NCBI GenBank assembly: GCA_030606285.1
Contig: JAUWGS010000017.1
Span: forward strand, 1 to 47,204
Origin: Planctomycetales bacterium
GTDB lineage: Bacteria; 4484-113
Direction of reading: 5' to 3'
DNA length: 47,204 bases
Shown: in pieces, positions 1 through 47,204 of the stretch
How the letters are laid out: every line of letters starts with the position of its first letter
Numbering within the stretch: position 1 is the first letter of the stretch
Notes under the pieces: model-generated
What the model was told of the DNA's origin: nothing
What the model saw: only the letters and a program-made list of their open reading frames with translations
Database searches by the model: none
Made by a program: the position numbers and the translations under genes

Positions 1-30
1 CGCGCGGCCCGCCCTGGCGGGTAAATCTCT

Positions 31-112
31 AGGCCGCGCGACCCTCCGTCGCCAAAGGCTATGGTGGGCGGGCGTTGAAGGTGTGGCGACCTGGAGGTCC
101 CCACTCCAACTA
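31..112. repeat. Intergenic hairpin element (ATTAAGGTGTGG family), interrupted copy
   Basis: The left hairpin remnant (GGCCGCGCGACC) and the right part (aaggtgtggcgacctggagg followed by tccccactcc) match the intact copies at 6129-6190 and 28979-29040. Between them sits a second hairpin family, CGCCAAAGGCTATGGTGGGCG, at about 50-72, which also occurs alone at 690-712 and 5943-5965. One repeat therefore appears to have inserted into another. Confidence 0.55.
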
Positions 113-329
113 TTGACCGAAGCCGGTTTGCCCGACTGGACGTCGGACATCATCGCCGTGAGCGTCTTAGCGCAAGAGATTGCGTCTTTGGCGGAGCATT
201 TCTGAACCGCGTCGGGATCTGATGCGCGGGCGAGATAGATTTGGAGCAGGTCTGCTAGTTGGGCGTGTAAGCTGGCAGCATCGAATCCGCCTTCGCCAAG
301 GCTATGGCGGACTGGGGCCTCGGGCGCAT

Positions 330-404
330 CTGTAGGGCGGTCATTTATGGCCGCCGATGTTTCTTCACCTGAGGAGGCGGCGGGGGTAAACCCCCGCCCT
401 ACAG
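330..404. repeat. Two-hairpin mini-element, copy 1
   Basis: The 75-bp unit begins CTGTAGGGCGG and ends with its inverse CCGCCCTACAG. Inside are two hairpins, one on the pattern GGCGGCCATTTATGGCCGCC (here with one T change) and one on the pattern GGCGGGGATGAATCCCCGCC (here GGCGGGGGTAAACCCCCGCC), with about 21 bp between them. Other copies are at 528-603, 10874-10951 and 16031-16105. It looks like a REP doublet (BIME-like) and carries no coding sequence. Confidence 0.8.
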
Positions 405-527
405 GGGATTCGCGCATTTCTGAACCATCACACATACTTGAAAGGGCCGATTCCTACCCTCCACTTACTATTATAGCAGGTTCTGACAAAAAGCGGACAC
501 CATTTCGGCGGGAATTTTGGATTTTAC

Positions 528-603
528 CTGTAGGGCGGCCATTTATGGCCGCCGTGCTAAGACATATGAAGAAAAGCGGCGGGGATGAATCCCCGCCCTA
601 CAG
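528..603. repeat. Two-hairpin mini-element, copy 2
   Basis: This copy has the same plan as 330-404: an 11-bp terminal inverted repeat, two perfect 9-bp-arm hairpins (GGCGGCCATTTATGGCCGCC and GGCGGGGATGAATCCCCGCC) and a spacer unrelated to that of the other copies. Conserved hairpins with a free spacer suggest that structure, not sequence, is maintained. Confidence 0.8.
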
Positions 604-814
604 AACACAGAAGAACGCTGCGCGGAGGGTGTGGAGGGCTGAGTGGAATCACGGGCGAGACGCGCCCGCCACCAATCGGGACCCTCCTATGCCAAGGCTT
701 TGGCGGGCAAGCCCTCCATAGGCGGGTAAACGCCCGTGCCACCACATAATCTCCGGAGCCGGCCTGGTAATCAGCTGCCAGCCGTCAGCCATCAGCCATC
801 AGCAGGACGAAGAA

Positions 815-832
815 GCCGGGCTAAAGCCCGGC
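815..832. repeat. GCCGGGC hairpin repeat
   Basis: GCCGGGCTAAAGCCCGGC is a 7-bp-arm hairpin followed by gtactcattg. The same hairpin plus tail recurs at 9257-9290 and, with a different loop, at 26228-26247. Confidence 0.6.
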
Positions 833-943
833 GTACTCATTGAGATGCCCTGTAAAGCAACGATTTATGGCCGCCGGTGTTTCATCAACAGAAGAAACGG
901 TGGGGGTGAATGCGCACTGGCGTACAAGTGAAGACATCCAGGC

Positions 944-1720
944 CTAGAACGGAATAAGAGGCTTGTACTTCGTTCCCAGCAATTCGTCAATCAGCCGCAT
1001 CAAGTCTTCATCTGTAACCGGCCTAAATAGCTCGACACTGTCCAGCTTCGGCACTATCTCCACAGCCATACCAATCGGGATAAGCGAGAACAGGTAGCGC
1101 GCGTCGTCGCGGGACAGGCGAATACACCCGTGCGAAGCCCGCCTGCCCAGTCTGCGCTCGTATCCGCGTCCTTTGAGCGCGTGCATCCCGATCTCGCCAC
1201 CACGCGTCAGGCCCATCCAATGATACATATCGGCTTCATACTTCTCGGAGTATGCATATGTGGCCTTGTTCACCACCTGATAGGAATCCGGCGGCGTGGC
1301 GTAACCGCGCATTCCGGTGGACACTTTGTATTCGGCAAGCACCTGGTCGTGACGGTTCATCGCGTACAGCCGCTGCCGTGAAAGGTCAATGACCATGTGC
1401 GTAACCGCAACAGCTGATTCCGCACGAATCCTGGCTAGCAGCTCTTCCTGGCTGTGAAAGCCCCGTGAAATGAAATCCTCAACCAGCTCCGGTGCGGTTT
1501 CCGCGTCCGGGTTCATCGGGCCCTTGCGGATTATCCGGATACCCAGGCGCTCGAACAGCACTGTCTCGTCCGACTGCCCTTCCTCGTCTGACTGTACTTC
1601 CTCGCTTTGCTCCTGCTCTTCGTCTTCCCCCACGGGGCCGACGACCACGTCCGCGTGCGCAGCTATTGCTGCTACAGCCAGCATTACAAGACACAACAGA
1701 AAGGCCGCACCGCGTCGCAC
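944..1720 (-). CDS. L,D-transpeptidase (YkuD domain), secreted
   Basis: This 258-residue protein should cross-link peptidoglycan, or attach proteins to it, in the periplasm. It starts with a signal peptide (hydrophobic stretch AAFLLCLVMLAVAAIAAHA), followed by an acidic Glu/Ser/Asp-rich linker at about residues 30-52. The YkuD domain fills roughly residues 100-225 and has the family signature around HALKG and SHGCIRLS, where the Cys is the expected nucleophile. The start is a GTG at 1720, only 9 nt downstream of a TAGAAT -10 hexamer, so the message is probably leaderless. The gene is divergent from the biotin ligase gene, with a 73-bp shared promoter region. Family assignment is secure; the exact substrate is unknown. 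Confidence 0.9.
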   Translation of the reverse strand: MRRGAAFLLCLVMLAVAAIAAHADVVVGPVGEDEEQEQSEEVQSDEEGQSDETVLFERLGIRIIRKGPMNPDAETAPELVEDFISRGFHSQEELLARIRAESAVAVTHMVIDLSRQRLYAMNRHDQVLAEYKVSTGMRGYATPPDSYQVVNKATYAYSEKYEADMYHWMGLTRGGEIGMHALKGRGYERRLGRRASHGCIRLSRDDARYLFSLIPIGMAVEIVPKLDSVELFRPVTDEDLMRLIDELLGTKYKPLIPF

Positions 1721-1729
1721 TCTGCCTGT

Positions 1730-1735
1730 ATTCTA
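1730..1735 (-). promoter_or_regulatory. -10 element of the L,D-transpeptidase gene
   Basis: TAGAAT on the minus strand ends 9 nt before the GTG start at 1720. No convincing -35 box lies at the usual distance. The spacing predicts transcription starting at or next to the start codon. Confidence 0.55.
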
Positions 1736-1778
1736 ACAGGCTGTGTTGACAGATTCCAGACCCCTGCGCCCCCTTTGG

Positions 1779-1784
1779 TAGAAT
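1779..1784 (+). promoter_or_regulatory. -10 element of the biotin ligase gene
   Basis: TAGAAT lies 9 nt before the ATG at 1794, with no Shine-Dalgarno sequence between. A TTGACA at 1746-1751 is 27 bp upstream, too far to be its -35 partner. Confidence 0.55.
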
Positions 1785-1793
1785 CACCTGAAG

Positions 1794-2576
1794 ATGGCAT
1801 TGCACGTCGAGAAGCTGGAAGACGCTCTGAGCGACCTGCGCCAGCAGGTTCACCTGATTGCGGTCGACGAATGCGCGAGCACCAACGAGCTAGTTGCGCG
1901 GGCAATGGACGCTGAGAATGCGCCCGAAGCAGTCCTTGCCGTCACCAATTACCAGTCCGAGGGCCAGGGGCGGCGCGGACGCTCCTGGCACAGCCCGCGC
2001 GGCACCGACGTTCTGGCGACACTCGGGGTGCGCCTGCGAGACTATGGCTATGAGCTTGACCAGCGATTCCCTCTTCTGGCGTCGGTACTCGTAGCCCGGG
2101 GCGTCGAGGAGACAACGAAGGTCCATCTGCACACGAAGTGGCCAAATGACCTGGTGAGCAGCGAGCGCAGGAAGATAGGCGGCATCCTCGTCCGCAACAC
2201 CAGCAGCCACCTTGCGGTGGGCATCGGTGTCAACGTAAACAGCAAGCGCGCGGATTATCCTGATGAAATCCAGTGGCGAGTCGAAACTCTCAGTGCGGTC
2301 GCCGGGCGCGACCTTGACCTGACTCAGCTCGTAATCGCAATTGTGACGGAACTGCTGCGCCACTTTGCAGGCGAGCATCCGCTAATTGCAGACGAGCTGA
2401 TAGGCGAATGGCTCGACCGCTCGCTCACTATCGGCGAGACACTTATGCTTCACCGTGATGCAAAACTCGTCGAAGTTACGCCGCTGCGCCTGATCCGCGA
2501 AACCGGCGAATTGGTTGTGCGGGAAAGCGACGGAAGTGAGACCATCCTCAGCAGCGCCGACGCCATCGAATACTAG
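1794..2576 (+). CDS. birA: Biotin--[acetyl-CoA-carboxylase] ligase
   Basis: This 260-residue enzyme activates biotin with ATP and attaches it to the carboxyl carrier protein of biotin-dependent carboxylases. The catalytic core motifs are all present: the biotinyl-AMP loop GQGRRGRSWHSPRG at about residues 57-70, KWPNDLV near 114 with the following KIGGILV, and GIGVNVN near 142. The C-terminal small domain is complete. There is no N-terminal helix-turn-helix, so it is the short (class I) type and not expected to act as a biotin-operon repressor. The ATG at 1794 follows a -10 box by 9 nt, which suggests a leaderless message. Its stop codon shares a CTAG palindrome with the stop of the convergent SNF2 gene. 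Confidence 0.93.
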   Translation: MALHVEKLEDALSDLRQQVHLIAVDECASTNELVARAMDAENAPEAVLAVTNYQSEGQGRRGRSWHSPRGTDVLATLGVRLRDYGYELDQRFPLLASVLVARGVEETTKVHLHTKWPNDLVSSERRKIGGILVRNTSSHLAVGIGVNVNSKRADYPDEIQWRVETLSAVAGRDLDLTQLVIAIVTELLRHFAGEHPLIADELIGEWLDRSLTIGETLMLHRDAKLVEVTPLRLIRETGELVVRESDGSETILSSADAIEY

Positions 2577-4810
2577 CCGGACGACTCCTTGAGCAGTTCC
2601 CTCGCCAGTTTCCGCGTATCGCGCAACCAGCCGTCGAGCGTAACCTGCTCCGGGCGCCCGCCCTCGTCCCAGGCGGAGAAGATGTCCTCGAACAGTTTTT
2701 GCCGCCGCGCGAGTATCCGCACCAGATTCTCCTCCACCGACCGGCTCATTAGCAGATTGAGCACGTTCACCGGCTCTTCCTGTCCCAGCCGGTGCGCCCG
2801 CCCCACCCTCTGCTCGACTTTCGCCGGATTGAACGGCAGGTCGAAGTTCACAATCAGGCTTGCAGCCTGCAGATTCAGCCCCAGGCCTCCTGCATCGGTG
2901 GATAAAAACACGTGGTACTTCCCGCGCTGAAAATCGTCCACGAGTTCCGCTCGGCGCGCCGTGTCCACGCCACCGTGAAGGTACGCTACAGCCAGCCCGG
3001 CTTCCTTGATTTCTTCTTCCAGCAACTCCGCCATCCGCGTCCACTGGGTGAAGACAATCGCCTGTCCGTTGCGCTGCTCAACCTGCTCCTTCAGCACCAC
3101 GACAAGCTCACGCTCTTTCGGCGACGGCTTCTTCTCCGGGAAATGCATCCTCGGGGAATCGCAGATCTCGCGCAGCCGCATCAGCTGCACCAGCAGGTTT
3201 TTGACATCAAGCTCGCGCCATTCCTCCCATGAAAGGCTGTCCGCCAGGCCATGCTTCACATCGTCGTAGATGGCGCGCTGTTCCTGGTCAAATTCCAGCC
3301 ATACGCTCTGGTCTATCACCGGTGGAAGCTCCGCTAAGGCATCGCGCTTGGTGCGCCGCAGCGTTATGGCGGCAATCCTCTGAGAAACTTCAGGCACTCG
3401 CTGGTAGCCGGTTATCTTGCCGAATGCATCGAACGTGCAGTACCGCTCCCGGAAACTGATGGGATTTCGTGGCAGCACGTCCTGGTTGATTATCCGCACG
3501 ATGTTATAAAGCTCGTCAAGCTCGTTTTCCAGCGGCGTGCCGCTCAGTGCGAAAATGTATCGGTGCTGTAAGCTCTTGATAGCCGCGTAGGTTTTCGTGC
3601 GGTAGTTCTTGATGCGCTGCGCCTCGTCAATCACCAGCAGGTCAATCGGCAGCTTCTTCAGTGAATCCAGGTCGCGGTAAGTCAGCTCGTAATTCATCAC
3701 CGTAAACAGCGGAGCGTCCTTGCTCGCAAGCACGCCGTAGGCTTCCTCGCGCGCCTTTGCATCCCCCCCGATGACCAGCGCCTTCTCGCCGGCGAAGCGC
3801 TCAATCTCGCGCTGCCACTGCACCTTCAGCGACGCCGGGCAGACGACGAGCACCCGTTTCACGCCTTTGTATCTGCTAAGAGCCAGCGCAGCGGCGATTG
3901 CCTGCACCGTCTTTCCCAGGCCCATATCGTCGGCCAGCAGCGCCCGCTCGGTGAGAAACAGGTGCGCCACCCCCCGCTCCTGAAAACGGTACAGGCGATG
4001 CTTCAAGTCGATCTTGAGCGAGCCGCTCTCTATATCCTGCTTGAGGTCCGGTGGTTCGCCTGCCCCGTCCATATCAACGCGAAGGTTCTCTCGAAGCTCG
4101 TAGAACGCTGCAAGTTCGCGCGCGTCCTCGGTGATGCGCAGCTGCGCACCTGCCCTTTGCACATCGTCGGTGAACTCGCGGGCCCGGTGCGGCTCGCGCA
4201 GCAGGTGGTTCTTATCCACATAGTCCGCAACGACTTCTGCAACCTCATCGCTGAGCGTCGGAAGGAGGTGCCTGACCGAAATCTGCCGGTGGAAGCGAAC
4301 GCTTTCCTCAATCGACAACCGGTCGCGCATGAACCGGGGGAAGAGGTCGGAGAACAGCTTCGTATACTCAACTACGCCCTGCGCGTCCTTCACCCGCTCC
4401 TCGACGCCAAACGCATCCAGCGGATCCCGCAGTGCCATATTCGAACCGGCGAATTCGCCCACAATCGCCTGCAGCGGGCGGAATAGCCGGTCGCCCTTCG
4501 TCCTGAGCACAACGGAAAATCCGGTGCCTGACGACACGCCTGCGTCAAACACAATCGTGCGCCGTGCAACTTCCTCATCATAGAACCTTTCCACTTCTTC
4601 GCCGGCGTCAATCTGCAGGTTGAAGAGTTGCGCTTCACGCTTGAATTCCGGATAGCGGCGGATGTCCATGAAGAGCTGCCAGCGGCTGAAGTACCGCTCC
4701 AGGAAGAAGCGTTGGGGACGGTTCAGGCGCTTCAGCGAGCCGACAAGCTTGAGCCCGCCTCGCCCGCGAGAGCGGTCAACCACGAGCTGAAGTCCGCTGC
4801 GGTAGCCCAT
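2573..4810 (-). CDS. SNF2-family DEAD/DEAH-box helicase
   Basis: This 745-residue Swi2/Snf2 ATPase should translocate on double-stranded DNA and remodel protein-DNA complexes, in the manner of bacterial RapA-like and HepA-like proteins. The N-terminal 270 residues show no domain I recognise. The ATPase core carries LLADDMGLGKT (Walker A, about residue 290), DEAQ (Walker B, about 393), SGTPLEN (motif III), then the helicase C lobe with DAGGLGLNLQ (about 640) and RVGRAHRLGQ (motif VI). It is the last gene of an operon: its ATG at 4810 follows the phosphatase stop by 4 bp. The 3' end overlaps the convergent birA gene by 4 bp at a shared CTAG. The specific cellular target cannot be told. Confidence 0.9.
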   Translation of the reverse strand: MGYRSGLQLVVDRSRGRGGLKLVGSLKRLNRPQRFFLERYFSRWQLFMDIRRYPEFKREAQLFNLQIDAGEEVERFYDEEVARRTIVFDAGVSSGTGFSVVLRTKGDRLFRPLQAIVGEFAGSNMALRDPLDAFGVEERVKDAQGVVEYTKLFSDLFPRFMRDRLSIEESVRFHRQISVRHLLPTLSDEVAEVVADYVDKNHLLREPHRAREFTDDVQRAGAQLRITEDARELAAFYELRENLRVDMDGAGEPPDLKQDIESGSLKIDLKHRLYRFQERGVAHLFLTERALLADDMGLGKTVQAIAAALALSRYKGVKRVLVVCPASLKVQWQREIERFAGEKALVIGGDAKAREEAYGVLASKDAPLFTVMNYELTYRDLDSLKKLPIDLLVIDEAQRIKNYRTKTYAAIKSLQHRYIFALSGTPLENELDELYNIVRIINQDVLPRNPISFRERYCTFDAFGKITGYQRVPEVSQRIAAITLRRTKRDALAELPPVIDQSVWLEFDQEQRAIYDDVKHGLADSLSWEEWRELDVKNLLVQLMRLREICDSPRMHFPEKKPSPKERELVVVLKEQVEQRNGQAIVFTQWTRMAELLEEEIKEAGLAVAYLHGGVDTARRAELVDDFQRGKYHVFLSTDAGGLGLNLQAASLIVNFDLPFNPAKVEQRVGRAHRLGQEEPVNVLNLLMSRSVEENLVRILARRQKLFEDIFSAWDEGGRPEQVTLDGWLRDTRKLARELLKESSG

Positions 4811-4814
4811 CTGC

Positions 4815-5438
4815 TCAATCCTCCCTCAGCCCCTGGAGATGCGCCGTCTCGTTGAGAGAAACCAGGTTCATCCGCTCGCCATCGGCCTCGACTACGCTGA
4901 AGCCGCCGTTGAAAGTGCGAATATGCGTGCGCCCGATAGGGACTTTGTCGATGAGCGCGTGCACCAGGAAATAGAGCGAACCCGCGTGCGTCACGGCAAT
5001 TGCGGTAGCGTCCTCGTGCCGCTCCATCATCTCGCTGATGAACGCCAGCATCCGGTGGCGCACCCTGAGCCTCGGCTCACCGCCTGGCGGGCAGAACCAC
5101 CAGCCTTCGGAGTTGCGGCGCTGCGCGATTTGCGGGTCGGCTGCGGCAATGTCCTTCCATGCCTGTCCTTCCCATCCGCTCAGCCCCTGTTCCCGCAAGC
5201 GCGTCGTTTCGATGACCGGCAGCCCGAGATGCTTCCCGATAATCTCCGCAGTTTGCATCGCGCGCACGTAAGGCGAGGAATATAGCGCAACCGGATGATA
5301 TGCTTTCAACGCTTCTCCTGCGGCGTCGGCCTGACGGCATCCGAGGTCCGTCAGCGGAGTCTCCGCAACGCCCTGGATGACGCCGAGGTCGTTTAGCTCC
5401 GTGACGCCGTGCCGGACGAAGATAATGCGGGTAGACAT
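4815..5438 (-). CDS. Histidine phosphatase family protein (phosphoglycerate mutase-like)
   Basis: This 207-residue protein has the RHG phosphohistidine motif right at its N-terminus (IIFVRHGVTELN), the TPLTDLG segment and the second catalytic histidine in VTHAGS near residue 157. That is the plan of GpmB, CobC and related phosphatases. The substrate cannot be deduced; a small phosphorylated metabolite is typical. I chose the ATG at 5438 (MSTRIIFVRHG) because it lies 5 bp after the upstream gene's stop. A longer frame starting at 5513 would overlap that gene and add residues unlike the family. It is the middle gene of a three-gene operon with the membrane protein and the SNF2 helicase. Confidence 0.85.
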   Translation of the reverse strand: MSTRIIFVRHGVTELNDLGVIQGVAETPLTDLGCRQADAAGEALKAYHPVALYSSPYVRAMQTAEIIGKHLGLPVIETTRLREQGLSGWEGQAWKDIAAADPQIAQRRNSEGWWFCPPGGEPRLRVRHRMLAFISEMMERHEDATAIAVTHAGSLYFLVHALIDKVPIGRTHIRTFNGGFSVVEADGERMNLVSLNETAHLQGLRED

Positions 5439-5443
5439 CTGCG

Positions 5444-5875
5444 CTATGGGGAAGTCTGGATGTACTCCAGGATTCGCTTGACGAATTCCCCGAAGAACGG
5501 CACCGCTTCCCACTGGGTAAGCATATAGACGAAAAGCCCTGCCACCAGAGTAGCGCCGAGGAATATACCGAAGCCGCCGGCGATGCCGCGCCCGATGCTG
5601 GGGAGTATACCCAGCGCCTTGACGTAGATTTCGATGCGCCGCGAGAGCCGCGTCTGGCTCTCCACGAGCGCCTCAATGCGGCGGGAGAGCTTGTCTAAGT
5701 ACTGCGCCTCCTCCATCACCACGCGCCGCAGGTCCTCGGCGTTGGCGGAAAGGAGCTTGCCGTTCTCCCAGCGGGATGCAGCGTCATTGGCAGTGCCTTT
5801 AGTAACGCCTGCGGCGCTGCTGCTGACCCCTTCCTCCTGCCGCGTTTCCTTCGAGGTTGTCTCCTCCAAAGCCAC
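5444..5875 (-). CDS. Small membrane protein, DUF5665-like
   Basis: This 143-residue protein has a polar N-terminal 60 residues, a predicted coiled helix at about 50-85 (LDKLSRRIEALVESQTRLSR) and one glycine-rich membrane segment at about 95-117 (IAGGFGIFLGATLVAGLFVY). It ends with a short amphipathic tail. The glycine-rich segment and its tail resemble the small bacterial family DUF5665, whose role is unknown; that match is from memory. The GTG start at 5875 lies 9 nt downstream of an extended -10 box (TGC-TAGAAT), so this is the leaderless first gene of the operon that continues into the phosphatase and SNF2 genes. Confidence 0.65.
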   Translation of the reverse strand: MALEETTSKETRQEEGVSSSAAGVTKGTANDAASRWENGKLLSANAEDLRRVVMEEAQYLDKLSRRIEALVESQTRLSRRIEIYVKALGILPSIGRGIAGGFGIFLGATLVAGLFVYMLTQWEAVPFFGEFVKRILEYIQTSP

Positions 5876-5884
5876 GCGTGGATG

Positions 5885-5893
5885 ATTCTAGCA
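5885..5893 (-). promoter_or_regulatory. Extended -10 promoter of the DUF5665/phosphatase/SNF2 operon
   Basis: TGC-TAGAAT on the minus strand, followed by 9 nt and the GTG start at 5875. The TG extension can substitute for a -35 box, and none is visible. Confidence 0.6.
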
Positions 5894-6020
5894 CAGGGGG
5901 GATTAGCAACGGCCAGCGGTCAGCCGTCAGTCATCAGTCCCTCCGTCGCTAAAGCTATGGCGGGCAAGCGTCAGCTTTCAGTTGCTAGTTGTTGGTTGCT
6001 GGTTGTTGGACGGATGAACT

Positions 6021-6044
6021 GTAGGGGCAATTCACGAATTGCCC
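6021..6044. repeat. GGGCAATTC hairpin repeat
   Basis: GGGCAATTC and GAATTGCCC flank a two-base loop, giving a perfect 9-bp-arm palindrome preceded by gtagg. A second copy with a variant loop is at 9295-9321. Confidence 0.65.
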
Positions 6045-6128
6045 GTCCGGAAGAAGGTGCGGCACAAGTCCGCAACCTACAGGAATCCTCCGGGTAGCGC
6101 CGGCTATCCAGCTGGCGGCTTTTAAAAC

Positions 6129-6190
6129 GGACGCGCGGTCTCCAGGCCGCGCGATTAAGGTGTGGGGGCCTGGAGACCCCCACTCCGACC
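6129..6190. repeat. Intergenic hairpin element (ATTAAGGTGTGG family), intact copy
   Basis: The order is a GCGCGG/CCGCGC hairpin, the conserved link attaaggtgtgg, a second hairpin GGGGGCCTGGAGACCCCC, then actccgacc. It ends 3 bp before the TGC of the extended -10 box of the 6261 gene, so any -35 contact would fall within the repeat. Copies lie at 28979-29040 (intact), 41919-41961 (first hairpin lost) and 31-112 (interrupted). Confidence 0.7.
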
Positions 6191-6193
6191 AAA

Positions 6194-6202
6194 TGCTATA
6201 AT
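6194..6202 (+). promoter_or_regulatory. Extended -10 promoter of dockerin-like lipoprotein A
   Basis: TGC-TATAAT, 58 bp before the ATG. The same TGCTAYAATAGTC string precedes the paralogous gene (minus strand, 16015-16007), which supports it as a real promoter. Confidence 0.65.
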
Positions 6203-6210
6203 AGTCGCAG

Positions 6211-6240
6211 CCTGCTGGGGGGCGGGCGGCATGAGCCCCC
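6211..6240 (+). promoter_or_regulatory. Conserved hairpin leader of lipoprotein A
   Basis: CTGGGGGGC pairs with GCCCCCAG around an 11-nt loop, in the untranslated leader just before the Shine-Dalgarno sequence. The paralog's leader (15967-16000, minus strand) has the same hairpin; its one change in the 3' arm (A to G) keeps pairing as U-G. A terminator is unlikely because no T run follows; a role in translation control or mRNA stability is possible. Confidence 0.5.
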
Positions 6241-6260
6241 AGTCAGAAGGAGAATGTCAA

Positions 6261-9149
6261 ATGACAATCCGCAGCATCCTTCGGGTGATTGCACTCACAA
6301 TCGTCGTCTGCGCGTTCGCACTCGTGCTCAACACGTGCGGTGGTGGACGCAAAGGATCGGTAGTCCAGGGCTTAAGCCCTGGCTCTTCGCAAGACAGCAA
6401 GACCAGCCCTGAAGGGCTGGACTACCCGATTGAAGTTTCGCTGGACGAAGCGCTGGCCGAACTCGCCGCGTATCCAACGCCGGATGGCGTTGATGCAGAG
6501 CTATTCGCGCAACTCAAGGCCGCGCTCGGGGAGGCGCTTCACGAACAATGGGGAGCGTCGACCTCTAGGTCGGGCGTTTCGTGCGAATTCGTTGGGTCGC
6601 CCGGTCTGGAGACCGACAGTCCCCGGGGAATGGGCAAATTCGTCTCCACGCCGCCGACCGGCGAAGCCAACCGGGTGGACGACCTCGCAATCATCGACAA
6701 TGGCGGAGGCACCTACACGCTTTCGTGGCATTATAAAAACCTCGGCGACTACGACCAGAACGGCACCGTCGGCATCTCCGACATCACGCCGCTTGCGATG
6801 CACTACGGCGAGACCTACGAGCCCACCGACGTAAACTGCCTCCTTGCTGTCATTGACGGCAGCGGGAATGGTACTGTCGACATCGCGGATATCACGCCGA
6901 TTGCGATGAATTATGCTGTGGATGTTGCATCCTACAGCGTACGTAGTTCCGCTCACGAATGGGGAGCCTATACGGAAATAGACGCGATAGGTTTCGAAGA
7001 GGCTACTGGCGGCGATGTCGGGAGGAAAATTCTTGAGCTGCCATTGGTTCCGGAACTCGGCACCTGGTATCGCGTAGTGCCGCAGGACGCCGCTTGGAAT
7101 GAGGGTGTCGTCAGCGAAGCCGTGCAGTACTTGGGAGAGATCCCTCCGGAGGTGATATATGTCTCACCATTGTCTGGGACTGTGGGCAGTGAAGCAACGT
7201 TCTCAGCCGTAGTGACCGGTGCTACTCCGATGACATACGCCTGGGATTTCGGTGGCGGGGCCGAGCCTAACACTAGCGATGAAGAGAGCCCAAGAGTCAC
7301 TCTCGGCATTGCTGGTGAATACAGCTGTTCGCTGAATGTGTTGAACGCTTATGGTGAGGACTTGTACGAGTTCGCACTGACGATAACATCTGAAACCACC
7401 TATGTCGTTTCAGGCACGGTGAGCAAAGCCGACGGTGGTAGCCTAAGCGGAGTCCTGGTTTCGCTTGATGGCGTGTCATCTGTGGCGACAGAACCCAGCG
7501 GCTACTTCGAGTTCACCGGAGTCATAGGTGGAGCCCACACACTTACGCCGAGCCTGGGGAACTGGACCTTCACTCCTCCCATCAGAGACGTGAACGTCGA
7601 ATATGCCAATGTCACAGGTCAAGACTTCACGGCCTACTCTCCCCCTGTTGCTGACTTGGTGGCAGATCCCGCGAGCGGGGAAGCACCGCTCCTAGTGGAC
7701 TTTGACGCGAGCGCAAGTCACGACCCAGATGGTGGTTCAATCGTGAAGTATGAATGGGACTGGGAAGGCGATGGTACATACGATTACGACTCGGGCACTG
7801 ATGCCACGGTGCAGCATACCTACGAAAGCGGAGGACTGTACACAGCAACGGTGCGTGTCACCGACAACGAAGCCGCTGCCGCAACTGCCACGACGAGCAC
7901 AATCGTTACCGTAACCGGGACTGCTTGGGTGCATACGTGGGGAGGGAATAGCGATGACCGAGCCAAAGGGGTCGTGTCTGATGACAGTGGGAATGTATAC
8001 GTGGCGGGATGGACTAGGAGCTTCGGCCTAGGGCCCGCATCGATTCTTCTCTTGAAGTATGACGCTGCCGGGAACATGCTATGGAGCAAGACATGGGGCG
8101 GGACAGGCGACGAAGTGGCAAAAGCGCTATTCTTAGACAGTGCAGGCAACTTGTACTTAGCGGGGGCCACTTCCAGTTTCGGGGCTGGCGACAGTGATGT
8201 CGTTCTCCTTAAGTACGATTCTAATGGGAACATCTTATGGCAGAGAACCTGGGGTGGTAGCGGATCTGAGGGTGCAGACGCACTCATCATCGATAGTCTG
8301 GATAACATCTACGTCGCAGGTATGACCAGGAGTTTTGGCACAGGCGAGCCGGATGTTGCCCTCCTGAAGTACGACTCAAACGGTAACCTGCTCTGGCAAA
8401 GAGTATGGGACAAGGGCGACATCGACTACGCCACATCACTAGCTGTTGATGACGATGGAAACCTGTACGTGTGTGGGAATACATACTCCTTCGGTGCAGG
8501 CGAGGGGGACGCTCTGGTTCTCAAGTATGACTCTTCAGGAAACCTAGTCTGGGATAGGACTTGGGGTGGCAGCGACAACGACTTCGCGTACGGAGCGGCT
8601 ATTGACGAGTCTGGTAATCTGCTTGTCACGGGAAACACACGGAACGTTGCAGAAGCAGCGATAGCTGCCTTCCTCCTGAAGTACAGCCCCGCTGGTGACC
8701 TGATATCGGAATTCACTTGTAGCGAAGGCTCCAACTACCAACCTGGAGCTATAACGGTTGATGACAGCGGAAGGGTCTATCTTGCCGGAGCGAGCGTTGA
8801 TGGCTCTAACGTCGATGTGCTTTTCCTGGAATACGCCCCGGCAGGGGGCCTGACTTTGGCCAAGACTTGGGGAAGAAATCTAGATTACGAAGTAGCCCAT
8901 TCGCTCTTTGTGGATGGAAACGGAACACTGTATTTGGCTGGGGAATCCCCCACAGCCAACGGGTATTGGCAAGAGGCAACTCCAAGCGTCTGGTCATTCT
9001 CCGGTTCAAGTATGGTTCCTGATGGAACCACTTTCTTTCCCTTCGGAACAGAGACTCAGCCCACAGGCGCTGAGAGTTCACCCCTGGGTATAGAAGACAC
9101 CGGTGGTGGTGGAAAGGACGTCTTCGTCATGAAGTACGTTCCGGAGTAG
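6261..9149 (+). CDS. Lipoprotein A: N-terminal dockerin-like pair, PKD domains, seven-bladed propeller
   Basis: This 962-residue surface-type protein begins with a lipoprotein signal (FALVLNTCGGG, Cys26). A 22-residue insert encoded by a palindromic repeat follows at 34-55. Two dockerin-like calcium-loop repeats lie at about 160-220 (DQNGTVGISDITPLAM and GNGTVDIADITPIAM). Then come an Ig/PKD-like domain at about 294-378, a carboxypeptidase-regulatory-like fold at 382-460, a PKD domain at 461-550, and seven copies of an SBBP-type propeller repeat (GNLYLAG...LLKYDSNGNILW) at 555-962. I chose the ATG at 6261 for its strong AGAAGGAGA site and because the signal peptide starts there. It is paralogous to 14063-15946 and 46625 onward. 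Its ligand is unknown; no cohesin partner is seen. Confidence 0.82.
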   Translation: MTIRSILRVIALTIVVCAFALVLNTCGGGRKGSVVQGLSPGSSQDSKTSPEGLDYPIEVSLDEALAELAAYPTPDGVDAELFAQLKAALGEALHEQWGASTSRSGVSCEFVGSPGLETDSPRGMGKFVSTPPTGEANRVDDLAIIDNGGGTYTLSWHYKNLGDYDQNGTVGISDITPLAMHYGETYEPTDVNCLLAVIDGSGNGTVDIADITPIAMNYAVDVASYSVRSSAHEWGAYTEIDAIGFEEATGGDVGRKILELPLVPELGTWYRVVPQDAAWNEGVVSEAVQYLGEIPPEVIYVSPLSGTVGSEATFSAVVTGATPMTYAWDFGGGAEPNTSDEESPRVTLGIAGEYSCSLNVLNAYGEDLYEFALTITSETTYVVSGTVSKADGGSLSGVLVSLDGVSSVATEPSGYFEFTGVIGGAHTLTPSLGNWTFTPPIRDVNVEYANVTGQDFTAYSPPVADLVADPASGEAPLLVDFDASASHDPDGGSIVKYEWDWEGDGTYDYDSGTDATVQHTYESGGLYTATVRVTDNEAAAATATTSTIVTVTGTAWVHTWGGNSDDRAKGVVSDDSGNVYVAGWTRSFGLGPASILLLKYDAAGNMLWSKTWGGTGDEVAKALFLDSAGNLYLAGATSSFGAGDSDVVLLKYDSNGNILWQRTWGGSGSEGADALIIDSLDNIYVAGMTRSFGTGEPDVALLKYDSNGNLLWQRVWDKGDIDYATSLAVDDDGNLYVCGNTYSFGAGEGDALVLKYDSSGNLVWDRTWGGSDNDFAYGAAIDESGNLLVTGNTRNVAEAAIAAFLLKYSPAGDLISEFTCSEGSNYQPGAITVDDSGRVYLAGASVDGSNVDVLFLEYAPAGGLTLAKTWGRNLDYEVAHSLFVDGNGTLYLAGESPTANGYWQEATPSVWSFSGSSMVPDGTTFFPFGTETQPTGAESSPLGIEDTGGGGKDVFVMKYVPE
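6360..6425. repeat. 66-bp two-hairpin element inserted in frame in lipoprotein A
   Basis: The unit opens GTAGTCCAG and closes with its inverse CTGGACTAC. Inside are the hairpins CCAGGGCTTAAGCCCTGG and CCAGCCCTGAAGGGCTGG. The plan matches the intergenic two-hairpin elements, with a different sequence. Its 66 bp are exactly 22 codons, so the reading frame is kept. It lies in the linker just after the lipobox. Confidence 0.75.
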
Positions 9150-9207
9150 GTTACGGATTGGCCTCAAGTTCGCCATATATTACTAAGAGCGAGTAGCGAG
9201 GGGGGAA

Positions 9208-9278
9208 CTGTAGGGCGGCCATTTATGGCCACCGTCCTGAGAGGCATCCGAGCAAGAGCCGGGCTGGTGAGCCCGGCG
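9208..9278. repeat. Hybrid two-hairpin element
   Basis: The left half is the GGCGGCCATTTATGGCCACC hairpin with the CTGTAGG end and the tcctgagaggcatccgag spacer also seen at 10874-10951. The right half is the GCCGGGCTGGTGAGCCCGGC hairpin of another family. The terminal inverted repeat is therefore lost on the right. This looks like a recombinant between families. Confidence 0.6.
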
Positions 9279-9294
9279 TACTCATTGGGGAGTC

Positions 9295-9354
9295 GTAGGG
9301 CAATTCGTGAATTGCCCCTACAAGAAGGCGGGGCGCGGAGACCCCGCCCTACAG
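9295..9354. repeat. Two adjacent hairpin repeats at the 3' end of the FAD oxidase gene
   Basis: A GGGCAATTC hairpin (9295-9321) is followed by GGCGGGGCGCGGAGACCCCGCC and ctacag (9327-9354). The second unit supplies the stop codon of the leftward FAD oxidase gene: the TAG at 9351-9349 is part of its ctgtagggcgggg end. It could also serve as a hairpin downstream of that gene. Confidence 0.65.
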
Positions 9355-10773
9355 GGGGAAGATCTTTCCGGGATTGAGGATGCCGGTGGGGTCGAAGGCG
9401 CGCTTGAGGTCTTTCATCAGTCTTATCTCAACGGGCGATAGCTCGATGGCGAGATACTTGCGCTTCGTCAGCCCGATGCCGTGCTCGGCGGAGAGGCTTC
9501 CTTTGAGCGATACCGCCAGCTTAAACATCTGCCCCACCAGCTTCTCGACGGTCGGAATGCGCGGATCGTCCTGGCCGTTGAACATGAACGTTACGTGCAG
9601 CGTGCCGTCGCCGATGTGCCCGTAGACCACCGGCGCGTCGGGATAGTCTTTGACGATTTCCTTCAGCCCGCGCACGAACTCCAGGCACTTGTTGCGCGGC
9701 ACCGAGATGTCTTCAGAAATCTTGTAATCTCCGAGATGGAAGGCCGCCGGCGACACGGAGTCGCGCACGTCCCACAGCGCCGCCCGCTCAGTTTCGTCAA
9801 ACGCCGTTTCCACCGAGAGCGGCGAGCGCGCCTTGCATACATCCATCATCTTCGCAAGCTGCTCCCGCACGTCATCCTCAGATGGACCGTCCGCTTCAAG
9901 CAGCAGCGCGGCGTTCGCTTCAGGCTTCAGTTGCGGTAGGTCGCGGTAGTTGCGCAGGCAACGAAGCGTCTCGTCGTTCATAAACTCCATCGCGCGCGGC
10001 ATTAGCGGCGCGGCAACGATATCCTGCGCCGCCGCCAGCGCATCTTCGTCTAAGGAAAACAGCGCCAGCACCGTGCCGATTTCCACCGGCATGGGGATGA
10101 GCCTAAGCGTCGCTTCGAGCATCACTGCCAGCGTGCCCTCGCTGCCCACCATCAGCCGCGCAATATCGTATCCCGTGACGTTTTTCACCGCGTGCGAGCC
10201 GGTGGTGAACACTTCGCCCGAAGGCAGCACGCATTTCATCGCCAGCATGTAGTCGCGGGTCACCCCGTACTTGTAGGCGCGCATGCCGCCTGCGTTCTCC
10301 ATAATGTTTCCGCCAAGCGTGGAGTAATCCGCGCTGCCGGGACTTGGCGGGTAGAACAAGCCGTGCTTCGCAACCTCGCGGTCTAGGTCGCCGCAGACGA
10401 CGCCCGACTCAACTGTCGCCGTCAGATTGCCGGTGTCAACTTCGACGATCCGGTTGAGCCGCGTAAGGTTGAGCACCACGCCGCGCTCCGTCGGCACCGC
10501 GCCGCCGGTAAGTCCGCTGCCGGAGCCGCGAGCGTAAAGCGGGATGCCGTGCTTCCCCGCGAGTCCGACGGTGGATACCGCTTCGTCTTGCGTTGCAGGC
10601 GTGACCACGACCTCGGCCTGCCCCTGCTGCTTGCTGCCGTCGAAACTGTACATCAAACGGTCGGCAGCCGCAGTCGAGATGCTTTCAGCCTGAAGCGCCG
10701 ACTTCAGTTCGTCGTAGAAGACGCGAATCCTGTCGGCGAAGTTTTCGGAAGTGTAATCTGCGGGCTGCTCCAT
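9349..10773 (-). CDS. glcD: FAD-linked oxidase, glycolate oxidase subunit GlcD type
   Basis: This 474-residue flavoprotein should oxidise a 2-hydroxy acid such as glycolate or D-lactate. The FAD-binding domain (about 40-215) has GSGSGLTGGAVP, LGGNIMENAGGMRAYKYG and GSEGTLAV. The C-terminal oxidase domain carries VYGHIGDGTLHV near 390 and AEHGIGLTKRKY near 436, then the family ending FDPTGILNPGKIFP. No glcE or glcF gene is adjacent, so it may be a stand-alone D-lactate or glycolate dehydrogenase of the GlcD family. Its ATG lies 12 nt after an extended -10 box, with no Shine-Dalgarno site. The last codon and stop (CTG TAG) are the edge of a hairpin repeat, so the C-terminus was probably set by repeat insertion. 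Confidence 0.9.
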   Translation of the reverse strand: MEQPADYTSENFADRIRVFYDELKSALQAESISTAAADRLMYSFDGSKQQGQAEVVVTPATQDEAVSTVGLAGKHGIPLYARGSGSGLTGGAVPTERGVVLNLTRLNRIVEVDTGNLTATVESGVVCGDLDREVAKHGLFYPPSPGSADYSTLGGNIMENAGGMRAYKYGVTRDYMLAMKCVLPSGEVFTTGSHAVKNVTGYDIARLMVGSEGTLAVMLEATLRLIPMPVEIGTVLALFSLDEDALAAAQDIVAAPLMPRAMEFMNDETLRCLRNYRDLPQLKPEANAALLLEADGPSEDDVREQLAKMMDVCKARSPLSVETAFDETERAALWDVRDSVSPAAFHLGDYKISEDISVPRNKCLEFVRGLKEIVKDYPDAPVVYGHIGDGTLHVTFMFNGQDDPRIPTVEKLVGQMFKLAVSLKGSLSAEHGIGLTKRKYLAIELSPVEIRLMKDLKRAFDPTGILNPGKIFPL

Positions 10774-10785
10774 ACTTCACTTTGC

Positions 10786-10794
10786 ATTATATCA
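10786..10794 (-). promoter_or_regulatory. Extended -10 promoter of the FAD oxidase gene
   Basis: TGA-TATAAT on the minus strand, 12 nt before the ATG at 10773, giving an untranslated leader of about five bases. Confidence 0.6.
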
Positions 10795-10848
10795 GAGCGT
10801 TGAGGGGGAAGTAGGAAGTAGCCGGTAGCCAGTAGCCAGGGCAGACAA

Positions 10849-10872
10849 GTAGGGGCACGGCACGCCGTGCCC
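10849..10872. repeat. REP-like palindrome (GGGCACRGC family)
   Basis: GGGGCACGGCACGCCGTGCCC is a variant of GGGCACAGCATGCTGTGCCC, the palindrome associated with the RAYT gene at 41 kb. It directly abuts the two-hairpin element at 10874. Confidence 0.65.
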
Positions 10873-10873
10873 G

Positions 10874-10951
10874 CTGTAGGGCGGTCATTTATGGCCGCCG
10901 TCCTGAGAGGTATCCGAGGAAGAGCGGCGGGGATGAATCCCCGCCCTACAG
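10874..10951. repeat. Two-hairpin mini-element, copy 3
   Basis: A 78-bp copy with the CTGTAGGGCGG / CCGCCCTACAG ends, the two standard hairpins (first arm with one T change) and the spacer gtcctgagaggtatccgagg, which is nearly that of the hybrid copy at 9208. Confidence 0.8.
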
Positions 10952-10987
10952 AAGAAGGCGCAGTATTCCGCGCATTCTGAGACAGTT

Positions 10988-11016
10988 TTGACACACGGAT
11001 ACGTCTGGCCTACAAT
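10988..11016 (+). promoter_or_regulatory. Sigma-70-type promoter of the fur-family gene
   Basis: A perfect TTGACA (10988-10993), a 17-bp spacer and TACAAT (11011-11016). The GTG start is 7 nt further on, so transcription should begin at or one base from the start codon. The TTG inside the -35 box is in frame but is not a plausible start. Confidence 0.85.
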
Positions 11017-11023
11017 TGCCCCA

Positions 11024-11470
11024 GTGAGCACGGCCCGAGACATCTTCCTGGAACATTTGCGCCGCAAGGGGTTGAAAGTAACGCGGCCCCGGCTGAGGAT
11101 ACTGGAGACGGTGCTCGGCCGCGAACGCTTCCACTTCACCGCTGATGATCTGGTCGGCATAGTGAATGAGACCACGCGCCGGAAGGTTTCCCGCTCAACG
11201 GTTTATCGGACGCTTGACCTACTCGAAGAATGCCACATAGTCCGCAAGGAACGGATTCAAGAGGGATTCAATTGCTATGAGAAGGCTGTCGGCGCGGAAC
11301 ACCACGACCATATGATATGCCGTGAATGCGGACGCATCATCGAGTTCCACTCGCAGCAACTCGAACAGATTCAGGACTCGGTCTGCCACGAGCATAGCTT
11401 CACTCCCGAGCGGCACGTGCTGCACATCTTCGGTGTCTGCCGCCGGTGCGCAAAGAAGAAAAAGGACTAG
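11024..11470 (+). CDS. fur: Fur-family metal-responsive transcription regulator
   Basis: This 148-residue protein has the N-terminal winged helix of the Fur family (RPRLRILETVL and SRSTVYRTLDLLEE) and the C-terminal metal-binding dimerisation domain. The latter shows HHDHMICRECG (about residue 89 on), IEFHSQQLEQIQ, and a second CxxC in FGVCRRCAKK, so both structural zinc CxxC pairs are present. It should repress iron-uptake or oxidative-stress genes; Fur, Zur and PerR cannot be separated by eye. I chose GTG 11024 because the promoter upstream is ideal and leaves no room for a longer protein; the message looks leaderless. It is convergent with HypF, and the two stop codons share one CTAG. Confidence 0.88.
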   Translation: MSTARDIFLEHLRRKGLKVTRPRLRILETVLGRERFHFTADDLVGIVNETTRRKVSRSTVYRTLDLLEECHIVRKERIQEGFNCYEKAVGAEHHDHMICRECGRIIEFHSQQLEQIQDSVCHEHSFTPERHVLHIFGVCRRCAKKKKD

Positions 11471-13893
11471 GTGCGGTGAGCCAGGCCGTGCGCAAGCTGA
11501 CCCAGCGAAATCCCGGCGTCGTTCATTGGCACGCCGCTGTGGGTGAACACCTGCAAACCTGAGTTCTCAAGGTGCTCTACGAGTCCTTCGAAGAACAGCG
11601 CGTTCTGGAAACACCCGCCACTTAATACCACCTGCGTTACACTCTCACGCTCGGCGATTTGGGCTGCCATCCCGCCATAGGCTTCAACCAGTCCCTGAGT
11701 GAATCCCCGCGAAAGTTTGCAGCATACTTCAGGTAGCGTGAGCGATGGATCTTGCGGCGAGTACTCCTCGGGCAGTGACAGGAGCGCAATATTCTCCCGC
11801 TGCAGCGCGTCGACAACGGCGCGCACTGTGGGTCGCCAGTCAATCACCAGGAGCCCTCGTTCTTGCTCCTGCTCTACTATCATAGGCAGTGCTTCGACCG
11901 CTTCGACACGGGACGCTGCTGTCTCCAGCTCGATCGCCGCCTGCGCCTCGTATGTGGCTTCCACGCAAATTCCCATGAGCGCTGAGAAGGCGTCAAAGAG
12001 CCTGCCCAGGGACGTGGAGGGCACGCAGTTGATGTTGCGCCGCAGCATCTCCGCAACCACCGGCACATCGGGCGCGAACGGCTTGTCTCTGAGATGCGCC
12101 AGGGCTTCATCCAGCAGGTTCGAATCAGTCTCGTTCAGGACTGCCAGTGCGAGCCGCCAAGTTTGCTCAATGGCGGACTCGCCTCCGGGCAACGCCAAAG
12201 TGCGCAAAGTACCCACACGACGGAACTCGGAGGCGTCGCCGAGAAGCACCTCCCCGCCCCACACTGCGCCATCGCTTCCATAGCCGGTGCCGTCCAGAGA
12301 GAGCGCCAGCACCCGGCCTTCCACGCCGCATTCAAGCGCAACAGAGGCCAGATGCGCATGATGATGCTGCATGTCTATAAACCGCGCACCACCGGTTTCA
12401 GCCTTCTGCATCGCCAGGCTCCGCGAGTAGTAGCCCGGATGGAGGTCGCCGACGATGGTGTCGGGCTGCTGCTGGAACACGCGCTTGAAGTGCTCGTAAG
12501 TGCGCCGATGAAACGCCTGCGCCGCCAGCGTTTCCTGGTCGCCCAGATGCGGGCCGATGACGGCAAACCGCCCCGCCTGCAGCGCGATAGTCGCCTTCAT
12601 ATCCGGCCCCCATCCCACAACACAACCTTCCGGCGTCGGCTCGCGCGGGTCGCGGGAGAGCGCAACAGGATACGGCGCATATCCTCGCCCCAGCCGGATT
12701 GCGCGCGCTTCGCCTCCCATCACCCGCACGATGGAATCATCCGAAGGCGCGATTATGCGGCGGTTGTGCATCAGGAAAGCGTCGGCAAGATGCGCCAGCC
12801 GGTCGAGTGCTTCATCGTTTTCGTAGACCAGCGGCTCCTCGGCAAGGTTCGCTGAAGTCATCACCAGGACTTCCAGCGTGTCAGTGCCGCCTGCCGATGG
12901 CTCGTCATGCTGCGTGTTGAACAGCAGCAGATGCAGCGGCGTGTAGGGAACCATCACTCCCAGCAAATCCGTGCGCGGCGCGACCATCGGCGAAAGCATG
13001 TACGGCGCATCTTCGCGCTTGCGTGCCAGGATGATGGGTGAAATCGGCGATGCCAGCAGCGCCATCTCTTTTTCGGAAAGCCGGGCAAGGTCGCGCAACA
13101 CGGCGAAATCCTTCGTCATTATCGCCAGGGGCTTGAACCGCGCCCGCCGCTTCCGTAGCCGCAACTCTTCCACCGCGCTTTCATTCAACGCATCGCAGGC
13201 CAGGTGGAATCCCCCAAGCCCCTTGATAGCGATGATGCCCCCCCGCCCCAGCATCTGCACTGTCCGCCGCACGGCTTCATCGCCCTCGGCAAGCACCTTG
13301 CCAGAACGGTCGGCCAGCCATACATACGGCCCGCACACGGGGCACGCGTTCGGCTGGGCATGGTAGCGGCGGTCTTCGGGATTCTCGTACTCGCGAAGGC
13401 AGTCCTCGCACATCTCAAACTCGCGCATCGTCGTGTTCGGACGGTCGTACGGCAGCGCTTCAATGATGGAGTACCGAGGCCCGCAGTTGGTGCAGTTGAT
13501 GAACGGGTAACGGTATCGCCGGTCGCCAGGGTCAAGCAATTCGCGCGCGCAGTCGGCGCATATGGCGGTGTCAGGCGAAATCAGCGTTATCTCGCCTTCT
13601 TCTTCTTCGCTGGGGCGAATATGGAAGCCGGCAAGACCCGCTGGCGGTAGAAGCTCCATGAAGCTTGAAGTAATGCGCGAAAGCGGCGGCGCTTCGTCGT
13701 GCATCCGGCGGAAGAATTTTCGGCAAGCCTCTTCCACGCCTTCAACTTCGCAGACCACGCCTGTTGTCGAGTTGAGCACCCAGCCGGCCAGGCCGAGTTC
13801 GGTTGCGAACCGGTGCAGTGTGGGACGGAAGCCCACTCCCTGCACGATTCCCGTGAAATAGCACCGTGCGCGGACTTTGCGAGGCTTTCCCAA
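11467..13893 (-). CDS. hypF: [NiFe]-hydrogenase maturation carbamoyltransferase HypF
   Basis: This 808-residue enzyme makes the carbamoyl group that becomes the cyanide ligands of the NiFe centre. Its order of domains is complete: acylphosphatase (about 7-95, GIVQGVGFRPTLHR), two zinc fingers (CADC...CTNCGPRYS and CEDC...CPVCGP, about 105-190), a YrdC-like domain (about 205-390) and the Kae1-like domain with QHHHAHLASVALE and SLDGTGYGSDG. The start is a TTG at 13893, 8 nt after an extended -10 (TGA-TATAAT), so it too looks leaderless. No hypA-E or hydrogenase structural genes are within the window, so its partners must be elsewhere. Confidence 0.93.
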   Translation of the reverse strand: MGKPRKVRARCYFTGIVQGVGFRPTLHRFATELGLAGWVLNSTTGVVCEVEGVEEACRKFFRRMHDEAPPLSRITSSFMELLPPAGLAGFHIRPSEEEEGEITLISPDTAICADCARELLDPGDRRYRYPFINCTNCGPRYSIIEALPYDRPNTTMREFEMCEDCLREYENPEDRRYHAQPNACPVCGPYVWLADRSGKVLAEGDEAVRRTVQMLGRGGIIAIKGLGGFHLACDALNESAVEELRLRKRRARFKPLAIMTKDFAVLRDLARLSEKEMALLASPISPIILARKREDAPYMLSPMVAPRTDLLGVMVPYTPLHLLLFNTQHDEPSAGGTDTLEVLVMTSANLAEEPLVYENDEALDRLAHLADAFLMHNRRIIAPSDDSIVRVMGGEARAIRLGRGYAPYPVALSRDPREPTPEGCVVGWGPDMKATIALQAGRFAVIGPHLGDQETLAAQAFHRRTYEHFKRVFQQQPDTIVGDLHPGYYSRSLAMQKAETGGARFIDMQHHHAHLASVALECGVEGRVLALSLDGTGYGSDGAVWGGEVLLGDASEFRRVGTLRTLALPGGESAIEQTWRLALAVLNETDSNLLDEALAHLRDKPFAPDVPVVAEMLRRNINCVPSTSLGRLFDAFSALMGICVEATYEAQAAIELETAASRVEAVEALPMIVEQEQERGLLVIDWRPTVRAVVDALQRENIALLSLPEEYSPQDPSLTLPEVCCKLSRGFTQGLVEAYGGMAAQIAERESVTQVVLSGGCFQNALFFEGLVEHLENSGLQVFTHSGVPMNDAGISLGQLAHGLAHRT

Positions 13894-13901
13894 GGCACTG
13901 G

Positions 13902-13910
13902 ATTATATCA
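13902..13910 (-). promoter_or_regulatory. Extended -10 promoter of hypF
   Basis: TGA-TATAAT on the minus strand, then 8 nt and the TTG start codon. There is no Shine-Dalgarno sequence. Confidence 0.65.
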
Positions 13911-13932
13911 GCCGGAAGCGGGCAGTCCCGCC

Positions 13933-13972
13933 GTCGCCCTTTGGCAGGCTCAGGACTGTGGCGGGCAAGCGT
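13933..13972. repeat. Imperfect CTTTGGC / GGCGGGC hairpin repeat
   Basis: cgccctttggcaggctcagg followed by actgtggcgggcaagcgtca resembles the family seen at 5939-5976 and 690-715. It sits between hypF and lipoprotein B. Confidence 0.4.
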
Positions 13973-14062
13973 CAGGATAAGTTTCATTATGGGTAGGCGT
14001 GATTTCCGGCTGCGCCTTCAGCAAACGCCCCATCCGAACTGACGACTGCGGGTTTTGCCCGC

Positions 14063-15946
14063 CTAATAATAGATGGCGAACTTGAGGTCGGCATTGGTGC
14101 TGCTGTAGTAGCTGATAGCGGGATTGCCATTGACCACCGCGAGAGAGGTGTATTCGCCCACAATTCCCTCGCTATCCACGGCTACCGATGCATCCCAGCT
14201 TCCCCCGCTGGCGTCACTCGCCCGCACATACTTGAGGTCGGTGTTGCCATAGTAGCTAATGGCGGGATTTCCATTGACTACCACCATGGAGGTGCACCAG
14301 CCCACATCGTCCCCAGCGCCATCCACGGTTACCGGCGTACCCCAGATTATCCCGCCGGCATCACTCGCCCGCACATACTTCAGGTCGTTATTGGTATAGT
14401 CGAAGTAGCTGATGGCAGGATTGCCATTGGCTACTGCCAGGGAGGTCCATTCGCCCACTAATCCCGCGCTATCCACGGTTACCGGGGGAATTGTCGTCCA
14501 GTCGGAGCCACTGGCATCATTCGCCCGCACATACTTGAGATCTTGGTTGGTGCCGTCCCAGTAGCTGATGGCGGGATTGCTACTGACCACGGCCAGGGAG
14601 GCGTACCAGCCCACATCGTCCCCAGCACCATCCACCGTTACCGGCGCGCCCCAGCTTTCGCCATTAGCGTCATCCGCCCGCACATACATCAAGGCGGTGT
14701 TGCCCCAGTCCAAGTAGCTAATGGCGGGGTTGCCATTGACTACTGCTAGAGAGGTGATGGGGCCCACAACTACCACGCTATCCGCCGCTACCGGCGTGCC
14801 CCAGCTTTCCCCACTGGAGTCACTAGCCCGCACATACTTCAGGCTCATATTGGTTCCGTCGTAGTAGCTGATGGCGGGATTGCCATTGACTACCGCCAGG
14901 GAGTTAAAGAGGCCCACATTTCCCGCACTGTCCACAGTTACAGGGCTTCCCCAGGAGGAACCACTGGCATCACTCGCCCGCACATACTTCAGGTCTTGGT
15001 TGGTGTCGTCGCGGTAGCTGATGGCAGGATTCCCGTTGACTACCGCAAGCGAAGTCCACTCGCCCACATCGTCAACGCTATCCACGGTTCCGGTGTGCCA
15101 ATCGGTCATTTCAAGAATAACCACGTTACTAAGGTCGCCAAGACTGCTATCGCCGTCATACGGAGCTACCGCAAAGAACTGATACTCGCTTTCAGGAAGC
15201 AGCTCGCTGAAGCGCTTCCGGCCTTCGCCGGTCGCAAGCGCAATCTCCACGGTTCCAATCTCGACGGTTTCATCAAGACTCTCGGGATAAGTAGAAGATC
15301 CGCGTATCGAGTAGCCCGCGCAGTCGGTGGAATAGTACATTGCTATGGGGGTGATGTCCGCGATGCCTACCTTGCCGTCACCGTTGCCGTCGATGACGGC
15401 GAGGAGGCAGTTGGGTTCCGTTTCCGGGTCGTATGTCTCCCCATAGTGCATCGCAATCGGTGTGATGTCGGAGATGCCGACAGTGCCGCTCTGGTCGTAA
15501 TCGCCCAAGTTCCTGTAGTGCCACGAAAGCGTGTATGTGCCACCGCCGTTGTCGGTGATTTGCAGGTCATTGACCCGGTTGGCTTCGCCGGTGGGGGGGG
15601 TAGAGACGAGCTTCGCAGGGGTTAGGGATGAGGGATTAGGGGTTAGAGAGGAGAAGCGTTGATCAAGAGCTTCGCGCAGAGCATCATTTAATTCTGCGAA
15701 TAGCTCCGCATCTACACCATCGGGCGTCTCCAGCGCGTCGAGTTCGACGAGGGCGGAGTCTAGGGATACTTCTACCGGTGGATTGTCGGCGGGATAATCG
15801 GCGGCCTGGAGACCGCCGCTCCGGTCTGACGACTGAAGGCTGGCGACTGACGACTGCTTACCGCCGCCGCACGTGCTAAGCACAAGCGCGAATGCGCAGA
15901 CGACGAGTGTGAGTGCAACCACTCGAAGGATACAGTTGAATCTCAT
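14063..15946 (-). CDS. Lipoprotein B: N-terminal dockerin-like pair and seven-bladed propeller
   Basis: This 627-residue paralog of lipoprotein A shares its signal peptide (RVVALTLVVCAFALVLSTCGGG in two parts, Cys26), its dockerin-like pair (DQSGTVGISDITPIAMHYG near 150; GDGKVGIADITPIAMYY near 192), a FN3-like stretch, and a C-terminal propeller. The propeller is of another kind: seven repeats of about 47 residues built on SLAVVNGNPAISYYDGTN and LKYVRASDASG, ending LKFAIYY. I chose the ATG at 15946 for its aaggaggagc site and the signal peptide. The linker after the lipobox (about 30-50) and a second spot near 110 are encoded by repeat-like DNA, at the same places where lipoprotein A carries different repeats. 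It is a predicted surface lipoprotein of unknown ligand. Confidence 0.82.
   Translation of the reverse strand: MRFNCILRVVALTLVVCAFALVLSTCGGGKQSSVASLQSSDRSGGLQAADYPADNPPVEVSLDSALVELDALETPDGVDAELFAELNDALREALDQRFSSLTPNPSSLTPAKLVSTPPTGEANRVNDLQITDNGGGTYTLSWHYRNLGDYDQSGTVGISDITPIAMHYGETYDPETEPNCLLAVIDGNGDGKVGIADITPIAMYYSTDCAGYSIRGSSTYPESLDETVEIGTVEIALATGEGRKRFSELLPESEYQFFAVAPYDGDSSLGDLSNVVILEMTDWHTGTVDSVDDVGEWTSLAVVNGNPAISYRDDTNQDLKYVRASDASGSSWGSPVTVDSAGNVGLFNSLAVVNGNPAISYYDGTNMSLKYVRASDSSGESWGTPVAADSVVVVGPITSLAVVNGNPAISYLDWGNTALMYVRADDANGESWGAPVTVDGAGDDVGWYASLAVVSSNPAISYWDGTNQDLKYVRANDASGSDWTTIPPVTVDSAGLVGEWTSLAVANGNPAISYFDYTNNDLKYVRASDAGGIIWGTPVTVDGAGDDVGWCTSMVVVNGNPAISYYGNTDLKYVRASDASGGSWDASVAVDSEGIVGEYTSLAVVNGNPAISYYSSTNADLKFAIYY
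14085..15085. repeat. Seven tandem propeller-coding repeats of about 141 bp
   Basis: The word atggcgggattgccattgac (or close variants) recurs about every 141 bp on the plus strand, marking each NPAISY strand of lipoprotein B. Neighbouring units are highly alike at the DNA level, consistent with repeat amplification. Confidence 0.7.
15618..15646. repeat. GGGTTAG-type reiterated repeat inside lipoprotein B
   Basis: ggggttagggatgaggg followed by attaggggttag lies in the coding sequence and gives a Ser/Leu/Thr/Pro linker of the NPSSLTP type. It has the look of intergenic filler, and lipoprotein A has a different repeat (two R-type hairpins at 6559-6615) at the matching point. Confidence 0.5.
15801..15856. 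repeat. Intergenic-type hairpin and reiteration inside the lipoprotein B linker
   Basis: GCGGCCTGGAGACCGCCGC, a hairpin of the same CTGGAGACC type as at 6129-6190, is followed by reiterated ctgacgactg words. Both lie in frame just after the lipobox and match in position the 66-bp insert of lipoprotein A. Confidence 0.55.
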
Positions 15947-15966
15947 TGTGGGCTCCTCCTTGCTGA

Positions 15967-16000
15967 CCGGGGGCTCATACTGCCCGCCCCCCAGCAGGTT
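15967..16000 (-). promoter_or_regulatory. Conserved hairpin leader of lipoprotein B
   Basis: On the minus strand CTGGGGGGC pairs with GCCCCCGG. The leader from the -10 box to the Shine-Dalgarno site is roughly 80% identical to that of lipoprotein A, although the surrounding intergenic DNA is unrelated. Confidence 0.5.
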
Positions 16001-16006
16001 ATGACT

Positions 16007-16015
16007 ATTGTAGCA
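16007..16015 (-). promoter_or_regulatory. Extended -10 promoter of lipoprotein B
   Basis: TGC-TACAAT followed by AGTC, the same arrangement as in front of lipoprotein A. Confidence 0.65.
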
Positions 16016-16030
16016 CTTGAGCGGATTTGA

Positions 16031-16105
16031 CTGTAGGGCGGCCATTTATGGCCGCCGCAATTCATGTCGGTTGAAGAACGGCGGGGATAAATCCCCGCCC
16101 TACAG
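16031..16105. repeat. Two-hairpin mini-element, copy 4
   Basis: A 75-bp copy with both CTGTAGGGCGG-type ends, the first hairpin perfect and the second GGCGGGGATAAATCCCCGCC. Its spacer (caattcatgtcggttgaaga) is unrelated to those of the other copies. Confidence 0.8.
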
Positions 16106-16218
16106 GGGACTAAAAGCGGCGCTAATCACCGGCTGGAAAGCCGGCGCTACCCGGAATCTTATATCGCTACTCGCTACTTCTCTATACATCCTACCGGCTT
16201 TTTACGCCCGTAAACCCC

Positions 16219-16247
16219 TTGACATTCCCGTATTTCAGCGCTAGAAC
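16219..16247 (+). promoter_or_regulatory. Sigma-70-type promoter of the efflux operon
   Basis: TTGACA (16219-16224), a 17-bp spacer and TAGAAC (16242-16247). The tetR ATG is 20 bp beyond. Confidence 0.8.
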
Positions 16248-16265
16248 TGACCGGTCAGTCAGTCA
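16248..16265 (+). promoter_or_regulatory. Probable TetR operator
   Basis: TGACCGGTCA (16248-16257) is a perfect palindrome, extended by AGTCAGTCA. It directly follows the -10 box and covers the expected transcription start, so a bound repressor would block the promoter. Palindromes of this sequence are common in front of TetR-controlled RND operons; binding here is inferred. Confidence 0.7.
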
Positions 16266-16267
16266 CA

Positions 16268-16909
16268 ATGGCCACGCGAAAGAACAACGCGTCTAAAGAT
16301 ACAGTCCGCGACAAGCGGATGGCCATCATTGACGCCGCCCTCACCGTCATCCACGACAAAGGCATCATGAACGCAACCGTGGATGACATTGCGCAGCGCG
16401 CCGGTGTCGCCAAGGGCACGGTCTACCTGTACTTCAAGACGAAAGAGGACATCCTGGTCGAGATGGTGGTTGAGAAGTCCGGCGAGACGCTGGCTGCAGT
16501 CCGTGAGGCTACATCTGGTGTTTCGGGCACGTGGGAGAAGCTGCGAGCGGCGATGAGGATTCACTTCGCTAACATCATCGAGCATATGCCGAACGTTCTG
16601 ATTGACGAGGGCATGCTTCGTCTGACGGCGGCCCAGAAAAAGAAACTCCTCAATGCCAAGTTTGCCCATGTCAAGTTCTACGAGAAGATAATCGCAGAGC
16701 ACTTCGCGAAGTCCGGACGTGAACCACCGTTATCGCCACTGGCGAGCGCAGTAGCACTCACTGGCGGAATCATCGGCTATGTTCTCCAACGACACCTGTT
16801 CGAGGGTTTTGTACCCGATCCCGACGAATACCTGCGAACCTATGAGGCGATAGTCCAGGCGGCGCTCATCGGAGGTGCAACGAAGAGTGAAAAAAGCAAG
16901 CGAAAATAG
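16268..16909 (+). CDS. TetR-family repressor of the efflux operon
   Basis: This 213-residue regulator has the family DNA-binding domain at residues 14-60 (IIDAALTVIHDKG, TVDDIAQRAGVAKGTVYLYF, KTKEDIL) and a C-terminal helical ligand domain without strong likeness to a named subgroup. As first gene of the pump operon, downstream of an operator-like palindrome, it should repress its own transcription and that of the pump until a drug or metabolite binds. The ATG at 16268 has no Shine-Dalgarno sequence and a leader of about 14 nt. The next gene starts inside its last 23 bp. Confidence 0.9.
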   Translation: MATRKNNASKDTVRDKRMAIIDAALTVIHDKGIMNATVDDIAQRAGVAKGTVYLYFKTKEDILVEMVVEKSGETLAAVREATSGVSGTWEKLRAAMRIHFANIIEHMPNVLIDEGMLRLTAAQKKKLLNAKFAHVKFYEKIIAEHFAKSGREPPLSPLASAVALTGGIIGYVLQRHLFEGFVPDPDEYLRTYEAIVQAALIGGATKSEKSKRK

Positions 16910-18449
16910 GCGAATCACTGGATTCCTGGCCGCCGTGGCAGTCGGTTTTGCGCTCTGGATGGGCGCAACCTCCGTCGCGACGGCTGACGAATCCATACCG
17001 GTAAAGAAGGCTCCACCTCCACCCGCCTCGGTCGAAGCGGAAGCTTTATTGACACTTGTCAGCGCGGAGATGAGCGAGGACGAGCCTGCCGCAGCCGAAG
17101 CAGAAGAGGTGGTTTACTTGCTCACCGCACAGGAGATAATCACACTCGCACTGGAAAACAGTTACGACCTTCGCGTTGCGCAAAAGGACGCTGAAAGCGC
17201 CTTCTTTGAATACGTCAAGTATGCCGGAATGGCCGGGCCATCGGTGAACATCGCAGGCTCGGTCAACCGCGCAGGACCGGTGCAGGGCTTCTCAACAGGT
17301 GAAGACGCAGCCGAAGTAGCGTTCCAGAAAGAAACCACATCCACAATCGGCGCAAGTTTCTCCTACCCTCTCTCGCCGATGGGCAATCTCGGCTACGGGA
17401 AACGCGCCGCATGGTCGGGCTACCAGGCCCGTCTGGCCGGAGTAGACCTTGTGCGCGCGCAAACAATCACTGATGCATTCAGTGCTTACGTTAGATACTT
17501 GACGGCGCAAAACGCGGTTGCAGTGGCTGAAGAAGGCCTTGCTCTGGCGGAAGAGCAATTGCGCAATGCCCAACTCAAATTCGACAACGGCATGGCGCCA
17601 CGCTTCGAGGTGATGCTAGGCAAAGTCGCAGTGTCCCAGGCCAATGAAGAGCTGATCCGGGCCCGAAGCGGGCAGCAGTTGGCGGAAACCGCGCTTTACT
17701 TAACTATGGGAATTGTTCCCGGCGACTATTTCGCCGGGGCAGCAATTGACGTCGAATATGCGGAAGCCCTCGACCGAGCGGTGGGCTTCATCTCCGATGC
17801 TCTGTTCCCCAGGCTGGATGCGGACGAGCTGGCAGACGCGTTCGTTGAGCGTACTCCCACGTACCACACATTGGAAGGCACGATTGGAATGCTGCACAAC
17901 CAGGTGCTGGCGTACCGGCGGTCACCGCAGTTCTCGCTGGATGCGGGCTATCAGCAGCAGACCGGAAGCACCTTCCAAGCACGCCGGTCGTGGTCCTTTG
18001 GGATTTCAGGCGTCTTCAATCTCTGGGACAGCGGCGAGACTGAAGGCACTCAGAAGAGCTTCGCCGCGCAGGCCGAAGGCGCCCGCGTCCAACTCGCGCA
18101 GTACCGGCACGCGTTCCGGTTGAGCCTGCAGGACTCTGTCAGCAGTCTGGACGCTGCGATCCAGGGCTATACAACAGCGGTGAACACTCTCGAATCGGCT
18201 GAAGAGGCGCTGCGGATGGCGCGGCTGGGCTACCGGGAAGGCGTCATTACCCACGCAGACATGGTTAGCGTCCGTACTGCATATCTGGGCGCGGAACTTA
18301 ACGAATTCGATAAGCGCATGGCAGTGCTCACGAGCTTCCAATCGCTATTGGAGACTCTGGGTGTGGGAGATGAAGAGCTCTACCTGTCCACAACAACCAG
18401 CGACCTGAGCGCCATTGTGCACGAGGTGATTAAAGATGAGAGCATTTAA
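16887..18449 (+). CDS. TolC-family outer-membrane efflux protein
   Basis: This 520-residue protein should form the trimeric outer-membrane channel of the pump. A signal peptide (AAVAVGFALWMGATSVATA) is followed by an acidic segment, then two OEP domains (about 75-270 and 300-500) with the long helices typical of TolC (VAEEGLALAEEQLRNAQLKF; YTTAVNTLESAEEALRMARL). I chose the GTG at 16887, which has a GGAGG site 11 nt upstream at 16871-16875 and overlaps the end of tetR by 23 bp. An in-frame GTG at 16875 would lie inside that site. Translation is likely coupled to tetR. Confidence 0.87.
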   Translation: MKKASENRRITGFLAAVAVGFALWMGATSVATADESIPVKKAPPPPASVEAEALLTLVSAEMSEDEPAAAEAEEVVYLLTAQEIITLALENSYDLRVAQKDAESAFFEYVKYAGMAGPSVNIAGSVNRAGPVQGFSTGEDAAEVAFQKETTSTIGASFSYPLSPMGNLGYGKRAAWSGYQARLAGVDLVRAQTITDAFSAYVRYLTAQNAVAVAEEGLALAEEQLRNAQLKFDNGMAPRFEVMLGKVAVSQANEELIRARSGQQLAETALYLTMGIVPGDYFAGAAIDVEYAEALDRAVGFISDALFPRLDADELADAFVERTPTYHTLEGTIGMLHNQVLAYRRSPQFSLDAGYQQQTGSTFQARRSWSFGISGVFNLWDSGETEGTQKSFAAQAEGARVQLAQYRHAFRLSLQDSVSSLDAAIQGYTTAVNTLESAEEALRMARLGYREGVITHADMVSVRTAYLGAELNEFDKRMAVLTSFQSLLETLGVGDEELYLSTTTSDLSAIVHEVIKDESI

Positions 18450-18567
18450 GTTCATCCTGGCATTGGCGCCAATCACCGAACCGAATGAGTATCTGCCTAC
18501 TGCTGAAGACGCCCTATCGCGGGCAATGCCTGAGGAAATGGAGGTAAAAGATGACGCGAACGGCTAA
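18436..18567 (+). CDS. Bridging small ORF (43 codons) in the efflux operon
   Basis: The frame starts with ATG at 18436, after a gaggtgat site within the last codons of the TolC-like gene. It ends with TAA at 18565, 17 bp inside the adaptor gene, so it spans the whole gap and overlaps both neighbours. The product has a short hydrophobic N-terminus (FKFILALAP) and an acidic tail (EEMEVKDDANG). I do not recognise it. It may be a real microprotein, a device that carries ribosomes across the gap to keep translation coupled, or chance. The adaptor has its own gaggtaaaag site within it. Confidence 0.4.
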   Translation: MRAFKFILALAPITEPNEYLPTAEDALSRAMPEEMEVKDDANG

Positions 18568-19828
18568 TACCGTGCTTTGGATAATCCTGTTGCTCATCAT
18601 CATCGGGGTCGTTTCAGGCCTCTATATGTCAGTGAAGCTTCACTACCAGCCCCGCCCTGAAGAGAAGGCGGTGATTCCGGTTGAGGTGATTACCGCCGAA
18701 GTGCGGCCCCTGATGGAGGAGCTGCGCTATACAGGAACCGTGCTCGCTGAACCCTCTGCTATGGTATCGGCCAAGGTGGCAGGGACCATCCGTGAGGTCG
18801 CGGTTTCCGAGGGAGACCGGATTGATGAGGGAGCGGTGCTGGCGGTGATAGAAGACACCATCTATGCCGAGCAAGCGTCGCTGGCGCGCCATCAGGTGGA
18901 AGCCGCCCGCGCCCAGCTTGCTTCCGCGCAGTCGGCAAGGCCAGAGAACATCGCGCAGGCACGTGCGGCTCTAGCAGCCGCCGAGAGCGCTCTCAATACT
19001 GCCCGCAACAACTACGAGCGCCAGCAACGCCTGTTCGACGAAGGCGTTATCAGCAAGTCGCAGTTTGAGCTTGCCGAATCACAGTATGAAGGCGCAAAGG
19101 CTCAGTACACCACAGCAAAAGAGAACCTCAAAATGGCGCAGACCGGCGCTCGACCGGAGGACAAGAAAGCCCTGGAGATGGCCCTCGCGCTGGCCCAAGA
19201 CCAACTCGCACTTGCCCAGACGAACCTTGGCTACACACGGATTCGCGCGCCCTTCGACGGAACGGTGACCGCGAAGATGATAGATGTGGGCGAGTTCGCG
19301 GCACCGGGCGTAACTCTCTTTGAGCTTGCAGATACAGACAATCTAGAGCTTCAAATCTTCCTGCCGCCTGAATCGGTGCAGCAGCTTGGCATCGGCGATA
19401 CTGCTTCCTTCATTCCCGAGGTTGACCGAGGAGTGCGCAGCGCCACCGTAAGTCGGGTATTCCCGGTTGCCACTGAAAAGTCCCGGCAGATAGAGGTACG
19501 GCTGCAAGTTCTACCTGAGAGTGCTCAGGGCTTGCGTCCCGGAAGCTTTGCCGACGTGGTGATACTTCGCGAAGAGGGGCGCGGGAATGTCGTGTTGCCG
19601 CTCAAGGCGATTCTTGATCTGGCGACGGAGCAGCCGCGCATCTTCGTCGTTGAAGACGGAAAGGCACGTCAAGTCCAGGTTACGGTCGGTGCCACCACTG
19701 GACGGGAAGCTGAGATTGTTCAACCGCTCAATGGCGGTGAGCAGGTGGTTGTCGCCGGTCAGAACTACCTCAGCGATGGCGCTACCGTGCGCTTGGTAAA
19801 GCCTGATAACGCTGGAGGTAGCCAGTGA
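18551..19828 (+). CDS. RND efflux periplasmic adaptor (HlyD/MFP family)
   Basis: This 425-residue membrane-fusion protein links the inner-membrane pump to the TolC-like channel. It has one N-terminal membrane anchor (WIILLLIIIGVVSGLYMSV), a split lipoyl domain (GTIREVAVSEGDRIDEGAVL near 77 and the returning YTRIRAPFDGTVTA near 227), a long alpha-hairpin coiled coil between them (about 105-220), and beta-barrel and membrane-proximal domains to the end. No lipobox is seen, so it is held by the N-terminal helix. A GGAGGT site precedes the ATG. Its TGA overlaps the pump's ATG by four bases. Confidence 0.9.
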   Translation: MTRTANTVLWIILLLIIIGVVSGLYMSVKLHYQPRPEEKAVIPVEVITAEVRPLMEELRYTGTVLAEPSAMVSAKVAGTIREVAVSEGDRIDEGAVLAVIEDTIYAEQASLARHQVEAARAQLASAQSARPENIAQARAALAAAESALNTARNNYERQQRLFDEGVISKSQFELAESQYEGAKAQYTTAKENLKMAQTGARPEDKKALEMALALAQDQLALAQTNLGYTRIRAPFDGTVTAKMIDVGEFAAPGVTLFELADTDNLELQIFLPPESVQQLGIGDTASFIPEVDRGVRSATVSRVFPVATEKSRQIEVRLQVLPESAQGLRPGSFADVVILREEGRGNVVLPLKAILDLATEQPRIFVVEDGKARQVQVTVGATTGREAEIVQPLNGGEQVVVAGQNYLSDGATVRLVKPDNAGGSQ

Positions 19829-22800
19829 ACTGGATAGCCCTCGTCCTGCGTCGCCACGTTTTCGCGGTGATGATTCTTGCCTTCTTCACTGTAGTCGGCC
19901 TCGTCTCCTACTCGCGGCTGGTGCTGAATATGATGCCGCAGGTGGAGATTCCCATCGTCACAATACTCACCATATATCCTGGCGCTTCTCCTGATGTGAT
20001 TGCCGAGCAGGTCACAAGCAAGCTCGAGGATACCGTCTCGGTTATAGAGGGAATCGAGGACCTGAACTCGTATTCAACTGAGGGCGCAAGTGTCCTCATT
20101 GTCAGTTTCGAGGAAGGAAGAGATATAGACATCGCCGCTCAGGACGTGCGAGACAAAGTGGCGCTTGCCAAACCCGAATTGCCCGAGGACGCTGAAGAGC
20201 CGATGATAACCAAGGCGGATATCAACGCTATGCCGGTGGTGGCGTACTCAATCACTTCTACTTCCATGGCGCCACGTGAGCTTAGGGAGTTCGTGGACAA
20301 ACGGATTAAGGATTCACTTGAACAGGTAACCGGTGTCGCGCAAGTGCAGACTATGGGCGGACTCGAACGCGAGATTCGTGTGGAAGTTGATCCCGCGAAG
20401 CTGGAAGCGCACGGGCTGACACCGGAAGCCGTCGGCGGAGCCATCGCTGCCGCAAACGTGGATTTCCCGGCGGGCACTCTGAAGCAGGGGCCCTTGGAGT
20501 TTGTGCTCAAAGTACCGGCGCAGTTTCGTAGCCTAGAGGAGATAGCTGATGCAGTCATCTTCTCGGAGCACGGCGAGCGCCTCAAGATTCGTGACGTGGC
20601 TATAGTGGTGGACTCCACCAAAGAGCGCGAGATGGAGTCGCGCTACAACGGTATAAGTGCCATAGCTGTCACCGTCATCAAGCGGAGCGATGCCAGCTCA
20701 GTTAGCGTCTCGCACGCCGTCAAACAGAGGATGAGAGAATTAGAGGACGTCTTTCCCCACGGGGTGGATTCTACGGTAGCGTATGACCTCTCTGAATGGG
20801 TTGTGCACTCATTGGATGACGTGAAGCTGGCAATAGTACTTGGCGCAATCCTGGCAAGCTTTGTGGTCTGGCTGTTCGTGGGACGACTCTCCTTTGCCAT
20901 CCCGATTACGCTGTCGATTCTAGTTTCGCTCATTGCCGCCTTCTCTCCAATGCACTTCTTCGGATTCAGCCTGAACTTCATCAGCCTGATGGCACTGGCG
21001 GTAGCGGTAGGTCTAGTTATTGACGACGCCATTGTCGTGCAGGAAAGCATCATCAGAGTCCACGAGGAAACAGGCGACGCCTATGAAGCGGCAACACGGG
21101 GCACCACCGAGGTGGGGCTTGCAGTGTTGGCTTGCACTTCGACCCTTGTCGCGGTCTTCCTGCCGGTTGCCTTTATGAAGGGAATGATGGGTCAGATCTT
21201 CAAGGAGTTCGGTCTAACGGTTGCCTTCGCCGTGATCTTTTCGCTGCTGGTCTCGTTGACGCTGATCCCGCTGATGTCCACCCAGACACTGCGACTCGGT
21301 GGCGCTGCTGATGCACGGTCGTTTCTGACGCGTCTGGGTGCACCTTTGATGACGCTGCATTACGGCTTCGCCAGATTCTATAAGTGGCTGCAAGGCTTTT
21401 ATGCCAGAGTACTTGATGCTGCGCTTCGACGACCCGCAACTGTCATATTTTCGGCGACAGTCTTCTTCCTGCTGGCATTTCCTATTCTCACGGTTATGCA
21501 GAAAGGATTCATGCCGTCCTACGACACAGGAGTGCTCCAGATTACGATGGAACTTCCGGTAGAGTCAAGTCTGGAGCGCACTGATGCGAAGGTACGGGAA
21601 GTGGAAGAACTGCTCACCGGACTCCCGGAAGTGAAAGGCTACCTGTCGATGGTCGGACAGTCGGTCGGCGGTGCCATGACAATGTCCATCACGGGACAGA
21701 CAAACCTCGCGACCATTGCCGTCGTGATGCCCCCCAAGGCAGAGAGGAGACTTCATCTGAGGTGGTGGGGACTTATTCCGGTCCCCTACAAGCACACGCA
21801 GTTCGACCTTATTGAGTTGATGCGGGAGAGGGTGAAGTCGGTGGCGGGAGCTAAGATTACCGTATCTGCCGTAGCCGAAATGGGGCAGCGGGCTGCTCCA
21901 GTCCAGTTATCGTTCACCGACCCGGACTACGAAAAGCTAAAGAGCGTAACTGCACGTGCGCAGAAGCTTCTGGCGGAGATCCCGGGGACCATCAATGTGG
22001 ATAATTCCGAGCGTGCGGGCAAGCTGGAAGTCAGCATCATCCCCCATCGCGACCGGCTGGCGGAGCTGGGAATGAACCCGGCAATGCTCGGGCAGGCCCT
22101 GCGCGTGCTCTACCACGGCGCCACTTTCAGCACCTACCGCGAGCGTGGCGAAGAGTATGACATAACCCTTATGTTCCCAGAGAGCAGTCGCTACGACCTG
22201 GCGTCGCTGCGCTCGCTCAAGCTCTGGAGTCTTCCGCTGGAAGAGCCGATAAGCCTGGAAACAGTAGCAGACTTGAAACTCGCTCAGGCTCCAGCTGCCA
22301 TCCAACATTACAACAAGATTCGCTCCATCGACGTCTACGCCGACGTTCTACCCGGTGTCGGCGGGGGCAGTGTCCTCAATGAATGGAAGCGCCGGATGAA
22401 GCAGGAAAATGTCCTGCCAGCAACAACCACTATTGCAGCTCTGGGCGAAGCTCGGATGTATGGCAGGATGATGACGCAGTTTATGCTCGCGCTCATTCTC
22501 GGCATCATCTTCACCTATATGGTGCTGGCGAGCCAATTCAACTCCTACCGCCATCCTTTCACCATTATGATGAGCCTGCCGCTCGCGGTTACCGGCGCAC
22601 TTCTCGTCCTGATGATTTGCGGCAAGGGCTTCGACACCATGGGTTTCCTGGGCATCATCCTGCTGATGGGGCTGGTAACGAAGAACGCCATCCTACTGGT
22701 TGACTTCGCGAATCAGGCGCGGGCACGCGGGCTCGATGTCGTCGATGCGCTGAAGGATGCTGGCAACAAGCGCCTGCGGCCTATTTTGATGACGAGCTTC

Positions 22801-23010
22801 GCCACAATCGCGGCTCTCCTGCCAACAGCGATAAGTATGCAGGAAGGTTCGGATTTCAGGAGCCCGCTGGCGGTCGCCGTCATAGGCGGAATGTTCTTCT
22901 CTACAGTTCTCACGCTCATCGTTATACCGGTGGTATACATGCTGGTTGAGCAGATTGGCGGCGGAAGGAAGCTTGCCAGCGAAGGTGGAGGAAGCACTGC
23001 GGTAGAATAG
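19825..23010 (+). CDS. RND-family efflux pump, AcrB-like
   Basis: This 1061-residue inner-membrane transporter exports substrates using the proton gradient. It has the full duplicated RND plan: a first helix, large periplasmic loop (about 35-330), TM2-6, a second loop (about 560-870) and TM8-12. Proton-relay residues are kept: the DD pair in GLVIDDAIVVQES (TM4, about 400) and the lysine in GLVTKNAILLVDFANQ (TM10, about 952). The type resembles hydrophobe/multidrug pumps more than metal pumps, which would show other TM4 charges. Substrates are not predictable. It ends the tetR-channel-smORF-adaptor-pump operon, though the -10 box of the next gene lies in its last codons. Confidence 0.93.
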   Translation: MNWIALVLRRHVFAVMILAFFTVVGLVSYSRLVLNMMPQVEIPIVTILTIYPGASPDVIAEQVTSKLEDTVSVIEGIEDLNSYSTEGASVLIVSFEEGRDIDIAAQDVRDKVALAKPELPEDAEEPMITKADINAMPVVAYSITSTSMAPRELREFVDKRIKDSLEQVTGVAQVQTMGGLEREIRVEVDPAKLEAHGLTPEAVGGAIAAANVDFPAGTLKQGPLEFVLKVPAQFRSLEEIADAVIFSEHGERLKIRDVAIVVDSTKEREMESRYNGISAIAVTVIKRSDASSVSVSHAVKQRMRELEDVFPHGVDSTVAYDLSEWVVHSLDDVKLAIVLGAILASFVVWLFVGRLSFAIPITLSILVSLIAAFSPMHFFGFSLNFISLMALAVAVGLVIDDAIVVQESIIRVHEETGDAYEAATRGTTEVGLAVLACTSTLVAVFLPVAFMKGMMGQIFKEFGLTVAFAVIFSLLVSLTLIPLMSTQTLRLGGAADARSFLTRLGAPLMTLHYGFARFYKWLQGFYARVLDAALRRPATVIFSATVFFLLAFPILTVMQKGFMPSYDTGVLQITMELPVESSLERTDAKVREVEELLTGLPEVKGYLSMVGQSVGGAMTMSITGQTNLATIAVVMPPKAERRLHLRWWGLIPVPYKHTQFDLIELMRERVKSVAGAKITVSAVAEMGQRAAPVQLSFTDPDYEKLKSVTARAQKLLAEIPGTINVDNSERAGKLEVSIIPHRDRLAELGMNPAMLGQALRVLYHGATFSTYRERGEEYDITLMFPESSRYDLASLRSLKLWSLPLEEPISLETVADLKLAQAPAAIQHYNKIRSIDVYADVLPGVGGGSVLNEWKRRMKQENVLPATTTIAALGEARMYGRMMTQFMLALILGIIFTYMVLASQFNSYRHPFTIMMSLPLAVTGALLVLMICGKGFDTMGFLGIILLMGLVTKNAILLVDFANQARARGLDVVDALKDAGNKRLRPILMTSFATIAALLPTAISMQEGSDFRSPLAVAVIGGMFFSTVLTLIVIPVVYMLVEQIGGGRKLASEGGGSTAVE
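23003..23008 (+). promoter_or_regulatory. -10 element of the DHH-like gene
   Basis: TAGAAT lies within the last codons of the pump gene and 6 nt before the GTG at 23015. The short spacing predicts a leaderless message even though the gene is packed against the operon. Confidence 0.55.
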
Positions 23011-23014
23011 TCGT

Positions 23015-24772
23015 GTGACCCGACCACTTGCCAGCTTTTTGCTCGATACCCACCGCGCGCTTACTTCCGGTGGGATTACGGAGCTATCTCACGACTGCAT
23101 TCTGCGCGGTGCGAAAGCAGCCGAGTTCGCCCTCTCGCTCCTAACTGCACTTGGAGTAAGCAAAGGCACTCTGGGCAACGCCAGACTGCTGTTCCCCTTC
23201 TTCCACTTCCTTATGCCTTCGCTGCGCGACGCACGGTCGGAGCTTCCGCGCCATCTACGTGGGTACTGGGACAGGCTTCTCACCGGAGAGCTTATCGCCA
23301 CCGATAGGGACCTGTTGCGCTGGCAATCTGCGGTGGGGACCGCCGTGAGTATCTTCGCGGAATCATGCGCGAACGGCTTTCTACCCCACCCCGTCGTTCA
23401 GGTAACCGCTCGCCCGGACGGCTCTATTCATCTCACACGCCTGGCCGGTGACTGCGACCTTAAAACGGCCGTGCCCTCGGAAATCGCGCACCGCGTGAAA
23501 TGCACCGAGCGGGGAAACCAGCCTGCACCCAATGACGAGGTGCTTTTGCTGGGCCATTTTGACGCCCACGGTCTGGCAATGATGGCCGCATCGTACCTTC
23601 ATCTGCGGTCGCTGGGCGTTGAGAATATCCTGCCCGTGTGTGGCTACGAAGAAACCGGCGACTACGGGAAGTTCTGGAAGCGCACGTTGCCCCGGCTGGT
23701 CTCGAACGAGCGCCGGTTCACCCATGCGGTGCTTGTGGATATTACCGTCTATTCCCGCGACCACAGCCGGACAATACGCGGCCTGGAATCGGCGGCACAG
23801 GCGGGCGTCCAGGTGCACCTGGTAGACCACCATCTGGACACTCTCGAATGCGTGCCGGACATGCTCGCCACGGGCGCTGAAGTGGTGCTTGCGGACATCC
23901 CCGGATGCTTCTACGGAGACGAAATCTCAAGCCAGAACCTGCCCTACTGCCTGCTCGGCGCAATGGGAGACCGTGACATCCCAATACGACACTGGTTGGG
24001 AAGTCTGAGTGCGCTGGAGCCGCCAATGCGGAGAACGCTGGATGACGCGCTCTCCAATCTGACCGGCCTGATGCACTCCGTCTCGCCGCCGCCTCGCGAG
24101 TTCAAAAAGCTGCCGATCTTCCCCGCGCATGATATCGTCGAGAGTGCTGCGGACGGCGTTGAGCAGTTCGCCGCAAACCTGCAACGTATCTGCAAAGATG
24201 GCTACGCGGTGCCGGTGAAACCGGACGAGCAAGTTGCGCGAACGCAGGACAAGGCCTTTGCAGCAGGCCAGCACTGGTTCATTCCGCAGTGCGAAAACAA
24301 GGCGAACGCGACCGTTGAAGAGCCTAAACTTGCGGAACTCGGCGCTGTTCTCCTGGTGACGGAGCAGCTACCGATGCTTGGACGCGGGTGGTACGAAGCG
24401 CTGGAGAATCTAATTTCGCTGCATGAATCCTGCCATTATGCACTGGCAGGTCGCTACCTGACGGGAAGAGGCTTCAACTTCCTCTGCCTGAAGGACTGGC
24501 GCAAGCTGAGACTCCCTCCGCCGCTGGCGTTCGTGCCGGAAGAGGGGCGCGGCCAGACTGTCGGCCACTACGGCGCATTCTGGTTCAACTTCGGCGAGGC
24601 GGCGGACGCTGAACGAATGCTGACGTCGTTTATCAAAGCAGTGAACCGTTATCTGGGCGTGAAAGGGGGCCGCGTGCAGGCCGCCGTCAGGCGAACACTG
24701 CTGCGGATACTCGATACACCGCCGAAGGCCAAACGTCCGGCGGCTGAGCAAACTAATAACCAAACCCGATAG
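23015..24772 (+). CDS. DHH-type phosphoesterase-like protein
   Basis: This 585-residue protein has, in its middle, features of the DHH superfamily: LLGHFDAHGLAMMAASYL near residue 182 (motif I-like, with Asp-Ala-His replacing the usual DxD), VLVDITVYSRD near 240 and VHLVDHHLDT near 268 (the DHH motif). DHH proteins are metal-dependent phosphoesterases acting on nucleic acids or small phosphates. The 170-residue N-terminal and long C-terminal parts are not recognised. Substitution in motif I means catalysis should not be assumed. The GTG start is 6 nt from a -10 box. The DUF4139 gene follows after 14 bp and probably shares the transcript. Confidence 0.6.
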   Translation: MTRPLASFLLDTHRALTSGGITELSHDCILRGAKAAEFALSLLTALGVSKGTLGNARLLFPFFHFLMPSLRDARSELPRHLRGYWDRLLTGELIATDRDLLRWQSAVGTAVSIFAESCANGFLPHPVVQVTARPDGSIHLTRLAGDCDLKTAVPSEIAHRVKCTERGNQPAPNDEVLLLGHFDAHGLAMMAASYLHLRSLGVENILPVCGYEETGDYGKFWKRTLPRLVSNERRFTHAVLVDITVYSRDHSRTIRGLESAAQAGVQVHLVDHHLDTLECVPDMLATGAEVVLADIPGCFYGDEISSQNLPYCLLGAMGDRDIPIRHWLGSLSALEPPMRRTLDDALSNLTGLMHSVSPPPREFKKLPIFPAHDIVESAADGVEQFAANLQRICKDGYAVPVKPDEQVARTQDKAFAAGQHWFIPQCENKANATVEEPKLAELGAVLLVTEQLPMLGRGWYEALENLISLHESCHYALAGRYLTGRGFNFLCLKDWRKLRLPPPLAFVPEEGRGQTVGHYGAFWFNFGEAADAERMLTSFIKAVNRYLGVKGGRVQAAVRRTLLRILDTPPKAKRPAAEQTNNQTR

Positions 24773-24786
24773 ATCAGGAGGAGATT

Positions 24787-26145
24787 ATGAAAAGGATACT
24801 TCTGCAAATTCTTGCTGTCATTGTGGCAGTGACAGCGTGCAACGCCGTGCTGGCGGCGGAGGTCGGCACGGTAGACGATGTGGCGCTCACCGTCTACAAT
24901 CAGAATCTGGCACTGGTCAAGGAGGTGCGCACGTTCACGTTTGAGGAGGGCCTGAACTTCCTAACGCTCACCGGTGTTCCCAGCGCCATTGACACAACCA
25001 GCGTCCATTTCAAGCCACTGCAGGGCGAAATCCAGTTGCTGGAGCAGAACTATGACTACGACCTGGTCAGCCGGAACAAGCTGCTTCAGAAGTACATCGG
25101 ACACACGATTACCGTTGTGGACGAGAAGGGAGAGGCAAAACAGGTCGTTCTCCTTTCGGTGGCTGACGGCATCGTCGTGGACTACAAGGGCAAGATACTG
25201 CTCAATCCGCCGGGAAGCCTGGAACTCCCCAGCCTGCCGGGAGGGCTGTTGCTGCGGCCAACGCTGGAATGGCAGGTATTTTCGCCCAGAGCTTTCACCA
25301 CATCCGGCGAGGTCAGCTACCTCTCAACCGGCCTTTCGTGGAGCGCGGATTACGTGGCAATGCTGTCCGACAGTGAGAAGCTCGCCGACCTAGAAAGCTG
25401 GGTGACGATGAGCAACAACTCCGGCGCAGGCTACGAAAACGCCAAGCTCAAGCTTGTGGCCGGTGAGATTCACCGTGCGCAGCCACCGATGCCGACGCGG
25501 GGCAAGATGCTCGCAGAAGCGGAGATGATGCGCGACGGCGCGGGTTTCGCCGAGGAAGCGTTCTTCGAGTATCACCTCTACACGCTCCAGCGCCGCACCA
25601 CGATCAAAGACCGGCAGGAAAAGCAGATCTCGCTGCTCACCGGCAACAACATCCCCGTGACCAAAATCTACACGTACGACCCCGACTGGCGCGGAGACAG
25701 TGTCGAAGTGCGCATCGAGTTCAAGAATTCCGAGCAAAACGGCATCGGCATCCCGCTGCCAGCCGGACGCGTGCGGGTGTTCAAGCGCGACAGCGAGGGA
25801 ATGGCGCAGCTCGTGGGCGAGGACAACATCGGCCACACGCCGAAGGACGAGATGGTGCGACTGCTGCTGGGCAACGCCTTCGACATCAAGGGCGAGAAGA
25901 CCCAGACGGATTACCTGGACAAGCACCGGGGCTACCAGGCGAGCTACGAGGTCGTGCTGCGCAACCACAAGGACGAGAGCGTCTTCGTGCTCGTGCCGCA
26001 GCACATCGGCTATGCGAACTGGAAGGTGATTGCGAGCAGCTTGGATTACACGAAAAAGGACGCCACGACCATCGAGTTCCGCGTCCCGGTGGCAGTTGAC
26101 GGCGAAGCCAAACTCACCTACACCCTCGACGTCTGGTGGCGGTAG
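24787..26145 (+). CDS. Secreted DUF4139-domain protein
   Basis: This 452-residue protein has a signal peptide (LLQILAVIVAVTACNAVLAA) and then a beta-rich body resembling DUF4139 proteins: the opening VALTVYNQNLALVKEVR, the central LSWSADYVAMLSD near 190 and the C-terminal strands with KIYTYDP and IGIPLPAGRVRVFKRD. A cysteine near the cleavage site (TACNA) could allow lipidation, but it fits a lipobox poorly. The family's function is unknown. The ATG has a strong AGGAGGAG site, as expected for an internal operon gene; the upstream DHH-like gene ends 14 bp before. Confidence 0.8.
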   Translation: MKRILLQILAVIVAVTACNAVLAAEVGTVDDVALTVYNQNLALVKEVRTFTFEEGLNFLTLTGVPSAIDTTSVHFKPLQGEIQLLEQNYDYDLVSRNKLLQKYIGHTITVVDEKGEAKQVVLLSVADGIVVDYKGKILLNPPGSLELPSLPGGLLLRPTLEWQVFSPRAFTTSGEVSYLSTGLSWSADYVAMLSDSEKLADLESWVTMSNNSGAGYENAKLKLVAGEIHRAQPPMPTRGKMLAEAEMMRDGAGFAEEAFFEYHLYTLQRRTTIKDRQEKQISLLTGNNIPVTKIYTYDPDWRGDSVEVRIEFKNSEQNGIGIPLPAGRVRVFKRDSEGMAQLVGEDNIGHTPKDEMVRLLLGNAFDIKGEKTQTDYLDKHRGYQASYEVVLRNHKDESVFVLVPQHIGYANWKVIASSLDYTKKDATTIEFRVPVAVDGEAKLTYTLDVWWR

Positions 26146-26157
26146 GGGTATAAGGCG

Positions 26158-26276
26158 CTGTAGGGCGGGGTCCTCCATAGGCGGATAAATCTCCGCGCCC
26201 CGCCGTGCCCTCCCCCCCACCGGGTAGGCCGGGCTAACCAGCCCGGCTATTAAGAGCGGCGCTGGTCAGCGCCGCC
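26158..26276. repeat. Cluster of three hairpin repeats
   Basis: ctgtagggcggggtcctcca begins an element closing in ctccgcgccccgcc (26158-26206). It is followed by GCCGGGCTAACCAGCCCGGC (26228-26247) and GGCGCTGGTCAGCGCC (26257-26272) with the usual tactcttggggta tail. They fill the gap after the DUF4139 gene and could end its transcript. Confidence 0.6.
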
Positions 26277-26364
26277 TACTCTTGGGGTAGGTGCCGTCGA
26301 TCTGGAGAAGCAGGACGTTCACGCAGAAGCTCCTAGAGGGTAGACCGAAGAGCGGGAGAGCCGG

Positions 26365-26370
26365 TAGAAT
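26365..26370 (+). promoter_or_regulatory. -10 element of the 26377 gene
   Basis: TAGAAT, preceded by gccgg, then 6 nt and the ATG. There is no Shine-Dalgarno sequence; a leaderless message is likely. Confidence 0.55.
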
Positions 26371-26376
26371 GGGGAT

Positions 26377-27057
26377 ATGAGCGCTGGATTGCTACAGCGG
26401 GACTGGGTTGTCACTGCAGTTATATTTGTTGCAGGTCTGGCCGTTGGGTTCTTGGCGAGTGAAATACTAGCGGCGGCCTTCGGCAGGACGCGATGGGAAG
26501 CTGTGCTGGATTTGGCGCCGCCTTTCCTGGCCTGTGTGGCTACGGTGCTATTGGTCTGGGTTGGGTTGAGCGCAAACCGGGTATCCGAGCGAATGCTGGA
26601 GGTAGCCCGTGCGGCAAAGAAGACGCAGCTGACGGTGGCGTCGGTGCGCGAACAGATAGAAGTCAGGATGGCGACAATTCGCCTAGCAGCGGAGTTCAGG
26701 AATGTTGCGTTGACGCTCACTGGGCTTAGTGTTCTGCGGAGAATGATCTCCGACTGGACAGCGTTGGCCTGCGCGTTTGTACCTGTAGGCGACTGGCCCT
26801 TTGCAAAAGGCGACGAGGACTCCCCGGGCGAATTCACGACGCTGGCACAGACCCTCTGCGGGCGAAAAAGAGCTGGTAAGGAGGTGTCGGTTGCTGACCA
26901 CCAGGAACTGGATAGGTTGGCGACGGTAATTTCGGAGCGGCTTGTTTCCTGGGTCGTGTCTCACACAGAACCGACTTCGGTTTCAATGGTCTTAGAGAAG
27001 ATGCGGGAACATTGGCGAGCGGACGAGAGGGGGCAACAGTCAAAGGAGGATAAGTAG
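26377..27057 (+). CDS. Unrecognised membrane protein with two N-terminal helices
   Basis: This 226-residue protein is not recognised. Two hydrophobic helices lie at about 11-35 (VVTAVIFVAGLAVGFLASEI) and 45-68 (LAPPFLACVATVLLVWVGL), followed by a long, mostly helical soluble part of about 155 residues with a basic stretch (RAAKKTQ). The plan is of an inner-membrane anchor with a cytoplasmic helical domain, as in many membrane-tethered hypothetical proteins. The gene stands alone, has its own -10 box and ends before the convergent repeat-protein gene. Confidence 0.6.
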   Translation: MSAGLLQRDWVVTAVIFVAGLAVGFLASEILAAAFGRTRWEAVLDLAPPFLACVATVLLVWVGLSANRVSERMLEVARAAKKTQLTVASVREQIEVRMATIRLAAEFRNVALTLTGLSVLRRMISDWTALACAFVPVGDWPFAKGDEDSPGEFTTLAQTLCGRKRAGKEVSVADHQELDRLATVISERLVSWVVSHTEPTSVSMVLEKMREHWRADERGQQSKEDK

Positions 27058-27145
27058 CTCACTCTCCCACCTCGTTAAGCCCGCCGGTGTCTTCGACGGG
27101 GCGGGTAAACAGTGGTCTTCCTTCGCGCGCGATGCGCTGGTGTGC

Positions 27146-27670
27146 CTACGGCGCGGAGAAGAGGATACGCCCCTGAGCGTCAGCGAGCCGAATACCCGGT
27201 GTGCCGTCAGGGAGCACGTGGAGCGTGGCGCGTGTGTTGCCCTGAGCGTCAGAGAGCTCAAGAATCGGTGAGACGCTAGGGACCACGGAGAGCATGGCGC
27301 GTGTCTTGCCCTGAGCGTCAGCGAGGCCAAGACTCGGTGTGCCGTCAGGGAGCACGGTGAGCCCGGCGCGTGGCTTGCCCTGAGCGTCAGAGAGGACAAG
27401 AACCGGTGTGCCGTCAGTGCGCACGGCGAGCATGGCGCGTGGCTTGCCCTGAGCGTCAAAGAGGTCAAGTCGCGGTGAGCCGTCAGGGCGCACGGAGAGC
27501 ACGGCGCGTATCTTGTCCTGAGCGTCAGCGAGGCAAAGAGACGGTGTGCCGTCAGGGAGCACGTTGAGCTCGACGCGTGGCTTGCCCTGAGCGTCCACTA
27601 CCACGAAGCTTTTGGCGCGGATTTCGTCGGGAATACCGGCTTGCGCCTCGGCAGGCTGAGAGGTTTTCAT
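27146..27670 (-). CDS. 23-residue-repeat protein without signal peptide
   Basis: This 174-residue protein consists of about six repeats of 23 residues on the pattern DAQGKPRAMLxVLPDGTPxL, capped by DAQGRILFSAP. Such short Gly/Asp-turn repeats suggest a beta-solenoid or stacked beta-hairpins. Its N-terminus (MKTSQPAEAQAGIPDEIRAK) matches residues 24-43 of the upstream paralog, whose membrane segment comes before that point. This copy therefore starts after the point where a signal would be, and is probably cytoplasmic or non-functional. The ATG at 27670 is 7 nt after TATAAT; an in-frame ATG at 27679 lies inside that box. Function unknown. Confidence 0.6.
   Translation of the reverse strand: MKTSQPAEAQAGIPDEIRAKSFVVVDAQGKPRVELNVLPDGTPSLCLADAQDKIRAVLSVRPDGSPRLDLFDAQGKPRAMLAVRTDGTPVLVLSDAQGKPRAGLTVLPDGTPSLGLADAQGKTRAMLSVVPSVSPILELSDAQGNTRATLHVLPDGTPGIRLADAQGRILFSAP
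27165..27600. repeat. 69-bp tandem coding repeats, array 1
   Basis: The word ccctgagcgtcag recurs every 69 bp (for example 27240, 27309, 27378), that is 23 codons, through the smaller repeat protein. As 69 is a multiple of three, false open frames appear on both strands. Confidence 0.75.
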
Positions 27671-27677
27671 AATACCC

Positions 27678-27683
27678 ATTATA
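27678..27683 (-). promoter_or_regulatory. -10 element of the small repeat-protein gene
   Basis: TATAAT on the minus strand in the 26-bp gap between the two repeat-protein genes, 7 nt before the ATG at 27670. Confidence 0.6.
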
Positions 27684-27696
27684 CCCCGAAAGGTCG

Positions 27697-28575
27697 CTAC
27701 GGGGCGGAGAAGAGGACACGCCCCTGAGCGTCCCAGAGGCCAAGACCCGGTCGGCCGTCATCAAGCACGCCGAGCACGGCGCGTATCTCGCCCTGAGCGT
27801 CATAGAGGTTAAGACCCGGTACGCCGTCATCAAGCACACCGAGCACGGCGCGTATCTCGCCCTGAGCGTCATAGAGGTCAAGACCCGGTGCGCCGTCATC
27901 AAGCACGCCGAGCACGGCGCGCGGCATCCCCGTAGAGTCGTAGAGCCTTAACGCTGGAGACCCATCTGAGTCGACGACAACGCCCACTCGGTCGTTTCCG
28001 ACTGAGTCGGCCATGTACAATCCAGGAGAACCGTCTTTTTGTAGCCTGATAAGCGCACGCACCTTTTCGTTGGAGTCGGCGAGCGCTAAATACGGAGAGC
28101 CATCTGGGACCAGTCCAATCCATGTGCGGGGATTCCCGCTGGAGTCAGAGAGGTGCAAACGTGGAGAGCCGTCAGCACTGACGCTAATACTCGCGCGGTT
28201 CATTTCATCGGCGTCACAGAGCCTCAGCTCCGGCGTGCCGCCAGGAAATGCGATAAGCTCCGCAGCAACACCTGTCTTCGCATCACAGAGCGTTATCCCT
28301 GCCGCACCGCCAATAAGCGTGGGGAGTGTGTAAAATGACGCTCTATTCGTCCCGTTCGCGTTATAAAGCCGTATAGCTGGCATGTCCACGGGTGCAGAAA
28401 TCTCAATCCTGGTTCTTCCTTCATCATCAACAACCACGAATCTCTTCGCGCGGATTTCATCGGGAGCCCCGGCTTGCGCCTCCGCGGGCTGGGAAGTTCT
28501 CATACACCAGCCGAGCCAGACGATTGAGAGCACTAATAGGACTGCCCAGATTCTCCAGAAGTATCCACTCATCAT
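27697..28575 (-). CDS. Membrane-anchored 23-residue-repeat protein
   Basis: This 292-residue protein starts with a hydrophobic segment (IWAVLLVLSIVWLGW, about 7-22), a membrane anchor or uncleaved signal, then PAEAQAG-PDEIRAK and about ten 23-residue repeats of the type IRAVLGVLDDGxPGLxLYDAQGE. It ends in DAQGRVLFSAP like its neighbour. The last three repeats are almost identical, pointing to recent duplication. I chose the ATG at 28575 (MMSGYFW), which has a GGGGAGGAAAG site and a -10 box about 30 bp upstream; the open frame extends further to 28674 without support. Probably an extracytoplasmic structural or binding protein; function unknown. Confidence 0.65.
   Translation of the reverse strand: MMSGYFWRIWAVLLVLSIVWLGWCMRTSQPAEAQAGAPDEIRAKRFVVVDDEGRTRIEISAPVDMPAIRLYNANGTNRASFYTLPTLIGGAAGITLCDAKTGVAAELIAFPGGTPELRLCDADEMNRASISVSADGSPRLHLSDSSGNPRTWIGLVPDGSPYLALADSNEKVRALIRLQKDGSPGLYMADSVGNDRVGVVVDSDGSPALRLYDSTGMPRAVLGVLDDGAPGLDLYDAQGEIRAVLGVLDDGVPGLNLYDAQGEIRAVLGVLDDGRPGLGLWDAQGRVLFSAP
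27720..27935. repeat. 69-bp tandem coding repeats, array 2 (near-identical units)
   Basis: Three consecutive 69-bp units sharing ccgagcacggcgcgtatctc and ccctgagcgtcatagaggt are almost identical, while units further upstream in the gene have drifted. This is the pattern of a recent local expansion. Confidence 0.75.
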
Positions 28576-28606
28576 CTTTCCTCCCCGTTGAAGTAGGACA
28601 GGCATT

Positions 28607-28615
28607 AAGATAGCA
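28607..28615 (-). promoter_or_regulatory. Extended -10 of the membrane-anchored repeat-protein gene
   Basis: TGC-TATCTT on the minus strand. It leaves a leader of about 25 nt with a GGGGAGGAAAG ribosome-binding site before ATG 28575. Confidence 0.45.
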
Positions 28616-28697
28616 GAGGTTTGCCTAGAAGTCATCTCTGTGGAATCACGGGCAAGCGCCCGCGTGCTCATCACGCAGAAGGACGCGCTCAGCGTCC

Positions 28698-28721
28698 GTA
28701 GGGGCGCAGCATGCTGCGCCC
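28698..28721. repeat. REP-like palindrome (GGGCRCAGC family)
   Basis: GGGCGCAGCATGCTGCGCCC is a perfect 20-bp palindrome with a compensating change in both arms relative to the common GGGCACAGCATGCTGTGCCC, preceded by gtag. Confidence 0.7.
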
Positions 28722-28889
28722 GTTATCCCTCTAGCGGGGTGCTGGCTATATGGAACACTCGCACCTTTGGCAGGATACTCGGTTTGCGCCCACAAGCGGA
28801 TGCCTCTCGCTGCGGGTGGGGATGACCGTGGCTGCATTTGGGGGTGCAGCTGTTTTCCAGAATCTGTTGACTCACGGCAGCTGCCGAAC

Positions 28890-28913
28890 GGGCACAGCGT
28901 GCTGTGCCCCTAC
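28890..28913. repeat. REP-like palindrome (GGGCACAGC family)
   Basis: GGGCACAGCGTGCTGTGCCC followed by ctac. It matches the RAYT-associated palindrome with one change in the centre. Confidence 0.7.
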
Positions 28914-28978
28914 AGAAGGCGGGGCGCGGAGACCCTCCTTCACCAAGGTTCCGGCGGGCAAGCCCTGCCCTACAATCC

Positions 28979-29040
28979 GGACGCGCGACCTCCAGGTCGC
29001 GCGATTAAGGTGTGGTGACCTAGAGGTCCCCACTCCGACT
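28979..29040. repeat. Intergenic hairpin element (ATTAAGGTGTGG family), intact copy
   Basis: It consists of the hairpin GCGCGACCTCCAGGTCGCGC, the link attaaggtgtgg, the second hairpin GACCTAGAGGTC, and cccactccgact. Compared with 6129-6190, the arms have changed on both sides so that pairing is kept. Confidence 0.7.
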
Positions 29041-29094
29041 ATCGCACCCGGCGTACTCTTGGGGGACGCTGTAGGCATAGCCATCAGTTCCCTA

Positions 29095-29103
29095 TGCTAG
29101 ACT
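29095..29103 (+). promoter_or_regulatory. Extended -10 of the M20 peptidase gene
   Basis: TGC-TAGACT, then 8 nt and the ATG at 29112. No Shine-Dalgarno sequence. Confidence 0.55.
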
Positions 29104-29111
29104 AATCGCGG

Positions 29112-30770
29112 ATGGAGGCTTTCGGGCAGAGGGTGTTGGAACTCACGCGCGAGCTGGTGGGCATCCGGTCGGATACGCCAGCAGGCCAGCGCGAGATGGC
29201 GGCGCGCTTACAGCGCGAGCTGAGCACCATCTCCTACTTCGCCGAGCATCCGCAGCAGGTGCAGCTTGTCAAGACCTGCTCCGGCAATGATGAGCTTCAT
29301 TCGGTGATATCAATCCACCGCGCACCTTTCGAGACCGGCGCTACCGAGACCATCATCCTTTGCGGGCACATTGACACCGTCGGCGTGGACAAGCATTTTA
29401 CGAAGTACGGCGCAGACGAGGGACTGCCGTTTGAACCGGACCGGCTGCCCGATTGGCTGCGGCAGACCTTTCCTGAAAACGAGGAGCTGCACGAGGAGCT
29501 CGCATCCGGCGACTGGCTGTGCGGGCGCGGCGCGCTCGATATGAAAGGGGGATGCGCAGTTGCGGTGGAGCTTCTGCGGCATCTCGCGGAAAACGGCTTT
29601 CCGTGGAATATCGTCCTGCTTCTTACTGCGGACGAAGAAACCGAAAGCCGGGGCATTAAATCCGCGCTGCCCGAACTAAAGTCGCTTGCCGACGAAGGCT
29701 TTGACTTCAAGCTGTTCCTCAACCTGGACTACACGAGCCCTCTAACGCCTGACGATTCGAATTCCTACATCTATACCGGCACCATCGGCAAGCTGCTGCT
29801 CGGCATCACGGTTTATGGTACCGAGACTCACGCCGGCGCGCCGTTTGAAGGCGTAAACGCAGCGGCGCTGCTCGCCGCAATCGTCGCGCACCTTGAGGGC
29901 AACCAGAAGCTGACCCAGCACGTCAAGGGCGAATTCACGCCTCCGCCGTCCACGCTCTCTACCGATGCTCGACAGAAGGAATATGGCGTCACAACCCCGG
30001 CGATTGCTCGAGGTTATGTAAACCTGTTTTTCCTGCACCACACTCACGGCGAATATCTGCGCCTGATGGCGGCGGAGGTTCGCCGCGCCTGCCGCCTGCA
30101 TTTGCAGAAATTGGGACGAAGGCATCGCCGGATGGTTGCGAAAGGAAATCTGGAGATTGCACGGAACCTGATCCGTCCGGAAGTCGTGCACTTCAGCGTT
30201 CTGAAGGAGCGGTTGAAGCAGAAACTTGGCGATAACAACGACGAGTTTCGCGCAGTCCTGGAGCCGCCGGAAGGCTGCAACGAGCCGCGCGAGGCGTGTC
30301 TTGCCGTAGTTGAGCAGGTTGCCGGACGCCTGGACATTGCCCGGCCAACGGTCGTGCTCTCAGTGCTTCCGCCTTTTTACGCGCCTTACTCGATGGTGCT
30401 CCACGAGGATGCGCAGGGACTTCTCGCAGCCGCCAGGAAGACCGCGCGCGCGAGCCGTGGAGGCAGGCCGGTCGGTCGTCTTATGCAGAGACACTTCTAT
30501 CCGTACATCTCAGACATGAGCTTCGTCTGCCTGCCGGGAGACGCCAAGCTCACGCCGCTCCTGCAGGACTGCCCGGTGCCGGAGAGCCTCGAATTGCCGC
30601 GCCCGGAGCACCGATTGCGCGTGCCCGTTGCTAACCTCGGCCCCTGGGGCAAGGACGCTCACCGCGTGGCCGAACGAGTGCACATCCCATTTCTGGCCGG
30701 CCATCTCCCGAGAGCGTGTCTATCGCTGCTGACCGAAATCACGGGCACACGTGTGCCTGAACCCGACTGA
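29112..30770 (+). CDS. M20-family metallopeptidase, RocB-like
   Basis: This 552-residue enzyme belongs to the M20 zinc amidohydrolases. It shows the first metal ligand in ILCGHIDTVG (about 79-88), the bridging aspartate in GRGALDMKGG near 145 and the catalytic glutamates in LTADEETESRG near 177. The length and long C-terminal half are like RocB (arginine-utilisation protein) rather than the 370-400-residue ArgE/DapE type. It should hydrolyse an amide or peptide bond in a small substrate, in the cytoplasm. The message looks leaderless. The next gene begins 4 bp after its stop and is probably co-transcribed. Confidence 0.8.
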   Translation: MEAFGQRVLELTRELVGIRSDTPAGQREMAARLQRELSTISYFAEHPQQVQLVKTCSGNDELHSVISIHRAPFETGATETIILCGHIDTVGVDKHFTKYGADEGLPFEPDRLPDWLRQTFPENEELHEELASGDWLCGRGALDMKGGCAVAVELLRHLAENGFPWNIVLLLTADEETESRGIKSALPELKSLADEGFDFKLFLNLDYTSPLTPDDSNSYIYTGTIGKLLLGITVYGTETHAGAPFEGVNAAALLAAIVAHLEGNQKLTQHVKGEFTPPPSTLSTDARQKEYGVTTPAIARGYVNLFFLHHTHGEYLRLMAAEVRRACRLHLQKLGRRHRRMVAKGNLEIARNLIRPEVVHFSVLKERLKQKLGDNNDEFRAVLEPPEGCNEPREACLAVVEQVAGRLDIARPTVVLSVLPPFYAPYSMVLHEDAQGLLAAARKTARASRGGRPVGRLMQRHFYPYISDMSFVCLPGDAKLTPLLQDCPVPESLELPRPEHRLRVPVANLGPWGKDAHRVAERVHIPFLAGHLPRACLSLLTEITGTRVPEPD

Positions 30771-30774
30771 TGCC

Positions 30775-31578
30775 ATGCGCGACAACGGTCACGAGCCTTT
30801 TCTCAGCCGGTGCCCCAACTGCCGTCGCACCGTAATCGTGCGTGACCTGATCTGCCCCCGCTGCGGCTTCTCGTTCGCCTGGGATCTGGCGCCACTGCAC
30901 GGACAGGCGGAGCCATTCAGCCTAAAATCACTTCTCGCACGCATTGGAGTTGTGATCGGCGTCCTGGCTTTCACCATCTACTTTACGCTCGCCTTCTTCA
31001 ACTACGGCGAGGGCTTCACCACCGAGGTCATTTACGAGCTTACGCAGGCTGGAGTCCCGCCGGCGCCCATGCCCGTGAGCGGCGAAGGCGATTTCGCCGG
31101 CCGCGTGGAACTTGCCCTGGCACTGCTGCACTCGCGCGCCCCCGGCTACTACGAGCGGGTAATCCACGAAGTGACTTCCATCGAGCTGATGCCCAAGGGC
31201 GCAATCGAGTTCGACGGGCAAGTCATCCGTCTGACCGGCGTGGCAGCATACATGGACCCTGCAACAGGACACGTGGGAGTCCGCATCCCGGGCGCGTACC
31301 TTTCCGGCCTGGGGCTGCTGTACGACCGGGACGTCTTTTACCTTGCCGGCGTGCTGGTGCACGAGGCGCGGCACCGGGAGCTGGCGCGCGTCGGATTGAA
31401 CGTCGGCGGCCCTGCTGAGGAATATGAATGCGAACAGACGGCCTTTGACGCACTGCGCAGAATGAACGCGCCGCTATCGCTTCTCCGCAGCCTGCAGCAG
31501 TTTCTGGCCAATCCAAACCACCCGCGATACGCCGCCTGGGAACGATATTACGAGCAGTTTGACCGCGAAGGCCCCTAG
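30775..31578 (+). CDS. Zinc-ribbon membrane protein with an HExxH motif
   Basis: This 267-residue protein starts with a zinc ribbon (CPNCRRTVIVRDLICPRCG), followed by one membrane helix at about 57-78 (IGVVIGVLAFTIYFTLAFF). The C-terminal domain has VLVHEARHRELARV near 196: HEARH fits the HExxH zinc-protease motif, and EYECEQTAFDAL about 18 residues later could give the third ligand. It may be a membrane-bound protease with its active domain outside the cytoplasm, if the ribbon is inside. I chose ATG 30775, 4 bp after the M20 gene; an in-frame GTG at 30751 would overlap that gene. It ends 2 bp before the convergent gene's stop. Confidence 0.6.
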   Translation: MRDNGHEPFLSRCPNCRRTVIVRDLICPRCGFSFAWDLAPLHGQAEPFSLKSLLARIGVVIGVLAFTIYFTLAFFNYGEGFTTEVIYELTQAGVPPAPMPVSGEGDFAGRVELALALLHSRAPGYYERVIHEVTSIELMPKGAIEFDGQVIRLTGVAAYMDPATGHVGVRIPGAYLSGLGLLYDRDVFYLAGVLVHEARHRELARVGLNVGGPAEEYECEQTAFDALRRMNAPLSLLRSLQQFLANPNHPRYAAWERYYEQFDREGP

Positions 31579-31580
31579 CC

Positions 31581-32825
31581 CTAGCCAGCCAGGGTGTTGA
31601 ATGCGTATTGAACGTTGAGCGACTCGGTTACGCGCTCGCGAACGACATTGGCCGCGCGGAACAGGTAGGGCTTGAACTCCGCTGGAAGCACCTGCTCCTC
31701 GCGCGCAAAGGCGTCGGCGAAGATGTGCAGGCGCAGCCCGGTAGTCTCGCCGTCCTGGGTTGCAGTCCATCTCGAAAACTCCAGGGGGTCGGCAAGCTCC
31801 ATTTCCATCTCGATGACCGTCAACTCCCCACCCTCCCATTCTTCGCGCATGAATTCAACGCCGCTCAAGAGCGACCATAGCGGGTCTCTCCCCAGCCAAT
31901 CCAGCGCCATCCGCACGGCATGGCAGTAATTAAACCTGTCAATGCTGTTCAGGAGGGCATCCTCTTCTCCCCGGGCTATCCACTCGCAGGCCGTCACGAT
32001 GAGAACATCGGTCAGGCTCTTCAGCGACACGTTGTTTCGCAGCGCATGGTTGACCTTCCCGCGAAAATCCCCGCTGAGAATCTCGTCCGCCAAGGCAATC
32101 GCCTCGCGCAGAGTGAGGTCACGCGAGTTAGCGAACGCAGTGCGCTCCTCAATGTCAGTTTCCGCGACCCATTTCTCCAGGAAGCGCCTTTGCTTCTCAT
32201 AGTGGCCGCTGGCAAGATAGTGCACGACCGGGCGCAGCATTCCAAAGCCCACTTCCCACTTCAGCTTCCTCACACTTTCCAGCGCATGGGTCGCCATTAT
32301 CAGCTTGGCGCCGTTCCCGCGCCGGTCGAGTGAAGCCGCGAGAAGCAGCATGTCCGCTACCCACTCCCGTCCGCGGGGCTGCTGAAGCATCTTCTCCAGC
32401 GCACCGTCCGCACGTTCAAGGTTGCGGGCAAGGATCGCCTTGATCAGTACCTCGCTCAGGAACTCAAGCTCACTCTGCGGGAAGTCAGTATAGGGCGTTA
32501 CCGGCGCGTCAACGGCAACCTTCGCTTCTTGCGCCATTCTCACGGCTGCCTGCAACAGAACAAGTACGCCCTCTTCACGGGAAAGGCGGCGGGCTATGCT
32601 GTGGCAGGCGTTGACGGCGGGAAAACTGCGCGGCGGTTCGTCTCCGAAACGTTCGTAGGAGTACTGAAGCGAGCCTATGCGGACGAGGATGCCGAACAGG
32701 TCATCCGGCTCCATCCCTTCCACGTGGTACTTGGCCACGTTTCTGATGACACCCTCTGCGTCGCCGTGCTGAATGAGGGGCGTAAGATCTCGGTAGAGCT
32801 TCCCGGCCAGCTCGTTGGGTTGCAT
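31581..32825 (-). CDS. Unrecognised helical protein (414 residues)
   Basis: This is a soluble, almost wholly alpha-helical protein with no signal peptide. Segments such as SLKSLTDVLIVTACEWIARG (about 262-281) and FNYCHAVRMALDWL (about 295-308) recall the helical domains that accompany some Rieske-type proteins, but the likeness is weak and no iron-sulfur motif is present. Function unknown. The ATG at 32825 lies 8 nt after an extended -10 (TGC-TACAAT), so the message is probably leaderless. It stands alone, convergent with the zinc-ribbon gene. Confidence 0.55.
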   Translation of the reverse strand: MQPNELAGKLYRDLTPLIQHGDAEGVIRNVAKYHVEGMEPDDLFGILVRIGSLQYSYERFGDEPPRSFPAVNACHSIARRLSREEGVLVLLQAAVRMAQEAKVAVDAPVTPYTDFPQSELEFLSEVLIKAILARNLERADGALEKMLQQPRGREWVADMLLLAASLDRRGNGAKLIMATHALESVRKLKWEVGFGMLRPVVHYLASGHYEKQRRFLEKWVAETDIEERTAFANSRDLTLREAIALADEILSGDFRGKVNHALRNNVSLKSLTDVLIVTACEWIARGEEDALLNSIDRFNYCHAVRMALDWLGRDPLWSLLSGVEFMREEWEGGELTVIEMEMELADPLEFSRWTATQDGETTGLRLHIFADAFAREEQVLPAEFKPYLFRAANVVRERVTESLNVQYAFNTLAG

Positions 32826-32833
32826 AATAGTTT

Positions 32834-32842
32834 ATTGTAGCA
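32834..32842 (-). promoter_or_regulatory. Extended -10 of the 31581-32825 gene
   Basis: TGC-TACAAT on the minus strand, then 8 nt to the ATG; no ribosome-binding site. Confidence 0.6.
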
Positions 32843-32872
32843 GACAGGTTGGCACTCGACGACTGTCAGATC

Positions 32873-33547
32873 TTACTCTTGCTCGCCGCCTCCTTCCGTC
32901 GGAAGGACGGTGAAGGGCAAGTCCACCATAACGAAGGGATCTTGTAGAATTTCAGAGTCGCCCCCACCATAGGGACTAGGAGGACCTTGCATTCGATACC
33001 CGATCCCTCCGAGTCTTCTCTCAGTAACATTCTGATACTGAATTAGATGCCTTCCGGCAGATAAGCCAGGAGCATTATAAACCCAAACATCGCGCTTAGG
33101 ACCAGCGCCGGGTGGATTCCATACGCAGCTTGGCAGATCGATAATGAGCCGGTAGTCTGACGCTAAGTGTTCCGGGGCCTCCCAGATAGCGAACTGACCC
33201 CTCTGAAGCTGCCTCATATCCTCTTTGTTCTGGATGAGGACACCCGTCCACTGCCAGCGACAGCCAAGCAGCACAATGGGACGGAACTCAGCGGATAGCC
33301 TCATCTTAATCTGGAAAGGTATGTCCTCACGGATGGTGTCGGGCAACAGTACTTCTTCCACAAAGGGATGATATACTACCGGGCACCCGCCGATCGGCTC
33401 ATAGAGCCCGCTGCCTTCCGGGGGAGAATATTCGATGGGATTTATCGGGTCTATTGGACCAATTCCAATTGGACGTTGACATCCAACGAGCGCGATTAGC
33501 AGGAACATAAGAAGAACGCAGGTTACGAATGAAGTTACTCTTGTCAT
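32873..33547 (-). CDS. Small lipoprotein downstream of the subtilase
   Basis: This 224-residue protein has a textbook lipoprotein signal (VLLMFLLIALVGCQ, Cys23) followed by a Pro/Ile-rich linker and a beta-rich domain with several cysteines and tryptophans, which I do not recognise. It begins 3 bp after the stop of the subtilisin-like lipoprotein gene, so the two are co-transcribed. It could be a partner, inhibitor or chaperone of that protease; this is inferred from position alone. Confidence 0.6.
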   Translation of the reverse strand: MTRVTSFVTCVLLMFLLIALVGCQRPIGIGPIDPINPIEYSPPEGSGLYEPIGGCPVVYHPFVEEVLLPDTIREDIPFQIKMRLSAEFRPIVLLGCRWQWTGVLIQNKEDMRQLQRGQFAIWEAPEHLASDYRLIIDLPSCVWNPPGAGPKRDVWVYNAPGLSAGRHLIQYQNVTERRLGGIGYRMQGPPSPYGGGDSEILQDPFVMVDLPFTVLPTEGGGEQE

Positions 33548-33550
33548 CCC

Positions 33551-35482
33551 TTACCACCCCGTTAGTGCCGCATCATAGTCAACAAGCCCGGCGACATAGC
33601 CATCAGCTTTAGAATCGTCTCGTGTTGATACGATACGGTTCCAGACTGTGCGATAATTCACCCATGGTCTCTTGTGATAAAGTATCGCAGCCAGCCCTGC
33701 GACTTCCGGCGTTGCAGCAGAAGTCCCATTGAAGTGCTTATACCACTCCGGGTTGTTGTACCGCCAAGGCCAGTGACCTACTGATAGAGTCCTTCCAACC
33801 GACCAATCGTAAATATAGGGTTCAGTAAAATCGCAGACTCCGGAAACAGGATAAGTTGCGTACCCGTCGATCCTGTAGTTAGAAGCCCACCACGCCCCAG
33901 AGTAGCGGTGCAGCCAATAATGTCCATAGCGGTTCGTAAAAAGCCCAGAAACACCGAGCACATTATCATGGGCTGCGGGATAGTGGAGAGCGTTCCTGTA
34001 ATAGTTGCCAGCGGCTGCTACGTAGAGGCGGTCGTTGCGCCACAGGTCACGGTTAATGTTCTTCTTCAGGTTAAATCGGTTAGATGGGTATCCCCACCAG
34101 AACCAAGGCCGCTCCCCACCGATGCTCATGCTAACCACTCGGAACTGACCTATCCACTGGTCGTGAGCGAATTGGAAGCGTAGTGCACGAACGGCTTTTA
34201 CCTCGGTATCGGGCATGTGACGTTCCTTAGAACCGACGAATCTGCATTTTAGCCTTATCGGCAGCACAATGTGCTGAGGAGCGCAGGCGGCGACACCTCG
34301 CCAGTCATCGGTAGTAGCAGTCATCATGCCCGCGCAAGCAGTTCCGTGGGTCACCCGCAAACCTGTGCTAGGATCGATTAAGTTGGGCTCACCGTAGTGA
34401 TAACCGACCCGGTAACTTCTGCGATATACATTAACGCCGACCCATGTTATCTTACCCCATCCTATGTAGGGGGCCGTGCGGACCCAGAATTCAGGATGCG
34501 GTCTGTAGACACCGTCGTCAATGACCACGGTGTACTGACGGGATGATACATTGCCGCGCGATCGACCCAGAGGAACCCGAGGACTCTCGTCAATTCCTAA
34601 TACGTTGATGTATGCGTTCTGCCTGTGGGGTCCTGGGCCAGGAACGTAATAATAATAATCGTTCGGGAAGTTTTCTCCGGTGTACCAGGATTCTAAACAA
34701 TAAGTGAAAGCTGGCCAAACAGATTCAATAAGCTCGTGTCCTGCAAAGAAATTGAAGGCGTCATCAAAGGTTGGGAATTCGCTTTGGTCGTACTCGAAGT
34801 GGAACCAAGCGAGAGCATTGCCCTCCAGACCTTCATCCGGTGGTTCGAACCAGGACATAATTACGTGAAGGTTGTGGTCAGTGATGAACTGTTCAATGTC
34901 CTGCTGGGTTGCGCTATCGACGAAGTAAACTAGAATCTCGCCCTCAAAGATGTTGTAAGTCTCGCTATCTGGTCCAATCCAATCAAAGGACGGAGGGTCA
35001 GCTTCCTCGATAGGAATAGCAGCTATTTCCGACAAGTCTTCGTTAGAGACAACGATAGTCCCGTCTTCAAGCTGATATGTGGCGGTGAATGGATCACTAC
35101 TTGAGAGTCGGTTGACTATTGTCGTTTCTCCTGGCCCAACCTCGACTTCGTAGGTCGCAATTACAGGTCCCCATGGGCCAATGGAGTGCGGCTGCCCATC
35201 GTCTTCTGGGTCCTGAAGCTCCAGCGGACCTGCATCTTCTCCCGGCTCGGGCCAATCGCGACCGCCCAGCGGGCCGCCGCCTCCATCACCACCAGAGCCC
35301 GGTCCTGCCAGTCCTACTTCTTTGTCAACCGGCTGTATCGCGTCTGTGCCTTGGAGCGATGGGATTTCCGAAGGGCTGTGGGTACCACCTCCGCAAGCGA
35401 AAATGAAGAACGCGACAGACACTGCAATGAGGGTGGCGCTAAATGCGCCTACCCCGCCCTGAATCATCTTAATTCGTTTCAT
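33551..35482 (-). CDS. Subtilisin-like serine protease lipoprotein
   Basis: This 643-residue S8-family protease has a lipobox (VAFFIFACGGG), then a Gly-rich acidic linker, a propeptide-like region to about 290, and the catalytic domain. The triad is complete: Asp in YTVVIDDGVYRPHPEF (about 317), His in THGTACAGMM (about 379) and Ser in HFNGTSAATPEVAGLAA (about 589), with the oxyanion asparagine in AAAGNYY (about 490). It should act at the cell surface or in the periplasm. The ATG has a GGGAGGAGGG site and a 40-nt leader from a TATAAT, unlike the leaderless cytoplasmic genes. The region is more AT-rich than its neighbours, which may mean recent acquisition. Confidence 0.85.
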   Translation of the reverse strand: MKRIKMIQGGVGAFSATLIAVSVAFFIFACGGGTHSPSEIPSLQGTDAIQPVDKEVGLAGPGSGGDGGGGPLGGRDWPEPGEDAGPLELQDPEDDGQPHSIGPWGPVIATYEVEVGPGETTIVNRLSSSDPFTATYQLEDGTIVVSNEDLSEIAAIPIEEADPPSFDWIGPDSETYNIFEGEILVYFVDSATQQDIEQFITDHNLHVIMSWFEPPDEGLEGNALAWFHFEYDQSEFPTFDDAFNFFAGHELIESVWPAFTYCLESWYTGENFPNDYYYYVPGPGPHRQNAYINVLGIDESPRVPLGRSRGNVSSRQYTVVIDDGVYRPHPEFWVRTAPYIGWGKITWVGVNVYRRSYRVGYHYGEPNLIDPSTGLRVTHGTACAGMMTATTDDWRGVAACAPQHIVLPIRLKCRFVGSKERHMPDTEVKAVRALRFQFAHDQWIGQFRVVSMSIGGERPWFWWGYPSNRFNLKKNINRDLWRNDRLYVAAAGNYYRNALHYPAAHDNVLGVSGLFTNRYGHYWLHRYSGAWWASNYRIDGYATYPVSGVCDFTEPYIYDWSVGRTLSVGHWPWRYNNPEWYKHFNGTSAATPEVAGLAAILYHKRPWVNYRTVWNRIVSTRDDSKADGYVAGLVDYDAALTGW

Positions 35483-35528
35483 CTTCCCTCCTCCCGATGA
35501 TAGGAGCTTTACAATAGACTACACACTG

Positions 35529-35534
35529 ATTATA
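35529..35534 (-). promoter_or_regulatory. -10 element of the subtilase operon
   Basis: TATAAT on the minus strand, giving a leader of roughly 40 nt that contains a strong Shine-Dalgarno sequence before ATG 35482. Confidence 0.5.
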
Positions 35535-35733
35535 CCCCCGAATCGAGCGCTCCGCCATGCGGGCGCGGCAATAACGCGTGGCCATGGCGACGGCGCTCCG
35601 CCTACTCAGTGTTGGTCCCATTTTGAGTATGCGGCTCTGACTGGAACCGCTCTGTATTCTTCCGCCGCTACTCATACTCTTCTAGTTGCTACCTGACGCC
35701 AACTGTGAACTTCATCGCTGTCCGATGGCCGAT

Positions 35734-35762
35734 TTGACGCCACACCAGCCCTACTCTAGAAT
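35734..35762 (+). promoter_or_regulatory. Promoter of the CBS/Fic operon
   Basis: TTGACG (35734-35739), a 17-bp spacer and TAGAAT (35757-35762). The GTG at 35777 is 14 nt further on, with no Shine-Dalgarno sequence. Confidence 0.75.
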
Positions 35763-35776
35763 CTACATCACGTAAA

Positions 35777-37102
35777 GTGGAACACGGATTATCATTGCTG
35801 GGCGGAGACCCGCTAAGCTTGACCATAGCCTTCATCATCCTCATACTCGTTAATGCACTGATGGCTCTGATCGAGATCGCGTACATCGCTGTGCGGCAGA
35901 GCGCAGTGATACAGCTCGTACGCAAGGGGGACTGGCGAGCGAAGCTTGCGCTCCCGATGGTCAAAGAACCCTCGGAGATGATCGCTGCGACCCAGCTTGG
36001 CATTACGTTAGCGGCTGTGGCTGGCGGTGCGACCGTAGTCACGACTATCAGCCTGGCTGTGGCCAAGGCGATGACAGCGCTGGGTACGAGCGACGCGCTT
36101 GCCATTGGCATTGGCGTGTTTGTGGCTACCGTGCTGTTCTCCTACTTCTTGATGGTTTTCGGTGAGCTGGTCCCCAAGCGCCTTGCATACCAGTTCGCCG
36201 AACCACTGACGCTATATCTTGCCCCGCTGCTCAAGTTCCTCATCATCATCACCTGGCCGTTCATCTGGCTCCTGACCGCGTCAACCGCGCTGGTCAGCCG
36301 TCTGCTGGGCATAAAGCTCACCGAGCAGGGACGGTATACCAGCGCCGAGCTGGCCATCATCCTGGAAATGACCGATGACTTCACCCGTGAAGAGAAGCAA
36401 CTGGCAAAGCGCGTGCTCACGTTTTCCCAGACGCAGGTTCGCGAGGCGATGGTGCCGCGCACGGATTTCGTGGCCATATCGGGGGATAAGACGGTGGACG
36501 ACTTCATCGACCTGTCGCTTCAGACCGGTCGCAGCAGGATGCCGGTTTACGGCGAAACCCCCGACGACATACTGGGCGTGCTCCACCTCAAAGAGGCGGG
36601 AGAGCGCGCACGCAGCGGAGAGCGCCGGCGTCCTTTGCGCGAGGTCGTGCGTTCAGCGCTGACTGTACCGGAGAATATCTCCGCGCACAAGGCTCTGGTG
36701 CAGATGAAGGAGCGCCAGCGACAGATGGCTATCGTCATTGACGAGTTCGGGCAGGTCGTTGGGCTGATCACTGCCGAAGACCTGCTGGAAGAACTTGTGG
36801 GAGAGGTGTTCGACGAAAGCGATGTCAGACGGATCAAAGTGAAGAAGCTCAAGGACGGCTCATACTTGATGGACGCCGGCATCAGCCTGCGCGACCTGTC
36901 GTTCTCGCTGGGAAGCGAGTTCCCGCTCGCGGACGATTACGAAACACTGGGCGGACTGATAATGGACAGCCACGGCGGCATCCCGAAGAAGGGTACGCGT
37001 GTGCGCGTAAACGGCTGGGAAATAGTGGTGATGAGCATGAAAGGCCAGCGCATCAGGCAGGTGAGAATGCGGAAGGTGATAGGCGGGGAGAGCGGGAACT
37101 AG
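35777..37102 (+). CDS. HlyC/CorC family membrane protein (DUF21, CBS pair, CorC domain)
   Basis: This 441-residue protein has an N-terminal DUF21 membrane domain with about four helices (residues 1-180), a CBS pair (about 195-330; VPRTDFVAISGD, then AIVIDEFGQVVGLITAEDLL) and a C-terminal CorC/HlyC domain (about 345-435; DDYETLGGLIMD). Related proteins (YtfL, CorC, PaeA) take part in magnesium/cobalt or polyamine export; the substrate here is unknown. The start is a GTG with a very short leader. It is followed after 3 bp by the Fic gene. Confidence 0.87.
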   Translation: MEHGLSLLGGDPLSLTIAFIILILVNALMALIEIAYIAVRQSAVIQLVRKGDWRAKLALPMVKEPSEMIAATQLGITLAAVAGGATVVTTISLAVAKAMTALGTSDALAIGIGVFVATVLFSYFLMVFGELVPKRLAYQFAEPLTLYLAPLLKFLIIITWPFIWLLTASTALVSRLLGIKLTEQGRYTSAELAIILEMTDDFTREEKQLAKRVLTFSQTQVREAMVPRTDFVAISGDKTVDDFIDLSLQTGRSRMPVYGETPDDILGVLHLKEAGERARSGERRRPLREVVRSALTVPENISAHKALVQMKERQRQMAIVIDEFGQVVGLITAEDLLEELVGEVFDESDVRRIKVKKLKDGSYLMDAGISLRDLSFSLGSEFPLADDYETLGGLIMDSHGGIPKKGTRVRVNGWEIVVMSMKGQRIRQVRMRKVIGGESGN

Positions 37103-37105
37103 TAT

Positions 37106-37735
37106 ATGGACCGGCCTTACTCCCGTTATCGAAGCTACGAACCGGACGAAGCAGAACCGGGCTCTGGCGACAAAGTGCTGCGTAACAAGCTGGGGATAAC
37201 GGACCTGGAGCTGATGCAAGAATTTGAGATGGAGTTCCAGGAAAGGGCATTTGCTCGGATTCTAGATAGCGCAATGCCGGGTTTGTCAGTGAGCTGCAAC
37301 TTAATTAAGTCGTGGCATCGCTGGACCTTCGAGGAGCTTTACGACTGGGCAGGCGAGTACCGCACGGTTGAGCTATCGCTCCCTGACGATGTCCTGCATT
37401 TCTGCCCGAGCATGCATATAGCTGCGTCTATGGACGATTACGAGCGAGAGCATCTAAGGGTGTTGACTCCTCTCCTTCAGGACTCCCCTAACACTTATCC
37501 GGAAACACTCGCAAAGCTCCACGCTGAACTAATAATCATCCACCCATTCCGCGATGGCAACGGGCGGATTGCCAGGATTCTAGTGGATTTTCTTCTCGTG
37601 CAGGCTGGCTTGACATTCGCGAGGTGGCAGGTGCTGAAGGAAAGGCAAAGCGATTATCACGAGAGTATCAGATTGAGTGTGTTTAAGGACTACCGCCCGC
37701 TCGCATCTCTCTTGCGCGAGGCTATAAACTCCTGA
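37106..37735 (+). CDS. Fic-domain protein, class I type (probable AMP-transferase toxin)
   Basis: This 209-residue protein has the complete Fic core HPFRDGNGRIARIL (about 149-162), with the catalytic histidine and the phosphate-binding anchor. The N-terminal part (VLRNKLGITDLELMQEFE and LYDWAGEYRTVELS) resembles VbhT/BepA-like Fic proteins. Fic enzymes transfer AMP from ATP to hydroxyl side chains; gyrase and topoisomerase IV are known targets of bacterial class I toxins. I find no (S/T)xxxE(G/N) inhibition motif in the protein itself, which is how class I enzymes differ from self-inhibited ones. That motif appears instead in the small convergent gene overlapping its last 46 bp. It is the second gene after the CBS protein. 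Confidence 0.88.
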   Translation: MDRPYSRYRSYEPDEAEPGSGDKVLRNKLGITDLELMQEFEMEFQERAFARILDSAMPGLSVSCNLIKSWHRWTFEELYDWAGEYRTVELSLPDDVLHFCPSMHIAASMDDYEREHLRVLTPLLQDSPNTYPETLAKLHAELIIIHPFRDGNGRIARILVDFLLVQAGLTFARWQVLKERQSDYHESIRLSVFKDYRPLASLLREAINS

Positions 37736-37866
37736 GCAATCTTGCGCTTGGCAGGGCTGCTTTTATATCCCTCGATTCCGGACGACTCCCGCACTTGCCG
37801 CTTTATCAGTCGCCGCTTCTCAGCCGGCGTAAGGGATTTATACGCTTTCCCAGACCGCTTCGACAT
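37690..37866 (-). CDS. Candidate Fic antitoxin (VbhA-like), convergent with Fic
   Basis: This 58-residue basic protein starts MSKRSGKAYKSLTPAEKRRL and contains RESSGIEGYKSSPAKRKIAQ. SSGIEG fits the inhibitory motif (S/T)xxxE(G/N), placed in a helix and followed by a Pro-containing turn and a second helix, as in VbhA. In that family the glutamate enters the Fic active site and blocks ATP from binding productively. The ATG at 37866 is 9 nt from a TATAAT, so it has its own leaderless promoter. Its last 46 bp overlap the 3' end of the fic gene on the other strand, an unusual layout since class I antitoxin genes normally lie upstream in the same operon. Pairing is inferred. Confidence 0.65.
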   Translation of the reverse strand: MSKRSGKAYKSLTPAEKRRLIKRQVRESSGIEGYKSSPAKRKIAQEFIASRKRDASGR

Positions 37867-37875
37867 CACACTAAT

Positions 37876-37881
37876 ATTATA
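37876..37881 (-). promoter_or_regulatory. -10 element of the candidate antitoxin gene
   Basis: TATAAT on the minus strand, 9 nt before ATG 37866. Independent transcription would let antitoxin be made apart from the CBS-fic operon. Confidence 0.6.
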
Positions 37882-38032
37882 CCCCAAAACGCGGCTAAAT
37901 GCAGTCCAGATGCGGGTCTGTGGCACTTCGAAGGCACGCTTCCGCGGCGTATTTTTCGCGCGGTATTCAACACTCGACGCCTTTCTTGTTTGAACCACGC
38001 CGCAGTTGAGCCGGGCTTATGTAAACCACAGC

Positions 38033-38038
38033 TATAAT
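38033..38038 (+). promoter_or_regulatory. -10 element of the radical-SAM gene
   Basis: TATAAT followed by 6 nt and the GTG at 38045. The open frame continues upstream through the box but without any start signal. Confidence 0.6.
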
Positions 38039-38044
38039 GGCTGC

Positions 38045-39997
38045 GTGCGTGGGGAGCTACCGGATATCCCTGATGGCCTGGATGCGCCGTCGTTTCTTAA
38101 GCGCGTGCTTGAAGGCGCGTCGCCTGAAAACGGCGAGGGATTCGCGCAGTTGGCTCCCCATCTCCTAGAAGTCCGGCTTCCTGCGCAATATGTTGGTGAA
38201 GAACTCGGTGCTACCCACAAGGACTGGGACACTGCGCGCTTCCGCCTGGCGCTTGGTTTCCCCGACCTCTACACGCTCGGAATGTCGTACCTCGGAATGC
38301 AGGTTCTCTACCATCTGGTGAACCATCCCGAAGAAGCCACGCCGACGCGCGCGGTCGCTTCAGGCGGCCCGTATCTCTGCGAGCGCTTCTTCTATCCAAA
38401 TATGGATATGCAGGAGATGATGCAGCGGTATGGCGTGCCGCTGTTCACGCTTGAGAGCAAGCGCCCGCTTCGCGACTTCGACGCTGTCGGCTTCTCCTTC
38501 AACAACGAGGGAACTTACTCAAACCTCCCGCGAATGCTGCGCCTGGCGGGTATCCCCATTTGGCAGCGCGATCGGCGAGACGACGACCCAATCGTCATCG
38601 GCGGCGGCGAGTGTATGTTGAATCCCGAGCCGGTCGCGGATTTTCTCGACGCTGTGGCTGTCGGCGACGGCGAGGAACTCGTGCTCGACATCGCGCACTG
38701 CCTTGCCGAGCTGCGCGGCGCACCGCGAGAAAAGCGTCTGGCGGAGCTTTCACACGTCCCCGGCATCTACATACCGAGCTTCTACCGCTCCGTCTACGAC
38801 GACGATGGGCGTTTCGTGCGCCTGGAGCCACAAGAGAACCTGCCGCCGGGCATATACGCCCCAGAGCGAATTACAAAACGCCTGCTGAACGACTTTGCAT
38901 CCTGGCGCCCACCACTGAATCCAGTCATCCCCTGGGTGGATACTGCGAGCGGCTCAACGAATCTCGAAGTTATGCGCGGCTGTCCCCAGCGCTGCCGCTT
39001 CTGTCATTCAGGCCACGTTTATCTCCCGACGCGATTCCGCAGCGTGACAGACATCGTGAGAGACGCCCTGGCACTTTCAACAAACACGGGCTCGGACTGG
39101 GTGAGCCTGCAATCGTTATCGCTTCTCGACCATCCTGAGATCGTGCAGATATTGGAGCAGCTCAGGCCGGAGCTTGACCGGCGCGCAGTCAGCCTGGGCA
39201 TCCCGTCGCTCAGGATGGACTCCGTATCCCGCGAGGTGGCTGAGCTCATGCGGCGTCCGAAGGAAAGCTCGCTGACATTTGCGCCTGAAGCGGGGACGCA
39301 GCGCCTGCGCGATGCGGTGAATAAACGCATTCAGGCGGACGACATCGCGGCGACATTCGAGCACTGCGCCCGAGCCGGATGGCACAAGTTCAAGCTGTAC
39401 TTCATGATTGGCTTTCCCGGCGAAACCGATGACGACGTTCAGGCTATAGCCGACCTAACGCGTGAGCTTATGCGGATTGCGAAGAAACACGGCCCGCGCC
39501 CACCGCGCATAAACGTAAGCGTCAACGCGCTGGTTCCCAAACCGCACACGCCGCTGCAATGGGTGCCGCTGGTCGGTGAAGACGAGCTTCGGCGCAAACA
39601 CTCGCATCTCCGCTCTGAGTTCCGCGCACTCGGCAAGAGAGTTCGCCTTTCATACACCAGCTACGAGGAGGCGTTCGTTGAGACGCTGCTGTCGCGCGGC
39701 GACCGGAGGCTGGCACAAGTGCTGGCGCTGGCTGAAGAGCGTGACCTTGTGCTACAAGGTGATGTTGAGCGCTTTGATTTCAACGCCTGGCGGCAGTGCT
39801 GGGAGGAAGCCGGGCTGGACGCCGAGCACGAAGTTCACGGCAAGCGAGACTACGATACGCCGCTACCGTGGGATCACATTGACAGCCTGGTGCGCAAGCG
39901 CTTCCTCTGGAGCGAATGGCAGCACTACCTGCGCGGCTCCCCCACCCCCTCATGCTTCGAGGAATGCACGCACTGCGGCGTGGGGTGTGAAGATTAG
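38045..39997 (+). CDS. B12-binding-type radical SAM protein (TIGR03960-like)
   Basis: This 650-residue protein has the radical-SAM cluster motif in MRGCPQRCRFCHSGHVYLPT (CxxxCxxC, about residue 308), preceded by about 290 residues resembling a cobalamin-binding-like domain (LGFPDLYTLGMSYLGMQVLY; ESKRPLRDFDAVGFSFNNE). Later come FAPEAGTQRLRDAVNK near 418 and a cysteine-rich tail (CFEECTHCGVGCED). The architecture recalls the TIGR03960 family, whose members are often fused to or next to a DUF2344 protein; none is adjacent here. The reaction is unknown. I chose the GTG at 38045 because it is 6 nt after TATAAT, leaving the message leaderless. Confidence 0.8.
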   Translation: MRGELPDIPDGLDAPSFLKRVLEGASPENGEGFAQLAPHLLEVRLPAQYVGEELGATHKDWDTARFRLALGFPDLYTLGMSYLGMQVLYHLVNHPEEATPTRAVASGGPYLCERFFYPNMDMQEMMQRYGVPLFTLESKRPLRDFDAVGFSFNNEGTYSNLPRMLRLAGIPIWQRDRRDDDPIVIGGGECMLNPEPVADFLDAVAVGDGEELVLDIAHCLAELRGAPREKRLAELSHVPGIYIPSFYRSVYDDDGRFVRLEPQENLPPGIYAPERITKRLLNDFASWRPPLNPVIPWVDTASGSTNLEVMRGCPQRCRFCHSGHVYLPTRFRSVTDIVRDALALSTNTGSDWVSLQSLSLLDHPEIVQILEQLRPELDRRAVSLGIPSLRMDSVSREVAELMRRPKESSLTFAPEAGTQRLRDAVNKRIQADDIAATFEHCARAGWHKFKLYFMIGFPGETDDDVQAIADLTRELMRIAKKHGPRPPRINVSVNALVPKPHTPLQWVPLVGEDELRRKHSHLRSEFRALGKRVRLSYTSYEEAFVETLLSRGDRRLAQVLALAEERDLVLQGDVERFDFNAWRQCWEEAGLDAEHEVHGKRDYDTPLPWDHIDSLVRKRFLWSEWQHYLRGSPTPSCFEECTHCGVGCED

Positions 39998-40144
39998 TGA
40001 TAAGGAGGATGCCGGAAGTACGAAGTAGGATGAGAGGATGTTTAGGGGCATGCATGTCACGCCATGCCCTTCCTCACTGGCTAGGCGGGGCTATCAGCCG
40101 TCAGTCGCCAGTGGTCAAACAAAGCGAGCAGCGAGCGATTGTAG

Positions 40145-40222
40145 GGGCACAGCATGCTGTGCCCGTTCCGCAGTAACCAGGGCACAGCACGTTGGCCAAT
40201 GACGCAGCCGCGTTATAGAATC
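40145..40222. repeat. 78-bp repeat A: REP palindrome plus promoter of a lost RAYT copy
   Basis: It matches 41110-41187 in 69 of 78 positions by direct comparison. It runs from the GGGCACAGCATGCTGTGCCC palindrome through gccaatgacgca to TAGAATC. After the -10 (40216-40221) a GTG at 40229 opens a frame reading MPRRSV, like the usual RAYT N-terminus, which is then lost. It appears to be the 5' end of a decayed second transposase unit. Confidence 0.65.
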
Positions 40223-40261
40223 CCTTCCGTGCCCCGCCGGAGTGTTCAGACGGCGGTCGCA

Positions 40262-40780
40262 TCAGAGAATCCGGTCCAACAGGTCCTGAAGCGATTGAAA
40301 CCGCTGCTTGACGACATCCAAGTGGCTTTCGCTGATCTTGTAGTCCCCGTCCTTATTCAATCTGAACGAGCCATCGTCAATGCGAGAGATAACCTCGGCG
40401 CTCGTAAGCAAGTATCCGGCAGTCGGGCTCCGAAGAAGGAGAACGGCGAACCATCTCACGTCGGCGCTTTCAAGGCGCGTCAGTTGATTCCGTCTGAGGC
40501 CCCAAAAGCCCGGTAGACCCGTGTTGAGATTCTTGTATCGGCTACGCCCAGAGAACGATTTGTGGTAAAGGACCGTGCGCTTCGGACTCGTAGATAATTC
40601 TGCGAGGTCCGGGGAACCGCCCTGTGCCCATCTCGTCATCGTGAGGCCCCGGGATTCGAGTGCCTTCCTTAACTGATTACGAAAGTCGTCGCTCAATACA
40701 TCACCAGCACGCCCACGCAGTTGAAATTCTTCTATCTCTATTACGATATGATGCCCGGTTCTGTTTTTGCTGTTATTCAT
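40262..40780 (-). CDS. Unrecognised accessory protein (172 residues)
   Basis: This protein is not recognised. It is basic and soluble, with no signal peptide or membrane segment. Features are a beta-leaning start (HHIVIEIEEFQLRGRAG), a helix (RNQLRKALESRG) and a C-terminal segment (KISESHLDVVKQRFQSLQDL). The base composition is more AT-rich than the housekeeping genes and it lies between two copies of the RAYT-associated repeat, so it looks like an acquired gene. A TATAAT at 40817-40812 (minus strand) leaves a leader of about 25 nt. The coding call rests on length and uneven codon-position composition. Confidence 0.5.
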   Translation of the reverse strand: MNNSKNRTGHHIVIEIEEFQLRGRAGDVLSDDFRNQLRKALESRGLTMTRWAQGGSPDLAELSTSPKRTVLYHKSFSGRSRYKNLNTGLPGFWGLRRNQLTRLESADVRWFAVLLLRSPTAGYLLTSAEVISRIDDGSFRLNKDGDYKISESHLDVVKQRFQSLQDLLDRIL

Positions 40781-40811
40781 TGATGTCGCCCAGTGATAAG
40801 CAGACTTGCAT

Positions 40812-40817
40812 ATTATA
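40812..40817 (-). promoter_or_regulatory. Candidate -10 of the 40262-40780 gene
   Basis: TATAAT on the minus strand, 31 nt before ATG 40780. Confidence 0.4.
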
Positions 40818-40855
40818 TCCTGACCGGCTGTAGCAATCAGTTCCTGCCATTCCCC

Positions 40856-41020
40856 CTACCCCCCTCCCAACATCCTGACGTATTCAAGCTCTTTACGGTA
40901 ATCGCGGTCGATGAGTTGTTTGACGGTGACGAGGTTTATGCAGTTGTCCAGCAGGCACTTGAGTTCGTCCAGGCAGTCGCCGCAGTAGATGACGCTCGTT
41001 TGGACTGAATCTCCGCTCAT
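40856..41020 (-). pseudogene. Remnant of a DNA methyltransferase-like gene
   Basis: The 54-residue frame begins MSGDSVQTSVIYCGDCLDEL then KCLLDNCINLV. That is the opening of beta-class site-specific DNA methyltransferases (IYxGDxLDxLxxLPDNSVDLIYIDPPF-like pattern), but the catalytic DPPF and everything beyond are missing; the rest reads RDYRKELEYVRMLGGG and stops. The promoter is intact: an extended -10 (TGC-TACAAT, 41027-41035) lies 6 nt before the ATG. It is best read as a deletion remnant still able to be transcribed; a real small protein is possible. Confidence 0.45.
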
Positions 41021-41026
41021 AGGCAG

Positions 41027-41035
41027 ATTGTAGCA
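41027..41035 (-). promoter_or_regulatory. Extended -10 of the methyltransferase-like remnant
   Basis: TGC-TACAAT on the minus strand, 6 nt before ATG 41020, an intact copy of the leaderless promoter type used across the window. Confidence 0.55.
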
Positions 41036-41109
41036 GAAGAAGAGCGCTGTAGGGCACGTCCCTCGTGGCGCGCCAAAGAAGGCGGGGGACAAGCCGCCCG
41101 CCCTACAGG

Positions 41110-41187
41110 GGGCACAGCATGCTGTGCCCGTTCTACAGCAGCCAGGGCGCAGCACGTTAGCCAATGACGCATCCTCGTTGTAGAATC
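41110..41187. repeat. 78-bp repeat B: REP palindrome plus RAYT promoter region
   Basis: The partner of repeat A at 40145-40222. It contains the perfect 20-bp palindrome GGGCACAGCATGCTGTGCCC (41110-41129) and TAGAAT (41181-41186) directly before the RAYT coding sequence. Confidence 0.7.
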
Positions 41188-41766
41188 GCCTATGTATCCA
41201 GCCGCATCCCAATTCCGGGCCTGCCCGACCGCCGGTCGGTACGGATGCGCACCTACGATTACGCCACCGCCGGTATCTACTTCGTGACCGTCTGCACCCA
41301 CGGCAAGAGGTGCGTCCTCGGGCGAGTGACTAATGACCGAGTCGTTTTATCCCGCATTGGCGCCATCGTGGACGAATGCTGGCGGGCGATACCGGAGCAC
41401 TTCGCGGGCGTGGAGCTGCATGAATTCGTGGTGATGCCAAACCACTTGCATGGGCTCATCATCCTGCCGGAAGCACCACGGGCACAGCATGCTGTGCCCC
41501 TACGGAACAAGGACGTCCTGGCTCCGGAGCGCAGCTTCGGCGCTATGCGGCCGGGCGAGCTGTCCGCCATCGTTCGGTCGTTCAAGTCCGCGTGCACCAA
41601 GCGGGTGAACCGGTTGCGGCGGACGTCCGGCCGGACACTGTGGCAGCGAGGTTACTATGAGCATGTCGTGCGAGACGCGGATGACCTAGAGCAGCTTCAG
41701 CGCTATATCATCGAGAATCCGTTGAGCTGGGTGCTGAACCGGGAGAATCCACTGCGCGGCAAGTAG
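41164..41766 (+). CDS. REP-associated tyrosine transposase (RAYT, Y1/IS200-like)
   Basis: This protein (200 residues from ATG 41164, or 173 from ATG 41245) is a single-stranded-DNA HUH transposase of the kind that spreads REP palindromes. It has the opening RRSVRMRTYDYATAGIYFVT, the HUH motif in VVMPNHLHGLI (about residue 98) and the catalytic tyrosine region in WQRGYYEHVVRDADD near 163, so the core is intact. The start is unclear: the -10 box at 41181-41186 is followed by an ATG at 41192 in the wrong frame, which suggests a small frameshift or start at 41245. A copy of its presumed REP target lies in frame at 41480-41503, with others just before and after the gene. Confidence 0.85.
   Translation: MTHPRCRIAYVSSRIPIPGLPDRRSVRMRTYDYATAGIYFVTVCTHGKRCVLGRVTNDRVVLSRIGAIVDECWRAIPEHFAGVELHEFVVMPNHLHGLIILPEAPRAQHAVPLRNKDVLAPERSFGAMRPGELSAIVRSFKSACTKRVNRLRRTSGRTLWQRGYYEHVVRDADDLEQLQRYIIENPLSWVLNRENPLRGK
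41480..41503. repeat. REP palindrome inside the RAYT coding sequence
   Basis: GGGCACAGCATGCTGTGCCC followed by CTAC is read in frame as RAQHAVPLR between the HUH motif and the tyrosine motif. It is identical to the intergenic copies at 41110 and 41827. Confidence 0.8.
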
Positions 41767-41826
41767 AAGGGCTTGCCTACGAGAGCACCATCCTTCAACC
41801 GCAGAGCACTTATGTGAAGGCGTAAC

Positions 41827-41850
41827 GGGCACAGCATGCTGTGCCCCTAC
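41827..41850. repeat. REP palindrome downstream of RAYT
   Basis: GGGCACAGCATGCTGTGCCC followed by CTAC, 60 bp after the RAYT stop. The gene is thus flanked by, and contains, the same palindrome. Confidence 0.75.
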
Positions 41851-41918
41851 GGTCGTTCCCCCATAGATACTTATGGCGTGGAGATTTATCCCCCTATGGA
41901 GGACCCGCCCAGCAACTC

Positions 41919-42001
41919 GGACGCGCGATTAAGGTGTGGCGACCTGAAGATTACCACTCCGCATAAATTGAAGAAGGCGGGGCGCGGAGGCCCCGCCCTA
42001 C
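41919..42001. repeat. Truncated ATTAAGGTGTGG element and a GGCGGGGC hairpin
   Basis: gacgcgcgattaaggtgtgg lacks the first hairpin present at 6129 and 28979. It is followed by GGCGGGGCGCGGAGGCCCCGCC (41975-41996) and ctacaa, just after the end of the leftward glycosylase gene. Confidence 0.6.
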
Positions 42002-42007
42002 AACAAT

Positions 42008-42586
42008 CTACTTGACAGTGCGCTTTTGCGGCGACACGTAACGGTTCTCTTCAACGAAGAACCGCCAGGGCAGGTCGGGGGACTGGTTCGGCGACAGGCC
42101 GATCCGTGACGATGTAGAGATGGTTTCGCCCTTCCGCAGCTTCCCTCTGCGCAGTCGCAGTGGTGACGCGGGATCCAGCATGTCAACTGCATAGAGCCGT
42201 TGGTCAATACTTAGCGTCCGACAGAACACGCCAGGCCCCGTTAGGCGCAAGCCCGATGGCGTAACCGGTTCGGCGGCGCGCACGAGCACAGCCGCACCTT
42301 CTCCCTTATCTCCGCAAACCACATTCAGGCAGTGATGCACGCCGTAGATGAAATAGATGTACGCGTGCCCCGCGCGCATAAACATCGCTTTATTGCGCTC
42401 GGTCGGCCCGCGATGCGCGTGGCATCCCGGCTCGCTTTCGTGGTAAGCCTCGGTCTCCACCAGCCGGCATACGGCGATTTCCCCCTCCGGCAACGCGCGC
42501 ACCAGTTCCCAGCCAAGAAGCTCCCGCGCCGCTTTCATCGGATGCACTGCAAGCAGTTTGCGCAATCGCTCACGCGCCGCAGCCAT
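42008..42586 (-). CDS. 3-methyladenine DNA glycosylase (AAG/MPG family)
   Basis: This 192-residue base-excision repair enzyme should remove alkylated purines from DNA. It has the family features ARELLGWELVR, the active-site segment VETEAYHESEPGCHAHRG (about 42-59, with the catalytic Glu), the intercalating-loop region AYIYFIYGVHHCLNVV (about 75-90) and AVLVRAAEPV. Length is normal for the bacterial form. The ATG overlaps the amidase stop (TGATG), so it is the third gene of the murG operon and translationally coupled. The linkage of DNA repair with cell-wall genes is positional, with no evident shared role. Confidence 0.92.
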   Translation of the reverse strand: MAAARERLRKLLAVHPMKAARELLGWELVRALPEGEIAVCRLVETEAYHESEPGCHAHRGPTERNKAMFMRAGHAYIYFIYGVHHCLNVVCGDKGEGAAVLVRAAEPVTPSGLRLTGPGVFCRTLSIDQRLYAVDMLDPASPLRLRRGKLRKGETISTSSRIGLSPNQSPDLPWRFFVEENRYVSPQKRTVK

Positions 42587-44310
42587 CAGAATCCCCCGAA
42601 CGTGTGCATATACTCGCTGATGCCCTGCGCCAGGCCGTCCACGATGCGCTTCTGATACATCGGATCACGCAGCTTGTATTCCTCCTGTGAGTTGGTCAGG
42701 AAGCCGACCTCCACCAGCACCGCCGGCACGACTGTCTCGCGTAGCACAAAGAAGTTGGCCGTGCGTACCTGCCGGTTCACGGCACCTGTGCTCGTCACAA
42801 GATTGCGCTGAATCGTATACGCCAGCGCTTGTGCCTGTGAAGCACCTTCGAAGTGGAATGTCATCACGCCGGTAAACGTGGGATCGTCGATCCAGTTCGC
42901 GTGCAGAGAGACGAAAATCATCGGCAGAAGCTCGTTGCAGAGGTCGGCGCGCTGCCCCAGCGAGACGAAACGATCCCTGTCGCGCGTCACAATGACTTCG
43001 TACCCCCGGTTGCGCAACGCTTTCGCGAGTTTGAGAGTCACTTCAAGGGCGATGTTCTTTTCGTACACGCCGGTAACGCCAATCGCCCCCGGGTCGCTGC
43101 CCCCGTGTCCGGCATCCAGCATAATCGCCGCGCTGCGCCTATCGCCACGGTATAGCTGCACGAAATAGCGCTCGCCCTGGCCCTGTCGCAACACACGGTA
43201 GCGCAGCGTGCTTGTCATCTCTACAACGACGCGCACGACGGGCGGCGTCTGCTGGAATTGGCCCACGCGTATCTGCCGCACGCCGCCGACGTTGACGTCA
43301 ACGTATCGTGTCGCTTCATCGTATATCGCACCCTCAAAGTCGAGCACCAGCCGGCTGGGCGCTTGCAGCAGCGTCGTTTTCGCCTCGGTCGGGCGCGTAA
43401 AGCCGACGTTTAGTGAAATCTCGCCGGACGACGTGCGCGCGTAGGACACGAGGTCGAAGTGATTCCCCAGATGAACCCGGAAGAACGCCGCCGGCTCCGG
43501 CTCCGCATACAGCTTGTAGCCGCTGAGTGTTTCCTGCTTGAACGCAAGCTCCATGCGGTGATGCGGCAGATTGCGAATTCCGAGAACCGTACCGCACGCA
43601 TCGCCCAGCTCCAGTTCGCGGTTCTCCTTTACGAACACGCCGCTGAGCACCACGCGAAATCCGTCGTCTAATCCTTCAGCGAACGCGGTCGCGGGTAGCA
43701 GCGTGCTGATTCTCAGCGTCTCCTCGGTTTTATCGAACCTGACGTCCCGCAGCACTCCAATAAGGCGCATGTTTCCAGTTTCCGGGGCGTACGTGAGCGC
43801 AATTCCCAGTTCAAACAGCGTATCCGCCGGCAGATAGATACGTCCGGTTCTCACCATTGCAGGCGATCCCAGCTGATCGCTCTGTGCGTCGTAAAGATGG
43901 AGACGCTCGTCGCCGGACTTGCGCAATGCGTACTTCCTTCCTGCCAGCGTAAACTCGCACGGAAGCGTGACCGCTGGCTCCGGCGGCCTTCGCGTAATCG
44001 TGACAGCTTCGCCTTCTTCGCTGTCCTCCGCTACAGCTTCCTCGTCCAGTGGCGCTTCTTCACTCTCCGCCTGCTCTGTGACCGGACCAGTGACAACAGG
44101 TATCTCTTCATAGGTATCCAAACGCGAAAGAACGTCCAGTGCGATATAGTTGGCGCCGTTCTCGGCGATGAGCGGCGGAAAGTCGCAAACCTCGGTGCGC
44201 AGTCCCAAGTCAATCCGATACGCCGCTTCATCCTGCGCCAGCGCATTGGGCCACGCTATCAGCACTAAGGAGATGGCTAGTGCAATCGCTGCCCAGCGCT
44301 TTCCGATCAA
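42586..44310 (-). CDS. N-acetylmuramoyl-L-alanine amidase (Amidase_3) with AMIN-like domain
   Basis: This 574-residue exported enzyme should cut the bond between muramic acid and the stem peptide, as AmiC does in cell separation. It has a signal peptide (AAIALAISLVLIAWPNALA), a beta-rich N-terminal half that includes a copper-amine-oxidase-N-like part, an acidic linker (SEEAPLDEEAVAEDSEEGE), an AMIN-like domain at about 290-380, and the zinc amidase domain at 395-570. The latter shows IMLDAGHGGSDPGA, YEKNIALEV, FVSLHAN and VLVEVGFLTN. The ATG overlaps the murG stop by 4 bp (ATGA). Confidence 0.9.
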   Translation of the reverse strand: MIGKRWAAIALAISLVLIAWPNALAQDEAAYRIDLGLRTEVCDFPPLIAENGANYIALDVLSRLDTYEEIPVVTGPVTEQAESEEAPLDEEAVAEDSEEGEAVTITRRPPEPAVTLPCEFTLAGRKYALRKSGDERLHLYDAQSDQLGSPAMVRTGRIYLPADTLFELGIALTYAPETGNMRLIGVLRDVRFDKTEETLRISTLLPATAFAEGLDDGFRVVLSGVFVKENRELELGDACGTVLGIRNLPHHRMELAFKQETLSGYKLYAEPEPAAFFRVHLGNHFDLVSYARTSSGEISLNVGFTRPTEAKTTLLQAPSRLVLDFEGAIYDEATRYVDVNVGGVRQIRVGQFQQTPPVVRVVVEMTSTLRYRVLRQGQGERYFVQLYRGDRRSAAIMLDAGHGGSDPGAIGVTGVYEKNIALEVTLKLAKALRNRGYEVIVTRDRDRFVSLGQRADLCNELLPMIFVSLHANWIDDPTFTGVMTFHFEGASQAQALAYTIQRNLVTSTGAVNRQVRTANFFVLRETVVPAVLVEVGFLTNSQEEYKLRDPMYQKRIVDGLAQGISEYMHTFGGF

Positions 44311-45431
44311 CGCTGTCCTCCCGGACGCGCCAGGATATCGTTCGCTATGAGTTGAGCGCCATCCCTTTGCAGCGCTCCAAAGCCGGCCCTCATAGTGTCA
44401 CCGCGCCCACCCAGTGCTATTTCTTCCACGAGCTCCCGCAGCCTTACGGCATTGCCGGGCGCACCCTCTTCCAGGACTTCCGCAGCGCCTGCTTCAGCAA
44501 GAGCCTCAGCGTTTAGATACTGCTGCCGGTCGGCGTGGTGCGGATAGGGAATGAACACGGCCGGAAGCCGCGCCGCCACAAGCTCGGCGACAGTGGCTGC
44601 GCCCGCGCGCCCGATGTACAGCGCCGCCTGTGGATAGAGCTGTGCCATCATCGGGTCAAACACGACCGTCCGGTAATGCTCCCAACCTGAGAAAGCGGCC
44701 TTCTCAGCTTCGCTGGGTTCCCGCCCCAGTTGATGCACAATCGCCAGCTGGCGGCAGGTGCGAGATGCGAATTGCGGTTCGGTCAACGCGTCCTTCACCA
44801 GGTCGTTTATCGCCTCGGCGCCGGTGCTGCCGCCCACCACCACCACGAGCGGCACGCCTTCGGGCAAATCCCAGTGTTCGCGCACATTCACGTCGCCACC
44901 GCGCTGCGTGTCCGCCGGATACCCGCTCACAACGAGCGACCCCGGCGCTGCACGGCGCTGCAGCTGTGCCGCAATACGTTCGGTGGCGCAGTATATCCGC
45001 CGGGCGTGGGGCGCGAAAAACACCGTCGCGCGGCCAGGCACGGCGTTAATCTCCAGAAGCGCATACGGAACTCGCGCAATCCGCGCCGCAAGCAGCATTG
45101 GCGCGCTCACGTACCCGCCGGACGACAGCACAATATCCGGCGCGAACCGCTTCAAGTCCCGCAGCGCCAACCAGACGGGTATGCCAAACACCCACGCGGG
45201 CAGCGTGCGCAGGTAGTACGCCAGTGCGCGCATACTCAACCGGCGGTAACTGAAGGTGAAGGACACAAACGTTCCCTCAATGCCAAATTCGGGAACCAGC
45301 TCGGCTTCGATTCTTGTGCTGCCGAACCAGCGGAAGGAGCATTCAGGCTCTGCTTCCCGCAGTTTTTTCACCACGGCGAGCAAGGGGAATACGTGCCCGC
45401 CCGTGCCCCCACCGGTCAGCATTACGCGCAT
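44307..45431 (-). CDS. murG: UDP-GlcNAc:undecaprenyl-PP-MurNAc-pentapeptide transferase MurG
   Basis: This 374-residue membrane-associated glycosyltransferase makes lipid II, the last cytoplasmic step of peptidoglycan synthesis. It shows the N-terminal GGGTGGHVFPLLAV loop (about 6-19), the membrane-association patch and the UDP-GlcNAc-binding C-domain (VVVGGSTGAEAIND near 179; GRAGAATVAELVA near 260; IPYPHHADRQQYLNAEAL near 281). I chose the ATG at 45431 (MRVMLTGGGTGG), 8 nt after an extended -10 box; an in-frame GTG at 45449 lies within that box. No mur or fts genes are adjacent, so it sits outside a normal dcw cluster. It heads the murG-amidase-glycosylase operon. Confidence 0.95.
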   Translation of the reverse strand: MRVMLTGGGTGGHVFPLLAVVKKLREAEPECSFRWFGSTRIEAELVPEFGIEGTFVSFTFSYRRLSMRALAYYLRTLPAWVFGIPVWLALRDLKRFAPDIVLSSGGYVSAPMLLAARIARVPYALLEINAVPGRATVFFAPHARRIYCATERIAAQLQRRAAPGSLVVSGYPADTQRGGDVNVREHWDLPEGVPLVVVVGGSTGAEAINDLVKDALTEPQFASRTCRQLAIVHQLGREPSEAEKAAFSGWEHYRTVVFDPMMAQLYPQAALYIGRAGAATVAELVAARLPAVFIPYPHHADRQQYLNAEALAEAGAAEVLEEGAPGNAVRLRELVEEIALGGRGDTMRAGFGALQRDGAQLIANDILARPGGQR

Positions 45432-45439
45432 CGGCGGAT

Positions 45440-45448
45440 AGTCTAGCA
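45440..45448 (-). promoter_or_regulatory. Extended -10 of the murG operon
   Basis: TGC-TAGACT on the minus strand, then 8 nt to ATG 45431. It is the same hexamer as used for the M20 peptidase gene. Confidence 0.6.
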
Positions 45449-45467
45449 CAGGTAAACGCGCGAGCCG

Positions 45468-46514
45468 CTACTCGTAATGCAGCGAAATCTGATACGCAAG
45501 CTCCCCGCGGAAGTCGTCGAACCATACTATCTGCGGCACGAACATGCGGTAGTAATCGTCCATCTGGGCTATATCGGCAGTGCGATACTTGCTGTTGTCG
45601 CGCGTGCGCCAGGGGTCGGTCACGAGACCCAGCGTGCCGTCTTCGCCGATGGCGACGCCCTCAAAGCTGCGATATCCGTACTCGCGGCCGAATCCATCAA
45701 CGATACCGCTGAATCTGACGGCCAGTGCACACTTCCAGTGGTTCTGGGGGTTCTTTATCAGAGCAGTGTCCATCGGCTCGAAATCGGGGAAAACGTACAG
45801 CGTGTCAACATTGCGGTCCAGCACCAAAAGCGCGCGCAACTCCGTGTCGTAGTACAGGCCGCAGCAGCTCTGGATGTAGCGCGGAAGGCGCACGTGGCAC
45901 AGGAATTTGACGCTGGTGACTTCGCTTTCGCCGCAGTTAACACGGTAGAGCGTTAGATACCGCTCAAGTCCTCGGAAAAACGGCATTCCTTCCCAGCCGA
46001 CCATTAGCACGCTAGACATCGGATCGTAGGCCAGCCCTTCCGGGCCTAGGCCGGTTCCGCGCCGGTATCCCTGCGGCAGTTCCAGGAAGAACTCCTGATC
46101 CAGCACCAGCGCGTCGCCCTCGATGCGGACAAACTGCACCTTGGTGTCCCACCTCTCGAAGCTCACCACGAACTCGTCAATCTCCGGGATGTAGCTCAGA
46201 TCCTCCAGGTCCAGGTTCGGCCGCCAGCGTGGAACGCGCATCGCGTCGCAAAAGTCCATATACGGCGGGTCAACGTTGAAGCGGAACATCTGCCCGCTGT
46301 CGTCTCCCACGGAGAATATCTCGCCGCCGACCTCGAAAAGACCGCTCGTCTGGTCTTGCGCATTATCCGGTTGCCCCGGCATACACAAAAACGCCGCGCC
46401 GCTCTGGGCAAGCACTGTCCCGTCGGGGAATGTCGCTACACCACGCGCCAGCGCCGGCGCTGATGTGAACGCGAGAACAACGAAAATCACCGCTAGTGGA
46501 TAGAGCCGTTTCAT
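45468..46514 (-). CDS. Secreted propeller-like protein (esterase-like or SdiA-regulated-like)
   Basis: This 348-residue protein has a signal peptide (LAVIFVVLAFTSAPALA) and a beta-rich body with repeated DxDxL and GxE motifs (VGGEIFSVGDDSGQMFRFNV; LDLEDLSYIPEIDEFVVSFE; GPEGLAYDP; FEGVAIGEDGTLGLVTDPWR). The GPEGLAYD and FEGVAI segments recall phytase-like, esterase-like or SdiA-regulated beta-propellers, in which these acidic residues line the top face. Activity is uncertain. The ATG at 46514 lies 7 nt after TAGAAT. It is one of the few exported proteins in the window with a leaderless-type start. Confidence 0.65.
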   Translation of the reverse strand: MKRLYPLAVIFVVLAFTSAPALARGVATFPDGTVLAQSGAAFLCMPGQPDNAQDQTSGLFEVGGEIFSVGDDSGQMFRFNVDPPYMDFCDAMRVPRWRPNLDLEDLSYIPEIDEFVVSFERWDTKVQFVRIEGDALVLDQEFFLELPQGYRRGTGLGPEGLAYDPMSSVLMVGWEGMPFFRGLERYLTLYRVNCGESEVTSVKFLCHVRLPRYIQSCCGLYYDTELRALLVLDRNVDTLYVFPDFEPMDTALIKNPQNHWKCALAVRFSGIVDGFGREYGYRSFEGVAIGEDGTLGLVTDPWRTRDNSKYRTADIAQMDDYYRMFVPQIVWFDDFRGELAYQISLHYE

Positions 46515-46521
46515 GGCTCAT

Positions 46522-46527
46522 ATTCTA
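46522..46527 (-). promoter_or_regulatory. -10 element of the 45468-46514 gene
   Basis: TAGAAT on the minus strand, 7 nt before ATG 46514, with no Shine-Dalgarno sequence. Confidence 0.55.
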
Positions 46528-46599
46528 CACGATGCAGCCCGGATGTGGCGCGACTGTCCCTTAGAAGCGCCCTCAGGCTTCCAATCAACCCAAAAGCGG

Positions 46600-46605
46600 T
46601 AGAAT
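46600..46605 (+). promoter_or_regulatory. -10 element of lipoprotein C
   Basis: TAGAAT, 19 nt before ATG 46625, followed by the ggcggagag ribosome-binding region. The hairpin leader of lipoproteins A and B is absent. Confidence 0.45.
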
Positions 46606-46624
46606 AAGCTGGGCGGAGAGACGT

Positions 46625-47204
46625 ATGCGAAGCGCTGTTTCCTCACTGACAGTCGTTGTTATCGCAGTGTGCCTGCTAGCGTGCGCATGCGGGAAGCGCG
46701 GGCAGGTGACGGTGCCTGAGCTTCAAAGTGGCTCAGCGGGCGCTGCTGTGACAGATGACGCACAGGAGCTTGAGCGGGAGCTGGTCGCTGAATTCAGGCG
46801 GCTTTATCCCGATGCGGAGAAGCGTGCAGCGGAGCTGATGGACGCGGAGGCAACCGTCGTTGACGACCTTACCGCTAAGCTCATCACCGAAGATGACCTG
46901 GGGCAACCGCTGGATCCTCCGCGAGTGCGCCTGAGCTTCACCGCGAGCAACTACGCGGACTACGACAATGACGGCGCGGTGAACATCGCCGACATCACTC
47001 CCCTCGCCCAGCGCTACGGGATGGAGTACGACGACGCGCCGCCGCCAGACGACCTGCTCAGCGAGCGCACAGTGCTTAGCCATCCTGATACCAGGCACAA
47101 CCGGCTGGTGGCGGGCGCGGACGGCAGCGGCAATGGCGAAGTGGAGATCGCAGACATCACGCCGCTGGCGATGAACTACAACTCCGAGCTTGCCGGATAC
47201 AACA
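46625..47204 (+). CDS. Lipoprotein C with dockerin-like pair (3' end beyond the window)
   Basis: The first 193 codons are visible. A lipoprotein signal (LTVVVIAVCLLACACGK, Cys20 most likely lipidated) precedes a helical, charged stretch (LERELVAEFRRLYPDAEKRA). Then come two dockerin-like repeats at about 112-133 (DYDNDGAVNIADITPLAQRY) and 165-187 (GSGNGEVEIADITPLAMNY), the second running into LAGYN as in the paralogs. The order signal-dockerin pair-further domains equals that of lipoproteins A and B, so a binding or propeller domain probably follows outside. The ATG has a GGCGGAGAG site. Unlike the other two, its linker has no hairpin repeats. Confidence 0.8.
   Translation, partial: MRSAVSSLTVVVIAVCLLACACGKRGQVTVPELQSGSAGAAVTDDAQELERELVAEFRRLYPDAEKRAAELMDAEATVVDDLTAKLITEDDLGQPLDPPRVRLSFTASNYADYDNDGAVNIADITPLAQRYGMEYDDAPPPDDLLSERTVLSHPDTRHNRLVAGADGSGNGEVEIADITPLAMNYNSELAGYN

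Follow-up and report, generated by a model that had tools for sequence, protein, structure and literature searches.

The locus raises the question of whether its genes are transcribed from promoters that lie so close to the coding region that the mRNAs have practically no leader. In the window (i.e., the whole stretch of DNA that was analysed, 47,204 nt), the original prediction described -10-like hexamers 5-9 nt before the start codons of at least thirteen first genes without a Shine-Dalgarno (SD) sequence, and read this arrangement as widespread leaderless transcription. The computational analysis argues for this reading. We put at roughly 0.9 the probability that these genes are transcribed by the ordinary sigma-A route into leaderless mRNAs, in most cases without a -35 element, the -10 box of the housekeeping sigma factor being placed directly against the coding region. 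The genome appears to belong to the candidate phylum UBP7; this placement is based solely on the UBP7 label of one metagenome-assembled genome of the same order.

All 15 starts listed for the window possess a TANA(A/C)T box (TAGAAT, TATAAT, TACAAT or TAGACT) separated from the start codon by 6, 7, 8 or 9 nt, and an SD-like match of more than 3 nt was found at none of them in the region -18 to -4. The box and the missing SD sequence were thus confirmed in 15/15 cases; the proposed range of 5-9 nt holds for 6-9 nt only, as a gap of 5 nt does not occur among these sites. The TGN extension, which had been called frequent, is present 5' of the hexamer at 8 of the 15. The DNA identity to a same-genus (sister) genome is ~70-92% over gene starts. 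All 11 sites that can be compared with it keep the -10 box at a gap of 6-9 nt there, with an identical gap in ten and a change from 9 to 8 nt at 1794.

On the reverse strand, TAGAAT at 1730..1735 (TGT extension) is separated by 9 nt from GTG 1720, the start of a gene for an L,D-transpeptidase (YkuD match); -10 and gap are unchanged in the sister, which has an ATG in place of the GTG. An exchange between GTG and ATG at an unchanged position is also seen at 41020. TAGAAT at 5885..5890 (TGC extension) stands 9 nt before GTG 5875 of a gene for a DUF5665 protein, with -10 and gap identical in the sister. In front of hypF, TATAAT at 13902..13907 (TGA extension) precedes TTG 13893 by 8 nt; both the TTG and the spacer are conserved, and the acylphosphatase domain begins at residue 11. 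TACAAT at 32834..32839 (TGC extension) is found 8 nt before ATG 32825 and is replaced by TAGAAT with an equal gap in the sister. TAGACT at 45440..45445 (TGC extension; 8 nt before ATG 45431, MurG) and TAGAAT at 46522..46527 (7 nt before ATG 46514) are conserved as well. Two further boxes on this strand had no match in the sampled sister DNA: TATAAT at 27678..27683, 7 nt before ATG 27670 of a gene for a repeat protein, and TATAAT at 37876..37881, 9 nt before ATG 37866 of a 58-aa open reading frame (ORF) without Pfam match. TACAAT at 41027..41032 (TGC extension) lies 6 nt before ATG 41020 of a 54-aa ORF.

On the forward strand, TAGAAT at 1779..1784 (TGG extension) is located 9 nt before ATG 1794 of the gene for a biotin-protein ligase (Pfam BPL), the sister having TAGAAT 8 nt before its ATG. 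TACAAT at 11011..11016 precedes GTG 11024 of a Fur family gene by 7 nt, and the sister keeps its -35, -10 and GTG. TAGAAT at 23003..23008 lies 6 nt before GTG 23015, within the 3' end of an upstream RND gene (stop 23010); the sister contig ends here. Another TAGAAT (26365..26370) is found 6 nt before ATG 26377 of a gene for a membrane protein without Pfam match, and no counterpart of it is present in the sampled sister DNA. TAGACT at 29098..29103 (TGC extension), 8 nt before ATG 29112 of an M20-type peptidase gene, is conserved in the sister, and TATAAT at 38033..38038, 6 nt before GTG 38045 of a radical SAM protein gene, is identical there, with the protein match starting at GTG 38045. The ORFs at 37866 and 26377 are candidate genes only.

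The fur promoter had been regarded as the clearest case. Its TTGACA-N17-TACAAT arrangement is indeed present (spacer 17), but it is atypical, being the only perfect TTGACA among the 15 sites. The designation as first genes does not apply to 23015, which starts 5 nt after the same-strand stop at 23010 with its -10 overlapping that gene, nor to 45431, which follows a same-strand gene by 36 nt. The boundaries of the protein domains fit the proposed starts of MurG, HypF and Fur. In MurG, the GT28 domain starts at residue 3, and therefore GTG 45449 is not the start. The corrections of start codons made in the original prediction are well supported for 1720, 5875, 11024, 13893, 38045 and 45431.

The original prediction proposed to look for a peak in the distance between -10 box and start codon over the whole genome, which has 2.30 Mb in 36 contigs (the window is contig 30) and 58.6% GC. 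This was done with a sample of 764 kb that includes the window and corresponds to about a third of the genome; 586 genes were called in it with a home-made hexamer-coding script, and several in-frame starts near the 5' end of each gene were allowed in the gap counts. For in-frame starts, this revealed a sharp peak between 6 and 9 nt that is highest at 6 nt: the strict hexamer was found at gaps of 6, 7, 8 and 9 nt in 41, 20, 20 and 12 genes, respectively, vs a mean of 7.8 genes per gap elsewhere. In the same sample, no such peak precedes internal in-frame starts or the out-of-frame starts found in these 5' regions. That TATAAT-like words are simply common, and that those near starts were picked, is a negligible possibility. 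Such sites are indeed denser in the window than in the genome on average, as this explanation would have it (the window makes up ~6% of the sampled DNA and has clearly more than that share of the 93 candidates), but the box occurs at gaps of 6-9 nt in 93 genes vs 31.5 expected (maximum 35) from displaced gaps, a control that is stricter than shuffling as it also counts real leadered promoters. In dinucleotide shuffles of the upstream sequence, only 11.9 ± 3.6 genes (maximum 23) had a box at gaps of 5-9 nt, vs 99 observed, and the peak was reproduced in six genomes from which the claim did not originate.

By the displaced-position control, roughly one in three of the 93 raw candidates would be background. 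The excess amounts to 10.5% of all genes (raw value 93/586, 16%). It may be a lower bound, given that the same script, with TANNNT, finds only ~11% on a plasmid of Deinococcus deserti, a bacterium with many leaderless mRNAs. In the genome studied here, the excess did not increase when TANA(A/C)T was relaxed to TANNNT, weaker boxes adding little. The excess is 16.7% for divergently oriented genes, 11.5% for genes more than 100 nt behind a same-strand gene and 5.2% for those at most 40 nt behind one, so that first genes of transcription units are enriched. "Widespread" is thus a fair description of the distribution over genome and phylum, although only a minority of the genes are involved, about a tenth by excess.

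The 16S rRNA ends with GGATCACCTCCTTTTT, i.e., with a normal, intact anti-SD sequence, and loss of the anti-SD can be rejected. An SD sequence of at least 5 nt was found in none of the 93 candidates vs 49% of the non-candidate genes (best of several starts; 21% in the shifted control), and one of 4 nt in 10% of the candidates. SD-led and leaderless-type genes thus appear to coexist in a genome with an intact anti-SD.

Bacterial RNA polymerase usually initiates at a purine that follows a pyrimidine, ~7 nt past the -10 box. Of the 83 sites with a gap of 6 nt, 72 have a pyrimidine immediately before the start codon, vs 48% in other genes (p ~2e-13), and with a gap of 7 nt the pyrimidine is found a base farther upstream instead (31/38). 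Because of this shift, the signature tracks the -10 box rather than the codon, and it coincides with the codon only at gap 6. This is the signature that a promoter initiating at, or 1-3 nt 5' of, the start codon should leave. A pyrimidine is also frequent at the same distance after leadered extended -10 boxes (73/107).

When the sites are aligned by their -10 boxes, a G is present two bases 5' of the hexamer in 75% and a T three bases 5' of it in 53%, the sites being picked by a matrix trained on the same data; upstream of position -6, no position of these matrix-picked sites exceeds 0.1 bit. Among strict gap 6-7 sites chosen without the matrix, xGN is found in 89/131 and TGN in 52/131; in the two relatives with the highest GC content, TGN is rare (1/19 and 1/12). 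A conserved -35 element as a general part of these promoters was rejected by -10 alignment and flexible-spacer matching: a TTGACA-like sequence at a spacer of 16-18 is present at 6/131 sites (controls, 0-3), i.e., TTGACA is exceptional rather than typical. Five of the six sites with such a -35 lack the TG. This is a hint that either element can stand in for the other, as is the case in other bacteria, but the sites are too few for a claim. Furthermore, Sigma70_r3 and Sigma70_r4 were identified in one 426-aa frame of the same genome (C17:15292-15720). With TGN before the box, a dispensable -35 and a primary sigma factor with regions 3 and 4, the promoters can be putatively assigned to the sigma-70/sigma-A extended -10 class.

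A high AT content and a lack of structure are common around translation starts, and the TA-rich box could on this ground be regarded as a translational or regulatory signal or as an AT-rich unstructured patch instead of a promoter. We consider this very improbable: the motif fits the extended -10 consensus with a G two bases before it, the pyrimidine-purine step lies at the canonical distance, and the same strict hexamer farther upstream of other genes is accompanied by an excess of -35 elements (21/303 vs 2-4).

The gap 6-7 peak was found in partial stretches of all six relatives, which represent the levels of genus, family, order and class. None of them had been used to form the claim, and combined they have 88 genes at gaps of 6-9 nt vs ~27 at displaced gaps. 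In one relative (G003), 13 and 6 genes have gaps of 6 and 7 nt, respectively, vs ~1 per gap; the same-genus genome has the weakest peak, with 5, 4 and 8 genes at gaps of 6-8 nt vs 1.7. The same script gave no peak for E. coli K-12 and was positive for the D. deserti plasmid.

Among the candidates of the sampled genome, 17 of the 20 that are comparable with the sister keep the -10 at a gap of 5-9 nt, 15 of them with an identical gap. Strict -10 boxes at gaps of 12-40 nt are conserved, too (7/11 at the same offset). As leadered -10 boxes are also conserved, sister conservation backs "promoter plus start codon" but does not by itself show leaderlessness. The leaderless inference is carried by the peak in position together with the signature of initiation.

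If the hexamers were real promoters and the true starts were located further downstream behind SD sequences, the mRNAs would be leadered and the nearby codon a matter of chance. The count leaves some room for this, as it allows several starts per gene and a strict -10 is present in ~5% of genes whichever displaced set of four gaps is taken; this explanation is nevertheless improbable. The peak is frame-specific, the sister keeps the start codon in place or swaps it for another start codon, the domain boundaries of MurG and HypF require the proposed starts, and the initiation signature falls on the codon itself.

Leaderless transcription, the reading that we prefer, is thus supported by the in-frame peak, the initiation signature, the absence of SD sequences, the concentration in first genes, the phylum-wide peak and the conservation of -10, spacing and start in orthologues. 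From these computed features (motif, spacing, frame, initiation signature, conservation, SD absence) we infer the mRNA 5' ends and the translation route as follows. RNA polymerase would read TANA(A/C)T, usually aided by an upstream G or TG and usually without TTGACA, and would initiate ~7 nt 3' of the -10. With a gap of 6 nt, the start codon would be the first codon of the mRNA, and gaps of 7-9 nt would result in a leader of 1-3 nt. The SD-less mRNAs would presumably be translated by the known leaderless route, in which 70S ribosomes bind, or binding is assisted by IF2, at the 5' start codon; other genes of the genome use SD sites read by the intact anti-SD. Upstream or read-through promoters could give additional leadered mRNAs from the same genes.

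The choice of start codon differs with the gap: GTG and ATG occur 51 and 30 times at gap 6, and 23 and 55 times at gaps 7-9 (Fisher p 3e-5; candidates from seven genomes). We tentatively suggest, as an idea that is rather doubtful at present, that the start codon doubles as promoter initiator in this phylum, GTG being preferred at +1 and ATG where the codon begins one or more bases past +1, often after a G at +1. If this were true, start-codon choice would partly be set by the initiating-nucleotide preference of RNA polymerase, on an extended -10 leaderless system without -35.

The leaderless mode itself is already known in bacteria, and the idea is not new. Zheng et al. 2011 (PMC3160421), who surveyed sequenced cultured phyla, found TA-led genes in 207/953 genomes, their TANNNT-type -10 lying ~12 bp 5' of the start codon. 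Several low-GC genomes of that survey had a strong TG in front of the box, and in GC-rich ones the motif was a degenerate TANNNT. The genes described here have the same geometry and are likewise a minority alongside SD genes; they differ from those of the survey in that, at 58.6% GC, the box is a more complete TANAAT and its G/TG extension is strong. In Mycobacterium tuberculosis (Cortes et al. 2013, PMC3898074), start-site mapping showed that, among genes with a primary start site, 26% are transcribed from the start codon onwards; it also revealed a dominant -10, no conserved -35 and TGN before 7% of the TANNNT boxes. A -10 without a general -35 is common to both systems, whereas TGN is far more frequent at the sites analysed here, which are deduced from sequence. 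In Deinococcus-Thermus (PMC12340547), a -10 is adjacent to ~30% of ORFs; the mechanism was tested there with reporters, and an added -35 raised expression. Geometry and inferred mechanism are alike in our genome, which belongs to another phylum, and the ~30% of ORFs compares with ~10% excess or 16% raw here. In representative genomes, the GeneMarkS-2 leaderless class was predicted in 21.6% of bacterial species, according to the summary in PMC9581028. A limited literature search for leaderless genes in UBP7 yielded no paper. What is added here is a lineage, putatively UBP7, the fuller TANAAT with G/TG extension at 58.6% GC and a candidate gap-dependence of the start codon. An uncultivated phylum thereby joins the bacteria with substantial predicted leaderless expression, providing an example of SD-led and leaderless genes side by side with an intact anti-SD. 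Gene starts in these genomes can be corrected by means of the -10 position, including GTG and TTG starts that are missed by longest-ORF callers.

Scanning the window against Rfam and for tRNAs gave no matches. The 54-aa ORF at 40856-41020 appears to consist of the N-terminus of a DNA methyltransferase followed by a tail of different origin. Elsewhere in the genome there are a second truncated copy and a paralogue that looks intact, so that there are two more copies of promoter and start, which are common to all; the ORF is probably a truncated methyltransferase paralogue with its promoter retained. Large secreted proteins are encoded at 6162-9149, 14063-16045 and 47120-47179; they belong to a multi-copy family with a common dockerin-like stretch (GDYDQNGTVGISDITPIAMHYGE) and many copies in the genome. 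At 27146-28674, two adjoining proteins are encoded that are made up of DAQGKPRAVLAVLPDGTP-type repeats; as many as 28 matches to the repeat occur in the sampled DNA. Short dispersed and mostly palindromic intergenic repeats (e.g., GTAGGGGCACAGCATGCTGTGCCC and CTGTAGGGCGGCCATTTATGGCCGCC) are located at 10810-10956, 16029-16109, 28888-28918, 40139-40166, 41478-41503 and 41825-41850; they have 8-29 matches each in the 764 kb and are present in the sister genome as well.

Follow-up and report, generated by a model that had tools for sequence, protein, structure and literature searches.

How does a short palindromic repeat come to be read as part of a surface lipoprotein, and what do the residues that it encodes do there? 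The question is raised by a gene on the forward strand of a 47,204-nucleotide stretch of DNA (the window, meaning the whole stretch that was analysed). This open reading frame (6261..9149) encodes a dockerin-like lipoprotein with PKD and SBBP beta-propeller matches (Pfam PKD_4 and SBBP), which belongs to a family of about 50 paralogs. Its lipobox (VLNT-C in the sequence) has the cysteine codon at 6336..6338 on the forward strand, and this cysteine is kept in all aligned paralogs. The sequence-only reading had placed a two-hairpin repeat in frame behind the lipobox, and this placement was borne out. The element begins eight codons past the cysteine codon, and position 6360 falls on a codon boundary, 99 nt (33 codons) past the ATG at 6261. 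The segment is very probably a mobile, REPIN-type GTAG palindrome that lies in frame in a disordered lipoprotein linker, has spread among paralogs, and serves as a passive spacer.

The inverted ends originally described are indeed present, with GTAGTCCAG at 6360-6368 and CTGGACTAC at 6417-6425. From GTAG to CTAC, positions 6360-6425 encode VVQGLSPGSSQDSKTSPEGLDY, in which serine, proline and glycine make up 10 of 22 residues, in agreement with the description of a Ser/Pro/Gly-rich linker. The length of 22 codons holds for this segment, but the repeat proper is slightly longer, running from 6358 or 6359 to 6426 as (C)GGTAGT...ACTACC. Aligned with its other copies, it is a GTAG...CTAC two-hairpin, REPIN-like repeat of 69 nt (6358..6426, forward strand). 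When folded as a single strand, an outer stem of 6 bp (left arm GGTAGT, 6359..6364; right arm ACTACC, 6421..6426) encloses hairpin 1, an inverted repeat with 7 bp (CCAGGGC-TTAA-GCCCTGG, 6365..6382), a variable centre (6384..6402), and hairpin 2, also with 7 bp (CCAGCCC-TGAA-GGGCTGG, 6403..6420). The two internal hairpins of the earlier description are the strong ones, but the centre forms a third, weak hairpin. The folding energy is -37.5 kcal/mol (z = -4.9), and none of 200 shuffled sequences folds equally well. Differences between copies are concentrated in the hairpin loops and, above all, in the centre, and hardly occur in the stems, whether a copy is coding or not. Copies are 66 or 69 bp long, and the extra units inside some of them, at 18, 21 or 36 bp, are likewise divisible by three; those of 18 or 36 bp are nested in frame in or beside the loop of hairpin 2. 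No known RNA family matched above the Rfam thresholds, and a weak Acido-Lenti-1 match was dismissed.

The arrangement is not due to chance, because a covariance model finds 26 full copies in the 2.3-Mb genome that contains the window (the window copy scores 85 bits); the model was built from 16 element copies, and a DNA search had already given many copies in this genome. Seventeen copies are located in genes, while nine lie outside long genes. The genic copies are confined to two paralogous families, with 11 in dockerin-like lipoproteins and six in a second family. Two partial copies, at the ends of contig C29, are also in lipoproteins, at the same position as in the window gene. The element had been said to follow the plan of intergenic elements, which understates its presence in genes: intergenic copies exist, but the majority are in genes of only two families. 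A mostly intergenic distribution was considered and dropped, as several apparently intergenic copies turned out to be the other strand of second-family genes. Two of the non-coding copies seem to adjoin tRNA-like sequence (L208, ~1420-1600, C11:48298; L022, ~1525-1592, C26:68725).

In the second family, six copies occur in five genes (VVQPFRAGSSDDKTRAEALDY), with the order of the hairpins reversed relative to the lipoprotein copies. The core of these proteins (LHAQLADLLQIYL...CSAKDAISCAKTLTAMMSDVQSGK) is under purifying selection, with a pN/pS of 0.18 over 10 sequences (L117 1426-2916 and L118-L134). No Pfam name applies to the family, and the only PHROGs match, a weak one, is to a family whose function is unknown. 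The long linkers of these proteins resemble mosaics of many translated interspersed repeats.

Beyond this genome, the covariance model detected one decayed copy in a congener (G001) and four weak matches with the GTAG-hairpin-hairpin-CTAC plan in G005, which belongs to the same order but to a different family; the remaining genomes searched with it contained nothing convincing. Based on this distribution, the element family is lineage-specific.

Within the lipoproteins, the site of the element is shared between the window gene and about a dozen sister genes (11 full and two partial copies). Scoring of nine complete paralogs places the start of the element 20-26 nt after the start of the cysteine codon and its end 20-26 nt before a conserved EALAEL block, and the shifts are always of whole codons. 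With the element at an identical position in about 12 sister genes, the window gene need not have had an insertion of its own.

Comparison of filled and empty sites gives the clearest view of how this site has changed. In the genome of the window, two tandem lipoproteins at C17:162-166 kb each carry the element. The syntenic place on contig C21 of G001, with the same neighbours, has a single lipoprotein that lacks both the element and the second insert. The linker outside the element also differs there, with 15 residues in the first genome and 25 in G001, which indicates that the insertion was not clean or that the linker has changed since. Neither a target-site duplication nor an empty site clean to the single nucleotide was found for the element, and the event at this locus is as much a replacement as an insertion. 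An ortholog without the 22 residues is available for this syntenic locus; for the window gene itself the comparison is with paralogs (L044, L037 and L036). Its nearest paralogs, whether judged by upstream DNA or by protein core, lack the element. Both genes flanking the window lipoprotein were found in G001, with a contig gap between them. Contigs C68 and C118 of G001 break exactly where the lipoprotein is expected, and carriers in the first genome stand at the ends of contigs C7, C16 and C29, as if repeats or paralogs had broken the assembly.

Two further pairs of genes are informative. Orthologs on contig C26 of the first genome and on contig C49 of G001 both have the element in the same place, which dates at least one landing to before the split from G001. 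The G001 copy is half-decayed but still in frame, and a paired change from G-C to A-T preserves its hairpin 1. In near-identical paralogs on C11 and C16, the loop of hairpin 2 has identical flanks but holds an extra 36 bp, in frame, in only one of the two; for a nested repeat, this pair gives a clean comparison of a filled with an empty site. Taken together, the other copies and the lipoprotein relatives without the 22 residues support the original suggestion of a repeat turned into protein, and these residues were not found conserved where the repeat is absent.

A history in which one insertion was passed down within a single clade of paralogs was rejected. In a tree of protein cores, from which both linkers were left out, an AU test excluded the carriers as one clade (p = 7e-6), and the well-supported (starred) branches force at least five element changes, although the cores are short and resolution is low. 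As carriers do not form a clade, the cassette has either moved between paralogs or been inserted repeatedly; the near-identical spacing in all carriers would favour exchange or duplication. L042 and L061, for example, have 89% of their upstream DNA in common and the same insert in the second linker (slot 2), while the insert behind the lipobox (slot 1) differs and their cores group with other paralogs. More generally, slot-1 and slot-2 inserts combine freely among paralogs. These linker and core combinations come from an assembly of 36 contigs, in which some carriers are at contig ends (C7, C16 and C29), and could include chimeras.

The element is not the only palindrome in these linkers. The window gene has a second in-frame palindromic insert of 75 bp, or 25 codons (GGGGA...TCCCC, 6550..6624, forward strand). 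Its three full copies all lie in lipoproteins and are 99-100% identical. Both ends of this insert also flank a Y1_Tnp gene at G000:C29:250702-251402, and it is therefore probably a miniature derivative (MITE) of this Y1 transposon. The terminal repeat of the transposon (L206) overlaps the 3' end of its gene, where it is read as PGLETDSPR, a peptide of the second insert in the window lipoprotein. An Rfam match to mir-341 over this insert (6545-6627; 30.7 bits against a gathering threshold of 90) was dismissed as chance similarity between GC-rich hairpins. Slot 1 of other paralogs can be filled by the palindrome GGGTAGCGCCGCCTATCCAGGCGG, read as HRVAPPIQA, or by GAGCGGCGGTCTCCAGGCCGCCGAT, read as SGGLQAAD. 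With no more than one mismatch, the first 20 bases of GGGTAGCGCCGCCTATCCAGGCGG are found at 14 genomic places. One of these is intergenic and just upstream of the window gene (6092..6111, forward strand), where GGGTAGCGCCG... represents the GTAG palindrome that fills sister-gene linkers as HRVAPPIQ. The second linker, which follows the helical core, is short (AKGVSK) in many paralogs and contains one of several repeat-like inserts in others; apart from the insert of the window gene, these were followed within the lipoproteins.

Two further Y1 genes are flanked by palindromes of their own kind. One is in the window (41164-41766), encodes a RAYT-like Y1_Tnp protein, and has GGGCACAGCATGCTGTGCCC on both sides, at 41110-41129 and 41827-41846. 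The same palindrome is also found in frame inside this gene (41480-41499), read as RAQHAVP. A fourth Y1 gene has no obvious palindrome in the flanks read. Across the four Y1_Tnp loci, no copy of the GTAG element was found within the stretches read, in an assembly that is 91% complete. A RAYT adjoining the element was sought as its partner and rejected, as the Y1 genes found are accompanied by other palindromes or by none that was recognised.

The frame in which the gene reads the element, GTA GTC CAG (V-V-Q), is open in the copies tested, whereas nearly all other frames contain stops, as expected from GTAG itself, which yields TAG in one of them. The V-V-Q frame has a stop in three of eight non-coding copies and a shift in one, and neither in any genic copy, a contrast that is partly circular because genic copies were recognised by an open frame as well as by gene-family membership. 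Non-coding copies mostly have the same lengths, so a multiple of three is partly a property of the element rather than an outcome of selection. Among five intact lipoprotein copies, which show few differences, pN within the element is 0.075 and pS 0.078, compared with a pN/pS of 0.46 in the adjoining core. In a structure model that is poor as a whole, the linker with the element appears as coil (pLDDT ~28-30). The near-equality of pN and pS, the concentration of differences in loops and centre, and the low-confidence coil all fit a passive spacer rather than a selected protein sequence. As judged from sequence, the evidence supports a mobile palindrome that would be read as a harmless stretch of protein.

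Two other accounts would give the segment a role of its own. The 22 residues might be native, selected lipoprotein sequence, such as a spacer or sorting motif, with the remaining copies being by-products of duplication and decay. The 11 full and two partial copies at an identical position would suit this account, as would the decayed copy that one gene still retains, in frame, in its G001 ortholog. However, the same element is present in an unrelated family, with its hairpins in reverse order, and in non-coding DNA; most paralogs and the syntenic G001 gene do without it; replacement and silent differences are equally frequent; and it is the pairing of the stems that is kept, not the loops. The copies outside the lipoprotein family have already largely refuted native sequence as an explanation, and it is now extremely improbable. 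Alternatively, the palindrome may be maintained for a role in nucleic acid, as an mRNA hairpin behind the signal-peptide codons that slows translation or sets mRNA stability. Its stable fold (z ~ -4.9), its invariant stems and the paired change that keeps hairpin 1 in G001 would suit such a role. Yet stems are equally constant in non-coding copies, their constancy is explained by recent spread, many paralogs lack the element, and in several genes hairpin 2 is broken up by nested inserts, which leaves a maintained mRNA hairpin very improbable.

A different emphasis is placed on recombination. Through linker repeats at fixed positions, paralogs could exchange signal-peptide, linker and domain modules by recombination, and the proteins would so be diversified. 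The failure of carrier genes to form a clade, the free combination of inserts in the two slots, and the mixed affinities of L042 and L061 all point this way. The case nevertheless depends on a low-resolution tree from short cores and on an assembly that may itself create mosaics, and such shuffling sites are an unlikely explanation. In a broader and still rather doubtful version, the two disordered linkers of this family of about 50 members would be shared landing and exchange sites, where several kinds of mobile palindrome settle in frame, nest, and move between paralogs, with the proteins diversifying by shuffling linkers made of repeats.

The preferred account remains that of a mobile palindrome read as a passive spacer. 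The element would be one copy of a palindrome that is small and mobile, namely a REPIN-type doublet of REPs tagged with GTAG, and it would occupy the unstructured linker that joins the lipid-anchoring cysteine of a surface lipoprotein to its first folded part. The mover was probably a Y1 (HUH) transposase of the RAYT/IS200 kind, acting via single-stranded hairpin DNA, although no such gene adjoins the element. Insertion would be tolerated because the linker is disordered, the length of 66 or 69 bp is a multiple of three, and the V-V-Q frame is open. The element would have landed early in one lipoprotein, for at least one gene before the divergence from G001, and the element-bearing linker would later have passed among paralogs by duplication and recombination, or by re-insertion at the same site. 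The 22 residues would then act only as a spacer.

Protein-coding palindromes occur in Rickettsia, Wolbachia, and some REP-rich genomes, usually as one family distributed over many genes. The translation of palindromes within proteins is already known; here they are unusually concentrated in two families, and many kinds share the same linkers. In this uncultured lineage, two linkers of a single surface-protein family have repeatedly been occupied by several palindrome families, and the ends of one insert connect it with a Y1 transposase gene. As paralogs and a sister species offer sites that are filled, empty or nested, the system can be used to measure how palindromes spread through coding sequence and what they cost the protein.

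The element can be compared with three known systems. REPINs are inverted doublets of GTAG-tagged REPs around a variable, pairing spacer (PMC3116915, PMC3733652), and intragenic REPs encoding 20-30 amino acids are on record (PMC3733652). The element likewise consists of two inverted units, each a GTAG tag with a hairpin, around a variable centre that itself pairs weakly, and its copies are dispersed. In contrast to the usual extragenic location of REPINs, 17 of its 26 copies are inside genes of two families, no cognate RAYT stands beside any copy in this 91% complete assembly, and the copy number is low. It is classed as a REPIN only with reserve, owing to its location and the lack of an adjoining RAYT. 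In the REPtron/TIRtron plan, Y1 (IS200/IS605-like) transposase genes are flanked by their own palindromes (PMC3733652, PMC8266576). For the GTAG element, this assembly contains no comparable partner gene; the second insert of the window gene, which belongs to a different family, shares its ends with those flanking the Y1_Tnp gene at C29:250702-251402. Rickettsia palindromic elements (RPEs; Ogata et al. 2000, cited in PMC2229807) occur in frame inside protein genes and also between genes, measure 105-146 bp, and were found in many different, often conserved genes. At 66-69 bp, the element is set apart from RPEs by its length and is not classed with them, and it occupies linkers of two paralogous families, which it shares with other palindromes. 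As a phenomenon it is nonetheless RPE-like: it occurs both outside long genes (nine copies) and in frame (17 copies), its translation is predicted from an open frame, and relatives without the insert exist, as an ortholog at the syntenic G001 locus and as paralogs of the window gene.
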